From Tigriopus japonicus (Eukaryota; Arthropoda; Copepoda; Harpacticoida; Harpacticidae): 64,000 nt of DNA. Location of the stretch: assembly GCA_010645155.1 (NCBI GenBank), contig JAAGOF010000287.1, positions 295,894 through 359,893 of the forward strand, given 5' to 3'. The position numbers and the translations under genes were made by a program. Position 1 is the first letter of the stretch. Each line of letters opens with the position of its first letter. Below, in pieces: positions 1 through 64,000 of this stretch. Below the pieces are notes generated by a model. That model saw only the letters and a list, made by a program, of their open reading frames with translations, was not told where the DNA came from and ran no database searches.

Positions 1-702
1 ACACTCAATTTTGGAATTGAACCCGATTCATCTTTTCTTCATTTTTGAAGCCTATTGCGGAAAGTTTTGTCAACCTAGAGACGCAAAAGAAATTTGTTTA
101 ACAAAAGTGTCGGTCACTCAACCTTTACCTTTAGTGCATTGCCTCTTCGTATTCTAGCTTTGCGGAACTTTCGATAAAATCGTCTGTCACTCAACCTCTT
201 CTCGCCCCAACATTTTACCGTTATTAAGGATCAACTGATCACACCAACAATCTTTTATTACCAAGAAATGAGAACGATGGTTTACAACTGGAACAGCCCC
301 TCGGATTTTATGGCGTTTGTGTTGCTTCAGGTTCTTGGCCGTCAATCTTGAGACGATCGTTGTTCGAATTTAATTTGTGCCACAGGGCTTTGAATTTTCT
401 CCCCCATGGAAGATGATCTCTTAGGTGTTGGGGAATCGAAACGGGAATACTCAATAATTGTCGAAAAAAGATCTGCCTCTCTCAGTCAGACCGCAATTAG
501 TTATCTCGCCGTTCATCCAATGAGCGTTCTTCTCTGTCCAAACTGTTACAATCTCGAGGGGTTGACCAACATTTGAGTTATCTCTATCTCGGAGATCAGA
601 TTCGAACCCCAAGAAAGTGAAAGTACAGAAGGATCCCCACTCAATCCTACCCAGAATTGTTCTTTTGCCGTCTAGTTGTGAATCTAAATCTCAAGAGTCA
701 GC
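1..702. other. Upstream non-coding region of the variable-exon cluster
   Basis: No open reading frame with coding character is visible. Two copies of a GTCGGTCACTCAACCT-type repeat lie at 109-124 and 182-197, matching the denser array at 1767-2056. The last 100 bases probably hold the promoter of V1: the stretch 610-625 (AAGAAAGTGAAAGT) and the leader around 668-700 resemble the DNA upstream of V4 (4729-4745 and 4805-4840). The cluster may extend to the left beyond the window. Confidence 0.4.
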
Positions 703-1015
703 ATGTCTTTTGCCAAGGAAGATTTTTATAGTGACTATGACAGTGGTTCAACACTGTCTAAGGTGCCATATGAATCCTCGAAAAGAGTAGATAATGTGGG
801 TGCACTTAGTGGTTATGGCCATTCTGGTTACGGGCAATCCGGATATGGTGGTTCTTATAAACAAGAGTGTTGTCCAATTGTCATAGACAAACTCTGTTTA
901 CTTGCCATCTTATTCGGAGTGGTTGGTGCCACTTTTTTCCTCAATCAAGTGATCCTTATGACTACATTCACTCGCAAACGGAAAAGAAGCCTTTTTAGTG
1001 ACATCTTTTGGATTG
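703..1015 (+). CDS. Variable first exon V1: Gly/Tyr-rich CCP-type membrane module
   Basis: Encodes 104 residues from ATG 703. Residues 1-55 are polar with GYGHSGYG repeats (about 36-50). A CC-P motif follows (56-58), then a hydrophobic helix (about 64-86) ending in a Met, and a polybasic RKRKR (91-95) followed by S. Translation could run on to 1056, but GATTG|GTAAG at 1015/1016 is a strong donor in phase 1, leaving G to form GGT (Gly) with C1 at 29432. No signal peptide is seen. The protein and its upstream DNA are closest to V4, pointing to a recent duplication. The function is unknown; membrane insertion is inferred from hydrophobicity. Confidence 0.8.
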
Positions 1016-1761
1016 GTAAGATCATCTTGAAACCACTTGAAAGTCAAAAAAACTAGTGTTTGATTTAGGAGCGGGTAACAATATGTCTTACTTGTACCCA
1101 CTTCGTTCTTGAATCCTTTCGTCAGAAGTGAGGGAAGGAGCACGTTTACCCAAACAAACTCCTTTGCTGATTTCTCCAAGTCCCGTTACAAACAAAAGGT
1201 GTTTGGAGGACTCAGAGCAGATCGTAAAAGAGGTTGTCAAGGCGAGAGGATAACTTGCTAAAGCATCTGCTTGCCTGGATTGCCGTTGCTTCAGGCACAT
1301 TTATCGAGTCCCGTTGTTTTTTCGGACTTTGCACGTCTTGTTAGCGACCATTGTTTCTTGACAGGTTATGGGGAGGCGTTAGTCCCCTAAAAATTTCTCC
1401 TTCTTGTAAACGACCATTTCAGATGGAACCCTTGAAAGGGATAAGTAGGCTCAGTAATATTTTCAAGGACTGACGGAAGTTTGTTTCATTGAATGGATGA
1501 TGTGCACCATCCAACCATTTTTGCTATTTAACTTTCAATCAATGACTTGAAGCGGAAATACCCTTTTTTGAGGGATAAAAGGAAACTAATGGCTTGCAAT
1601 TTATCATGTAGCTTGCTATAATGTACGAACATAGCTATCTTTTCAAAATCCTGCGTAAGGTTACTGTAAGCTTCTTAGGAAATTTTGCATTTAATTGTAA
1701 TTTGCATTATTTTGTCGTTCGTAAAAACGGTAAAAACCCTCTCCTGCGCAAGTTTTACACG

Positions 1762-2056
1762 CAAATGTCGGTCACTCAACCTTCTAAGAAAAGGGCGCAA
1801 GCTACTCTGCTTGTGTCGGTCACTCAACCTTATTTGGCTTTTTCGCGAAACTCTCGTCCAAAAGTCGGTTGCTCAACGTAGAGTCCGAGAGATTCTTTAG
1901 CTCAACCTAAATTGCACGAAACGCAAGCTTTCAGTGAACATGTCGGTCACGCAACCTTGTTCGGAAAGAGCGCAAATTTTCCCTGTATTTTGTCGGTCAC
2001 TCAACCTTCGACGCAGGTTGCGCAAATTTTCTATGAAAATGTCGGTCACGCAACCT
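1762..2056. repeat. About 50-bp minisatellite with GTCGGTCACTCAACCT core
   Basis: Core copies start at 1767, 1815, 1864 (degenerate), 1942, 1992 and 2041, so the spacing is 48-50 bp except for one 78-bp step. Each core is commonly followed by a GCGCAA-T-rich stretch. Degenerate cores continue at about 2140, 2235 and 2330, and two more lie at 109 and 182 upstream of V1. No reading frame is conserved across the units. The array separates V1 from V2; a role as boundary or regulatory DNA is speculation. Confidence 0.75.
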
Positions 2057-2569
2057 TACTCGGAAAATGTTAAAGTTTTTCGTATTTTTGTTATTCATTA
2101 AATATAATTTGGATGAATTAGTGCCTTTTGACATTTTTTGTCGGTCCAAGTGCTCGGTTCCTATTTTCTGTTTCATATAACTATTTTTTAGAAGAAGTCT
2201 ATCACTTAAGCTCATTTGTATAATGAATAAGTTTTGTCGGTTACCCGACTTAATTTGGCAAAACACAAGTATACAATTACTATATCGGGTTACTTTATCT
2301 TGATACAACGCAATTCGATCTCCGTGAATGTCAGACACGCAACCTTTGGACATTGATCGTCCTAGATTTGAGAGCAATGGATAGATGCTTGATTGGAGTG
2401 GCATCCTCTGAAGTACGGATCATGATCAAAAATATTACTTCTAATTTGAAATGGATATGGTTGACTTGATGGCTTGTCATAAATGATGGGATCTTACTTT
2501 CATGCCAAAATTCAAATCAGTTCAGTTTAGATCTCAACAAGACACGACATCGTTTCCAATGTGCTAGCT

Positions 2570-3140
2570 ATGAATAATAAAACCGTGTACAGACACTTCA
2601 AAAAGGCCTCGGAAATCAGAGGCCTTGGTCGAATCGACCAACCTGAAGTGAATTTACCCGATTTTAGTGAGGTGTCAGTGGAAAACATTCAAAATTTGAT
2701 CAAGACCTCTTCATCCATAAAGTCTAAAGACTCGGCATCCATTCGAAGCAGTCCTCAAATGTATTATCACACAAAGTGGGATCCAGACGAGTATTCAGAT
2801 TACTATTACGACGCAAATAGCTTGAGCTCAAAATATCCAGTGGCGCCCCCTTTCCAGCAATTTGAGCCAAAGGGGAATGTTTACTCCAATCGCCGAGTCA
2901 CCTATGATTATGACTATGAAGATTACTTCCACGGCTATTCCAGCACTGGTTCCAAAGACTTTCCAAAGTGCTGCCCTTCTGTGTTGGCCACCAAGTCACT
3001 TTTTGCCATATTTGCGGTTATGGCTGCGGCTGCTTACTTCCTAAACATTGTCATAACTATGAATTTGCCACGCCGAAGACGGAAAAGGCATGCAATCTTC
3101 TCATCCAGCCAATTATCTTTCTTCCATTTCTTTTGGTCAG
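2570..3140 (+). CDS. Variable first exon V2: long acidic-Tyr ectodomain membrane module
   Basis: Encodes 190 residues from ATG 2570. The frame opens slightly upstream at a GTG, but ATG is the natural start. The N-terminal 150 residues are polar, with clusters of Tyr and Asp/Glu (YSDYYYD and YDYDYEDYF types) like tyrosine-sulfation sites. The membrane module is KCCPSVL, an Ala-rich helix, then PRRRRKR followed by H. The donor TCAG|GTACG at 3140/3141 is phase 1. V2 is more diverged from V1 than V4 is. Function unknown. Confidence 0.75.
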
Positions 3141-3602
3141 GTACGACGACATCAACGTTACTTTAGAGCCATTAGCGATTTAAATCAAGGCGACGAATGA
3201 TGCAAGGAACAGTTAGCTAGCTAGTGTAGGATCATATCCCGCTCAAATACGTCTGTAATGGGCATTGAAGTGATGTTGTTCATGGGTGCGAATCGCAACT
3301 TTTCAATCCATGACGACGTTCTAGGGCTCAAGAGGCACCCTCAAAGCGCAACATTTCGAGAACTCGCCATTATCAGCTGCAACGCTATGATGGATGGTCG
3401 TGAGTCGTTCTCCCGTTTTCCCCGTTGGTTTGACAAGTTTACTGTATTGAGAGAAGCAAAGGAGGCTCGCATGTGAGTGAATTGGAGAGTCGTAGAAGCG
3501 TGGCAGCAGTCTCCGTGACAAGAGCTCACCACCTTTCGTTCGCGGAAAAGAGAAATTGTCTGAAATGTGTGCTGACAAATTGTTGTGTCTTTTGACGTTA
3601 TA

Positions 3603-4446
3603 ATGCGAACGATACCTACGAGTTTCATCCAACAAAGTGTCCCTGGTTCATATTACCCCCGGTCAAACTTGAGTTTAGGGGATTTGGCAGACTCCAAAGA
3701 GGATCAATCGATCTATCAAGAGTTTTACGGACCGAATTATAAGCACCGGACACGTGAAGTGAGCTTCCCACGTTCTAATGTGGCCAAATCAGCTGATTTT
3801 CCTGAGGCAAATAGTGACTTTGCTAGTAACTCATTGAACTTTGGGGAAAAGGACACACGGTCTTATCATAATGGAGTGAAGGACTCGATCCAAGCCCGAG
3901 TCAATCCATCCGGTCATCGTGGGTATTCATATCTAGTTGAGGACCCTGAACCTAAGATTTATGGTCATAAACAGGCCTGGCATTACGATTCAAGTGAGCG
4001 GCGTCAGGAAAGTTCTCCTCATCGGAGACCTGATTATAAACGGAAACACAAGTATCAAAACCGCCATCAATCAAATGGCCAACACCATCGATCAAATGGC
4101 TTCCATCGCCATCGGCCAGATAGATTTTCCAAACACCGACCAAGTTACAAACGTGATCGACTTCCGGGGTCTGAAGGGGGTTACTCAAGAAGGCCTCCAA
4201 ACACTAACAGACGACTGGATTATGAGCAACATTATGGGCAGTTTGGTTCAGGACACAAAAGTAAACATTGTTGCCAAAAAGTGTTCGAAACAGAATGGTT
4301 TCTGGCGTTATTGGCCGTTATTGGGGTGGGTACCATCATCGTTGCCCGTGCAATAGCAGCCAATCTAAGGAAGAAGCGATCCTTCAACACTTTTGATTGG
4401 TGCCTTCAGGGCTGTGATTTCTCCCTCACGGAATATGTGCTTTCAG
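3603..4446 (+). CDS. Variable first exon V3: long His/Arg/Ser-rich divergent module
   Basis: Encodes 281 residues from ATG 3603, the longest CCP-group exon. The first 220 residues are strongly polar, with a His/Arg/Asn/Ser-rich tract (HRRPDYKRKHKYQNRHQS type) around residues 140-205. The module is HCCQKVFETEW, a helix with IGVGTIIVA, then only LRKKR followed by S. CCP is changed to CCQ and the polybasic stretch is short, so this is the most aberrant member of the 5' group. The exon end TTTCAG|GTAAAG at 4446/4447 keeps phase 1, arguing that it is still used. Confidence 0.7.
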
Positions 4447-4841
4447 GTAAAGGAAAACTGATGGAATATAACACTTGCCTAGGTTCTTGGAGTCCACTCT
4501 TCCAATATGATGTTAATTGTCGTCTACAGTTTCAAAATCGTGTTCAATGGCAACACGATAAGTTTGTCAGCGGTTTTACTTCCCCTACCTAAGGGACAAG
4601 ATTCTCTCTGATATTCTCGTCACAATCTTTAGCTGGTATAGATTGTATCAGCATAGGCTGTCGTTAGAATGACGACAATTTGGGATGTCTCCCTACCTCA
4701 GAGGTTTTGGGAGAACATATTCAATCCTAGAGAAAGTGGAAATATGACATCCCTTCGATGTTGTAAAACCTCAAACTATCTCTGTCCAGCCAACATCCTT
4801 TTGATGTCGTCTAGTTGTGAAGGCTAACTTCCAGAGCAAAC

Positions 4842-5154
4842 ATGTCTTTGTCAAAGACATCTTTATATAGTGACTATGAAAAAGATTCACTGCGATCATT
4901 CGTGCCATATCAGGCTTCAAAACGATCCGACACTTCTGCGGCATTAAGTGGGTATGGACACTCTGGATATGGGCATTCCGGATATGGAGACTCTTACAAA
5001 GAAGAGTGTTGTCCACTAGTGATTGATACGTTGTGTTTGATCGCTATTATAGCTTCAACACTTGCAGCCTCTGCATTTCTAAATCGAGTGATCCAAAGGA
5101 CTGATTTGATTAACGGAAGGAAAAAAAGAGACTTACCTTCCATCGTCATGAGCG
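4842..5154 (+). CDS. Variable first exon V4: GYGHSGYG/CCP membrane module
   Basis: Encodes 104 residues, exactly the length of V1, from ATG 4842. The opening MSLSKTSLYSDYE parallels MSFAKEDFYSDYD of V1. GYGHSGYGHSGYG repeats precede EECCPLVIDTLC, a helix containing AIIASTLAASAFLN, and NGRKKR followed by D. The donor AGCG|GTAAGC at 5154/5155 is phase 1. The DNA before the ATG (4729-4841) shares an AGAGAAAGTGGAA-like stretch and the GTCTAGTTGTGAA leader with V1, so promoter and exon were duplicated together. Confidence 0.8.
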
Positions 5155-5730
5155 GTAAGCGTTGGTTTAATTGCTTACCCTTCGATCAAGAAGTCTTTTT
5201 AACACCACCGACTTCGGCCAAAGTGAAGCTTCAAAACGAAGCGAAACAATAATTTCACGGGAAAAAGACTAAACCTAACTTAAGCCCTTTTTGATGGGAC
5301 AAAGACCAAACCGTTTATCACTAGCTCAAACTAGTTAAATAAATATTTGAACAGAATTGCATGTTAACAACAAGTTACTCCTACTGTTGTTTTTTTTAAG
5401 CTTAAACTGTAAGCCGTTGTCTCTAGCGTCAATAAGACGTGTTCATATCCTCTGATATTCGCAAGCGGTCTTATGAGTTCAGCTTTTTAATGAGTCCATT
5501 TGGATAAGTAGGCTTCAAGCTCATTTGTTATACTGTATCTTGGTCGCACATCGAATTTACCTTCAGGCTGAAAGAGTGCACTTTTTCTAGACCAGGCACA
5601 AAGGGCAGGCAAGGCTGCTCTCAACTACCGTTTCGTCATCGAGGTATGGTTGCAAATTTTGGGGGAGCATTGGCAGAACAGTTTGTGTGCTTCACTAGTC
5701 AACACTTCCCGGTGAAACAGAGTTCAAACC

Positions 5731-6073
5731 ATGGATACCATAAACAAATTGGCATCCAATGTGCACAACCAGTACCTAGCATATCCACAGGAAGTGTCCA
5801 GAGGGTACGGAGACGATTATGTCACTGGTCCAGCCAAATCGGACGCCTATGGTGCTCTAAGTGGTTACGGATATGGTCACTCGGGATATGGGCATTCTGG
5901 ACATGGCGGAGGCTCATATAAGGAAAAGTGTTGTCCCTTGGTCATAGACACCTTGTGTGTGCTCGCTATCTTGGGCGCAATTGCTGCTGCCACTTTGTTT
6001 CTAAACCCACTGATTGTGATGAATTTAGGGAAACGGCGAAGGAGAAGAGACCTAACCTCGAGTCTGTTTAACG
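5731..6073 (+). CDS. Variable first exon V5: GYGHSGYG/CCP membrane module
   Basis: Encodes 114 residues from ATG 5731. Residues about 40-65 are Gly/Tyr/His-rich, then KCCPLVIDTLC, a strongly hydrophobic helix (LAILGAIAAATLFLN), MNLGKRRRRR followed by D, and a short tail ending in LFN. The donor ACG|GTGAGA at 6073/6074 is phase 1. Reading through would add about 58 unrelated residues, which I treat as intron. Function unknown. Confidence 0.8.
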
Positions 6074-6924
6074 GTGAGAGTTCATTTGTTCCTACGATTC
6101 CCGTTGTGTACAAGGAGGATTACCGTTTATCTAGATCAATTGGCCTCAAGGGTAACGGATACTACAGGAAAGAGTTCACATCTATTCAAATGCGTAGGAT
6201 TTTCTTCCCGTGGGCAAAAGAAAGATTGAAGAGGTGTCTGCTCTTTTAAAGAGTCAGGAACGGGATGTTGCCAGACTACAGTATGTTATCTTCTTGAGAC
6301 AACAATATGATATATGAGTTAATTAACTCCATAAAAATCCATTGGGGACGTAATGAAGTCTCCACAGCAGTGCAGAGAGTGAAATTGGATTTATCAGATG
6401 ATTGATGTTTATGAAGCCGACAAAACCTTATCAATTGGTGACTAGAAATGGTGATAATGGCTAGTTTAGGGGATAATCAGAAAAGAGCTTTGTCAGGCAA
6501 GTCGTAAATCAAGAGTTAGACTAAACCGTGGTCCGTCAAGATGGATTTACATGATTTAATTCTCAAGAGACTAAAGTTTTAGAAAAAGGTTAAATCCACA
6601 ACATTAACAGCAGTCTTTATTACTAGCAGGTCGATAATTCTTTACTTTTGCAGTCTTGGTTTCTCCACAATTAGTCTATAAAATGTCCTATAACATATCA
6701 AACAAGAACATTGGTGTTCATGGTTATTCCGTTTTATTTCAGGTGAGTTAACGTTTCTGAACCTCGAAATGGATCAGTGAGTGGCAAACATTATTAGATA
6801 GCTGTCTATATTTGACATGTTTTTTCTCACGTCTCTGATTCTAAGATGAACTTCGGATAATTTGGTTGGAACTCAGTCGGTATAATGACATTAGCCAGTG
6901 AACATCTTTCATCAATATGAAGGC

Positions 6925-7216
6925 ATGGTTTTCGGTAAATCACCTTCAAAGTTGGTTTCACCGAGAAATATTCAAAGATTGAATGGCGTGTTGGACAGTT
7001 TTGGAGGGTTAAGTGGGTACGGTTATGAAGAGCATTGTTGTCCGTTAGTGATCGATCCCTTGTGCTTCATTATTATTTTGGGGTCGGTGGCCGCAGCCTC
7101 GTTGTTCTTGGGCAATCTTATTGATGTGGCCATATCCAAGAGAAGACGTAAACGTGCAGCAACAGCAAGCATGCAACTTTTGCCGAAGCTTTGGCTAGAT
7201 ATCCCGTTAGTTCTGG
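6925..7216 (+). CDS. Variable first exon V6: short CCP membrane module
   Basis: Encodes 97 residues from ATG 6925; the frame opens only about 30 bases earlier, after a TAG at 6892. The Gly/Tyr part is reduced to LSGYGY. HCCPLVIDPLC, a helix (IIILGSVAAASLFLG) and SKRRRKR followed by A complete the module. The donor CTGG|GTAAGC at 7216/7217 is phase 1. A poly-G/T tract at 7320-7336 follows in the spacer. Confidence 0.7.
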
Positions 7217-8599
7217 GTAAGCGAGACCTCAAGAAACTGTCTACCTTGTGGGAGGCTTCTTCCATGTGCTTTAGGTAGTGGATAGTTTTGTGATGCTTCT
7301 ATGTATAATCTCTGAGGTTTTTTTTTGGGGGGGGGGCGGACTTTTTAATACCGCTACAAGGAATGGGATTCCCTGTAAAGAGAGTGAATGATTAATATAG
7401 TTTATAAAATTACCGTGTATATGAAATTTGTTTTACCAATGAGTTACTGTTGGCAGATCTGTACAACGCTTGAATAGTGGGTTGGTCAGGAATAGTATCT
7501 TAAAATTTGTCCAATCCTGCATTAAATGTGGTTAGAGGATAACACTTCCATTGAAAAATGCATTCAAATTCGAGAGCATTGTGGTGAACTCCTGCAGTGG
7601 AATAAAAATCGATCAAGGTGGTTCGATGTGAAAAAAGAAAACACAGGTGGGCATCATAATTATGCTCAAATTCATAATCAGAAATGGAGCCAGTATAGTT
7701 CAAGATTTCGTGCATGTGAGATTTGCTACTCTCTACATAGTTTGAGAAGAACGCAGAGAACGCTTTGAAGCGCAAGATTAATGAGACATCTTGTGCGCGA
7801 TGGCAAACTAAAACCAAGAAATCTGCCTTCCAATACTGTAACAATATTTGCACAATATTTTCTAAAACGTCACTACTTTTATGTTTTCTGGAAATTTTGT
7901 GCTGTTTTACATTTGCATTCAAAATTTGTCTTTTTTTCTTACATATTTTTGCCATTTTCCTTCTTGTGTTGAATGGAGGGGCAAGGACCAAAAATTTCAT
8001 TCGCACACTCTTTTACTTTAGTGGCTCTATTTAGAACGTTGGTTTCAACCCAAGTCAAGAAGACAATGTCGTACTCGACAGCAGTTTTAGACTTTATTTT
8101 GTGCTTCTTTTTATGCACACATGAATTTATTACGAAAACTTTGGCAAAATAAGTTATTATTCAATCGTCAAGTTGAAACTTTGTTTATGAATAGAGAATG
8201 TTTACGGCGCTCACCTATGAATGTAATATTTTCCCGCAGTTCACGTTGAAAGCAAATCCTATTGATAATTACCTTCAGGTTTCGATGGATTCCAGGCGAG
8301 ATGTAGTTGATTGTTTTGATGTTTTTTGACTCCTGCAAGTGAAAGTAGAGGAGAAAGTAAAAACATTGCCGAATGCAATATGTGGTCGCACGTGTGAAGC
8401 TTTATCCTAGGCGTGTCCTCGTCCCTGAGAGTTTTATTTGCCGATTACTGGGAGCTTGTTAGTCGGCGATTCTTTCAGTCGTTTTCCAACATAATTTGTC
8501 GACTAGAGAAAGTAGATTCGTAGATCAGTCAGGTCTTTGTCCTCGATCAGGATAGTTCGCAAACGCCCTCAAAACTAGAATCTATTTTGAAGTGATATC
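7217..8599. other. Spacer between V6 and V7, no gene seen
   Basis: Several short overlapping frames lie at 7500-8030 on both strands, but none has a signal, a domain or the cluster's membrane module. T-rich stretches at 7920-7960 explain the hydrophobic-looking frame at 7765. The last 100 bases contain AGAGAAAGTAGATT at 8505, like the elements before V1 and V4, and are the likely V7 promoter. Confidence 0.4.
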
Positions 8600-9008
8600 A
8601 TGAGTCTCTTTAGTGTTGGTTCCAACCGTTACGAGTCCTACGCTTCCTATGATGACCTGGACTCTTATGGCAATGTCGGCCATAGTAACTTGGATGACTT
8701 GAGTGACTTGAGCTTGAACGAGTTGGATAAACTTCGGGATGAATTGGCGACCAGGAAATCTGATACAGCCGCAGCTCTGAGTGGTTATGGACATTCTGGC
8801 TACGGACATTCTGGCTATGGACACAGTACAAAGCATGGAGGTTACAAAGAAGAGTGTTGTCCACTTGTGATTGACACGTTGTGTTTGCTGGTTATTCTTG
8901 GGTCAATCATTGGTGCCGCCGCGTTTTTGAATCAAGTTATCCTTATGACCACTATTCCCCGAAGAAAGCGATCTGCTATGACAGGTCTTGGTGATCTACT
9001 TGAAAAAG
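8600..9008 (+). CDS. Variable first exon V7: GYGHSGYG/CCP membrane module
   Basis: Encodes 136 residues from ATG 8600. The first 55 residues are Asp/Leu/Ser-rich (DLSDLSLNELDKL type, possibly helical). Three GYGHS repeats follow, then EECCPLVIDTLC, a helix (VILGSIIGAAAFLN), IPRRKR followed by S, and a short tail ending LEK. The donor AAAAAG|GTAAAT at 9008/9009 is phase 1, only two codons before an in-frame stop, so the coding part ends close to the splice site. Confidence 0.8.
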
Positions 9009-9870
9009 GTAAATCGTGACACGGGAGTAATTATGTAGTTACTGACTTCAATTCACCTTCTTCGATTTTCGCTGAAAAGGTTTGAATTCATAGCTAACAG
9101 ATGCTGTTTTGAGTGATTTTGCGCCCCCAATAATTACTAGGCCTTTTAAACCAAAAAGGAATCAGTTTTGGATAGGTTTTTTTCCATTATCCCAATTCCA
9201 GGTAGTGCAAGGGAATCAAGGATGGTCTCAAAATTGATAATGTTTTTCATTAATCGTCAAATAAGGCAAGCCCCAACTATGCTTTGTGTGTACCTTTGAC
9301 TTCCGAAATTCGTGGATTGGAAGTTAATACGTCAACACCTACTTATGAATGATGCAAAACCTCTAAACAACTTGCGCCCTCTGGGTAAATAAAATCAGCT
9401 CAAGCTCTATTGGAAAACAACCGAAGGAATAGGAATTGTTTGCTAGAGGACCAAGGGCCGTTCTCATTGTTTTCTACACTTGTAATTGTCTTTTCACACA
9501 CGCGTTATTAGGAATGTAGGACGTCTCCTGAAACTCGTGTCTGTGGAACAGTTTTACGGTTAGCTTCTTTTGTCACCAGAAATAATTGATAACTTCGCCG
9601 ACAGGAAATTGATCCTTCTTGAGAATCTGGGCAAGCTTTTCGTTCATGTACTTTGCTGATAGGCAGCCGTTTCCACTTGGATGGTAGGACTGAGAGTGAT
9701 GCCTTTCGGTGTTCTTCAGTACCAAACGAGCAATCATTCTTGCCGAGCTAACTAGAGCCTATCCAGGGCATCTTGCGAAAATCTGAGCTCAGTCTTCTGT
9801 CTGGTTTGATTTGTGTCTCTCTCAAGTGTTCGTGTCCAAGTTTCGAAGTGACAACAATAGCAGAAAAGCA

Positions 9871-10318
9871 ATGACAACCTTCTATTCCGGGCATAAGCCC
9901 CCGGGAAAGGCCAAAAATCCCAGGAGTGACACGTACAGTGCGCCTACTCAAGGCTACGACTACTATGACCCAGACTATAATAATAGCCCGTACACAACGG
10001 CCTTAGTCAAAAGGACAAACAGCAGAAATTCCTACAGAGATACGACAGCTGTCCGATCAACGGATGGGTATGGTGCCAATTCGGACGGTAGTTTCAGTGG
10101 CTATGGACATGGTGGAGGTTATGGCCATGGCCATGGGCACAAGTGCTGCCCTCTTGTGATTGATGCCTTGTGTTTGGCTGCCATTTTGGGTGCTTTGGCC
10201 GGAGCCACATTATTTCTGGCCAATTTGATTGCCATGAGTTTGCGTAGGAGAAAGAGACGGGATCTCAATGTGATTGAGCCGTTTAATATGGTGCGCGTGT
10301 GGCAGATCATTTCCATAG
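9871..10318 (+). CDS. Variable first exon V8: GYGHGHG/CCP membrane module
   Basis: Encodes 149 residues from ATG 9871; the frame opens earlier without an ATG. The N-terminus contains YDYYDPDYNN and a GYGHGGGYGHGHGH tract just before KCCPLVIDALC. The helix AAILGALAGATLFL is nearly the same as in V10. The basic motif is RRRKRR followed by D. The donor CATAG|GTAAAA at 10318/10319 is phase 1. V8 and V10 are closest relatives though V9 lies between them. Confidence 0.8.
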
Positions 10319-11147
10319 GTAAAACCAAGGACATCTTAATTTCTCAGGACGAATTACAGAAATACAGCTTAAGGCCTGTCATTGTACTAAAATGAGAGGT
10401 TATTTCAAAGCAGTAAATGCTCCGTTGAATTTTCATTGTAGTAACTAGGCCTTAAGTGGTATTCTGTAATATATCCTTCGTTGAGTCATCCTTGGTAAAA
10501 CGAAGGCCAAAAGGTTTTTGATTTGAGAGTCGTTTTGTGTCTGGTAGAAAGTGTTGTTAGAGAGTTTTGCTCTTCGTTCTCACACGAATCAAACGGATTC
10601 ATTAACCGTTTCATGTTTTGCCATCTTATATGTAGGAGACTTGTTAATGGTTAGCCATTGTGGTTAATACAGAAAACGTGATTGCAACTTCTTCCAACCA
10701 AAAAACACCTCATATTGCGGGTTGCAAATCTGGCAGTTTGACGTCTGCTGAGAGCTTTGTTTTTGAGAAATGCACTCAAACCGTGATGAGAAACTATCCA
10801 TAAGAGTTTAGAAAAAGAGGGCACTAAAAGCTGCTAAAACCATTAGATTTAAGGGAGCCTACTTGTGGTTGGAGTATTTCTTGCTAGAAACGCAAGATGC
10901 AAAACTTAGGAGCCATGAGCAGGACCAAACAGATTTTCTTGTCATCGTATCTTTGAAAAGATGAGCAACCAAAAATTTCTCTCTGCAATTACGCTTGCAG
11001 ATCGCAAAAATAGCGAAAATTGGGACCCCGATATACGGCATTTAATTCCCCTCGAATTGTCCATCTTTCTTTATCGATCGATTTGCATATTCCTATCAGT
11101 TCTTGATTGTGATTCATTGAGAAAACATATCCGTGTCCCCCAATAAA

Positions 11148-11403
11148 ATGTATTCATCCTCTAGTGCTTATGGAGATCATGGCTATGGTGGTTATCACAG
11201 TAACAACTACGACGATTGCTGCCCCCTGGTGATCGATGAGCTAAGTTTGAAGACTGTTCTCGGCGCAACAGCCTTGGGGTCCCTCTTTCTATTCAACACG
11301 ATTTGTAGGAACATTGCTAATAACAGCAACTTTTTTGATTGTCTCCGGAACATTGGTCGACGACGAAGGAAACGGGATCTGACCAATGCGTCGCTTTTGA
11401 ATG
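11148..11403 (+). CDS. Variable first exon V9: short CCP membrane module
   Basis: Encodes 85 residues from ATG 11148. A short Ser/Tyr/Gly segment precedes DDCCPLVIDELS. The helix (TVLGATALGSLFLF) is followed by an unusual Asn/Cys-containing stretch before GRRRRKR and D. The exon ends AATG|GTTAGC at 11403/11404: phase is 1 as elsewhere, but GTTAGC is a weaker donor than the GTAAG/GTAGG of its neighbours. Usage may be low, or the exon may be decaying. Confidence 0.65.
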
Positions 11404-12643
11404 GTTAGCTCATAGTAAAATCTTTGAAAGGAATTGCAAGTCATCAAGCGAGTTTCAGCTACGGTTGTCAAAGATTTGGCAGCTGTGTTAGCTAGTTTTG
11501 CACATCTAAACCTACTTGTTTGTAATGTGTCAATCCGGTGTTCACTTTTTGTGCACTTGCTCATAGTTATCCATCATTGAGCATGAAAAAAGAAACATTA
11601 GTGATGGGCTGTAAACCTTAAAGTCAAAGCAAGATGGATGCATTTACTCATTACATCATGGTGGATTGAAACAGCTGTTTCGTTAGAAAAGAAAATCATC
11701 CACAAATCAAAAGCACTTCGTTCAGGTGTGCTTTTGTTTGAGTCATGACATGAGGTAGAATTGTGTTCAAGATCTCAATGATCTGTTCGTCTTCAACTAT
11801 GAATTATTGTGTTTTTTTATCGCATTTAACATTTTTTTGTCTTGTTCCTTTCAGGTACGTTGTAAGGATGGCCAAACATACACACAACGGTTTGCGGCAA
11901 AAATTACCCAAAATAAACTTGAGGCGGCTTTAAAATGTTTGAGTTCTGGGCAAGCAGTTTTTTTCAAGTAATCAATCTAGCCCAAGTTATCGATGGCTTC
12001 CCAGCTTCACCCCCAACCTCACTTACAACTAAACTTGGTAGAGGGCAGCACTAATAAATATCAGCACCTAACCTATATCCTAAATTACGACCATTAAAGG
12101 AAAAGTAGTTGAGGAAAATGTCCTCTCCACTTTGGATGCGTGAGAATCCCTCCTATTTAATCACACCGACGTAGAATTGTGTCTGCCTTTTTCCAAGGAC
12201 TGACAAGATTCGTTTGGCAAGCTGTCACAAAATGGCAAAATTCGATTAATGATCACAATTAACTCGTGCTAGCCTAGTTCTCCATTTGACAGGAACTGAT
12301 ATCTGCACTTGAGCATCAGTGCTTGAAATCAATCTAGAGACAGATCCGACGGTCTATCCTCTGTATGTTGGATCTGGCGAGACAAATTATCGCCCCGGAG
12401 AGTAGCTCTTGTCACACCAATAGATTGCTGTAAGTGGATCGGATTTCCCACCAATGGCTCGACTCTCTCTCTTTCTCTTCTTCTTTCTTTTGATGTTCAG
12501 ATGCTGGAGAGCTCCTTTTGGCACGGAGATCTCCCTCGTCTCCGTAATTGCTCTCCAGTCTTGACAAAACCTTCAGATAGAGAACATCTAGTACTCTGAA
12601 GACAGACATCTAAAGGCTTTGGCAAGTTCAGGTGTTCTGCGCA
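11404..12643. other. Spacer between V9 and V10, no gene seen
   Basis: About 1.2 kb without a credible coding frame. A C/T-rich stretch (12460-12490, tctctctctttctcttcttctttc) lies 150 bases before V10. The region presumably contains the V10 promoter, but no element shared with other units was recognised. Confidence 0.35.
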
Positions 12644-13070
12644 ATGGCTGAGTCGGCTCTGACCATGAAGGCTGTAGCTAGCAATTACTTTACATACTCA
12701 GTGCCATCTACGGGTTCGATATCCCGGAGAAATTCAGAAATTACCGGGAGTGAGGGCAATTATGGGGGTTACAGTGGTCATGGCTACGGCCATTCAGGGT
12801 ACGGACATGGTCACAGTGGTGGTGGCTACGGTCACAAGGAAAAGTGTTGTCCTTTGGTCATCGATGCGTTGTGTTTAGCTGCCATATTAGGTGCCTTGGC
12901 TGGGGCCACTGTTTTTCTCAATACAGCCATAACTATGAACTTAGGTCGAAGAAGGCGGAGGAAACGAGAAGTCTTGAACCCCCCAGACACAGACAATGAC
13001 TCCTCAAAAGACAGTGCACTCACAATGGGAAGTAGCCTCCATTGGCAACTCATGGAACTTTTTATTAGAG
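12644..13070 (+). CDS. Variable first exon V10: GYGHSGYG/CCP membrane module
   Basis: Encodes 142 residues from ATG 12644 (a second in-frame Met lies 7 codons later). A Gly/His/Tyr tract (GHGYGHSGYGHGHSGGGYGH) leads into KCCPLVIDALC. The helix AAILGALAGATVFLN, MNLGRRRRRKR and E follow. An unusually long tail of about 40 residues leads to the donor ATTAGAG|GTATGT at 13070/13071, phase 1. Confidence 0.8.
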
Positions 13071-13266
13071 GTATGTTCTTCCACTCTTTTCTGTCTCTGT
13101 TCTTGCATCAAGCAACATATATTTTTCAAGTCAATGCACCTTTCGTACCACAATGAAGTGAGCAAAAATGAAATAGTTTTTCCAGACTTTTCTGCCACAC
13201 GCAATCACGTGCGGGAGTCTTGAAAGGTTGCTTGAGAGGTTGCGAGATTTAAAGTTTACTTGTTCC

Positions 13267-13899
13267 NNNNNNNNNNNNNNNNNNNNNNNNNNNNNNNNNN
13301 NNNNNNNNNNNNNNNNNNNNNNNNNNNNNNNNNNNNNNNNNNNNNNNNNNNNNNNNNNNNNNNNNNNNNNNNNNNNNNNNNNNNNNNNNNNNNNNNNNNN
13401 NNNNNNNNNNNNNNNNNNNNNNNNNNNNNNNNNNNNNNNNNNNNNNNNNNNNNNNNNNNNNNNNNNNNNNNNNNNNNNNNNNNNNNNNNNNNNNNNNNNN
13501 NNNNNNNNNNNNNNNNNNNNNNNNNNNNNNNNNNNNNNNNNNNNNNNNNNNNNNNNNNNNNNNNNNNNNNNNNNNNNNNNNNNNNNNNNNNNNNNNNNNN
13601 NNNNNNNNNNNNNNNNNNNNNNNNNNNNNNNNNNNNNNNNNNNNNNNNNNNNNNNNNNNNNNNNNNNNNNNNNNNNNNNNNNNNNNNNNNNNNNNNNNNN
13701 NNNNNNNNNNNNNNNNNNNNNNNNNNNNNNNNNNNNNNNNNNNNNNNNNNNNNNNNNNNNNNNNNNNNNNNNNNNNNNNNNNNNNNNNNNNNNNNNNNNN
13801 NNNNNNNNNNNNNNNNNNNNNNNNNNNNNNNNNNNNNNNNNNNNNNNNNNNNNNNNNNNNNNNNNNNNNNNNNNNNNNNNNNNNNNNNNNNNNNNNNNN
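13267..13899. other. Assembly gap (Ns)
   Basis: A run of 633 Ns. Translated frames across it are meaningless. It removes the promoter and the 5' part of V11 and could hide part of another unit. The flanking Gly/His-rich repeat DNA (13900-13990) suggests the gap was caused by repetitive coding sequence. Confidence 0.95.
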
Positions 13900-14196
13900 C
13901 ACTTGGTGCTTATGGTGGTCATGGCGGTCATGGCGGTCATGGAGGGTATGGAAGTGGTCATGGAAGTGGTCACGGTAGTGGTCATGGCCATGGCAAGTTA
14001 GATTGTTGTCCAATTGTGGTGGATCCCTTGACCTTCTCCGCTTTACTCGGATTTATTGGTGCGGCTACCGCTTTCTTGAACACCCTGATCACGATGAATA
14101 TCATGGCCAGGAAGAAAAGGTCTATCCGAACAGCCCCAATAGCCACAGAGCACCATAATAATGGCACTTTATCATTTTTCGAATGGTTTTCGCAGG
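13900..14196 (+). CDS. Variable first exon V11 (5' end lost in gap)
   Basis: Only the last 98 codons are present and the start is in the N run. The visible part begins with a (GGH)n/(SGH)n repeat, then LDCCPIVVDPLTFSALLGF, a helix with IGAATAFLN, MNIMARKKR and S, and an approximately 25-residue tail ending FSQ. The donor CAGG|GTAAGA at 14196/14197 is phase 1. The helix and basic segment are closest to V14. Confidence 0.75.
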
Positions 14197-14969
14197 GTAA
14201 GAAGATTCCTCTCGATCTCTCCATGAGAACAAGCTGTACAAACAACATCTGGAATTGGCTTGCGTGCTTTTGGAGGAGATCTAATTGCAATTGTCCATAG
14301 AGCTTCATTTGACGCCTTTGCGGTGAGTGTGAATCAGGGAGATGTGAAAAATTTGCCGTTATGGCACTACTTTCTTTTTCTCAAGTGAATTATTGCTATC
14401 TCAAATGATTAAGGACGAGGACTCGCCGCTGCGAGTTGACTCCATAATCTGGAGTTTTCCACTTTCCCAGAATGAGATGCAGAATAATTTTCTTTCTTAT
14501 TGTTGTACCGTTCAAACTGAGAGCAATCTTTCTTTTTAGATCCTTTCTATAAGCTAACCTCTCTGTGTAAATCAATAGAGCAGGAAAAAAGATCAGGGTA
14601 CCCTGGTGAGCACAGCTCTCTCCATCTCTCGTTGCCCCAATTTCACCAAACTAATTAAAAGATTTCCATTAGTCTAAATCTCATCAAATTCATGAGAGCC
14701 CGTAGTCCATGTCCAAAGATCTAGGCTGACCTGAAATCTCAAAATGTTCCCTATTCCGCCCATTCTACTGATTTTTATCTTATGCTCGCTTGTTATGAGA
14801 GCCTTCAGGGGTTCTCCTGCCTAATCTCGTAAACAATTTTCTCATACCCATAATCCTCATCGGGATTTCTGACAGTTGGTTTTGAGCGCTCAAGGTGATA
14901 ACATCTCCGAATGTGGCTCAATTTTTTTGTGCCAGAGAGTGAGTTGTAAAAGCAAACAAATAGACAACT

Positions 14970-15285
14970 ATGGGTTCTTCAGTAGTGAATCAAAGATACG
15001 AAGAAGACAGTTATTACCACCCTAGTTATTATCAAGAGCCGAAGAGTTCATATGGACCAAGTCAGTATGCAGCTTCATCTGGATATGGAGACGATCTAGG
15101 ATATGGCGGCGGAGGCTACAAAACCAAGTGTTGTCCGTTGACTGTTGACATAATCCAAGTAATTGCAATCCTTGCAGCAATAGCTGCAGCCACTGCTTTC
15201 CTAATGCCATTGATAAGTATGAACATCATGGGACGAAAAAAACGATCAACTCTTGGAAATGATCTTCAACAAATCGTATTTGCCG
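14970..15285 (+). CDS. Variable first exon V12: Tyr/Gly-rich CCP membrane module
   Basis: Encodes 105 residues from ATG 14970. The N-terminus is Tyr/Ser-rich (YEEDSYYHPSYYQEP) and then Gly/Tyr-rich, followed by KCCPLTVDIIQ and a helix with two Ala clusters (AILAAIAAATAFLM). MNIMGRKKR and S precede a short tail ending VFA. The donor TGCCG|GTAAGC at 15285/15286 is phase 1. Confidence 0.8.
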
Positions 15286-15701
15286 GTAAGCCAAAAGGCA
15301 TCCCTCAAATTTTCGTAACAATGCCCAAAGGTACACACCAATTTGAAATGGCTCAACTGCACTTAATTTCACATGGACCTCGTTTAATAGAACGTTGTTA
15401 GAAGGTTCTTTTAGATACTTAGACCAGGAAATTTCTCTGTTATTCAATCTACTTTAAAAAGAACAGGTTTGTTGCTGGTAACCTTCTCGGTTCTTTTTAA
15501 TCAGTATCACTAATAGAATGCTCGCCATTAAAAACACTGATTTGTGTTTGTTCATTTGTTGGGTCTTGGTAGTCTTTTACTGTCTTCTTTTTTCACGTCC
15601 AAACAAGTATCTCCCTATAAAACCTGTCGGTATTTACTGCCTTTTTGTACCAAAGCCCGGCAAATGAACAAGCACTGAACCTTGAGCTAAAGGAGAGAGC
15701 C

Positions 15702-16137
15702 ATGAGAAAATCCAGAAAGTACAAAGTTCGCGGTCGATTCGACCCATACGAACCTTATGATCCAGAAGAGAGTCTGGCTCCTCAGGACTTTGAGGAGCAT
15801 CCTTACTACAGGGACTATTATCAATCCTACCCCAGACAGCCCTTACCTCAAAGACGCCAAGGCGTGTATTCTGACCAAGCCTTGGCTCCTGGTGGAGGAA
15901 GTGGCTATCATGACCCCCATTGCTGTCCACATGTGGTGTGGCCTAAGACCCTCTTCACTTTTTTGGCTGCCATTCCCATTGTGGTGTTCTTCCTCAATGG
16001 CCAGATCATAATGTTTCTGGGACGTCGGCGGAAACGAAGACGAGATTTTGGACCACTGACCCTGTTCAATCAAACTGTTAAAAGTCCATCCATCTTTGGG
16101 GACCTCTTGTCAGATGTTCTAGATCAAATAAAAGCAG
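15702..16137 (+). CDS. Variable first exon V13: divergent HCCPHV membrane module
   Basis: Encodes 145 residues from ATG 15702; the frame extends upstream to 15645 without an ATG. The N-terminus is basic then acidic/Tyr-rich (FDPYEPYDPEE, YYRDYYQSYP). HCCPHVVWPKTLF starts the helix, which contains FLAAIPIVVFFLN. The motif after it is GRRRKRRR followed by D. A tail of about 35 residues leads to AGCAG|GTAACG at 16137/16138, phase 1. Confidence 0.75.
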
Positions 16138-16340
16138 GTAACGAGAGCATTTTAAACAAACATACATTGCCCGCCAGATGGGCCTTTCCATTGATTATTA
16201 ACAACAATAGACCCTTTGTTGCCTTCTTTCGACTCTCCAAAAACTCCCAATCCAATCAATCAGTACTCAGTCAAGTACAAATATTCCTACTGTGAACATC
16301 TCTCTGTCTTCCAATCTTGCTGTTTCTTGATTTTTTTAAC

Positions 16341-16846
16341 ATGGCTCAAAGATGGAAGAGACAGAAAGCCAAGGCCAAGAACAACTACTTGCCCACTTCT
16401 ATATACGATCAGTTCTACGATACCACAGGATCTCAAGTTGCACTGAGTAGACGGGCAGGCATGGACTACGACATGCAGTACGTTTGGTGATACTAGTTCC
16501 GATTTACCAATCCAGAATCCCTTCTTCAGCATACCATTGTTAAGTTACGGATTCTGGATTGGTAAGCCATTAATTGATTCGTGGTCAATTAGAGGCTATG
16601 CTAGTCCAAGTGGCGGAGGAGGATATATGAGCGGAGGAGGTGGTGGCGGATTGGAGTGCTGCCCTCTCGTGGTAGATCCGCTTACTTTTTTCGCCCTCAT
16701 CGGTTTTATAGGAGCCGCGACAGCTTTCCTGAACACCGTGATCACAATGAATATCATGATGCGGAAAAAGAGATCCATCCGAGTGCCTATTACAGAAGTT
16801 ATTGGCGTGAATGCTCGAACAAGTTGGCCCAAAATGATTGAAGATG
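16341..16846 (+). CDS. Variable unit V14: probable two-exon CCP membrane module
   Basis: The membrane-coding frame (LECCPLVVDPLTF, helix, MRKKRS) has no convincing ATG close to it. A short frame at 16341-16477 opens with MAQRWKRQKAK and ends in phase 2 at GCA|GTACGT. Joining it to an acceptor at 16592 (CAATTAG) restores a single frame: 137 + 254 nt = 130 codons plus 1 nt, donor GATG|GTAGGA at 16846/16847, phase 1. The intron would be 115 bp. Within it, 16530-16561 is flanked by TTCTTCAG and GTAAGC and could be a 32-nt alternative mini-exon ending YGFWI in phase 1. Exon limits need transcript support. Confidence 0.6.
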
Positions 16847-17040
16847 GTAGGAGCACTGGGCTTTGGAAATATTGTCTTTGTTGTGGGCCGTGTACAGATG
16901 TACAGTAAGTACCATTTTGTGCCATATGTCCTGAAGACTTTTGAATTGAAGATGAATGGGCAATAATTTCACTTTTGAGCCTGCTTTATGAGCTAAGCTT
17001 ATTTTTGAAGCAGTGAAGTTTGGGGGGTATATGGGAAAAG

Positions 17041-17314
17041 ATGGCTGAAAGTGATTTGGATCTAGTGGCTGAAGATAGTGCACGTGTAATTTATATAACC
17101 TCTCATGAAGAAGAGTGTTGTAACGGGGTGGTCGACCCTTTGACGTTCATCACTATCCTTGGCATCATTGCAGCCATTGCAGCCATTTTGAGGCAAGCTG
17201 TAATCGATAACGTGAATCAAATCCAAGTTGGGTTTCTGACCAATGCTCCTAACAAAAATGCATTAATTGCGGCTCTTCTGAGCGGAGGCAGTGTTACTAG
17301 AAGACAACCTCGAG
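17041..17314 (+). CDS. Variable first exon V15: ECCNGVVDPL membrane module
   Basis: Encodes 91 residues from ATG 17041. The N-terminus is short and acidic and lacks the Gly/Tyr repeats. EECCNGVVDPLTF replaces CCP; the helix TILGIIAAIAAIL ends in RQAVIDNV, the form shared by V15-V18. The basic motif is displaced and weak (TRRQPRG at the very end). The donor CGAG|GTAGGG at 17314/17315 is phase 1. This exon marks the switch from the M-N-RRRKR type to the RQVVIDNI type. Confidence 0.7.
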
Positions 17315-18096
17315 GTAGGGCGCATCAAGTTACTTATGAGTGGCAGTATCAATAGGCCCTTGCAAAGCTATAGCTTTTGATTTTCAAACACCTCCAGAAA
17401 ATTTATTGATTTGTGTCTGCTCTTGTGTCTGATATTAGACCATGGGTGTCAATTTAGTTATAAAGTTATCTGCCCAAGCCAAGGAAGATTTTCAAGTCAA
17501 ACGAATTTTGCTTTACTCGCAGAACTTCACTCGGAATCATGGTCAAAGAATTATCTCGCAACCTTTCTCGGAACAAAGTTGACATGTAATCTCACAACTT
17601 TTCCTCAGATTTTTAAAGACCGCTATCTCAACAAAGTCGTCGCTAAATACCGACACCAAACTTGTGCTGCAATTCACGAGTTCGAGATGCAATCATTAAG
17701 ATTTTGATGAACATTTTGAAAACTTTCACAGTTGCGGCTTGTGGTCACTCACATAAATTCTTTTTTGGCGACTTTTGATTATCCTTTCCCGTGGTTTTGT
17801 GCAGTTTATATGAGAGTGATTGAAGAGAATCATTACAAAAAAGCATTGGCTTGCGCCACAAGATAATTTGAGCAATTTAGTAGTAATTTTCCACGCTTTC
17901 CGTCGCATTCCGTCGTCGGTCATGCGAATGACGGCCTTCTTGTCAGTGTCCCGCATTGTTTATCCTCAGTTCGCTCTGCGATCGCGAATTGATCACATTG
18001 TTCAGTTTAAATCAACTCCTTCAGTGCCTCTCCATCCCTTTCTTACTCTGTTGACTAGTTAATTCCTTGTTACCTTCTCTAATACAACATCTCAAG
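17315..18096. other. Spacer between V15 and V16, no gene seen
   Basis: Short frames at 17411-18062 show no membrane module, no coding-like composition and no splice-consistent structure. The region presumably contains the V16 promoter. Confidence 0.35.
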
Positions 18097-18343
18097 ATGT
18101 CTCGTGCCATTGCTACTATTGACTCGGCTGGATCCTTATCTGGTCATGGGGGAGGTTATGCCTACGTCTCCAAGGATAAAGAGTGCTGTCCTCCAGTGAT
18201 TGATCCCTTGACCCTTCTAACGGTTCTTGGAGCCATTGCTGCAGTAACTGTAGGTCTGAGACAAGTCGTCATTGACAATATCCCAATTGGCAGAAAGAAG
18301 CGAGCCGCTGATGTGTTCATCTCCATGTTGAACCCTCTAAGAG
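18097..18343 (+). CDS. Variable first exon V16: ECCPPVIDPL membrane module
   Basis: Encodes 82 residues from ATG 18097. A short Ser/Gly N-terminus includes GHGGGYAYVSKDKE, then ECCPPVIDPLTLLTVLGAIAAV, RQVVIDNI and GRKKR followed by A. The donor AAGAG|GTAGGT at 18343/18344 is phase 1. It is almost the same as V17 from GGGYAYVSKD onward, so the two are recent duplicates. Confidence 0.8.
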
Positions 18344-19112
18344 GTAGGTTCAAATATGTCCCAAAAAGTCGAAAAGGTTTTGCAAGGAGGCAATCAAACG
18401 TCAACGTCAATCATCATCTTTTCAAAAATAGATTGGTCTAGGAAAACAGGCTCTGCAAGGAGAAAGTAAAAGACCCTTTCAAAGCCAATAATTGTACTTG
18501 CAAAAAGGTATCAAAACCATTGCCCTTCAACTATAAGTGGGCAATTTGAGGTGTAAAGTAAATGCTGTTGTGTGGGAATCGTTTTTTCTTCGTGCAAATG
18601 CATTTCAATTAATGTGACAAATTTCTCTAGCTTCTCTGCGATTTGCCATTTTTCTTTCTGAGAAAGTTGTGAAGATTAGCACGCAAACAATATTTTTCTT
18701 TCAAGTTTTGAAAATGCAAACCATTTTTACTTGAAGTTCCTAGCAATAGTATTTTGTCTTGGATTAAACAAATAGTCTTTCTCTCATATCGAGAGTGATA
18801 GAGAGAACAAGGACCTAAAATCAGGATTGTGTTCTGTACTGCTGGGGAAAGTGTGATCTCTAAGGTTATTGATCCAAAGCATCCCTTATTTCATCACCAA
18901 CCCCTTGTTTGTTTGCCTGTCCAACTTTCGAGAATGCAGTTCTTGCTTGATTGCTTGATGATGCTCATCCTTGCAATAATTGCTCGGGCATTGAGCCCTC
19001 AAGTGTGAACTCGGGCCAGCCAACACACTTATCATTATGACCCAAGTTCTCGTAAAGGATCAGTATCACATCTGACCTCCTCAGATCTAGTCAACTCATC
19101 CTTTGATACATA
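18344..19112. other. Spacer between V16 and V17, no gene seen
   Basis: No coding frame is apparent in this AT-rich stretch. A short palindromic region (18783-18800, CTCATATCGAGAGTGATAGAGAG) is visible, and the final 35 bases before V17 contain TCAGATCTAGTCAACTCATC. Confidence 0.3.
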
Positions 19113-19371
19113 ATGTCTGCTGTCACCCAAGTGTACACTGCCACCAACATAGCCCGATCTGGACACGGAGGAGGCCATGGTGGGGGATATGCTTATGTGT
19201 CTAAGGATCAAGAGTGTTGCCCTCCAGTGATTGATCCACTAACCTTGTTGACTGTCTTGGGGGCAATTGCCGCCGTGACTATTGGTCTAAGACAAGTCGT
19301 TATTGACAACATCCCTGGCAGAAAGAAGCGAAGCACGGAGATGTTGTTCTCCATCTTGGACTCGTTAAGAG
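19113..19371 (+). CDS. Variable first exon V17: ECCPPVIDPL membrane module
   Basis: Encodes 86 residues from ATG 19113. It differs from V16 mainly in its first 20 residues, where GHGGGHGGGYAY extends the Gly/His tract. The helix, RQVVIDNI and GRKKR followed by S are conserved. The donor AAGAG|GTAGGT at 19371/19372 is phase 1, and an in-frame stop lies shortly after. Confidence 0.8.
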
Positions 19372-19556
19372 GTAGGTTGTGTTCTTGTTGTTGAATCAAA
19401 AGAGAGAGTAGCAATTGGTGCCACTTCAAGCCTGAAAGTTCGAGTCAATGATATCCTCTGCTCAAGAGTAACGGAGCTTCAAGTTGCTTAGATCGGGTTG
19501 TTGGAGTGAGTCAGTCCCTTCTCAAGTAGACTAGAGACAACAGTCCAGTTACAAAT

Positions 19557-19833
19557 ATGGCCCCTCAACGTTATAGAATCGGGTTTGAACAAGATCTTAT
19601 TGCTACGGAATCTCAAGGTTCCTCTCAAACAGTGGTAGCCCCTAAGATTGGACAGGATGACGGTCAGTGTTGTGTAGGCAAAGTGAGCGCTTTCAGTGTG
19701 TTTGCCACCATGGCCACGGTGGTTGCGGTCACTTTGGTTCTCAGACAAATGGTACTCGATAACATTCAAAAGCGGAGAAAGCGAAGGGGCATCGTTCAAA
19801 TACACCTTGGGAATCGTCAACACTTAATGGCAG
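19557..19833 (+). CDS. Variable first exon V18: QCCVGKV membrane module
   Basis: Encodes 92 residues from ATG 19557. The Gly/Tyr tract is missing. GQCCVGKVSAFSVF begins the helix, which continues MATVVAVTLVLRQMVLDNI, clearly related to V16/V17 despite loss of CCP. The basic motif KRRKRR is followed by G. The donor GCAG|GTAAAC at 19833/19834 is phase 1. Confidence 0.75.
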
Positions 19834-20027
19834 GTAAACGCACACACATTCACACTCAGTCTGCCTGAAGTTGATAACTTTCTAACTCTCATCATTGAAA
19901 CAGTAAGAATTAACCACAGATGACGACCGGGGATGGGAATTCACTCTCGTTTATGTGATCAGTAGCATCGGTAATCAGACGCGTGTTGTTGTCTCTTCTT
20001 CAGTTGTCTGTCTATCTTAGAGACGTC

Positions 20028-20325
20028 ATGTCATCCTTTGAGCAACACTTAGAGCCTTCAGTGGAAGTGGCCGAAAGGCTTTCACCACTTGCTAGAACTA
20101 AGCGAGCTGATGCATATCATCATGCATACCCGGAGTATTGTCCCGAGGGGATTCCGGTAGAACAAGCCTTGTTCGCTATCCTAGCCACATTTGCAGCCGC
20201 GTTTGGGTTTCTTTATACCGCTGTGACAATGCGGCAAGGGCGGCGCCGCAAGCGAAGATCTGAGCACAGTGTTGGTAGTGAGGGATTGGATTGGACCGTT
20301 TGGAGCACTGATTTGTTGTCGGCAA
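20028..20325 (+). CDS. Variable first exon V19: YCPEGIP membrane module
   Basis: Encodes 99 residues from ATG 20028. It belongs with V20 and V21: a PEYCPEGIPVEQALFAIL opening, then FAAAFGFLYTAVTM. The basic motif RRRKRR is followed by S, and a dibasic TKR lies before the helix. It is the only unit whose last nucleotide is A rather than G: GCAA|GTGAGT at 20325/20326, still phase 1, so the junction codon would be AGT (Ser) instead of GGT (Gly). Confidence 0.75.
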
Positions 20326-20574
20326 GTGAGTACGAAACCCTCTCCTCATCAGCGAAGCCCTTAACGTTGGTCGTTCTCTTTGCCGTTTTTGATAGGGATC
20401 TGATACAGGGGAACTAACCAGGTAAAGTGGGGTGTGGTGGTCTTCCGGCAGTCTCTCTCGGATTCTTTTTCCTCCTCTCTCGTTTTGTCTCGTTGAACCC
20501 TTTAAAGTGTAAAGATAGCAACTATAAATGTCATCCAAAGACAATAATGCGTCTCTAAATGTGTTTAAACTACT

Positions 20575-20590
20575 GGTGAAAGATCTACTC
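20575..20590 (+). promoter_or_regulatory. Shared proximal element upstream of V20
   Basis: GGTGAAAGATCTACTC, about 80 bases before the V20 ATG. Close matches lie upstream of the next four units: 21086-21100, 21542-21556, 21971-21985 and 23291-23303. Position and recurrence suggest a core-promoter or activator site for this sub-group; the factor is unknown. Confidence 0.5.
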
Positions 20591-20655
20591 TGCTACTACC
20601 AATCTGTATAGAACCCCATCCGTGTGCATAAAATCTCCTCTGGGCAGCTGTAAAT

Positions 20656-20968
20656 ATGGGTGCGTTCCAGAGAGCTCTTCAGGCTTCTCAGGCTGTAAAT
20701 AGTCAAGCCCTGTCCAGGCAAGTCCGGGCCTCAGACCTCTCGGGAGCCTTGTCTGGCCATGGCTACGCCGAGTATTGCCCCGAAGGCATTCCGGTCGAGC
20801 AAGCACTCTTTGCCATTTTGGCCGCTTTTGCTGCTGCCTTTGGCTTCTTGTTCAGAGCTGTGACTCTGGCCACTGGAGGAAGGAAGCGTCGATCCTTGGC
20901 CGGCGAGACCCAGCAGCTCTCTTGGACGGAGGAGCTGGAATTGCAAGCCCATGATCTTGTCTGGTGGG
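20656..20968 (+). CDS. Variable first exon V20: YCPEGIP membrane module
   Basis: Encodes 104 residues from ATG 20656. A Gln/Ala/Ser-rich N-terminus is followed by LSGHGYAEYCPEGIPVEQ and a helix with AAFAAAFGFLFRAVTL. GGRKRR and S form the basic motif. The tail is acidic and ends VWW. The donor GTGG|GGTAGG reads GGG|GTAGGT at 20968/20969, phase 1. The sequence is locally GC-richer than its neighbours. Confidence 0.8.
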
Positions 20969-21085
20969 GTAGGTGAATTATATCCTTGTATATAAAAAAG
21001 TTTCCTTGTCTTCATCTGCTGTTTTTAACAACTCCTTCGCAAGCCACAAGTCATAGTCAGTGTGTTGTTCATGATTGGTAGTAGC

Positions 21086-21100
21086 GGTGAAAGATCTTTC
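21086..21100 (+). promoter_or_regulatory. Shared proximal element upstream of V21
   Basis: GGTGAAAGATCTTTC, 76 bases before the V21 ATG, nearly the same distance as the matching element before V20. Confidence 0.5.
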
Positions 21101-21161
21101 TTATTTCAATTTTTGTTAGCTTTTCGTGAAAACAGCAATCAATCTCTGCCATTTTCTAAAC

Positions 21162-21486
21162 ATGTCTGGCAGCTCTGGGTTTTACTATCATCATCTTTTT
21201 GAGAATGCCACCCAATCTCGAAGCATTCGAGCCGTTGACTCTGTTGGCGGATATTCCTCTGGATATGGGGAGTACTGCCCTGAGGGAATTCCCATTGAGC
21301 AGGCGCTGTTTGGACTTCTCGCAGCCTTTGCAGCTTCTTTTGGGTTTTTGTTTCGGGCTGTCACCATGATTACTGCCCCGCCTCCAATGGGCGGGGGTCG
21401 ATCTGAGCTGAGGCAAGAACCAACACTATTTAGCAGCAGCTTTGCAGAGGATTTACAAGTCAGAGTTGCTGATTTGATGTGGTGGG
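21162..21486 (+). CDS. Variable first exon V21: YCPEGIP module without polybasic site
   Basis: Encodes 108 residues from ATG 21162. GEYCPEGIPIEQALFGLL and FAASFGFLFRAVTMI make the helix, like V20. The usual polybasic motif is replaced by a Pro/Gly stretch (PPPMGGGRSELR), so a convertase site here is doubtful. The tail ends LMWW and the donor GGGG|GTAGGT at 21486/21487 is phase 1. Confidence 0.75.
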
Positions 21487-21541
21487 GTAGGTGACGACCT
21501 CAGATTTGGTTTTATCCAAAATTTTGTACAGCATTGTCACG

Positions 21542-21556
21542 GGTGGAAGATCGCTC
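21542..21556 (+). promoter_or_regulatory. Shared proximal element upstream of V22
   Basis: GGTGGAAGATCGCTC, 54 bases before the V22 ATG and only about 55 bases after the V21 donor, so the V22 promoter would lie in the first bases of the V21 intron. Confidence 0.45.
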
Positions 21557-21595
21557 TGTAAATTTAGCCCCCAGTGTTGTACAGACAAAAGCAAA

Positions 21596-21821
21596 ATGGA
21601 TTCGATGACATTGCACAGGACTAAACGGAGGAGTGGCAAAGGTGGCAGCAATAATTGCGGACAGATCTGGATAGATGGCGAGGCCCTTATCAGCGGCCTT
21701 GCTTTGGCAGGTCTGTTTATTGCCTTAGCTTTGAACGATGCCATCATGAACAACGGTAAACGACGACGACGAAAACGACGAGAAGTTCAGTCGGAACATC
21801 TATTTCCAAACCTAGCCATAG
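21596..21821 (+). CDS. Variable first exon V22: short, divergent membrane module
   Basis: Encodes 75 residues from ATG 21596; an earlier frame opening at a GTG is ignored. It begins MDSMTLHRTKRRS, then NNCGQIWIDGEALI and a helix ISGLALAGLFIALALN. The polybasic KRRRRKRR is followed by E. CCP is reduced to NC. The donor CATAG|GTACTG at 21821/21822 is phase 1. It is the shortest unit. Confidence 0.7.
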
Positions 21822-21970
21822 GTACTGTTTTTGTTGTTGATGATGTCTGGTAATGCTCGTCCTCCTTGTTACTCTCACTCTTCTCGACTCTCAAAAACAC
21901 GTTCAACGTCTCACGATTAAAACAGTCAATTTAAGAATTGTTAACACCCTAGCCAAAACGACTTTGTCCA

Positions 21971-21985
21971 GGTGAAAGATTTCTC
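21971..21985 (+). promoter_or_regulatory. Shared proximal element upstream of V23
   Basis: GGTGAAAGATTTCTC, 113 bases before the V23 ATG; same element as before V20-V22 and the leader exon L. Confidence 0.45.
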
Positions 21986-22083
21986 TTTCTGTCTTCATCA
22001 CCAGAATTTTCACCACCACTACTTTTTCATGACCACTTTGACGGACTACCATAACATCTAGCATCACTAATACGACCAAAGAC

Positions 22084-23080
22084 ATGGCAAGCCGCCCTGA
22101 TTTATATCTAAATACCTTAGATCTGGCACGGATCTCAACACTAGCTTCAACCACGACTTCCCCAATCACAACCGACGATGCGATAACTGACTCAAACATT
22201 TACAAGCTCAGCCTCCAAAAGTTCAAGGCCAGTACGAAAGTGGGCCCCATTCCAGTTACAGCACGGCCTCAAGGTAGACCCTTGAAGTACACCACCCGAT
22301 CTAGACTCAACTCAAGCCATTTTCAACCGTCCCAGGTTGATCTTTTAACCACAAAGCAACCACTTCCCGCTTTTCGAGCAAATAAAAGGCCCTTATCCTT
22401 GCGTAAATATAAGCAATCAAGATTAGTGTCTGGAAAGCCACGCTCGACAAAAAAGCCTTTGTATTACCCACAAGTGGTTGTGATGCAACAAAGAGGCCAT
22501 ATTGAGGAGCAGGGCGAACCAATTCAATATGAGGATCTACCCTCAGCGACCTTGGCTCCGAAAAGTAGTGGCGTTGATACTGTTGAGGCCAAAGCTGATC
22601 CAATCAGCCATTATGACGACGATTATTACTACTACCATGAAGAGCGTTCAGCCTACAAATTCAATGGTCCAACTCATAAAGAGGGGAGCCCAGTTAATAG
22701 AGACGATAACAAAGACCATGACTATAAAGGCTATGCAGAAGGTCCTGCTCATTTTCCCAATTACGCTTATCAAGACTACTATTACGAAGGTGGCGATCAC
22801 CATGAAAGCAACTTTGACTATGGGCACCACCTTGGGTATGATTCTCATGGCGGGAGCTCCAGCAAAAATAGCTACATGGACATGGGATTGGGAACTGTAG
22901 AGGTTTGTCCAGATCTGATTTTGGCCCTGGCGGCTGCTTTTGGAGCTGCGGCATTCCTCGCCCTCTTTCAAACCCTAACGGCTGCTGCCTCTCGACGGAG
23001 GCGTCAAAATGGCTCTCTAAGTAGTATTTCGTCCTCACCACTATCTTCTGGATCATTACTGTGGGACTATTTGAACTATG
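22084..23080 (+). CDS. Variable first exon V23: long Thr/Ser then Tyr/His/Asp-rich module
   Basis: Encodes 332 residues, the longest unit, from ATG 22084. Residues 1-165 are Thr/Ser/Lys/Arg-rich and possibly O-glycosylated. Residues 175-270 carry dense Tyr/Asp/His clusters (YDDDYYYYHEE, QDYYYEGGDHHES). The helix starts VEVCPDLILAL and runs through FGAAAFLALFQTL; the basic motif is SRRRRQ. The donor CTATG|GTAGGA at 23080/23081 is phase 1. Its CPDL helix links it to B1-B6 just downstream, suggesting local duplication. Confidence 0.75.
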
Positions 23081-23290
23081 GTAGGACTTTGACAAACCCC
23101 TCTTGGCTGTGATATAGTTGGCTTGACTTGAAGGAACCACTAACAATGGTGGTGGCAATGACCAAGTGATACAATGTATTGTGTAAATATCAAGTTAAAC
23201 GGATTCTTAATTTGGGATGATGGTTACATTTAAGGGCTGCAGGTTAAACTTTGTTTACTTCATACTTCAAAACATTACTTTGCTGGTAAC

Positions 23291-23303
23291 TGAAAGATAT
23301 CTC
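23291..23303 (+). promoter_or_regulatory. Shared proximal element upstream of leader exon L
   Basis: TGAAAGATATCTC, about 103 bases before the ATG of L. None of the B exons downstream has an evident copy, which fits B exons being spliced from L rather than having their own promoters. Confidence 0.4.
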
Positions 23304-23393
23304 TACAACCCGCCCACCCCTTTCTTCTCTCCGCGCAGACACCTGAACTTGCGACTCGAGCACGCACGTGTTACTCATTGAAACTCAGTCAAA

Positions 23394-23590
23394 ATGAATA
23401 CTCTCTACAACGTGATCAATTCAGCCACTCAGCTTCTCAGTGAGACCGACGAGCCCTCAGACATGATGGCATCGGCTTCTGAGGCTCGAGGCTATTATTC
23501 ACGAGGAGGCCGTATCAAGAAGGGTGGCTCCAGTCTCAGGAAGAAGCTGGGCTCTTCAGCCTCAATGATTGCCTCTGGCTCTCAAAGGGA
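23394..23590 (+). CDS. Leader exon L for the B1-B6 sub-cluster
   Basis: Opens at ATG 23394 and encodes 65 residues rich in Ser, Ala, Gly and Lys (with SEARGYYSRGGRIKKGG), resembling the pre-membrane parts of other units but with no transmembrane helix. The frame stops at 23595, so it must be spliced. The only phase-2 donor is GGGA|GTTATA at 23590/23591, which is weak. It matches the phase needed by all six B exons. A stronger donor in phase 1 (CTCA|GTGAGA, at 23439/23440) exists but does not suit B6. The docking element begins 14 bases into the intron. Confidence 0.6.
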
Positions 23591-23600
23591 GTTATAACCA

Positions 23601-23616
23601 AGTGCAAGAAAATGTT
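23601..23616 (+). promoter_or_regulatory. Docking site for competing RNA pairing
   Basis: AGTGCAAGAAAATGTT, at intron position about +11. Its core GCAAGAAAATG is the reverse complement of the CATTTTCTTGC element found upstream of each of B1-B6. Pairings cover 11 to 14 bases, with single G-U wobbles for B5 and B6. The arrangement is that of docking/selector control in Dscam exon clusters: only one selector can pair at a time, so only one B exon is brought to the donor of L. Confidence 0.75.
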
Positions 23617-23796
23617 GATATTGATTTGTAGTTAGCTGCAATGTAGAGCAAGTATGGAGAGGTTTCATAGTTAAGAAAAGAAGTATTAGGACATTTGCAG
23701 GACCTTGAGACGATGTAGTAAAAAGAGAAAATATCGCGCAGGTTGTTATTCAACTTCTTCCTTTCACTGTCTGTAAGAAAGAAAAAAAACAATTGG

Positions 23797-23807
23797 CATT
23801 TTCTTGC
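23797..23807 (+). promoter_or_regulatory. Selector sequence of B1
   Basis: CATTTTCTTGC, 11 bases complementary to the docking core. It is followed by TTCTAAC, a good branch-point sequence, and the acceptor GAATTTAG at 23828. Confidence 0.7.
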
Positions 23808-23828
23808 TTCTAACAATATTGAATTTAG

Positions 23829-24112
23829 GAGAACGGGCTATAAGAAAAAGCAAAGCTATGCCCCCTTAGTAGGGAGCGAGGCCTTCACCAGCACCAAGAA
23901 GGTCAAGTTCGGTATTGTCGAAGACAATTGTGACGGGTTTTCATTGGAGATCTGCCCAGATCTTTTGTTAGCCGGCATCGCCGTGTTCTCGGCTGGGGCT
24001 TTCTTGGCCCTCTTCATGGCAATCACGGCCGGAATGCGCCGAAAGAAGCGAAGTGTGTCAGCCAGCGGACCAGCCCATTTGTACGATTTTGGCCAGGACC
24101 TTCTTTGGCTAG
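23829..24112 (+). CDS. Mutually exclusive exon B1: CPDL membrane module
   Basis: 284 nt between AATTTAG and CTAG|GTACTT. It needs two upstream bases (phase 2 in, phase 1 out) and has no in-frame ATG. Encodes a basic start, KKVKFGIVEDNCDG, EICPDLLLAG, a helix with FSAGAFLALFMAITA, and MRRKKR followed by S; the tail ends LLWL. An alternative acceptor at CCCTTAG (23872) would give another phase. The KFGIVxDNCDG block is shared with B3 and B4. Confidence 0.7.
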
Positions 24113-24303
24113 GTACTTAACCGCATGGCTTGCACAATTTTTTTTTATGAGGAAATGCTTGCTATTTGTTTTATAGCCTTGCGGGATATCCAGTGTACAG
24201 AAGCTTGCCAGCCTGCCACCTGCGAGTTCCCTCGTCGACAACATCGAGTGAAAGCATTAGGAATCAGGGCTTTTACATAAAGTACATAAACGTTTGAACA
24301 TAG

Positions 24304-24315
24304 CATTTTCTTGCA
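24304..24315 (+). promoter_or_regulatory. Selector sequence of B2
   Basis: CATTTTCTTGCA, 12 bases complementary to the docking site. It lies only a few bases from the phase-compatible acceptor GCAAAG (24318), closer than in the other B exons, so pairing might mask that acceptor. TTGACAG at 24329 is the alternative acceptor but changes phase. Confidence 0.65.
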
Positions 24316-24318
24316 AAG

Positions 24319-24611
24319 GGGGTTGACAGTACCTCTACGGACTGATCGAAGCTCAAGGAAGCTTCGACCTCTGCCTCACCAAATAAGGGGAAGCTTTGGA
24401 GGAGGCAAGGATGTCAAATATGGAATTGTGAATGACCATTGTGAAGGTGTGGCTGTAGATATTCACCCGGATACTTTGCTCCAAGGTCTCGCATTCATAA
24501 CTGTGGGCGCCTTTGCCGCCTTATTCTTTGCTGTTACCAATGGGCGACGGAAGAGGAAGCGGAAACGTAGCTTGAGCCCCAATTCGTGGTGGCAAGATCT
24601 GGCACATTTAG
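24319..24611 (+). CDS. Mutually exclusive exon B2: HPDT membrane module
   Basis: 293 nt if the acceptor is GCAAAG at 24318; phase 2 in, phase 1 out, no in-frame ATG. Encodes a basic Arg/Leu/Pro start, GGKDVKYGIVNDHCEG, a helix with LAFITVGAFAALFFAVT, and RRKRKRKR followed by S. CPDL is changed to HPDT, losing the second Cys. The donor TTTAG|GTAGGA at 24611/24612. The acceptor is the least certain of the group. Confidence 0.6.
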
Positions 24612-24631
24612 GTAGGAGGACAGCTTACTTT

Positions 24632-24645
24632 AACATTTTCTTGCA
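24632..24645 (+). promoter_or_regulatory. Selector sequence of B3
   Basis: AACATTTTCTTGCA, 14 bases fully complementary to the docking site (TGCAAGAAAATGTT), the longest perfect match. It lies only 20 bases after the B2 donor; the B2-B3 intron is the shortest in the cluster (72 bases). Confidence 0.75.
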
Positions 24646-24683
24646 ATGTGTTTGCCAATTCAACTATGCTTCTTGCGTGCTAG

Positions 24684-24940
24684 TAATGAGATTATGGTAG
24701 CCAGTGCTGGCAGCGGTGACAAGAAAGATGTAAAATTTGGGATAGTAGATGACAATTGTGATGGGTTCGATGTAGAGATCTGCCCTGACCTCCTTGTAGC
24801 CGGTTTGGCTGCTTTCGGTGCAGCGGCCTTTGCCGCTCTCTATACGGCCATTACAATGAAAGGTCGAAAACGAAGGAGGCGATCAGCCCTGTATGACCCC
24901 AAGTCGTCATGGGATAGCTTCCAAGACTTGTTTCACATAG
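24684..24940 (+). CDS. Mutually exclusive exon B3: CPDL membrane module
   Basis: 257 nt from GTGCTAG to CATAG|GTATAT; phase 2 in, phase 1 out. Encodes SAGSGDKKDVKFGIVDDNCDG, EICPDLLVAGLAAF, a helix GAAAFAALYTAIT, and GRKRRRR followed by S; the tail ends LFHI. B3, B4 and B6 have exactly the same length. An internal in-frame ATG (24693) exists, but its relatives lack one. Confidence 0.75.
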
Positions 24941-25252
24941 GTATATTTCCAAACTAGTCTTGATTTTTCTGTTTCCACCGGAGGGATCGGTGGGTCTTCA
25001 ATTCTATCATTCCGGCAAATTTGCAATGCACCACATGTTTGGGATTTTCTTTTTAAGTTTCAACAATTGCAATCACCCGCCAATCACTTGCTACTTTATT
25101 CAGGATCACTGGCAATGCATCTAGTGACAAAAATGAGATAGTGTGCCATATTTGTCCGCACCTAAGTTTCCAACTAATTTTAAGTCTAATCAAAAATGAG
25201 CAGATGGATGATCAACCATTTTCTTGCAATGACATTACTTTGATGTCTCAAG
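24941..25252. other. B3-B4 intron with selector
   Basis: A 312-base non-coding stretch. Only the B4 selector (25217-25228) and the acceptor region are recognisable; no exon-like frame is seen. Confidence 0.5.
25217..25228 (+). promoter_or_regulatory. Selector sequence of B4
   Basis: CATTTTCTTGCA, 12 bases complementary to the docking site, followed by ATGACATTAC and the acceptor TCTCAAG at 25252. Confidence 0.75.
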
Positions 25253-25509
25253 GTATGAAACGTTGGTAGCGAGTGCAGGAAGTGACAACAAAGACGTCAA
25301 ATTTGGAATCGTTGACGACAATTGTGATGGGTTTGACCTCGAGATTTGCCCGGACCTTATTATTGCTGGTCTTGCGCTATTTGGTGCTGCCGCCTTTGTG
25401 GCCCTCTTTACTGCCATTACCATGAAGGGCAGAAGACGAAAGAGAAGTAGTCAGGACCTGCCATCATCTGAGCGAACATGGGACTCGTTTAAAGATCTCT
25501 ATTGGATAG
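25253..25509 (+). CDS. Mutually exclusive exon B4: CPDL membrane module
   Basis: 257 nt from GTCTCAAG to GATAG|GTATTT; phase 2 in, phase 1 out. There is no in-frame ATG, and the frame upstream closes at a TGA, so it cannot be a first exon. Encodes SAGSDNKDVKFGIVDDNCDG, EICPDLIIAGLALF, GAAAFVALFTAIT, and GRRRKR followed by S; the tail ends LYWI. Nearest relative is B3. Confidence 0.8.
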
Positions 25510-25785
25510 GTATTTGGTTGTTTATGTATTGACTTCCTCCTCCTCCTCCTGGATTGGAACCTTCGTTATTTAACAACTCATCCATTTAACTACCTTAGCT
25601 CAGCTGTTGTCAAAGGGATCCTAATAAAAGCATAACTAACCCCAGTTGTATTGGGTAGTTGAGTTGGGTACGTTACTCTTTTGGCCATCACTCATCAAGG
25701 AAGGAGCTTTCAAGTTTATGTGTTGATTGTCAGTTATCTATGGATCAAAGCGTTTGACCTTCTTGTTTTTTCCCCTAGCCATTGG

Positions 25786-25798
25786 CGTTTTCTTGCAC
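25786..25798 (+). promoter_or_regulatory. Selector sequence of B5 (one G-U wobble)
   Basis: CGTTTTCTTGCAC pairs with docking GTGCAAGAAAATG over 13 bases, with one G-U pair where the others have A. Pairing is extended by the final C, so the change keeps the duplex. Confidence 0.7.
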
Positions 25799-25843
25799 GC
25801 TTATAACCCCTCCTATTGTGGTCTTTTAAAGTATTCCTATCAG

Positions 25844-26115
25844 TAGTAGTCGTGCCCTTAATGTAGATCCTATTGCAAGCCAATCCTCAACTAAGATGGG
25901 CAAGATTCATCCTGCTATGGACGCATGCTTTACCGCAGATATCTGCCCAGATATTCTCCTGGGGGCAATCGCCAGTTTTGCCGCAGCTGCCTTCTTGGCC
26001 CTTTATCAAGCCATCACTGCTATGTCCAAAAAAAGGCGGAAGAAACGAAGTGTTGATTCTAAAGCAACCTTCCATGACTGGATTGTATACCATCTCAAAG
26101 CTGCTATAGTAATTG
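25844..26115 (+). CDS. Mutually exclusive exon B5: CPDI membrane module
   Basis: 272 nt from TCCTATCAG (a good acceptor with a C/T tract) to AATTG|GTATGA; phase 2 in, phase 1 out. Encodes a Ser/Ala start, DACFTADICPDILLG, a helix IASFAAAAFLALYQAIT, and KKRRKKR followed by S; the tail ends AAIVI. An ATG at 25896 is in frame, so use as a first exon cannot be excluded, but the selector and acceptor argue for internal use. Confidence 0.7.
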
Positions 26116-26352
26116 GTATGATAACTTGGCCTAAGTGCCCTTGCAAAGACCAGCCAAAACATTGCGACGATCTGTAGATAACAGGCTGACACATAGGTCA
26201 CACCCATGACAACAAACATGTAAGCTCCAATGCTCCAGGGTTCTCATTGCCTTCCATGTCGTCTTTCCGTTAGGTTCTTGCTTCAAGGAGCTTTAGTCTT
26301 CTTCAAGATTTATGTGTATATATTGCTAACCCATCCGACTAACTCTATTTCA

Positions 26353-26366
26353 TATTTTCTTGCACT
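26353..26366 (+). promoter_or_regulatory. Selector sequence of B6 (one G-U wobble)
   Basis: TATTTTCTTGCACT pairs with docking AGTGCAAGAAAATG over 14 bases with a terminal G-U. CTAAC immediately after GCA is a consensus branch point. Confidence 0.75.
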
Positions 26367-26399
26367 AACAACGACTGTATATAACTTTGGTGAAAATAG

Positions 26400-26656
26400 C
26401 AACACTGACGTCAAATATGGGATTGTACCCGCAACCCAAGACGAGAACTGCTTCGAAGTTCCAATCTGCCCGGACCTACTTGTAGCGGCTTTTGGGGCAA
26501 TTGGAGCTGCCCTGACTTTGGCTTTGTATATGGCTCTGACCATGCTGCCAAGACGACGCCGACGAGACTTACGAGCTGCAGAGGGCGCTCAAGAGACCAT
26601 ATTAGATATTCCTCCTCCTTCAATCTCTGTCCTTCTCTCTGACATTCTGTTCTCGG
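26400..26656 (+). CDS. Mutually exclusive exon B6: CPDL membrane module
   Basis: 257 nt from GAAAATAG to CTCGG|GTAGGC; phase 2 in, phase 1 out, with no in-frame ATG near the acceptor. Encodes NTDVKYGIV, ENCFEVPICPDLLVAAF, a helix GAIGAALTLALYMALT, and PRRRRR followed by D; the tail ends ILFS. No other acceptor would allow a phase-1 donor, which supports the phase-2 donor for L. Confidence 0.75.
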
Positions 26657-27038
26657 GTAGGCAAAGGTCTTGAAACTCTGTCCCTAATTTTCCATTTTAT
26701 GCAATTACTTTCCTTTCCAAGTAACACCTTACTAATAAGGGGTGTGTAAAGAGACGAAACAAGAACTAAACTCAATATCTTGAGACAAAGAGAGAGTGAG
26801 AGAGGTCGAAATAACGAGATCGAGTGTAAATAATTATGTTGTAAAAAATGACCATGTGACTGTGAAAAGTGTTTGATACTTGCTTGACTGAACCACTTGC
26901 ACATAGTTTGCACAGTTCCATTTTGACCATTTCATTCTATGACAGTGCAATCAACGAGCATTTTCAAACACAAAACGTCACAGTTAAAGATCATCAACAA
27001 CGTACCAAATTCAGGTCTATTTAAACCAAACCTAAAAG

Positions 27039-27498
27039 ATGACTACTACTCGTAACCAAAAAGCACCCAGCTCTTCAACTCGCACAAAAAGCAAGCACCA
27101 CGATCTTTTGAGTAGCGAGAGTGGGGTTGACTACTATGATTACTACGACTACCAACCATCCGTGCGAACTTCGGTTGGTCGTCGACAACTCTTCACTTCA
27201 AAGGCTGGTCTTGGGGGTGGCAAGGCTGCCACGCCTGCCAAGACTTCTCTTTTGGGGTCCTTTAACTCTCATTATGGAAGCTATGCTGGTGGCTACAACC
27301 CGCATGACAAGTGCGACAATGGTATCAGCATTGGTTTGCTCCTCACCACTCTGTTGGGAATCGGTGTGATGTTCTTCACCCTCTTCACTAAGATCACAAT
27401 GGCCGTCATGCGTCGTAAAAAGCGTAGTCTTGAGCACAACGCAGAAACCGACCCGTTATCTATCATTTTGGATCACTTTCCAGACTTTGTTCTTGGTG
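27039..27498 (+). CDS. Variable first exon V24: KCDNGIS membrane module
   Basis: Encodes 153 residues from ATG 27039. Tyr/Asp cluster VDYYDYYDYQ at about residues 30-39, then GRRQLF and a Gly/Ala/Lys stretch. The helix differs from all 5' units: DKCDNGISIGLLLTTLLGIGVMFFTLF, TKITM, then RRKKR followed by S. The donor TTGGTG|GTATGC at 27498/27499 is phase 1. GTCACAGTTAAAGATC lies 62 bases upstream of the ATG. Confidence 0.8.
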
Positions 27499-27717
27499 GT
27501 ATGCTCACTTCTTTTCTCACTCCTACTTTTAAGGCTTTTATTAATGGGGAGATTACTTTGCCCTAATGATTTTTCCAAATGCTAACAGACTTGCTGGATC
27601 TTCTTCCAATGCTTGCTCATCTAATATTTCTAATCCTATCCTCACGTGCGTTTTAAGTCACATGTTAGATTAGATGAGAAGATGGAACTTAAAGAAAGAA
27701 AGATTCAATGCAGGTCT

Positions 27718-27732
27718 GTCACAGTGAAAACC
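27718..27732 (+). promoter_or_regulatory. Shared element/initiator-like site upstream of V25
   Basis: GTCACAGTGAAAACC, 42 bases before the V25 ATG. It recurs as GTCACAGTGAAAACA at 28455 before V26 and as GTCACAGTTAAAGAT at 26977 before V24. The TCACAGT core could be an initiator. Confidence 0.45.
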
Positions 27733-27759
27733 AAGTCCAATTTGTGTACATAGCTGAAA

Positions 27760-28216
27760 ATGTCTGCTCAGGAGCAGAGAACCGAAGGAGCCGATGACTT
27801 AATGGCCAGTGAGTCCGTTGATCAAGGCCGTAGTTTTGACTACTACGACTATGACTACGGGCGTTATGCGGCTCCAGCTCTGGCTAGACGACAGTTGTAT
27901 GTAGGAAAGAGCAAGCTTCCAAGCAAATCAATCAAGAAACCTGCCTCGTCAAGTTCGGATATGTTGGGCTCATTCTCCAGTCTCTTTGGGAGCTATTCCG
28001 GGGGTTACCATGACAAGTGTGACAATGGGATAAGTCTGGGCTTGCTCCTCACCACACTTTTGGGGATAGGAGTGATGTTTTTCGCCCTGTTTACCAAAAT
28101 CACTATGGGCAGAAGGAAGAAGAGGAGCTTGACGAGCAGCCCTGCTGGTTTGGAAGAGGAATCTGACTTTGATGTGTACACATTGTTGGACAAGTTCACA
28201 GACATTGTCAATGGGG
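27760..28216 (+). CDS. Variable first exon V25: KCDNGIS membrane module
   Basis: Encodes 152 residues from ATG 27760. Parallel to V24 along its whole length: FDYYDYDYGRY, ARRQLYVGKSK, SYSGGYHDKCDNGISLGLLL, a helix to FALFTKITM, GRRKKR followed by S, and an acidic tail ending IVNG. The donor GGGG|GTAAAC at 28216/28217 is phase 1. A tandem duplicate of V24. Confidence 0.8.
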
Positions 28217-28488
28217 GTAAACACATCCACACTTTCACTCTCTTTTATTGTTCCTCTTTCATAAACCCTCTGAACAACCCTTTTCCTACTAATACTGGCT
28301 TCACTTAACTCAAGTAGATATTCTTCTTCTTTGAACTGTCTCTTAAATTATTGTTACCAATGTTACGCTCTTATTTAGAATACGGTGTTTAACAAGAAAT
28401 CTTCTTGTGCCAAATTACTGATTTGAAGAAGATTTTTTACTTGATTTAAGTGTTGTCACAGTGAAAACAAAGGCTCTTGTCCTTTAGC

Positions 28489-29182
28489 ATGTCTTCCTCG
28501 TCGTTATCCTTATCAGCATCCCCATCATCATCTCTCCAAGCTCAGCATCGATACACTAGCTTGGAGATGCCCACGGAGTCTTCTGATATGACTGCCGCCT
28601 ATGACAGCATGTTACGGAGCCGTAGGCAGAATTATCGAGCAAGATTGGGAGCGGCCAGTCTGCAAGGGTCGTCTTTGGGCAAGGGCTCATTGTCAACCAC
28701 GACCTCGGATTATGATTACAGTCAAAATGAGCTGGAATATCCGGACGTCGAAGAGACCCAGCCTGCTCCTGGAGCAGGGCTAACTTTGCGTCAAAAGCTC
28801 TTCTTGAAGCGACGCTTGAGACGTCAACAGCTGTTGCGACTCCAGCAAATTGAGGCCTTGCGGGCTGCGGCGTCTGATTATGATTACGGGGATGAGACTT
28901 CCCGTATTGGGGTGACGGGTTCAGGATCAGCATACAATGAACCCGAGGTCCAATATGTGTATAAATCCAAGTCGTCTTGCTACACTGGCATTAACCTTGT
29001 GGTTGCCTTTGCCACTGCTGCTGCTGCAGTCTTGGCCTTTTACTTTATCTTTGTGCAATTGACCATGGGCACCAATAAGCGCAGACGTTCATTTGGCAAG
29101 TCTTCCAAAAAGGTTAATGGCACTGAAGTTGACGAGGACGAGGACATGTCTAATATTGGTCTAAACAAACTGTTCTGGATTG
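28489..29182 (+). CDS. Variable first exon V26, proximal to the constant exons
   Basis: Encodes 231 residues from ATG 28489. Ser-rich start, two acidic-Tyr clusters (SDYDYSQNELEYPDVEE and SDYDYGDE) and a Leu/Arg/Gln-rich, probably helical stretch between them (KLFLKRRLRRQQLLRLQQ). The helix SSCYTGINLVVAFATAAAAVL is followed by TNKRRR and S; the tail ends NKLFWI. The donor GATTG|GTACGT at 29182/29183 is phase 1, 249 bases from C1. As the nearest unit it may be the default or the ancestral first exon. Confidence 0.8.
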
Positions 29183-29431
29183 GTACGTTGCTGTTGATGG
29201 AAGTTCATCTTTCAATCATTAAAACTCACATTATCACATGGCACACATGCTACTGCTGACCAGGCAATGAAAACAAATCTTTGCTCACCTGGTTTGAACT
29301 CGTCTTGAGAACACTGTCCAAAATTGTTTCCTCTCGGATGGTGGGGTGTCAAGGTCCCGTGTGATCTTCACCGACCTTTTACTCTTTGATTTGCCTGATA
29401 CTGATCGTTGGTCATTCTGGAACTTTTACAG

Positions 29432-29635
29432 GTCTTGAGGAATTTGAGGACAAAGTCGACAAACTTGCTCATGGCCAAGGAGATGAGAACTCTTGGATTG
29501 GCAATCTGTACCATAAGTTCAAGGGCTCTTTCATGGGCGGCGAGGACAACACCATTGAGCAAGACGGTCTTGAGCCCCCAATCCTTGACGACAAATGGGG
29601 TCTTGGTGATGTCCATACCCTTTTCTCTGAGAACA
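29432..29635 (+). CDS. Constant exon C1 of the variable-exon locus
   Basis: 204 nt from CTTTTACAG to GAACA|GTAAGT; phase 1 in, phase 1 out. Its GT completes a Gly codon with the G left by 31 of the 32 variable exons. Encodes LEEFEDKVDKLAHG and an acidic/Gly/Trp stretch (ENSWIGNLYHKFKGSFMGG) with no hydrophobic helix. No second copy of this exon is visible anywhere in the 29 kb upstream. Confidence 0.8.
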
Positions 29636-29694
29636 GTAAGTTTTAACGGAAAGTGCTCCTAGAGAACTCTGTATTAACAAACCTATTTAATTAG

Positions 29695-29929
29695 ACTCGA
29701 CTTTGACTATCGACAATTCCACTGTCTCCACCAATGTCACTGAGCACGCCATCTCCAAGCGATCATTGGAGGATGAGGATGCCGAGTTCCTTGAAGAGAC
29801 TGCCGAGGATGATGAGTTTGTCAAGAGCCTGTCTGGAGAGTCCAAGTGCCGCACCAAGTTCTGGAGATGCGTTGGCAAGGTCGCCAAGGGATCCATCCAC
29901 TACATGCAAGAGCCCGGCGGTATCTCCGG
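29695..29929 (+). CDS. Constant exon C2: glycosylation sequons and Cys pair
   Basis: 235 nt from TTTAATTAG to CTCCGG|GTAAGA; phase 1 in, phase 2 out. The junction forms Asn, giving three N-glycosylation sequons close together (NST, NST, NVT). A dibasic ISKR|SLEDED follows, then a Glu/Asp-rich stretch and CRTKFWRCVGKVAKG with two Cys. Sequons and Cys imply that this part is lumenal or extracellular. I do not recognise the domain. Confidence 0.8.
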
Positions 29930-29993
29930 GTAAGAAAAAGAACCACTTTTCCCCCCTTAGAAACGCCAATCAACCAACTTCTTCCCTTTGCAG

Positions 29994-30075
29994 TGCCTTC
30001 CAAAAGACCATGTTCCGTATGGCTTTCCACGGTGGATTCGGCAATGTCTGGAACGCACTCATGACCATCCCTGAG
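29994..30075 (+). CDS. Constant exon C3
   Basis: 82 nt from CCTTTGCAG to CTGAG|GTAAGT; phase 2 in, phase 0 out. Encodes AFQKTMFRMAFHGGFGNVWN and LMTIPE, an amphipathic-looking segment without charge clusters. Introns on both sides are under 70 bases, typical of compact constitutive splicing. Confidence 0.8.
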
Positions 30076-30144
30076 GTAAGTGGTAACTGACTCTGTCAAG
30101 AAAAATTGGCTTTATTTACAACACAACTCTTGCTCGTTTAACAG

Positions 30145-30363
30145 GCTCGTCGTGTCAAGAGATGTTTGAACGCTCAAGAGGAATGCCTGAGTTACGAAGC
30201 CCTTCGCTTGGAATTGGACGCCGGTTCAGAATTCGCTGATGAGCACACCAACAAGCAACGCCTCATTGTCAACCCAGAACTGGTCGAGAACCAAGATACG
30301 AGCGATGGCTCTGAGCAATTCAGTCCCGAAGTTCAAGCTGCTCTCGACAACAATGAGATTTAA
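30145..30363 (+). CDS. Constant exon C4 with stop codon
   Basis: 219 nt from GTTTAACAG to TAA 30361-30363; phase 0 in. Begins ARRVKR, a convertase-like site, then CLNAQEECLSYEALRLELD with two Cys, and an acidic C-terminus ending LDNNEI. With C1-C3 it gives a constant part of 245 residues. Joined to V1 the predicted protein is 350 residues. A poly(A) signal AATAAA lies at 31327-31332. Confidence 0.8.
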   Translation, partial: ARRVKRCLNAQEECLSYEALRLELDAGSEFADEHTNKQRLIVNPELVENQDTSDGSEQFSPEVQAALDNNEI

Positions 30364-31488
30364 ATCATCGCGTTCCAAACGAAGAAAAACCCCGATTGCC
30401 ATGGAAACACCGACTTTCCCTCATGTCTTATCTTTCTTCTCTCCCTCTTTTTATTTCTCTCATTGATACACAGAGCCATTTTTGGTTTGCAAAAGTGTTC
30501 AAAACACCGATTTATATTCATTCCCCCAACCTTTCATTTTCTTTTGGGGGCCTGGAAACACAAAAATCCCAACTTTAAAAAAAGAAAGATGACATATCTA
30601 GCCAAGTTGACTTTTTTCGTGAAAAGCACGCAACCTGCTTCAATATAATAATGGCTGACGTCCTTGTTCACGGAAAAACAACAACCATAATATGTGAATC
30701 TCACATGTATTTTCTGTGCAGCTACATGTTTTACAAACGCCTCAGCCTCCCTTTTTTCCACCACTTAAATGTAAAAAAGTGATCATTATTCCTGATGATA
30801 AGGATCCATAACATATCAATGAGCAGCTAAATGAAAACTCATCTGTGAAAAATAATGTCAAGCATAGTAATTCTAATTCAATACCTTATAGACCACCACC
30901 CCCGTTAGGTTTTTCTAATTCTTTTAGATATGTACTTTGTTTTCAATTTGTAACCCTTCGCCATACAAAACCATTTTCCCCCTTCCTCTCTTGGTACATC
31001 TGTGATCTAATCAGTATTATGCCATCATCTCCTCTTCACTTACTAAATCTGTGCAATACGAATACTGACTCGTCACATCTACAAAAGAATGTGTCGAGAG
31101 TATTCTGGGACCAACGCTTTAAGTAAAGAAATGTAACATAACTGATCCACTGAATCAATGTGCAATAATAATCAATGGAAACTCAGTATTATTATTGGTG
31201 TCATGATAAAGGGATGAGAGTTCTTTCTCACTTGCAATCATCCTACTTTCCTGACCATTTTTACTACTCCGTTAGCCCTCCCCTAACTCGTCTTAGTATT
31301 GTTCCAATTTGTATACAACTCGAATGAATAAATATTTGAACCGAAACTGATCCAGACTTTCTCATTGAATGGTTGTTACTTGGTTAACAAAACTAGTCTC
31401 CTAGGCGACAAGCGTAACAACGATGACCAAAACTTGGACTCTTGCACTCTCCAAACTTGGTTGTGAGTAGGTCATTGAAACATAAACA
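30364..31488. other. 3' untranslated region of the constant exons and intergenic DNA
   Basis: No coding frame of note. AATAAA occurs at 31327; the 3' UTR could therefore be up to about 960 bases. The next gene begins at 31489, so spacing between the two genes is short. Confidence 0.45.
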
Positions 31489-34400
31489 ATGAAGGGATCT
31501 CTCTTCGTTTCGTGTAAGTGACTTTATTTGAAAAGAGTGGAGAGCAAATTTGTAATCTTCCGTCATGTTTTAGAATAGTTTTTTTTTCAAAATCAGACCA
31601 TTAAATATCAAACAATTGGAAAATATGCACTCGACCTCCCTTTAATATCCAAAAGTTCGAGTGTTATTAGTTTCCCTTAAAAAGTGTTACTATGTTTCTT
31701 ATTAATTGCTACCAACACTTTCGGCTCAGAATCCGGTGAATCAATCCTTTCTCAAAGAATCTTTAGGTCAGTATAAGCAACCAGTGGGCCGCGGCCCACA
31801 TGTGGGCCCAAGGGTGGTCTTTGGGGGCCCAGGAACTAATGGGAAAGTCCAAAAAAGTGGGCCCGCGAGACAACCATAGTACTGCACTCGTGGGCTCAAA
31901 GCTCTTTAATCGTTAATTTGTGGGCCCCTGAAATTACCAATGTCTGTTTGGCTGGCCCCTGACAAAATGTGAACAAATTTGTGGACCTTGACCCAAAAGT
32001 GGTTGCCGACCCCTGCTTTAGGTGAAATTCTTGCGTTTATAAGAAAAGAAAAGGAGGTTTTTTCCTTCCCATTTTTCTCATTTTTTGAGACCCCGAGTAA
32101 AGTGTCTTGTTGATGAGAGCTAGAAGATTTATCCAACTTTCCGCATTTGGTCAACTTTTAAGGATTTGATAGCCATGAAGTCCACGAAAAAAAGCAAATT
32201 AAGAAGAAGCAAGAATTTGAAAATTCGAAGAATTACACTTAATCCCTTTTTTCCACAGCCAAAGACCACAAAACTTTCTGATTGCCACTTTCAATACAAT
32301 TCAAATGGGCCATGGGTACCATGTACTTTAAAAATGGATTACCCTCAATATTCTTATTTTCTTCTTAAACAACTTGGCCCAAAATTATCTCTTTGCCCGT
32401 CAAAAGAGTAAACTCGTTAGGCATTTAAATGAGGATTAATAGTGCACTATTTTGTGCAGATAAATATTGTTTTCAGATACATTATACGAAATCAATAAAC
32501 TTTATCCTGAGCAACGATACTACTACTAATTTTTATTTGAGAACAACCCAAGTAGAATAAGTACCAAAGAGCACAAACCTCGTCCACTCTGACTATTTTT
32601 TACCAACTCATTGTTACTTTCTTTCCAGGTTTAATTGTCATCTTTGCTAAAGAGATCCAAAGCACCGGTAAAGAACTGTTATTAATAGCATTTTTCACCT
32701 AAACATCTGATTATATACTTCTACTTTCCAGTTTTAAGTGAATCTCATAACGGGGTGACTTGGGACTATGAAGCCATTGGCAAGGGCAAAATTCATTTTG
32801 TAATAACAGCCTCAAATATTGACAACTCAAGTTGGTTTGGAGTAGGGATATCTAATTCCAATAATGTGGTAAGAGTCTTAAGAAGTCCAATTTCCTTAGC
32901 ATTATAGTGTATGCTAAATGGTGCCCTTACAACGTCTTGCCATGACGTGATTGATAAACAACTAAAAGCACGAAAAACGAATCAAGACTTGGTAAAAGTA
33001 GGCTAAAAATGCAAGAAAATTTGTGGAAATTTAGACCCCAACTTTAGGATACATCTGTTGCTAAAATGAAGGAAAATGATTTTTGAACCAAACAAATAGT
33101 TAGACCATGTCAGTGTACATTAGAATGTTTTTGCAGAGACACCAAACTGTCTTAGAAAAGAATCAAATTTAGATCATTACAAGAATTCTACTTGACCTTT
33201 CTTTCAGAGCCAAGGATACATGGCATTCAAAGGATCGGTGACCCAAGAGAGTTTGGTGAAAACCGTGCACAAAAAGTAAGTTTTACAGTTGGTAAAAACA
33301 CAAAAAAAAACATTCGAAGTTGTGCCTTCCTGTGAATTACGCACTTTTAGCAACAAGTCATTGATCTTTTAGCCACTCAGAAGTCGAAGTACTTGAACAC
33401 ACAACTTCTGGCTTTTCCATTCACTCATACAACGTCAATGGAACCACAGTGGTTGCCAATTTCACCACTGACAACTTGGAAAGTTTGGGGGTGAGTTTAG
33501 AGCAGGGGTTGTCAACCGTTTCAGTGTCAAGGCCCACCAATTTTTGTTCGGTGACGTCGGGCCCACCATACAGATGGTGGCAGGTTCATGGGCCCACAAA
33601 TAAACGATCAATGACCTCTGGGCCCACAAGTACACGACTATTGATGTCTCTTGGGCCCATTATTTAGGACTTTCCTCATTGCTCGTGGGCTCACCAACGA
33701 TCACCCTTGGGACTACATGTGGGTCGTGGCCCATCGGTTGCCGACCCCTGGGTTAGAGCATTTTAACAATTCTAATTTGTGTTTTTCATTTTTTCACTTA
33801 ATTTTCAGACTACCCTGTACGTCATATTTTTCGGAGTTGGAACAATCAATGAAAATGGAACTTACGAATTGTCCAACACCAATCCAAGTGTTAGCTCTCC
33901 AATAACTTTAGGTAATGGACGAACCTTTTGAAATCGCATTTAAAAGCAATGCCGAAATGCTGCAGTACCAACTACATAAAATAAGAGAGCACTTAAAATG
34001 ATTTAATTGAGTCTTTTAAGCTATGCAGATAATAGTTCTCTTTTTTTCTCATGGAGTGTGCTGAAGCAAGACAAAACCCTTGCAAAAGCCAGGTAGAGAA
34101 AGTGAATTTGAACATGCTTAGTATGTGTATGTATGCCTTGATTATTACCTTTGAAATGTGCTTAGTTATTTTTGCCACTCAAAATTGTCCTGGTTTATGA
34201 AAAGATCAAAAAAGACTTATTCATCCTGGTCTCAAATGAGCCATCCTGCGGGAACGATGTATGAACTGACGTAATATTTGAATTTTTAAACCAAAATTGC
34301 CCTCACTTGGACGTTAACAAAGAATGGCCTCCCTGAAAACCGCCCTTTAAAAAATCCTCAAATAACTGAAATAGTTATTCCTTGACGAATTTGTTCTAGC

Positions 34401-37400
34401 CGCCTTTGAATATTAGGTCGGTTGTTGAGGTAGTTTGGAAGTGTAGTAGAAGCATATCTAGAAGCATATGAGACGGAGTAGAACTAGCCATGCTCGATTA
34501 GGGCTCGCTATATAAGCTGTGATTGGAAAACCCACTTTATGTGGCAAAATTTGATCAAGCCTGATTGTTTCTACTCTCTCTCATATGCTTCTAGATATGC
34601 TTCTACTACACTTCCAAACTACCTCAGCAACCAACCTACCAGTCTTGATTGATAAACATATTTTGACTTTTTCTAGTGACCAGAGAATTTGCCAACGATA
34701 TCGAGAAACCAACTCCAAAACCGTGCGTGTTCATAACAGCTCCGAATGTGACCCAAAATATTTCTCGAATCATTTCTCAACGGTGTCGGGACGCAACTTG
34801 GATGAAGGTATTATAAATATTTTGAGTTAGACCTAGGGGTGGGCGAGAAGCCGGTGTCGGTGTCGAAGTGTCAGTGTCGACACCCGCCTTTTGTGTCGAC
34901 ACCTATAGGGTTGCGCGATTTTGTTCAAAAAATACGAAAAAGTTTAAAACATAAGCACTTTTACAACCGGTGTTGTGACGATGTTGGTTTCTGTGACGAT
35001 GTCAAAAATGCCGGTGTCACCCATCCCTAGTTAGACTAGGATCGACCGCTATTTCACGATTGATCACGTATGATCCCGGGATAAGTAGTGCTTTCAGGGA
35101 ATTTGTCTCAGAGAAAAATCTCAATAATTTTGTCGTGCAATGAATCGCCACATTTTTACTCAAAGTAATGGTAAAAAGTGTATTTAAATTCGCATCAAAT
35201 GTAATCAATTACATTTTAATTCAATTCAAATTTCATAGTGTCAATGACATTAGCTACGTACATTTCAAATTACAATTCCACATTCAGCTGAATAGGATAT
35301 TCTAGGATAAACAGAAAAAAATATGTTTGCTCGTAATCGAGAACATTTTTGTGGACAACAACTTAACAAAAAGATAACACAAGTCTCACAGAGCATTTTA
35401 AATAAAAACAGCATTCTTGTTCTAAAAGTGAACAACTCGCCGTCAGAGCAAACCTGGTCCAGGAAGATAAGTAGAGCTTCAAATCTAGGAGAAAACTGAC
35501 AATCAACGCCCAGACCCATGATGAAATTGTTATTGAAATAACAATTACGTAATTGCAATTTCATTTTAAGGTCATATTAAGTAGCATATTCCCGCTGACG
35601 AACATTTCAAAATGTTCCTTTACATTTCCAATACCTTTTAGCATGTAAACTGATTTACTCAAATTCAGAAGTTGTAGATGCTCTTTTCACATTTTGTACT
35701 TAAGCAGAACAGAGTTCCAGTTAGGTTTGAAAAATAGTGTAATTGAAATGTTTGTCAATAAAACTGAATTACTTTTTGAAATTTATTGGCTCTGGATGTT
35801 TCTACTAAATCGTGGCCTTAGTTTATGATTACTCAACGTGCTTTTTTTATTTTTGAACCCAACAATATCGTAGTTGACCTCCAAGTGATTCGAAATATGA
35901 AGGAAAATCATTTTTAAGATGAAAGGTGCATGTAGGCAGCGAGTTAAGTTGAGGATAGCTCTGAAATCACGAGACTTTGCTTGCACCCTGTTTTGTCTCC
36001 ATCTTAGAGGAGTATAGAGAGGGCATAGTCGTCATTTTTGTCTGCCTTGTTTGCAGCTGAAACTGGCCAAAGTTGTCCATAAGTTGTGTGAAAAGGCAAA
36101 TATTTAATACGAATACCGTAAAAACTTGCCCTTGCAAGTGAAAGATCATGGTACAAACGAAAGTACACAAGACACGTTCTCAATGCCAAATCCTATAAAT
36201 GTGCAAATAAACGGTTGCAAATTGTAGAAAATCAACTACATTGAGCACCTTAGGATAATTTGTGAGAAGTAAATCGTAGACAGGAGACCACATACCAGAA
36301 ACTACAAGTTTTTTAAACAACTTGCCTTCTACGAATATGTTTGTTTGGGCAAGTTTCAACTAGAGGGCTAAATGGAGAGAAGAGACACTCCCACTCAGCC
36401 GCTTGCGTGGTAAATTGCTTTGGCTTTGGTAGCCTGGAGTTGGGCAGAGCACCTCAAAGTGCTCTAAAAAGAAGAGTGGCTCGACTCCCCAGGCAGAAAT
36501 TTGTCAATTTTTGAGCTGATATTGTAGACAAACGGGTCACAAAAATAACTTCTTTTACCATTAGTATCCAAGCCCATTGTCATCCCAACACGCAAAGCAC
36601 ACTCAAACATGAAATACGTTGGTCAAACTCGAATTTGAGAATGTCAGAAATGTTATGATTAAGAGGTTGTGTTATCCTGAGATTATTCTTTTCGTAGTTA
36701 AACACTCCGACTTCGTAACATAGATATGGATAGATATGACATTTTCATTTTTGTGGGACAATGGGTGGAAAATGGTTTTGTTAATGCGCCCAAAGTTTCA
36801 AAGGAATATTGATGTATTAATTATCAAAAGTTAGAGAACACTGGGCATTGACAAACAGTTTCTTGACAAACTGATGGCATTGCACCATTGCTTAAATGAT
36901 TCTTGGTCTTGATCATTGAAGCCTCAGTTCAGGAGCTCTTTTCCAACACAAATGAAACCACTGTTTCAAAACCACTCTTTGATATGCTTCAGACACCAAA
37001 ATTGCTTTGGCACTCACAAATACTATTGGCCAAACATCCAAATCAATGTTCAAAGCCAGAGCATGGGGGATTATGAGCACTATTGAAAAGCAAGCTTGGC
37101 TCAAAAAGTTCTTTAGAGCCTTTGAATTAATGTCATAATTGTGGCATCTGAAAACACAGGTATTCCTACCCACTGCAATTGGGTTTTTAGATGAGATAAC
37201 ACGCAATTTGAAGCTTTTTCTTCTCTTGACTGTCTTAACGTTCTTTGTCGTCGTTTACACTTAAGCCCAAGTTGGCGGGTGATTGCAAAAGGTGACCATT
37301 CTTTCTTGGAGGGAGTTAATCCCAGAATCATGCGACAAAATCATAGGGAGAGTTGGCTGAGCCTGTCCTATCTATGCATATCTATGCTTTGAAATACAAC

Positions 37401-40400
37401 TGGACAGCGGGCCAGGTTGACCAAATGATGCACGAGTCCTAAATGTCAAACGATTAGAAAGTTTTGATTGGTACTCTTGAATTGATATTTGAATGTACCC
37501 TCTGGGTACACATTATTTTCTGATTTTTAATGATTCGACCCATAGTCATGTTGGTTGAGTTGCAAGTACATTTCTTGAACTGAGTCCAACTCATTGATGG
37601 AGCTTGGAACCCTTTTTGCATTTCGAGTGAAAGCACAAGCACATGAGGTTATTGTCGTATTTTTGAATTTGGCGCCATGACTGGGGAAGCAGAGAAACAG
37701 CAAACTGTGTTCATAACAAAACCCTTGCTCATGGGAGTGACATTTCTCTCCATTTAGCCCGCTAGTTTCAACTAACCGCTGATGATAAATGGCCTTTGCT
37801 GCCCACAATGAAATTTCAAGACCGGCCTGCTCTAGTATCTCCACTCTATAGACCTACCTCTATGGTCTCCATCTAGGGCGGTTGTTTTTAAGCTTCCGTT
37901 AAACCTCCTAATTGCTACTCTACATCTCAGTTATTTATTGTAGGTCGTCGTGGTGGCATCCAAAAAAGGCCTGAATTTAGATGATCGAAGATGTGGCGTT
38001 CGAAATGCGGAAAACGAAACTGAAGCAGAAGCAAGCGAGATTTGTTACTCTGCGCAGGGTGACGGAGTTGGTAAGGGTAGATTCAATTCACAACACAGTT
38101 ATACATAGTTATCAAAGTACAAATGCCCGAAAATGCAAATAATATTGTGACATTTTCTCTCTCTCTCTCTTTCTTCAAGTTTTGTCATTTGAACACAAAA
38201 TACGCGTCACGAATTTCAATTTCTCCAAAGATTTTGGAGATTTTAGAAAGTCATTATTTCGAGGACGGAAGCGCAGAATCGAACTAGACGTAAGTTGCCT
38301 TAAAAAAACATTTAAAAAAACACTCTACAAAATATTATATTCTTCAGTGGTCAGAACATCTTTTGAACCGGAATGAGACCACCAACCCATTTGTGGATTG
38401 GGATTTTGAGAAGGTCTTTATCATTGAGTTCAGTGCATCCCCCAACAACGTTGGCTTCATTGCCAAAGCTTTTGTCCAGTTTGGACCGAGGGCATTGGGG
38501 AAAAAGTTATCGGATTACAAAACAGCCTGGGAACAACTGGGCCTAAAATCTCTTGGCAAATTTATTTTGGACAACGCTACAGAGGTCATTTCAGGTAGCT
38601 TTCACACCAAACACAGCTATGTATATGATCGGTTTAAATTTTGATAGATGGCGCCACCTCTGACAAAGCAAATGGAATAGAGATTAAGATTTCAAAAATC
38701 TCCTGCATCTTTACTGACTTCATTTCAAGTCACATAGGGTCAAAAACGATTTTTCATTTCTTTGATGAATTTGCCTTGTCATTGAGGACTCCATCTATTG
38801 GTAAATTATATTTCGAAAAACAATGCCCATTTCTGTACTGGGCAATTGTGCAAAGTGCCAAAAAAAATCAAAGTTTAGCCAATTAAATGTAAATGATTGA
38901 TTTAAAGATGTGAAGACATGTCCTGCTTTGGCTACCTTGCAAAAATCCGTGCCTTCAACAATTTGGGCAGCCACTGGTGTGAATGGAACAAGACGACTTC
39001 AGATTGGCCAAACCGTGGATTTTATGTGTCCCGCAGACCGTAAATTCAGCTTTGACAATGACACATTTATCGAGAATGACGACAAATACACAATTTTGTG
39101 TACCACACTTCAAATCTATACGGTATTATTAATTTCTTATTTGATTTGGTTAACCTCTGAACCTCTGATTTTCTTGGACTGGGAGGCTAGCAATGAGAAA
39201 TATTATTTTCATTAAAAGCCAAAAAAATCTAGTTCTTCTGTAAAAGACATGTTGCTCGTGTCGTTTTAACGATGTATTTTAACTTTTGGTTTTATCAATT
39301 GTCGCAGCAAAATGTTATGTCTTTTCAAAGTTATCTTCTGAGGAGAGAATAGAACGAACGAGCTCGCCCTTTTGCGATCAAACAATTAGTAGAAAAAGGC
39401 TCAGCCATTCTGCTTTGGATTATGCAATGAACTTGAAAACAGAAAAACTTTTGCCTCCAACATGTGATTAAGTTGAAAATTGAAATGTGTTACCCTCAGG
39501 CATGTGGATGGCATCTTGATTGAAAGAACCCAAATGTTCCTACCAGTAATTATAATTAGTAAGACTAGTCCCCCACTCCAGAGAAATTCAGTGGTTCATG
39601 GTTGATTATTTATCAGTTTCCATGTTTTCGATTGTCAGGCAATGGAGGAACCGGCTTGGTGGCCAAAATGTGTGAAATCGTGTTGGATGAGACTTCCAAC
39701 TCCTCCAGAGTATTCAGGGTTGGAACCAGTTATTCCCAAGAATACCATTGCAGTGGGTCAATATGGACAATACAAATGCAAAAATGAGTCGTTAGGCGTA
39801 GAACGTGGACCCAATATCCATTACAAAGTGAAATGTTTACCAACAGAACGCTACCGGACACCCAGTGACAACAATTGGCCAGTTTGTCATCACCGAACCA
39901 CAACAATTCCTCCGGGTAGTGTTTAAAATCTTTGCATTATTTTCCTGTTTTCTTTTAATTTTTGCCATGCCAAGAACATAGTCAAAATATCGGCAAGTTT
40001 CAATGTCCAAACCAAACAATTTGGTACAAATTGATTGGGCATGAGCCGACTTAATATTAGTGATGTGTTTCGAACTGGGAGTGGTGCCATTTTTGACTCG
40101 GAAGTTTATCGATGTTAAAAAGGACATTAACGACAACTTCAAGAGGTGAACGTGCGATCATTCCAGAAGGTGTTGTAGTATATTGAGCACCAATATTCCC
40201 ATGAAGCGGACAGCCTTTACTAAATCCCACCTGCGAAGTTGCTCTCTGACTCGGGAAAGACAAAACAACAAAACTCAGATTTTTATGGACAAACTAAGTA
40301 GACCCAAAACGTGACAAAAAGAAAAGCCTTGAAAATCTTTTTAAGATAGATTTTTCCTGCTTTTCTCTGAAAGTTGAATGTATACTTGATTACAACTAGT

Positions 40401-42187
40401 AGGGTCCGAAAATATTTTTTTTTTAATATTAAACATTTTAAAAATATTTCACCATTTTTCCTCGATTTTTTAAATATTTTGGCTGTTTCAAGGAAAAATA
40501 TTTTTTCGAATAATTTAGTCAGAAAAAATATTTCAGGCAAAGTTGAGGAAAATAAATGAATGACCAATGCTCAAGAGGGCTTACCCAAAATGAACCCAAA
40601 TTGCAAAAATTTCTACAAAATGGCATATGTTTTGAGATTAGACATTCACAACCAAAACTATTGTCAAACACGAAAAAAAACTGCGCCATCTTTTGAGCTA
40701 AATTGAAAATTGCATTTTTAAATCAATAACATGCCAAGTATGCCTTCATCCACGGTCAAATACATTTAATTCACAAAAAAACCAATTTGGAAAATGGGTG
40801 CACACAAACAAAAATACCAAATAATGGATGTCAAAAAATATTTCTTTAATATTCGGCTTTTTTCAAATATTAAGGGTTTTTGAATAAAAGATATATTGGA
40901 TATTTTGTCACTTTTTGCGGATATTTTTCCGGGCCCTAATTATAACCTATGACTTAAAAAGATGCTATATTTTAAAAAATCGTCTACTAGCCCACAATAT
41001 TTTTTTAAGAAAAACATTTGAAATTGGACTCACTAGCCTTATAGTTAACTTTCACAAAAAAGAGTTCAAACTCATTTACCACTTAAATTTTGGGAGCTAA
41101 GGGTATATTTGTTTTGTTTTTTGACGTCAAAAATCAACAATTCAATACGCTTGAATACGTTTTTGCATATTTTTCTCCCTTATCGAGCCTCACTAAGTTC
41201 TTAAAAATTTCAGCCATCAAAATGGCATTCGAAATCCAATCTGAACGACGAATCAAAGAGTTGAATGACAAACATAAAGCTTATCAATGGAGACAAGGAG
41301 ATGAGCATTATGTAAAACCATTGCGAGAGGACCATTTCACTCAAATGACCATTCCTGCGGCCCTTGGTATGTGTTTTTTTCATCTTTGCCTTGGTGTAAA
41401 AGTAAAATTGAAGATTGATGGAAAAACAACAGACATTTCATAGAAGACAAAAATAAGGCATTTGACAAAATTATGATTAATCCTTGGAAGATATTTTGCT
41501 GAATAAAATAGAAGAGTGTCATGTAGATATGAGAAGGCTCAAATAATCACTTAGCTTTTGTCTAGAACTTTTAAGATCTGAAGAACTTACTTTGAAAATG
41601 AATATCTCAAGAAGTTTTTGAAGATGGTTTGATTTAGTCTCAGATCAGCCGGAAAAACATGGAATTTGTGAATGGTAAACTATTATTCTCGCCATTGTCT
41701 TTTGATATCTTTACCATTAGCTTTTTGAAGTCTCGCAGTTCATGACTCTTGTCAACAAACTTCAAGATTGAGAATAATTATAAAAAGTAAAAACAAAAAT
41801 GAATTGTAAATTTAAGCAAGTCCAAATCAAAATCAGTTTTTTTTTTCATAGTCTTTGATTTAAGAAAATAGATTTACTGAATTGGAAATAAGCAAAACAT
41901 ATTTAAAGCAATTTATCTTGCGAAAAAGCAACAAATGGAATTAGGAACGCGGATGTTAATGAAAATGTGGACGAGGTTTCTCATGTCCTCATTTATAATA
42001 TTTTCATTTTCACAAAAACGCATCTTTTTAATTTATGTTTAAAAACGTTACAGGTTTGTTGTTGATCGTGTTTTGTTGCTGCTTCTGCACTCATCGAAAT
42101 AGCCCTTGTTGCTCAATTTGCGAGGATAAAACCAAACGGAAAAAGTATATGGTACCCTTAAAACCTGAGCGACCAATGACGGCCTAG
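31489..42187 (+). CDS. DOMON-like/sushi-like single-pass membrane receptor, 15 exons
   Basis: Exons: 31489-31513, 32629-32667, 32732-32868, 33208-33275, 33373-33490, 33809-33911, 34677-34807, 37944-38070, 38180-38289, 38348-38594, 38648-38800, 38908-39122, 39639-39915, 41214-41366, 42054-42187. All junctions are GT-AG and keep one frame, giving 678 residues. Order: signal peptide (MKGSLFVSCLIVIFA), DOMON-like domain, linker with several Asn-glycosylation sites, RGRKRR convertase-type site, an unrecognised domain, Cys-containing sushi-like modules, a transmembrane helix and a short cytosolic tail. A cell-surface protein is inferred; ligand unknown. Intron 7 is about 3.1 kb and repeat-rich. Confidence 0.75.
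31769..32015. mobile_element. hAT-type MITE, family 1, copy 1 (in intron 1 of the DOMON-like gene)
   Basis: 247 bp, starting CAGT and ending GGTTGCCGACCCCTG, flanked by a perfect 8-bp target duplication CTTTAGGT (31761-31768 and 32016-32023). Internally rich in GGGCCCA words. Related copies lie at 33503, 53734 and 63395. The 8-bp duplication and CAG...CTG ends indicate the hAT group; no transposase is encoded. Confidence 0.75.
32732..33911 (+). CDS. DOMON-like domain exons (exons 3-6 of the receptor gene)
   Basis: These four exons encode the first extracellular domain. VTWDYEAIGKGKIHFVITAS, then WFGVGISNSN, then YMAFKGSVTQESL, a GFSIHSYNVNGTTVVANF strand and TTLYVIFFGVG. This follows the DOMON pattern of Trp at the start, alternating beta strands and a W-x-G-x-G-x-S segment. 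DOMON domains bind haem or sugars in other proteins; no haem-ligand Met/His pair could be confirmed here. Confidence 0.6.
33503..33750. mobile_element. hAT-type MITE, family 1, copy 2 (in intron 5 of the DOMON-like gene)
   Basis: 248 bp from CAGGGGTTGTCAACCG to CGGTTGCCGACCCCTG, with imperfect 8-bp duplications GTTTAGAG and GGTTAGAG. It begins about 12 bases after the donor of exon 5 and leaves the donor intact. Confidence 0.75.
34416..34636. mobile_element. MITE with about 60-bp terminal inverted repeats, TA target
   Basis: 221 bp flanked by TA (34414-34415, 34637-34638). The 5' arm (GGTCGGTTGTTGAGGTAG...) is the near-perfect inverse of the 3' arm (...CTACCTCAGCAACCAACC) over about 60 bases, including AGAAGCATATCTAGAAGCATATGAGA. 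TA target and GGTTGGT-like ends suggest a mariner-mobilised MITE. Confidence 0.7.
34834..35029. mobile_element. hAT-type MITE, family 3 (GTGTCG-rich)
   Basis: 196 bp with ends TAGGGGTGGGCG and CACCCATCCCTA and 8-bp flanks GTTAGACC / GTTAGACT. Internal GGTGTCGGTGTCGAAGTGTC direct repeats. No coding capacity. Confidence 0.6.
35990..36180. repeat. Dispersed repeat, also inverted at 50412-50580
   Basis: The segment with GAGTATAGAGAGGGCATAGTCG, TTTGCAGCTGAAACTGGCCA and CTTGCAAGTGAAAGATCATG matches the reverse complement of 50412-50580 with scattered differences. Its ends and class were not resolved. Both copies are in introns of different genes. Confidence 0.5.
38348..38800 (+). CDS. Unrecognised extracellular domain (exons 10-11 of the receptor gene)
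   Basis: About 133 residues after the RGRKRR site: WSEHLLNRNETTNPFVDWDF, a hydrophobic strand VFIIEFSAS, QFGPRALGKKL and a second half with SKISCIFTDFISS. No family recognised. Two Asn-glycosylation sites are present. It may be a second diverged beta-domain paired with the DOMON-like one, but that is only a guess. Confidence 0.55.
38908..39915 (+). CDS. Sushi-like Cys modules (exons 12-13 of the receptor gene)
   Basis: Exon 12 encodes KTCPALATL...IGQTVDFMCPADRKF...ILCTTLQ and exon 13 PKCVKSCWMRLP...VAVGQYGQYKCKN...VKCLPTERYR...WPVCH. The spacing C-x(n)-G-x-Y-x-C-x(n)-C-x(n)-W-x-x-C resembles CCP/sushi modules, most clearly in exon 13 with its terminal Trp-Pro-x-Cys. Exon boundaries in phase 0/1 also fit modular shuffling. 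Confidence 0.5.
40397..40938. mobile_element. hAT-type MITE, family 2, copy 1 (in intron 13 of the receptor gene)
   Basis: About 540 bp, AT-rich, with ends TAGGGTCCGAAAATATT and ATATTTTTCCGGGCCCTA and flanks ATTACAAC / ATTATAAC (8 bp, one difference). A second copy lies at 42446-42991 and a decayed fragment at about 57715-57850. TAGGG ends and 8-bp duplications fit hAT. Confidence 0.65.
42054..42187 (+). CDS. Transmembrane helix and cytosolic tail (last exon of the receptor gene)
   Basis: LLLIVFCCCFCTHRN continues the MTIPAALG end of exon 14 to form a membrane helix. It is followed by PCCSICEDKTKRKKYM and the stop TAG 42185-42187. Five Cys at the inner membrane face could be palmitoylated. 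The tail is only about 30 residues and carries no recognisable kinase or adaptor motif. Confidence 0.7.
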
Positions 42188-42445
42188 ATGTGAAAATGTG
42201 GAAGCGAATGTTAGCATTTTTCTTGTTTTGATACTACCATTGCTTCAAAAGTACGAAAAATATATACACCTAACTCACATGTCTATTTAGCCTGTTTATT
42301 TATCGAATATTTTTCTTTCTTTTAAGTTACTTATGGTCTTATTGTGCTTTTCAGACATTTGATCAAGAAGAAATAGTATATTCCTGCCATATGTAGCCAA
42401 TTTATTTTTCGCATCAAATTTCGATGCCCTAAGATTAGTGATGTG

Positions 42446-42991
42446 TAGGCCCGGAAATAATTGTTTTAAAATATAAAATATTTTAAACATATTTCTCCAC
42501 TTTTCCTCGATTTTTTTAACTATTTTGGCTGTTTCAAGGGAAAAGTAAATATTTTCTCAAATATTCTAGTCAAAAAAATATTTTGCGCAAAATTGAGGAA
42601 AAGAAATGAAAATGACCAATGCTCATTAGAGCCTTTCCAAAATGAACCCAAAATACAAAATCTGTACAAAATGGCATTTGTACTAAGATTAGACATTCAC
42701 AATCAAAACTACTGTCATATACGAAAAAATCGAGCCATCTATTGAGGCAAATTGAGAATTGTACTGTTTGAATCAATAGCATGTCAAGTTTACCCCTAAA
42801 ACCGGTCAAATGCATTAATTTCAACAGAAACAAATTTTGAAAATCGGCGCACAAAGGCAAAAATACCAAAAATGGCCTTGTCAAAAAAAAAATAATTCTA
42901 AAATATCCGGCTTTTCCCAATATTTTGGGCTTTTGAAGAAAAAATATATTGGATATTTTGGCTCTTTTTGCAAATATTTTTCCGGGCCCTA
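42446..42991. mobile_element. hAT-type MITE, family 2, copy 2, nested in another repeat
   Basis: 546 bp from TAGGCCCGGAAATAA to ATTTTTCCGGGCCCTA with a perfect 8-bp duplication GTGATGTG (42438-42445, 42992-42999). The flanking GTGATGTGTTTCGAACTGGG sequence also occurs uninterrupted at 40060-40079, so this copy inserted into an older repeat. Confidence 0.8.
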
Positions 42992-43252
42992 GTGATGTGT
43001 TTCGAACTGGGAGTGCTGCCATTTTTGACTCGAAGTTTATTACTGATTAAAAGGGCAGTTTATATTGAACATTTTGAAAAGACCGAAACTGGGTCCAATT
43101 TGGCAACATTCGAACTAGTTCGATTTTGAGTTTCATCGATAGTAATAAAAATGGATTTACAGTTGGCAGTGCCACGTTAATTGTTGTTAGCCAGATTGCT
43201 TTTTCAATACAATAGTGGCCTTTTCTTTCTGTGCTTTTTCGGCACTGTAATT

Positions 43253-44167
43253 TGTAGCATGACCGAGTGTTGTAAATGACTAGATGTTTATTGTCGTTGA
43301 GACACAGATATATATACTTAAATAGATTGACTAGAGTAAGAGCACGAGCATATAAAAGGGAGCAAGGCGGGAATACTACATCTCCCCCTTCCCGGGGGGG
43401 GGGGCATCAAGTTGAAAATTACACAAGATATATCACAGATGGGTTTACATGATTATCACAGATTTTGACTAGAATGATTAATATTGACTAGAAATATGCT
43501 CGACATCACGAAGGCTCGGTCAGCCACAGCATCGGCTCGGTCGGCCACGGCATCGGCTCGGTCGGCCACGGCATCGGCTAGGTCGGCCACGGCATCGGCT
43601 AGGTCGGCCACGGCATCGGCTAGGTCGGCCACGGCATCGGCTAGGTCGGCCACGGCATCGTCCAGCGGTCACGGCATCGTCCAGCGGTCACGGCATCGTC
43701 CGACGGTCACGGCATCGTTCGGCGGGCACGGCATCGTCCGGCGGGCACGACTTCGTCCGGCGGGCACGGCATCGTCCCACGCCTTGGCCGGGGCTCCAGA
43801 CGGACTGTCCGTTGCGTTTACGGGCCTTCCGCTGCATCCACAGGTGGATCGCTGCAACCACGGGCCTTCCATTGCACCACCATGACGTAGGCTGCATCCA
43901 TGGCCATCCCGCTGCACCACGTCCACACGCTGCATCCACGGCCCTCCCGCACGCAACACGGACTTACGTCTCCCCGACCAAGGGGAGGGAGAAGGGCGAG
44001 GTCCTTCAGCCAATACGGCGGCTACTACCGGCTGTGCCATGTAGCATGACCGAGTGTTGTGAATGACTAGATGTTTATTGTCGTTGAGACACAGATATAT
44101 ATACTTAAATAGATTGACTAGAGTAAGAGCACGAGCATATAAAAGGGAGCAAGGCGGGAATACTACA
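43253..44167. mobile_element. TRIM-like element with 128-bp terminal direct repeats
   Basis: The sequence 43253-43380 recurs almost unchanged at 44040-44167. Each repeat starts TGTAGCATGACC and ends GAATACTACA (TG...CA) and contains TATATATACTTAAATAG and TATAAAAGGG, a possible promoter. A 5-bp target duplication TAATT flanks the whole (43248-43252, 44168-44172). The 659-bp interior is GC-rich and codes for nothing retroviral. This fits a terminal-repeat retrotransposon in miniature. Confidence 0.75.
43513..43790. repeat. GC-rich 21-bp minisatellite inside the TRIM-like element
   Basis: About seven copies of a 21-bp unit (CGGTCGGCCACGGCATCGG plus CT) grade into 19-20-bp variants (CGTCCAGCGGTCACGGCAT, CGTCCGGCGGGCACGGCAT). 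A repetitive ARSATAS-type frame is open through it but is a by-product of the unit length. Confidence 0.8.
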
Positions 44168-44684
44168 TAATTGTTATTTATGCTATTACAGTGTCGTTTA
44201 GTAGTGTGGATCATATTTTGCTTGAGCAAAAATACAACTGGCAGTCTCATTTTTACTTGATCCTAAGTTTTGCCATTGAACTTCTTGAAAGCCGTTATTT
44301 TGCCTTAAAAAATTGAAAACAACCCTTTAAAGGCCTAAAAATCTAAGAAGAGTCCCAATTTTGGCCATTTAGACAAAAAAGAGACGAATAAAATCCAAAT
44401 TACACAAATCGACATGAATTTAGGGCTGTGTACAAGAAGTGGGAAATAGGGACCAAAAATTGATTTTATTATGTTTCGTATCCCTATCCTATGAAAGCCA
44501 CATGTACCAATTATTGATTAACAGAAGTATTCATACCTGACAAAGCATGTTAGGAAGAGGCCTAGAGGAACCAAATTGCCTTAGCAAGTAAAAGCTCTTT
44601 ATATTTCTTGTTGGCTAACTTGCTTGTAGAAGAACCAGACTTCAAACTCTGAGCCAAAGTTTTAGGGATCCACGGCAACCTTCA

Positions 44685-47600
44685 ATGTCCTTGACGAACA
44701 TGCAGGACTCCACAAGATGTGTTTGGGCAGGTAATACTACCGATTCAGCTTTCTCACAATCTCGTCCAGAAATTTGCCCGGCTCTCAGTGATCCACATTA
44801 CTTGGTACGAAATAGGTATTTGTTTCAGTTTTTGGGGCTGGTGGTTTGGCCAAATTTGGAATCATTTTAGAGTAAATCACAAGAGTCGCAAACTAATTAC
44901 CCTTAACGCCTTATTTGGAACAGTAAGCAAGGTCATTCTGTTATTTCTTAAGAAAAAGCTCGATTTAGAATGCATCAAAAGATTCAGGGACATTTGGTTT
45001 ATTTTTCATTACTTTTTTGTAGGATATTTTCGACACTGACCTAGACAGATCATCCAAATCCCGTCATGTGGCCGTCCTTGGAATCCAAATGGGCCAAATA
45101 TCTACAATTAAATGACGCAGACATTCAACTCATTCGCAATAGCTCAACCTTGAGCAACCCTCTTGGATTTCTGATTTTCCTAGATTTGGTCAGTAAGCAA
45201 AAGGTGCGTATTGGAAACTTGATTTCCCAGCAAAAGCTATCATATGGTATATTTAAAAGATTTGTTCCTTTGTTATGGTTATGCCAACCGAAACCGAAAG
45301 CAGACATGCACTAAAAAGATGGAGTTTGACAACAAAATCGAAACATTTTTTCGTCCAAAAACCTCTGAAATTTAAGTTTCCCGATTTTTCAAAATTTGCG
45401 ACTACCCAACATTAAACACATGAGCAATCTAATCTTTTAGGTGGATTTTGCATTTTTACAATTTTGAAATCCGCTGTTTTCGGTTTTGGTTTCGGTTTCC
45501 GTTAAGCAAATCCGACCAAATATTTTATCGCGTTAACACAAAATTACTCAATTGACTTGCAAGCTACACACCCGTGAAATAAGCTAGAAGAAAGATAATC
45601 GGCCTCGTCCTCCTCTTGGTCTGACTATCCAAAGGTTTTATGAAAATCTACCCTTCAGTATGGTTAAAGGGTGACAAACTTTCGCCATCAAACCAAACTG
45701 TATAGTGTGCAGAAAGTGATTATTTTGCAAGAAAATCGCTTTTGCTCTTGTGGAAATCATAAGACAAGCGCAACACTAATTATCAAATATAAAGAGAGCA
45801 GGATTCTAACACTAAGCTATAAAGTGTCGCAAACTGAATGGATGTTTTCACCAGTATTATTATCACTTACGTATAATAATTAAATGGACGCTTAAATGAA
45901 AGAAACTGGCGTTCGCCAAAATGGCTGACAAAGTGGACTCAGCCAACTGCTGTTTTACCGCTGGCGGTATGCTTTAAAACGCTCACTTGATCGACCTTTG
46001 AGCATAGATGTGTACAGATCCGACATACTCTAGCTGAAAAATGGTTGCGTGAGTGAGCTAAAAAATTCCGAGGAATATTATTGATGTATTATTCAGGGTA
46101 AGCTCAGGAGAATCACACGTCCGTTTTCTGTTCAAGTAATATAACAATCTAAAATTGTTGTTTTGAATTTGTTACCCTCTATCCCTTGCTGGCTATGCAA
46201 CAAAAGGTGATCCCCTGAAGTCTTCTAAAGCTGGGCTAAACAAATCACAATTTATTTTCATGATCAACCCTTTCTTCAAAAACTGGACAGAACCAACCCT
46301 GAGAGTTTGTCCAGTTTGACTATGACCAGAAACAATTAATTCACATTCACAGGGCTTAAGGGAAGAAAGCTTGTTGATATTTGTCTCGCCAAGTTGACCC
46401 CAAAATCATCCAATAGAATGAAAGGCAGATTTGACCGAGTATGTTGTATCTATGCATATCTATGCCTTTGGCCATGTCTTGGTGACTTGGCGCACTTAAC
46501 ACGAGATTTTGCGTTTAAAAAGATCTCTCTATAAATTTTTAAATCATCTTAACTTCAGAATGCACGAAAATTGACGATAGAGAATCTTCGATACCTAAAA
46601 GCAGCCACGTTATCGGGAGACGGCTTTGCGAACAGGAGCATATCTTTGTTGTACATGTGGATGCTACTGGATCGACTTCAAAAGCTTCAAAAATGGGCTT
46701 TAATTTGGCTTTGGACTATCTTAAATATTTTTGCTTTTGCATTTGAGGATAAAAATGAAAGTAAAAAGAAGCAGGTGAGTACAAAACACCAAAATTGTAT
46801 TTTCCCCTTTACAACATTCAAAGTTGGTTCAATTACTTGAAAAATGTAGATTATCCGAAAATATAATTGACTTCAATTACAAATACATGACAATCATATG
46901 TCAATTACAATTATTCCGTCTCTTTCACCCTTTGCCTTTTCAAAACGATGAAAAATAAACAGATCTACCGTTTTTAGGTAGCAATGCACCAACCGGCAAA
47001 TTAAAAATTGCTGAAAGGTTAATATGAAAGAGTGAATTACGAAAATGAAAAGTTTATGAACGGCTTAAATGTCAAAAAATGTATAGGATCAACCACAAGG
47101 CATATTTTTCTTTTTCAGAAAACACGAACTTTGTACATACATATCAAAAATTACGCTGGTTTAAAACTTTATTTTTGCAGTTCATTTGTCTGCCCTTGGT
47201 TGTGAAAAGCCCCAAATCCTGCCACAAAAATCATGGTCAAAAGCTCTTGTAGTTTAAAAGTATTTAAACTACAAAAGCTTGGGTGTGTTTTGCAACAAAA
47301 GCTTCCTGTTCTTGGCATCACATTGACCGCAAATTGATGCTTATTTCCTGATTGATTGATTGATTGACGATTGATTTATTGACGATAATTGTTTTGCAAG
47401 TAAAATCTGATTAAGAGGTTTTATTGGTTTTATGGTTAATTTGAGGAAGATAGATTTTGAGAAGTAATTGGTAATTTGTAATTGAAAATTCATCAATTAC
47501 ATGACCACAAATGAAATTAATTACAATTACAATTATTTAGCGTAAAAATGTAATTAATTACTGTAGATGCCAGTAACTAAAGTTCAATGAGGCTATTGTT

Positions 47601-50600
47601 TGTCACCACGAAATAACCAAGGCAATAGTTAAAGGTTCAAGCACATTGTATTTTTTCTACATGAAATACGTGGCAAGGTGAAGGCATGTCGGGTTCAAGT
47701 TCTCTATGTTACAAAAAAATGATTCCGACTGTATGCTTGAAACGCGTTCAAATGCTCAATCAATGTCAATTGGAAAGGAGGGAAAAATAGGTCAAAGTTG
47801 GCACGAAATTCAAAGACTGATCACGCACCAACAATTACAATTACATGTAATTGAAAATACGTAATTGTAATTGCAATTACAATTACTCCCCATCTCTGAC
47901 AACACTACACATTGTTTCACTCAAAATTAATTCGAATAACTTTTGCGACAAAAATGACAGGTCCGATACATATGTCTAGATTGTCAACTTTGTTTCTGCA
48001 AGTGAAAAATGCCCGAATTTGACTTCATTTCGGCATTGATTGGCCAAACAGTCAAAGCTGGGTCGAAAGATTTTATTCTTTTATTGCAAAGCTTATCTTG
48101 TTGCAAGAGGTGCATTTAAAATTAAAAGGAACCAAAAAGATTGTCTTATAATCAAAACAGGATGTAATATTAAGGAAAAATATCTTGCTGTGTTGACTGA
48201 AGTAGACACTTGGAGCATATATTCCTTCGATATAAGAACAACTATTGATATAAGAATTCCTTTGTTGTTGAAGGAATATGCTTAAATCCAACTCTGTGTT
48301 TTTGTGGCGGTGTTTTAGCTATGGTTTGTCTGTCATATTGTGAAATGTAGAGTCAAAGGAGGATATAGAAAACACCCTTGATTTAATAATTCTTTTGCTG
48401 CTCACCGAAATATTTGAACTATTCTCGCTAGAAAAATGCTGCTGTTGCTGATCGCCTTCCATGTGTTCAGCGTGTAAATATAGTCAGGAGCAAAAGTATT
48501 TGTAACGTGACGAGAAAACCAGAAAATCCTTTATATCCAATTAAATACTATGTGCAAAAGTATTCGTAACGCGCAAAAAAGTTAACAAAATAGGTTTATA
48601 AACAGATTTTTCATCAGAAAAAGTTGATCGAAAGATGTAGAACATTCTGCAAAGCTGGAGAAAAGTCATTTAGTCTCCTTTTTTCCAAGACTTTCTAGAT
48701 CTTTCTTGGATCTTATAAACTTTACGGAATTGAACAATTGCTTCACAGTCAGCCAATCATGACCAAGGTCAAGGAGCTCGACAAGGACTTGAAGTTGAAG
48801 ATAGTAAGTCTTCATCATGGAGGCAAGGGCTACAGAGCCATTTCGAAGCTTCTGGACATCCCGATTTCAACGATTTAGTACGTCGTAAAGAAGGCACAAA
48901 AGAACGGAACGGTTGAAAACCTCCCAAGATCCGGTCGTCCAAGGAAACTGTCAGCCAGACTTGAGAGGAAGATTGTCAGAGAGGTCACAAATAATCCCCG
49001 AACAATGGTCAAGGACATCCGGAACAGTCTCAGTGAAAATGGATTGTCCATCTCGAGGTTTACTGTTGCTCGCTCACTTCACAAAGCAGGATTGAAGTCT
49101 TGTCGCCCACGGAAGACTCCCTTGCTCAAGGATAGACACTTGAAGGCTCGCTTGGAATTTGCCAAGAAGTACCTTGACAAGACCAGTGACTTTTGGTCTA
49201 GGAATCTTTGGTCAGATGAGACAAAGGTTGAGCTTTTTGGTCACAACGATGTTCAAAGGATTTGGCGACGTAAAGGAGAAGCGTTTCATCCAAAAAACAC
49301 CATCCCTACGGTCAAGCAGGGTGGAGGATCGATCATGTTATGGGGCTCCTTTTCCGCCAAAGGCACCGGTAACCTTGTGAGAATTCATGGGACAATGAAA
49401 AAAGAAGACTATCGGGATATCTTGGCTGAGAATCTCCAGAGTTCAGCGCGGAAACTTCGGCTTGGTCGACAGTTCGTCTTCCAGCACGACAACGACCCTA
49501 AGCACAACAGCATTTTGGTCAAGAAGTGGTTGAAGGACAATCGGATTAAGGTCTTGGACTGGCCCTCCATGAATCCGGACCTTAATCCAATTGAAAACCT
49601 CTGGAGAGAATTAAAAGTCCGTATCCGTGCAAGACGTCCAAAGACAATTGACGAACTGGAGCAAATCTGTTATGAAGAATGGGCTAACATTCCTTCAGAT
49701 GTATGTAAAAATCTTGTAAATGATTATAAAAAACGTCTCTTAAGTGTAATTCAGCAAAAAGGGCATTCAATAAACTATTGACAAAATGTTACGAATACTT
49801 TTGCTCTTGGTCTAAAACATGTTCTGAGCAGTTTTTTAACCAAAATCTTGTAAATTTTTAAAAAGAAAAGTATCATAGCTTTTTAATGATAAAAGAATAA
49901 CTAAGGAGCAAAATGGTTCTTAAATGTTCTTTTCAAAAATCGAGTATCATTTAAAAATCAATAAAATTTTCGAGGTTACGAATACTTTTGCTCCTGACTG
50001 TATATACTCAAGGGAGTTAGAGTGGAAAACTCAATAAACGATAAACAAGCAATGATAATTGAGCCCCACATAATGTCAGCGTAAATCTTCTGCTGCCAGC
50101 GCCTCTTCTGGTCTGATTTAAGCAGAATTGCCTGATCGGATTTTTTTTACCCAACATTTTGACGAAATAGCAAATACTTTCCTCACTAACATTATCCAAC
50201 CAAAACTTGTTATCTTTTTGTGATACGACGACACTGTCAAAATATTATCATAAAATAAAATAGTGTCAAAAGTGGCATCAAAAATCCCCATCTGGCAACT
50301 ATACCCTAATCGGACCATAGAGGTCTAAAGAGTGGAGATACTAGGGCCATTTATCATCAGCGACTAGTTGAAACTTGCCCAAATAAGTCCTATGCACTGA
50401 CGTTTGTAGTACTATGATCTTGCACTTGCATGGGCAAGGTTTTATGATATTTTTTGGAAATATTTGCCTTTTCACGCAACTTATGGGCAACTTTGGCCAG
50501 TATCAGCTGCAAACAGTAAACAAGGCAGCGAAGATTACGACAGTGGCCTCTCTATAATCCTTTAAGAGTCGGACCACAAGAGGCGCTGGGTTTACGGTGA

Positions 50601-53600
50601 CGTTTTGTGGGGTTCAATCTTGTTCAATTGAGTCTCCAATTTCACACCATGACTCCTTAAATTCCTAATAAACAGATCTATTCACAGCACTTGATGACTC
50701 TTTTATAGGTCCCGAAAGAAAATCGTCCCAAAATCAAACAACCGTGTTCTCTGCTCTTGTTTTGTCGAGAGGGTTCAGATTTCACTCTTCCAAAACGTTT
50801 CGAAAATGGCGGAAATTTGGCAATAGAGGGGTTGGAACCAGTCAATTTAGGCAATGGAAAGATAGTGACATCAATGGAAGAAGCCAAAAAAATCCTTTGG
50901 AAACGTGAGCTACCGTTGGATGAAGATGACGTCTCTCAATCCAGATTCATTCCAAAAAAAGTTTTGGACCAAAACTTACAGATTCCAGCGAAATTTGGCG
51001 GTCCATATGACATTGTTCGACACGTTCTTTCACCTTGTCAAGAAATCTTAGGACCAGCTAGTAACTTGAAAGCAGATTCCATATCCACTGATTCAATTCT
51101 CAAGCACATGAAATGGGCTCAAACTTTGCTGGATGTTTGGCAGTTTGACTCAAATGAGCACTATTCCTTTGGAGATTCATTTTGGAAAGAAGAGGATTGG
51201 TTGGAAAGTCTCACAGCACCCTTGCTCGAAAAAGGACCTCACACAGGTTTTGTGAGGAAGAAGTTTCAAGATTATTTGAAAGCTACGTCAAGTCCAAATA
51301 TTCCATTATGTTTGAACGCTTTTTACAAGGAGGAAATCAAGATTAACACCGTCAAACAATCCAAAGAGGTTCTTTTCCAAACTAAGAACTTGACACAGTT
51401 TCTCAATTCAAGCCCTCTTTTTTTGGCCACGTTTTTCGTGACGAAAATCTTGGGTCTCAAGGGTCCCGAAAGTGAATCATTAGTTCAAAAAACTGAAGGC
51501 CTAACGAATGCCCGCTTTCAAACAGATGTTTTTCGTGCACTCAAAACTTGTTTCTCCAAATCTCCCCATTGGATTACTATCTTCCATACATTGGACCATA
51601 AGACCATTCAAATAGGATTTGGCTCTTTTATCATCATCTTGGGACAACAAAAAAAGGTGCTTTATATCGAGTATAAATACTCTTTGATACATCTGTGCCA
51701 ATATAAAAACGCATTTGCGTTTATCCGAAGTATTTCACCTGTCACAGAAGGCTGGGAATTTCTCACTTGGATCTGTTACGAGAAACAAGGCAATTACACA
51801 ATTTGCTCTACATGTAAGCCTTTTCTTGTGAAGCTTTCAAATTTAGGCGCAGCCTTTGACCAACTTTTGATGGGAAAAAATTACACCAAGTTCGAAGAAG
51901 ACTACGAAGCTTTGGTCAAGAATTATCTCTTTGCCACTTTATCCGATAAAACTTGCACATCTCGGGGTGATCACTACCAAAATTGGTCAAAACACGAATC
52001 CATTCTGTGGTGCTGGGATCAATTGAGCATTCTACAGAGGAATCCCAGGAAATTGATAATCCGGGGTCATGGCCGATTAGGAACCGGTAAAACCGAGGTT
52101 CTCAAGAAGAAAGCAACCCAATTGGCCGATCATGAAAGAAAAAGGGGCCCAAGGAATTTTGTTGCTTTTTTGATCGCGAAAACTAATGAGAATTCAAATG
52201 AATCGGAGCTTTTGATCACGAAATATCTCCGATTGCTATTCAAACCGTGGGATAAAATCAAAGTGGAAGAACTTGAAAACGGCGGAAATATTGCTTTGCT
52301 CCTCAATCAAATGTTTCCAGAGTGTCAAAACGAGAACCACACGATCCATGTAATCATTGATCAGGCCACCAAAGACAACAAGGAACAAATTCAAAAATTC
52401 TTGGAAGATGTTCCTCTAGATTATTATCAAAACATTTGGATTGTGGACAAATTCGCCGATTTGGATTTCCAGTCCGACTTTGGTTTTGAAATTGATGGTG
52501 AACTGCAGATGAATCTGCGAACTTCAGAAGAAATCCAAGAAATTATTCCACTTGTCCAAGAAAATGAATCTTTATCTTTTTGTTATGAGAAGCATTCTCT
52601 GGCAGAGGTTATATCCTCATATTTGAAACAAAAAATGGATGCGAAACAAATTGCAATTGTTTTGAATGAAGGGATCACTTCTAACGAGATCCAGGATATT
52701 GTAGCGGAAAACTCCATAATCGAACCTTATGGATTGATGGGCGTAAGTTATTATGACTAAAGACCAGACCTGTGATGTAATTGTAATTGAAATTATAATT
52801 ACGTAATTGCAATTACATTTTCAAGTAATTGTAATTGTAATGATTTGCATTTGAAATCAAAGTAATTGTAATAGTAAGTAATTACATTTGAAGCTACATT
52901 TTCAAGTAATTGTAATTGTAATGAATTCCATTTGAAATCAAAGTAATTGTAATAGTGAGTAATTGCATTTGAAGCTATGTAATTGACATTTTTCAATTCC
53001 AAATTACAATTACAGTGTCATCAACGTAAGAAACTCTGGAATTAAATATTTCACAAATTTTTCCCCGTCTTTTCAATATTTTTCAGTATGTAAATTGATG
53101 TACCCCAAGATCACAAGCTTTATTTGCTTCCGACACGTAAAACTTAAAAGCAAAATGAGGAGAAGTTAATTTGGAGAAAAAAGTAATTGAAATATAATTC
53201 AATGCTGTTTGAAATGTTGTAATTGTTATTAATCAAATTTGAAACAAAGCAATTGAAATTGTTTTTAATTACTTTTGAGAATACAGTACTTGTAATTCTT
53301 ATTAATTGAAACTTAAAAGTAATTTACACAGGTCCGCTTAAGATGGCCAAAAAATGCTTGATATCTTTTAGGCCCTAGAACGGGTCTCTAAACAATTTAA
53401 GCGTGTATTTGTTTTTTTGATCACATCTTTAAAAACCCATTTAAAAATCATCGAAGCTCACCAAATGATTGTTTTGATTTGTTATTATTCTTCAAGTGAT
53501 TGCGTACTTACATCCACGCAAAAGTACAAAGTACATCTTTGAAATGTCTTTTACCATATATGAAATTTGCTTTCATCAATACGAAATATCTCACTGATTT

Positions 53601-56600
53601 ATACTTCATGTTTGAGGTCTTTGTACTTTCAGAAACACATTTCATGATTTACTATTACTAACTGTAACACATCCAGCTTTTATTTATATATATCCAAATA
53701 ATAGCTTTTTAAATGTAAATTTAACTTTTAAAGCTGGGGTCGGCAACCGTTTTTTGGTCAAGGCCCATCAATTTGACCACATATTGTCAAGAGCCCACCA
53801 AACAGGCATTGCTGGGTCCAGGGGCCCACAAATTAACAATCAAAGAGCTTTGGGCCCACGGGCACAGTACTATGGGTGGCTCGCGGGCCCACTATTTTAG
53901 ACATTCCCCAAAGCGACTAGGCCCACCAACGACCACCCTTGGGCCCGCACGTGAGTTGCAGCCCACCGGTTGCCGACCCCTGTTTTAAAGGATCAAATTC
54001 AATTGCAATAGCGAAATTGAATTTGCAATCAGTATCACCTCACAGTTCTGTTGAAATTGATATATTGATTTAACTATTTTGAATTTTTTGAATTCTTATT
54101 TTAGTACTTAGATTACTTTTTTATACAAAATTATTTGTTTTCATGCTAATTGAATGGCAGCCCTTCAAAAATTGAAGCAGGTAAACAAATTTTGTTGGTT
54201 CTGGTTCTGGTTATAAAAAGAATTTTGCGGATTTTTAGAACGTATTTTAGAATTTTCAGCCATTTTTTAAGCATTTTTTGAGACGTTTTTAAACATATTT
54301 CTGGTTTTTTTGGAGCAAACATTTCAAACATTGCAAAGCAGCTTTAGAGCAGTTTTGAGGCATGTTTTAGGGCTTATAACAAAACTTTTAAAACATAATT
54401 TGGCCACTAACTATGACTTAAGCAAATTGATTGTGAATCTTCCTCATATTCAAAACATATCTCGTTTTCATTTCCATTGACAGCGTTCAACAAAATCTGA
54501 AGAAAGGCTGGAAGGTTTTCTGGAACCAGAAGACAACAAAGAATGTCCCATTTTGTTGACGGTTGGGCATTTCATCGAGGGATTTGATGTTGAAATGATT
54601 TTAGTAGTTGAACTTCACCAAATATTGGCGAAATGGTTTTTGTCGTGCTCCCGAAAGAAGTTAGGAACCGTTGTTATCAATGAAGCAGCTCATCCAGCAC
54701 TTCTTCATCAGTTTCAAGTTCCAAAAGTTAAGGTGAGTTTCTGACCAGTTTGGTTAAAAGGAAACGGGTTTTGGGATCAATACGAGTGCCTAGAGTGCAT
54801 TTCCCGACAAAATGTTAAAATAGCTTCAAGGATGTACCATATTTCGAATTTTTATTCCGAGAAGCAGTTTGTTAGAAGACATTGGCATGCGTAAAAAAAA
54901 TCGCAAAGTCTTTCTTAGGTCAAAACTAAGTGTTCCATTTGTATGGAACAGATTGCTTTGACCAATAAATCCTTTCAACACTTTTAATTATTGTGGCAAA
55001 ATTTTGCTATTGTTTTATGTATTTCATAAGCAAATATAAGAATGCGTATGTTTTATTCATGGAAGGGTGTATGTATAGAGGCAAGCATGACTCAGCGAAG
55101 GATATATTATAGAAAACCACTTACGTCCTAGTCACAACAACGAAAATTCAACGGAACATTTACTTCGTTGAAATAACCTCTCATTTTAGTACATTGATAG
55201 GCCTTAAGTGGTATTTCTGTAATTCGTCCTGAGAAATTAAGATGTCCTTGATATAGGCAGTGCAAGAGGGAATAAGAAGAAGCAATTCATAGAAAGGAAG
55301 TAGCTAGAGAAGAAACATTAGGACTTCTCAGACACCCGCTTGTATAAATATTGACGGCAACAGTTGCATTTAAAAAATGATGCTAAATTATCACAAACAA
55401 ACAAACATTTTTAAAAGCCCAAACAAATATACAAACAAACAAAGAAACAGCCTATTTATTCGCATCAGTAACAGTAACAAACCCTTATGAGCTTGTTAAT
55501 ACTCGAAAAGTTTCCAATGTGTCTCTTATCTTATGAGGCTTTGCATTATTGTATTATGACTCAACAGTTTATTTTTAAAAAGAATTTGAATGAATATGAA
55601 CTTGAACAATAGCAAATATTTCTAGAAATAATTCGATTCCGTCCTTCTCTTTTAAGGAACCCATAATCAATTGGATGTATGATGACGGCCTCGTTTTTGA
55701 AATTCATGGAATTGAGTACTATTCCAGACTAAACCATGGATGTGTTAATACGACTGCTTCATATCTGAAGTACTCATCAGATCAACCAAGCATTTCATTG
55801 ATCAAAAATCTCGAAAAACGAACGAAATTGGGACAAAAGGCCATCATCAAACAATACAACCTAGTCCAAGAGAAATCGTTTCAATCAACCAAAATCAATT
55901 ATCCCCTCTTTCTTTTGTTCACAACTCTTGACAAATGGAAAGCCAATTATGGGTTTGAACTAAAGGGAGAAACTATTGTTGACGGACATCCTGTGGCAAC
56001 CCTGATAAAATCGAAGAATGTGACAGTTGTGGAACTGACATTGAGTGATCAAATTTTGCAATGGATGCCTTGGGAGAGGATTTTAATCGCCGAGATTGTT
56101 CGGGCTAATCGCCTTGGACTTGAGCTAAGAGTTTGGTTTGACTTCTTACGACTGTTTTCGATCTGGTCACGAATCTGCGAGGAATTCAAGCAAAATAAAT
56201 ATATTGAAAAAACTTGTGAAGTGGATTCGGATTCGTACAATCATATCCGACGTGATCTGCTCTCAAGATCTCTAATTTTCAGGTTACTGATCCATGTTTT
56301 AAGATAGTTTTTGTTTGGTATTTTATTATGGCCATAGATGAGCGATTTTAATTTTGGTAGATTTTTTTTCAATTTATTTTTCCATTTTCTAGAGAACAAA
56401 CTTTGAGGAATGAGCGTTTTATTTTCAAATTTAACAATATGGTCATTTTTGGCCAATTTTTAGGACCATTTTTGCCCCCAAAAAATTTCGATCAGAGAAA
56501 CGAAAAAGAAAAAAATTGCACCAAAAAAAGACCAAATCATCTTAGCAAACAACAATAAAGTGTTTTGGGGTCTATCTTGGCCTTCAAAACACCTTCTTGG

Positions 56601-57356
56601 CCATTTCTATGTCCTATATATATATGCCATTTTGTCGCATTTTTCTTCAAGTTGTCTTTTCCAACTTTCATGTTTGGTTTCTATTTTAGGAATAAACCTG
56701 AGAAGAATTTTGCCCAGATCATCCAAATTTTGACATCCTTTGTGACAGACCAAAGAATCCAGCATTGGAGCCTAATCAAGTCTCTTTTGGGATGGTTGAA
56801 TCCAAACTTTGGTTCAATTGTGGTGGATTACCTCATTAGTTGGGAATTTCCCAGCAACCAGGCCAAAAACCCATCCAGTTTCTCCACAATGGTGGTTGAT
56901 CCGAATTCAGATTCGTTTTTGTCGGACAAATGGCCAAATGAAGGTCTGGAAAGTCAAGAACCCCCAACTATATCTGAAAATGATCTTGAAGAAAAATCAA
57001 TCGCCAAACTACGACAAGCCTTAACATACGGGTTTTTCCATGGAAAGAATTCAACCACGTTGCTGAATTGGCCACTAATTTTTAAGATCTGGAAGGAGAA
57101 ACAATATCAAGTTTGGCGCCAAGTCATTGGAAAGAACTTTCCCAAGTGTACCGATGAATCGTGGTTCCAAGGGATTGCTTTGGCCGATGAAGGTTCCATA
57201 AAGGACAGGGAGAGCTTCCTAAAAGAAAGTGATTCAACATCAATTCTTCAAAAGCCGAACAAGGAATATGCTTGGATTGATCTGAGTGATACCGAGCGCC
57301 TGGATTTGTCCAAGGCTTTAATCTATATCGCAAGCGATCAAACAATCAAATTGTAG
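44685..57356 (+). CDS. Large P-loop protein with possible death-fold N-terminus, 7 exons
   Basis: Exons: 44685-44730, 45049-45203, 46559-46774, 50709-52742, 54484-54732, 55657-56282, 56690-57356. Junctions are GT-AG and phases agree throughout; total 1330 residues. The first exon is short and least certain; translation could instead begin at ATG 45066. Residues about 20-90 (SKWAKYLQLNDADIQLIRN...LTIENLRYLKAA) resemble helices 2-5 of a death domain. Exon 4 carries a P-loop; exon 5 a helicase-like motif. A poly(A) signal AATAAA follows at 57400. Function unknown; an innate-sensor or nucleic-acid-dependent ATPase role would be inference. Confidence 0.65.
48481..50000 (+). mobile_element. Tc1-like transposon with IR/DR ends
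   Basis: 1520 bp flanked by TA. Ends are TAGTCAGGAGCAAAAGTATT and its inverse AATACTTTTGCTCCTGACTG. A second inner copy of GCAAAAGTATTCGTAAC lies at about 48550 and, inverted, at about 49787-49806, giving the IR/DR pattern of some Tc1-like elements. It lies in intron 3 of the P-loop gene, in the same direction. Confidence 0.85.
48759..49781 (+). pseudogene. Tc1-like transposase with one in-frame stop
   Basis: A single frame of 341 codons from ATG 48759 to TGA 49779, interrupted only by TAG at 48876-48878 (codon 40, after STI). It has an N-terminal helix-turn-helix region, GRPRKL linker, and the DDE triad in WSDETK, QHDNDPKH and NPIENLW (34 residues between the second D and E). Frame and triad are otherwise intact, so the element is a recent arrival. 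Confidence 0.85.
50709..52742 (+). CDS. P-loop exon of the large protein (exon 4)
   Basis: 678 codons in one exon, phase 0 at both ends (TTTATAG in, GGGC|GTAAGT out). The P-loop GHGRLGTGKTE lies at about 52065-52097 and a Walker-B-like HVIIDQA about 88 codons later. The 450 residues before the P-loop contain no recognised domain. The frame runs on 18 bases past the donor to a stop at 52758. Confidence 0.7.
52777..53330. repeat. Degenerate AATTGTAATTAC repeat tract
   Basis: Dense overlapping GTAATTGTAATTG/AATTACAATTAC words, with two longer copies of ATTTTCAAGTAATTGTAATTGTAATG about 75 bases apart (52825, 52898). Similar tracts lie at 46858-46920, 47460-47570 and 47810-47890 and around 35200-35275. 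Low complexity; transposon origin possible but not shown. Confidence 0.5.
53734..53982. mobile_element. hAT-type MITE, family 1, copy 3 (in intron 4 of the P-loop gene)
   Basis: 249 bp from CTGGGGTCGGCAACCG to CGGTTGCCGACCCCTG with a perfect 8-bp duplication TTTTAAAG (53726-53733, 53983-53990). Confidence 0.8.
54484..54732 (+). CDS. Helicase-motif exon of the large protein (exon 5)
   Basis: 83 codons, phase 0 both sides. ILLTVGHFIEGFDVEMILVV resembles the late motif of superfamily-1 helicases and related ATPases (T-x-H-x-x-x-G-hydrophobic-D-x-V). Together with the P-loop this suggests a helicase-like ATPase fold rather than a plain NACHT domain. The match rests on one motif only. Confidence 0.5.
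55657..57356 (+). CDS. C-terminal exons of the large P-loop protein (exons 6-7)
   Basis: Exon 6 (55657-56282) leaves phase 2 at TTTCAG|GTTACT and joins exon 7 (56690-57356) after TATTTTAG, making an Arg codon. 430 residues with scattered Trp and Leu, no recognised domain. The stop TAG 57354-57356 is followed by GTAGG, so a further exon cannot be fully excluded, but AATAAA at 57400 argues for a last exon. Confidence 0.65.
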
Positions 57357-58022
57357 GTAGGCCATGGGGTCTTTCGGATGGAGGCCAATTATGTGTGCAA
57401 ATAAAATATGAACACCGTGTGTCTGAGCTATTGTTGGTTTGGTTCATAGAATGATGGATTACTTGTCTTTATGGGAATCAATCAGAGAAATATGTACGAC
57501 AAATTGGAAGAGACCTTAAATACATCATAAAGTACATTGAAGTGTTTTGAAAACTGTGTTTCCAACTGAAAAATTTCGTCCTTTTTTTTATTTGCTTTGT
57601 CTTGGCAAAGGTTTACACAATTTTTAACTTTTTGGGGCAACATATTCCAGATATGAGCAATGTTTCTCATGTATGAGCCTCTGTGATCAAAAAGGTATGT
57701 AATCGATTTACAATCAGGAGGACCCAGAACTTTCTTTCGTAAAATATGAAATATTATAAGAATATTTGTCCCTTTTTCCTCAATTTCTTACAATAGGTTG
57801 GCTGTTTCGAGGAAATATTGAAATTTTTCTCGATTTTTTTCAGACAATAAAAATTAATTATTTCAATCATGAGTTTGTTTTCCTTTTGTCGGCTTACTTT
57901 TAACTTTGGCAAAATTTCAGGAGGGAGAAAAAAAGTCGGAGTTATGAACGTTTTGCTTGCAAAACTGGCCCTTCACTAGAAAAACCGTCGTAGTTTGAAT
58001 AAATATTGAATTTGGCAAGCTA
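57357..58022. other. Intergenic DNA with a decayed MITE fragment
   Basis: Contains the 3' UTR and poly(A) signal of the P-loop gene (57400-57405). An AT-rich fragment at 57715-57850 resembles hAT-type MITE family 2. No gene seen. Confidence 0.4.
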
Positions 58023-58283
58023 CACTGTGACACGAAAGTTTTGATACCTCCGCAAAATTTAAACTTTCCACCATTCCCGACAACTCAATCCTTTTTTTGT
58101 TTTTCTAAAATATCAATATTCGGATTGTCAACGAACTGAGCGAAGTCTTTACAACAGAACTGACCTATGATCAGCATCTTAAGCAACGGTGACCTCAATT
58201 CATTTGATTATCCTTTCCAAAAAATGCAATGTCCAGATTTTTCAGTCACGGAGAAATCATAAACCCGTTCTTGGGCCGTTGGG

Positions 58284-59543
58284 ATGATGGAGGCAGGTAA
58301 AACTCAAGTAGAGGTTGCCAAGACCCTGGGGGTCTCATTGAGCTCTGTAAAGCACTGGTGGAAGCGCAACAAGGACGGCCAAACCCTTAAAGACAAGCCT
58401 CAGTCTGGAAGACCATCAGCAATTTCCAGAACTGCCAAAATCATCATAACCAAGAGGATTGGAAAGAGGAGGCAATCAATGCAAAAGTTGGCATCAAGAT
58501 TGAATTGGAGTGGCCATCCAGTGTCTTATGAGACTGCACGCCGCCATTTGAAGCGTGATATGAGCCTCAAATCTCTGGCCCATACCCGAAAACCCCGGTT
58601 GACAGAAAAAATGAAGACAGCTTGTGTGAAATTCGTCCAGGCCAATGCTCATTGGACCAATGACGAGTGGAAAAACGTCATATGGAGTGATTAGAGCTTC
58701 TTTTATCTTTTTCCAAAGTCCAACTCTGCCACCGAATGAGTTTGGGCGAGAAATTTAGTAGAAGTTGTCCCCAATGAATTTGTGAAGCACAGCCCCCAAG
58801 GTTATGGTCTGGAGGGATGTTTTCATCCCGTGGAGTATCCAGATTGCACGTTGTGCCCCCTAAATGCAATTTCATCCAAGAGTTCTACCGGGAGAAGATC
58901 CTGGCCGAGGAAGGAATGGAAGCCATCAACAGGAACAGGACAACGAGATTGATTCTGAAACGCCGAATTGTGACAGACATGTCAAAAGCTTTTTTATGCA
59001 AGATTCAGCGTCGCCTCATTTTTTTGGATTGTTGGTGCTGGGGTCGGAGGGTTGAGCCTCGTCCAGCCAGCGAAGCCAGCCATCACATTGTCCAAATTGT
59101 TCCGATAGGCAATCTCATGTCTGGTATCAAAAAGGTTCTCTGTCTGTGAGTGTGAATTAGCGTCTAAAAGTTTCCTTGAGAAAGGTCGGGGAGGAGAATC
59201 GAACCTGGGACCTCTCTCTCTTTATAGGAAACTGCGCTAACCACGACGCCACGTCTCCTCCCAGACAAACTACAGATGGCTTGATTCAAATTTTCCACGG
59301 TATTGGAGGAAAGAGGAATGGCCAGAAAATTCTCCAAACCTCAATCCCATAGAAAATTTATGGTCCATCCTACAAGAAGAGGTCGACAAGCTCCCACCCC
59401 AAACAACCCTGCAAGGATTGGAAAAACAGTTGGAAAAAGCTTGGGCAAACTTAAACAAAGATTTACTCTTCAAGTTATGCCTGAGTATGCTTAAGAGATT
59501 GGCCCAGGTTAAAGCAAGGAAGGGGGATAAAACCAACTATTAG
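58284..59543 (+). pseudogene. Broken Tc1-like transposase
   Basis: The N-terminal 136 residues (helix-turn-helix with KTQVEVAKTLGVSLSSVKHW, GRPSAISR linker) end at WSD, where TAG replaces the codon expected after the first catalytic Asp. Further stops follow. A fragment with MQDSASPH (second Asp) lies at about 58995, and SPNLNPIENLW (catalytic Glu) at about 59328-59360. An unrelated insertion separates the last two. Not functional. Confidence 0.8.
59040..59265 (-). repeat. tRNA-derived SINE-like insertion
   Basis: On the minus strand, 59262-59180 reads GTGGCGTCGTGGTTAGCGCAG (A-box-like) and GGTCCCAGGTTCGATTCTC (B box) about 30 bases apart, like the polymerase III promoter of a tRNA. The anticodon arm is not properly formed, so this is a tRNA-related repeat, not a working tRNA. 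It interrupts the transposase and extends to about 59040. Confidence 0.55.
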
Positions 59544-59617
59544 AACATCAACTTTCATTAATTTGTTTTCCCTGTAGAAGCTCATGGACATGGTGTCAAA
59601 ACTTTCGTGTCACAGTG

Positions 59618-60518
59618 TATGTGCAATGAAAGTGAGGTTCATTTACTGCTTCAATCACGAGTTAAAGATGATATAATTAGTGGTTTCGTCTCTTTTTGGT
59701 CATTTTTACTCAGAGCTTTCCAGACCAAAGTAAGCTTGAGCTTTTTTCTTAACCATATTTTTTGCCATATAAATCTTTCAACCATATAAATGCCATTTTG
59801 CTTTCTAATTTTGTTCCGGATAAGGTTATGTGATTTTTTCGCCAAACATTTGGTACAGGCTATCACTCATGTTATGTGTGAACATGACATGTAATTGAAT
59901 TGAAATGAAAAAACATTTTCTGACTCTGCAAATGTGATTATTTACATTTTTGGGTAAAGTTATTGTAACTGTAATTAACTCTCTTAGCCCCAAGCGACAG
60001 CTGATTTTAGGTTACGGTTTTAGTACCGGTCATTTTGTAGTACATTTTTAGGTGAATTTTTTAGATGGACATTTCCATGTACAAACAAGTTATCTCCATT
60101 ATTCCATGTTACATGTATAAATTGAAGCGTGCAATATGTCAACGTGAAGCAATTAATGACAAACGCCATTTGTGGCAAAATGCCAAATGAAGATTTTTAT
60201 CAACCTTCAAAACGATTACAATATTTCTTGACAGCATTGAATAAGCCCAAAATAATGGGTCTTTTTGACAGTACAATGCCACAAGAAAGAAATACTGACA
60301 TTTGGCTCAAGAGTGCCATTTTAAAACCCCAATCTGGCAACTATGCTTTACTCTGACCACAAGCTACATCTCCCGGTTTAAGCTGACACATAAGCTGGCA
60401 CTGTACGTTGGAGAGGAATAAAACCAATCTCTAAAACCAGGCGCAAATGATTCTCCGAATGATTGTCAGAAATACAGTGTGCGGTTGCTAAATCATTGTT
60501 TATTGGATCATCTTCTCA
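59618..60518. repeat. Intergenic, diverged dispersed repeats
   Basis: No gene. The segment 60280-60350 (GCCATTTTAAAACCCCAATCTGGCAACTATGC) resembles 50270-50305 (GGCATCAAAAATCCCCATCTGGCAACTATAC), so it is another dispersed repeat copy. TGTAATTG words occur at 59890-59980. Confidence 0.4.
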
Positions 60519-61989
60519 TTAATGAAGACACAAGCCATTTTGAACGGCGCCGGGACAGGCGCTGCCAGGGGCGGCTCCGTTACCAGATTTGGGGTAGATA
60601 GGTTGATTCATATAATTTCCAGCAGGTCCGTAATTACACACAAAGCGCTAGGATGGTAAAGTAATACTTAATTTCTGCGCTTTCATTCATCAAACGTACC
60701 CCTTACCTCGTTGTAGAACATTTTTTTGTGATTGTTATTCCATGTGGCGTAAACAATGACACCGCAACCAACGTGAGTGGTCTCCCCCCAGACCACTTGT
60801 GTGTAGTGGCCAATAGCTTCATCTTGGGCAGGGTTGGAGGCCTTGTTTTGGATCAAGGGTCCACTGTTAGTAAATGAATCGACCACAGCTGGGTTCATGA
60901 AGTCAACCTGAGTGTTGGAAAGTGAGTTTGTCAATGATCTAGCCAGTCAGTGGAACAATTGAGACATGACTTACCTCATCATACCAAGCTTGGATACTGT
61001 CCTCAAACTTCCGGGATCCAGAAGGAAGAGCAGTCGTGGCTCTCCAAGCCATGTTTTGTCCGGCAGGGTCAAAATCATCAGTACCCCGGTTGGAGTCATG
61101 GCCATTGGGGCACGTTTGGGCCCATCTGGAAAGAACAGAGAGATTTGCACACCATACTTTCGGCTTATTAAGCAAAACACTTTCAGTTAAAAGTTTTGCA
61201 TTTACCTTTGGGCAACCTTGGCGAGATTGTGGTCCCACTTCAGCTTGAACATCTTGGTGGCTCCAGGTTGGCCGTTATTGGAATTGTAGGCCCGGTTTTC
61301 ATTGCCCAAAGCCACACGAGATCGGAGAGCGTTATGCTTGTCCAAGATCCGGTTGATCTCGGCATCATCGAAGATACCGTAGCTACAAGTGACGTTGCAA
61401 GCGGCTCCAGCCCCACAATAGCTATCCACGGCCATGGTGTGGGTAGTTCCGAACCGGGCGGCAAAATAGGTCTTGTCGGCAGCGCAGTTCTCCTACATAG
61501 GAATTCTAATTAGTTTCTAGAGAAGTGAAATATTGACGGAGCAGTCTTACGTTGAAGGTGACCGGTGTGCATCCAGTTCGAGATCCACCGTGAACGTTCA
61601 CTTGGTAGCTAGATCCTGCAGGCACAGCTGGAGCTTGGGTGGTGGGTGGGGGTGCGCTATTGGCGTAATCTCCCAATCTGCACATGGGATCAGTTTCGCT
61701 ACAAAACGTTACGCTGTAGCTCGTAGTGCTCGTGAAGCACACTTGTTGAGGCTAAAAGGTCAACATGAGGTTGTTCATCGGAATCATCAAACCGTAAAGT
61801 AATAATACTTACTCCATTTCCAAAGTCATAAGGAAAGCAAGGTCCATCGTTTCCAGCATTGAAAAAGGAAAGATGGGCAGCAGCAGAGCTGGAAAGGTCG
61901 GCTTTGGACAAGCACGAGCTGCAACCAGAGGCTGAGACGTCGGAGAATTGAGAGCCCAGAAGGGCAAGCACTGCTACAAAGACCTTCAT
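60519..61989 (-). CDS. Secreted CAP-superfamily (SCP/antigen 5-like) protein, 6 exons
   Basis: Exons in transcription order: 61989-61813, 61751-61551, 61492-61206, 61125-60975, 60907-60707, 60647-60519. All GT-AG with matching phases; 381 residues. Signal peptide MKVFVAVLALLGSQFSDVSA, a Cys-rich N-terminal region of about 110 residues with a Pro/Thr linker (PPPTTQAPAVP), then the CAP domain: HNALRSRVA, LKWDHNLAKVAQRWAQTC, GQNMAW, HYTQVVWGETTHVGCG and YNYGPAGN-type end. CAP proteins are secreted and of varied function. AATAAA lies just past the stop (60504-60499) and a TATAAA about 38 bases before the ATG (62032-62027). Confidence 0.9.
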
Positions 61990-64000
61990 GTTTGGAATGA
62001 TGATGAACTCAAAGATGGGAGATCATTTTATACTGAGCTGAGATCAAACTTGGAGGGACGGAGGCTTGCTTTGAGTCAATCAAAGGTTAAGCTTGGAACT
62101 GCCTAAGCGAAAGTAGGCAAACATAAATAATGTCAATAAAGTTGGCTTTCAAGAGCCTTGAGCAATTGAGACCAAGTTCACTTGTGGATTCTGGAGAGGT
62201 GTTTCTTCTTCAAACAAAAAGACAATTGCTTTTGAGGACCCACCGACTGAAAAAGGGAATTGAGTAAAGATGTGATGTTTAACTAATATTGAAAGTTCAA
62301 CCTAAAGAGAGTACGACCTTTTGGAAACGAGTACTATCACCATTTGACTTACTTCATCTATGCTTCGTCTTCTATGGGCTGATATGTTCAACAAAAAAAG
62401 ACATTGAAAGGTTTTCTCACTATTGAAGAATCACATGTGAATTTTGGAGCATCGAAGTACAGTACATAAATGTCATGTTTGATATCAAGGTCTGTCAAAA
62501 TGTCAATTGAATATTCTTGGTCATGATTTCTTAAAGCTAACCTATCCTATGCAAGTCCAACAACAATTTACCAGAAGCATACTCAGGTATCAAAAGTTGA
62601 GCAAGCACGGGAAATAGAAATGTAAATTGGGCATTCATTGACATGTTCTTATCCAAGAGAGAGATGAACAATCTTCTCCGGCTGACTTCTTTTTTAGATT
62701 CTTCCAAGACCCTCCTTTGCTTTTTAAAAAGATGTTTTATGGCGTTATGACCTTGCTAAGAAAAAGTCAAGTTAAGTGCATCCTTGAAGTAAATACGTAC
62801 TTAATAATTCATTGCAAGAACTAGGGACGTGCATAGAGCGCAAATAAACCACCGCTTTTGGTTCCCAAAAGTAGTACAAACACTAGCCCAAAATTGCAAA
62901 TAAAAGGGTAGAAAAAGGTCACAATTGCAAATAAACTTCGGAAAATCGCAAAAAGAAACAAACTTTTTACACAAAAACTTTCTACTTGCTTGCCTTCTTC
63001 ATTTTCCAATTTTGAAGAGCAAAATTTTTGCGGGCCAAATCAAATTGTTTTTAATGGTTTAATTAACCTTCATGAAAAAATTAGGTAAACTGGTGGGAAA
63101 GTTTCGATCCTTTCGATTTGTGTATACAATTGAAGCTGAATATGAAAGATTCGATATAAAGATAACTTGAATTATTTTTCATCAAAAAATATACCAAAAA
63201 GCATTATAATGGCAAAAAAGTTGCTGTTGATGGAAAATATTCTCACATTCAGCAACAACTGTGCCCTCAAAATATAAGAAGGCCAATTTTAATTGGGTTA
63301 GCGATTTCCTTATGTGGGTTAGCAGCTATGTCTCGAAGAACTTACGGTTTGTTTCGACATTGAGATCGGTCTGAGTTGTTGAAAAAAATAGAACAGGGGT
63401 CGGCAACATATTTTGGAGGGGCCCATCAGATTTGTCGTTTAATTCGGTGTCCACCAAACAGAAGCTGAGGGATAAAACGACCCCCAAATCAACAATCAAA
63501 GAGCTATGAGCCCACAAGCAAAGGATTTTGAATGGCTTTTGGGCACACCATATTGTTTTTCTTCATTGGTCTTGGTGCCCACTGATTGCTTACCCCTAAC
63601 ATAGAGGTTTTGAACTTGTGACTGGCACTTTTTGTTTGCATCCACGTTTGCGCACCTAAATCATGCCAGTGATGCAGATTTGGCATGCCCTTAGGAAGGA
63701 AGGAAGATGAAATTTATGCACAAGGTAAATTAGAGTTGCTTGTGTTTCTGATACACCAAAACCAACTCAGCTAACGCGAGGTAAAATTGCTTCTCATGGA
63801 ACATGGTGAATTATACGTTTTTTCTCTTGGGACATGATATGCGTTTCCACGAGCACATAATGAATGAGATAGAATTCTTTTGGTATTTTTTACCACAAAG
63901 GACGACCTCATTGATGGTATGAATGAGTCACAATTACATAGCTTTGAGAAGGCATATGTTTTCGCTTTCACTATCAATTGAGCTAAATCTTGAAATCTAC
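61990..64000. other. Right-hand intergenic region
   Basis: Apart from the CAP promoter and one MITE copy, no gene is supported. Short hydrophobic frames at 62821-63009 come from repeated AAATTGCAAATAAA words and lack other coding features. Confidence 0.4.
63395..63597. mobile_element. hAT-type MITE, family 1, copy 4 (decayed)
   Basis: Starts CAGGGGTCGGCAACAT and ends near TTGCTTACCCCTA. GGCCCATCAG and CAAAGAGCTATGAGCCCA match the inside of copies 1-3. It is shorter, and its 8-bp flanks (AAATAGAA / ACATAGAG) agree only in part, so it is older. Confidence 0.6.

What the first reader, a model, noticed from the sequence alone, without database searches (positions are those of the whole stretch)
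703..30363. A protocadherin-like cluster: at least 32 alternative membrane-module exons upstream of one constant region
Every variable exon ends in a GT donor in the same phase (1), and 31 of 32 leave G, which forms Gly with GT at the start of C1. Only one set of downstream exons exists, at the far right end, and it encodes no membrane helix. Reading frames, lengths and the helix-plus-polybasic architecture are kept in all units despite strong divergence elsewhere. Known loci with this layout are clustered protocadherins and UGT1A; I know of none for this kind of small membrane protein. The system could give one secreted or surface product in many cell- or stage-specific versions.
Basis: partly seen in the sequence, partly recalled or inferred. 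Interest (0 to 1): 0.96.

Follow-up and report, generated by a model that had tools for sequence, protein, structure and literature searches.

The report
Copepod many-front-ends, one-tail gene cluster
A copepod gene carries 32 alternative front exons, each coding a membrane segment, ahead of one shared set of end exons, so each message likely joins one front to the same end and would anchor one predicted-secreted protein in many different ways.

Summary
In a Tigriopus-like genome, 32 units (one hydrophobic helix, usually an R-X-K/R-R motif, a phase-1 donor) lie in tandem upstream of a single four-exon constant region. All 32 donors are phase 1; 31 of 32 leave G. The cluster is larger than reported: 14 further candidate units lie up to about 34 kb left of the window, and a paralogous cluster (6 units plus its own constant region) sits on another contig.

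Joining is supported by proteins of relatives. NCBI's three Tigriopus californicus isoforms of one gene are three different units on an identical constant part. Among database proteins (other organisms unnamed) with at least 98% identical constant parts, 12 of 16 testable groups carry two or more different modules, one of them four. No RNA from this species was available.

N-glycosylation sequons are three-fold enriched in the constant linker and absent from its cysteine core, so the constant part is probably extracellular and the variable part the cytosolic tail, anchor and cleavage site: the reverse of protocadherins. Charge distribution argues against this. Per-unit promoters are only weakly supported. 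No paper on it appeared in the listings seen. Biological role is unknown.

The parts
703..1015 (+). unit 1: ATG, helix at 868, KRKR, phase-1 donor
2570..3140 (+). unit 2: helix at 2999, RRRRKR
3603..4446 (+). unit 3: helix at 4299, RKKR; orthologue of T. californicus isoform X2 front (70.5% id)
4842..5154 (+). unit 4
5731..6073 (+). unit 5
6925..7216 (+). unit 6
8600..9008 (+). unit 7
9871..10318 (+). unit 8
11148..11403 (+). unit 9 (atypical donor GTTAGC)
12644..13070 (+). unit 10
13902..14196 (+). unit 11, 5' part lost in the N run that precedes 13902
14970..15285 (+). unit 12
15702..16137 (+). unit 13
16447..16846 (+). unit 14 (start uncertain; open frame from 16447)
17041..17314 (+). unit 15 (no R-X-K/R-R after the helix)
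18097..18343 (+). unit 16
19113..19371 (+). unit 17
19557..19833 (+). unit 18
20028..20325 (+). unit 19 (leaves A: Ser at the junction)
20656..20968 (+). unit 20 (CPEGIPVE class, best match of many homologous modules)
21162..21486 (+). unit 21 (no R-X-K/R-R after the helix)
21596..21821 (+). unit 22
22084..23080 (+). unit 23 (long front)
23829..24112 (+). unit 24, probable internal-type exon (no in-frame ATG; acceptor read by eye)
24319..24611 (+). unit 25, probable internal-type exon (no in-frame ATG)
24684..24940 (+). unit 26, probable internal-type exon
25253..25509 (+). unit 27, probable internal-type exon (no in-frame ATG)
25896..26115 (+). unit 28 (ATG 25896; acceptor-like site at 25832)
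26400..26656 (+). unit 29, probable internal-type exon (in-frame ATG only at 26230)
23799..26363 (+). six TTTTCTTGC elements (starting at 23799, 24306, 24636, 25219, 25788, 26355), one before each of units 24-29 and nowhere else on the + strand
27039..27498 (+). unit 30
27760..28216 (+). unit 31; orthologue of T. californicus isoform X3 front (91.4% id)
28489..29182 (+). unit 32, next to C1
29432..29635 (+). constant exon C1 (begins Gly-Leu-Glu-Glu-Phe-Glu with the incoming G)
29695..29929 (+). constant exon C2: sequon-rich linker, SKR site, first C-x6-C
29994..30075 (+). constant exon C3
30145..30363 (+). constant exon C4: second C-x6-C, stop

Best explanation
This is a variable/constant gene in which 32 membrane-module exons stand in tandem before one four-exon constant region, and each mRNA likely joins a single module to the shared constant exons through a phase-1 splice. 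Step 1 (shown): tandem units with one donor phase and one constant region. Step 2 (shown as proteins in relatives, inferred here): one-of-N joining at the same glycine. Step 3 (inferred, weakly supported): most units carry their own promoter and start codon, so choice of start decides the isoform; units 24-29 probably form a nested set of alternative internal exons. Step 4 (inferred, about 0.65): the protein is a type II membrane precursor; the variable exon gives cytosolic tail, helix and a furin-type site, the constant region gives a glycosylated, disulphide-bonded extracellular domain with a second dibasic site, so cleavage would release nearly the same product from many different anchors. 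Biological role: not known.
For: Anatomy and chance control. Single constant region plus one 45% paralogue; matches of two module queries lie only in this cluster (11 of 11, 19 of 19). T. californicus isoforms X1-X3 of LOC131891730 are three different fronts on an identical constant part, 94.7% identical to this one; the X1 front's orthologue lies 49.6 kb from C1 here, beyond the window's left edge. Of 124 homologues, 110 hold the C1 start (Gly there in 109, Ala in 1); of 108 long constants, 16 groups at 98% identity or more have two or more module-bearing members, and 12 of these carry different modules (7 of 9 at 100%). Module classes of this cluster recur in the homologues. A six-unit paralogous cluster repeats the layout. 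Sequons in the linker: 67 against 22.3 expected, 0 of 1000 shuffles; 34 of 45 linkers have one; cysteine domain 0, front tails 11 against 25.0. R-X-K/R-R after the helix in 28 of 32 units and in 80 of 108 parsed linkers, with 22 more dibasic. TCAGT within 110 bp of the ATG in 15 of 36 flanks, reached in 1 of 300 shuffles, without a pyrimidine tract.
Against: No RNA from this species. The short-contig proteins are taken for spliced mRNA only because they read through the constant exons without introns; their DNA was not seen and their organisms are not named. The linker sequons are partly shared by descent, which the shuffles do not model. Promoters: an open k-mer search beat shuffles with nothing; TCAGT was the best of 21 motif-by-range tests; acceptor-like sites near the ATG are common, so 5' leader exons or a distal promoter remain possible. 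Topology: the window units have 66 acidic and 23 basic residues before the helix and 9 and 115 after it, which by the positive-inside rule (recalled) favours the front outside; 11 of 45 linkers have no sequon. Structure models are weak (mean pLDDT 62.7 and 63.2).
Confidence: 0.85

Rival explanations
1. The units are separate small genes, or relics, and only the nearest one or few use the constant region.
For: Unit 32 lies 249 bases from C1 and an unspliced-looking relative (P0047) shows a module of the same class there; 18 AATAAA/ATTAAA hexamers lie on the + strand before C1.
Against: Each unit is open to a donor of the same phase; relatives carry distal-class modules directly on the constant part; the orthologue of the T. 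californicus X1 front lies about 50 kb away. Whether units have 3' exons of their own was not searched for.
Confidence: 0.03
2. One-of-N joining is real, but the choice is made by splicing of transcripts from one or few distal promoters (Dscam-like mutually exclusive exons), or 5' ends are made by spliced-leader trans-splicing.
For: Units 24-29 each follow a TTTTCTTGC element found nowhere else on the + strand and an acceptor-like AG in phase 2, of ordinary score, and 3 of 6 lack an in-frame ATG; good acceptor-like sites lie near many other ATGs; spliced-leader trans-splicing is published for calanoid copepods (PMC4664967, passages).
Against: I could assign 26 of 32 units an in-frame ATG with a stop 3-105 bases upstream; TCAGT sites lack pyrimidine tracts; that paper found no spliced leader in its harpacticoid data, the order of Tigriopus (recalled).
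Confidence: 0.22
3. The topology is protocadherin-like: the variable front is outside the cell and the constant part is cytosolic, with the basic cluster as a stop-transfer anchor.
For: Strong charge asymmetry, basic residues after the helix; no N-terminal signal peptide is evident in the 17 of 32 fronts aligned (by eye).
Against: Sequon enrichment, dibasic sites and four conserved cysteines in the constant part; sequons depleted in the fronts.
Confidence: 0.25

Closest known systems
Chelicerate sDscam (5' tandem variable cassettes)
   Same: Arthropod locus with tandem 5' variable cassettes spliced to constant exons, promoters before cassettes (PMC4835542, passages).
   Different: Immunoglobulin receptor of another family; cassettes of two or more exons; [quoted passage not shown]
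Vertebrate clustered protocadherins
   Same: Tandem variable exons, constant exons at the distal end, one variable exon per transcript (PMC4978886, passages).
   Different: No cadherin domain found; variable exons there encode large ectodomains, here a small tail, helix and cleavage site; the constant part is probably extracellular.
UGT1 cluster
   Same: Tandem variable first exons, each with a specific promoter, and common downstream exons (PMC3325998, start of abstract in the listing).
   Different: An enzyme family; no Pfam match here.
Tigriopus californicus LOC131891730 (uncharacterised)
   Same: Orthologous gene with annotated isoforms.
   Different: Only three isoforms appeared in the protein searches; here 32 units in the window and 14 candidates beyond it are seen.

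Membership tests
variable-first-exon / constant-region gene (architecture class) | tandem homologous exons with a common donor phase upstream of one constant exon set | tested here: met
variable-first-exon / constant-region gene (architecture class) | different variable parts joined to the same constant part in transcripts | tested here: met
   met in relatives at protein level: 12 of 16 groups, T. californicus X1-X3; not testable for this species
variable-first-exon / constant-region gene (architecture class) | promoter before each variable exon | tested here: inconclusive
   TCAGT in 15 of 36 flanks, no k-mer above shuffles, acceptor-like sites also present
clustered protocadherins | cadherin domains in the variable exons | tested here: not met
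   no cadherin match in 5 of 32 units plus the constant region or in 16 homologues
clustered protocadherins | constant exons encode a cytoplasmic domain | tested here: inconclusive
   sequons and dibasic sites argue for the lumen, charge argues for the cytosol
clustered protocadherins | conserved CTCF-bound promoter element (CSE) | not tested
   only an open k-mer search was run
chelicerate sDscam | immunoglobulin and fibronectin domains | tested here: not met
   none in 5 of 32 units plus the constant region or in 16 homologues
UGT1 | UDP-glycosyltransferase domain | tested here: not met
   none in 5 of 32 units plus the constant region or in 16 homologues
furin-processed type II precursors | cleavage at R-X-K/R-R | not testable with these tools
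   the motif is present in 28 of 32 units; cleavage was not tested

The most novel reading that the evidence does not exclude
An ancient diversity locus of copepods that turns the protocadherin logic inside out: some 46 interchangeable cytosolic-tail, anchor and furin-site modules all deliver one constant, glycosylated, secreted domain, with module choice deciding where, when and how that domain is released; module classes have been kept across distant relatives, and the layout exists a second time as a smaller cluster.
Probability: 0.5. Interest if true: 0.92.

Novelty: new variant of a known kind. Interest (0 to 1): 0.85.

Why it matters
Large one-of-N variable/constant loci are few, and the known ones serve cell identity (protocadherins, sDscam) or detoxification (UGT1) (partly recalled). 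One in an arthropod protein family without a Pfam match, with variability probably on the inside and constancy outside, would be a new use of the layout. If the unnamed homologues are copepods, as I infer, it is widespread in some of the sea's most abundant animals. It can be tested with ordinary RNA-seq from Tigriopus.

Tried and rejected

Wider distribution: a region search with one module found only itself among 100 candidates; viral contigs and genome contigs gave no relative. T. californicus is the only species named among the listed hits (one search found 143 and listed 120, so 23 were not seen).

Literature: searches showed no paper on such a locus in the rows listed (20 of 628, 10 of 164, 8 of 79, 8 of 10, 8 of 3,171 and 6 of 103 papers); the locus name gave 0 papers. 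Subscription journals are largely not held.

Motifs: an open k-mer search of 38 flanks found nothing above shuffles. Of seven motifs in three ranges TCAGT was the best, so its significance is modest. A shared upstream exon for units 24-29 was sought; the exon at ATG 23394 offers no good phase-2 donor.

My own errors: the unit 22 donor was mistyped and corrected; unit 29 was entered there without its in-frame ATG at 26230; one search failed on a wrong ATG coordinate for unit 14, which was then left out. Searches used 38 and 36 flanks (28 and 26 from the window, 10 upstream). One search was only a probe for the genome's size.

Rows dropped: 14 of 124 homologues lacked the C1 start pattern and 2 of 110 had constants of 200 aa or less; 34 of the other 108 had no usable module; 1 of 46 non-redundant constants could not be parsed.
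Full report
WHAT IS THERE. The window lies on contig C43 of a 194.85 Mb genome. The constant part is 94.7% identical to that of Tigriopus californicus, so the source is probably another Tigriopus or a close relative (inference). On the + strand of 1-30,400 there are 30 open frames with a hydrophobic segment followed by a basic cluster, against none on + in the rest of the window, 1 and 0 on the minus strands and 0-2 in 20 shuffles; the best G|GT donor is in phase 1 in 28 of 29 scored. All 30 are units; units 15 and 21 lack the basic motif and make 32. Each of the 32 is open to a phase-1 donor and 31 leave G. Donor spacing has a median of 852 bases and module identity among units a median of 33%. 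Four exons follow, C1 29432-29635, C2 29695-29929, C3 29994-30075 and C4 30145-30362 plus the last stop base, coding 246 aa without a hydrophobic helix (highest 19-residue mean 0.57).

THE CLUSTER IS LARGER. A scan of 70 kb to the left found 12 more candidate units from C43:261,531 to 292,932 (two of them, at 277,528 and 278,150, have the same helix), and whole-genome searches added two at 293,538 and 295,234. Of these 14, nine have a well-scored phase-1 donor and two more show one by eye in the printed sequence; three (277,528, 278,150 and 292,932) do not. The matches of two module queries lie only in this cluster, on the + strand: 11 of 11 and 19 of 19. The constant part has one relative elsewhere, on C13 at 45% identity. 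That locus has six units of its own, each with a candidate phase-1 donor, upstream of its own constant exons on the minus strand: the layout exists twice.

EVIDENCE FOR JOINING. Two searches gave 124 proteins (47; 120 of 143 listed; overlapping). Three are NCBI isoforms X1-X3 of one T. californicus gene: identical constant parts with three different fronts. The fronts are orthologous to units 3 and 31 of the window and to the unit at C43:275,524, whose donor is 49.6 kb from C1 here. The organisms of the other hits are not named; I take them for copepods (inference). Where a contig length is listed for them it is 904-2348 bases, and 108 of the 110 that hold the C1 start have more than 200 uninterrupted residues of constant part, so I take most for spliced mRNA; their DNA was not seen. 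The residue at the C1 start is Gly in 109 and Ala in 1 of 110. Of the 108 long constants, 16 groups with at least 98% identical constants have two or more members with a module; in 12 of the 16 the modules differ (under 60% identity), and at 100% identity in 7 of 9. P0048, P0051, P0054 and P0056 share an identical constant part and carry four modules. Random assembly chimaeras would not be expected to break at the same residue.

CONSERVED REPERTOIRE. Scored against 49 modules of this genome, 76 modules of the homologues find different best partners: the CPEGIPVE class (unit 20), CPEGID (C43:290,642), ICPDLIL (unit 28), CCPxVVDP (unit 14), the FLRQAVID class (unit 17), the DCPGIPIALLL class (units 30, 31) and, at low scores, the unit 32 class. 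The FSDGTLFALL class has low, nearly tied scores and no clear partner. One relative, P0047, has a unit-32-class module followed by 32 unrelated residues and then C1, as if an intron were read through: the unit next to C1 seems to be of the same class there.

HOW IT PROBABLY WORKS: CHOICE. I could assign 26 of the 32 units an ATG in frame with the helix, with an in-frame stop 3-105 bases upstream; these units seem to bring their own start. TCAGT, which resembles an arthropod initiator (recalled), occurs within 110 bases of the ATG in 15 of 36 flanks, a number reached in 1 of 300 shuffles, but it was the best of 21 tests. Those sites have no more pyrimidines upstream than background (0.54 and 0.54), so they are not obviously acceptors. 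An open k-mer search found nothing above shuffles. Acceptor-like sites near the ATG are frequent. Own promoters are therefore plausible, not shown. Units 24-29 differ: TTTTCTTGC occurs six times on the + strand of the window, once before each of them and nowhere else (9 matches on both strands, 1.68 expected, 0 of 100 shuffles reach 9), and an AG of ordinary score follows that places the exon in phase 2. Three of the six have no in-frame ATG and unit 29 has one only upstream of that AG. A nested set of alternative internal exons is likely, but the 5' partner was not found. In sDscam both cap-proximal and downstream cassettes can splice to the constant exon (PMC4835542, passages). Spliced-leader trans-splicing occurs in calanoid copepods, but that study found none in harpacticoid data (PMC4664967, passages).

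HOW IT PROBABLY WORKS: PROTEIN. In 45 non-redundant constants, N-X-S/T sequons number 67 in the linker between TWGL and the first C-x6-C against 22.3 expected (0 of 1000 shuffles), 0 in the cysteine domain against 10.1, and 7 and 7 in the remaining two parts against 14.1 and 16.5; 49 fronts hold 11 against 25.0. The sequences are related, which shuffles do not model, so the p-value is too good. Four cysteines are invariant in the 16-sequence alignment. R-X-K/R-R occurs in 80 of 108 parsed linkers, with a plain dibasic in 22 more (the window's own linker has the plain form SKR), and between helix and donor in 28 of 32 window units; counting K at the first place, in 30, followed by Ser in 17. 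Together these point to a constant part in the secretory lumen and a type II precursor cleaved by a furin-like protease. Against this, the window units have 66 acidic and 23 basic residues before the helix and 9 and 115 after it, which by the positive-inside rule would put the front outside. I give the inside-out topology about 0.65. AlphaFold models are low confidence and gave no informative fold match.

COMPARISON. The layout is that of clustered protocadherins (PMC4978886, passages), UGT1 (PMC3325998, start of abstract in the listing) and sDscam. It is a member of none: no cadherin, immunoglobulin or glycosyltransferase domain was found (one search covered 5 of 32 units plus the constant region). 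It differs in protein family, in the small size of the variable module and probably in topology. Unlike the sDscam cassettes, reported as species-specific expansions, several module classes here recur among distant homologues. No paper on it appeared in the rows listed.

VERDICT. Observation confirmed; layout interpretation supported and extended; mechanism of choice and biological role open. A new variant of a known kind.

Noticed in passing
window 16341-16561: An ORF starting at ATG 16341 without a hydrophobic helix, followed in another frame by ..SYGFWIG and a GTAAGC donor at 16562: looks like a decayed unit (by eye).
   Followed up: partly
window 23799-26656: TTTTCTTGC stands before each of units 24-29 and nowhere else on the + strand of the window; it starts 13-48 bases before the first base of the exon set by a phase-2 acceptor-like AG; the common 5' exon was not found.
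   Followed up: partly
G000 C13:1164376-1173114 (minus), loci L023-L024: A second, smaller variable/constant cluster with six units and its own constant exons.
   Followed up: partly
G000 C43:277528 and 278150, locus L016: Two copies of one unit with identical helix, the second with its 5' part in an N run; no good donor was found in either.
   Followed up: no
window 49005-49781 and 58284-58694: Transposase ORF with Pfam HTH_Tnp_Tc3_2 and DDE_3, and a second helix-turn-helix fragment.
   Followed up: partly
window 50757-52760: 667-codon ORF without a Pfam match at E 0.01.
   Followed up: no
window 107-2060: Scattered copies of a tgtcggtcac(t/g)caacctt-like motif (by eye).
   Followed up: no
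window 32731-33490: Multi-exon gene downstream of the constant region that looks DOMON-like by eye; one exon had no Pfam match.
   Followed up: partly
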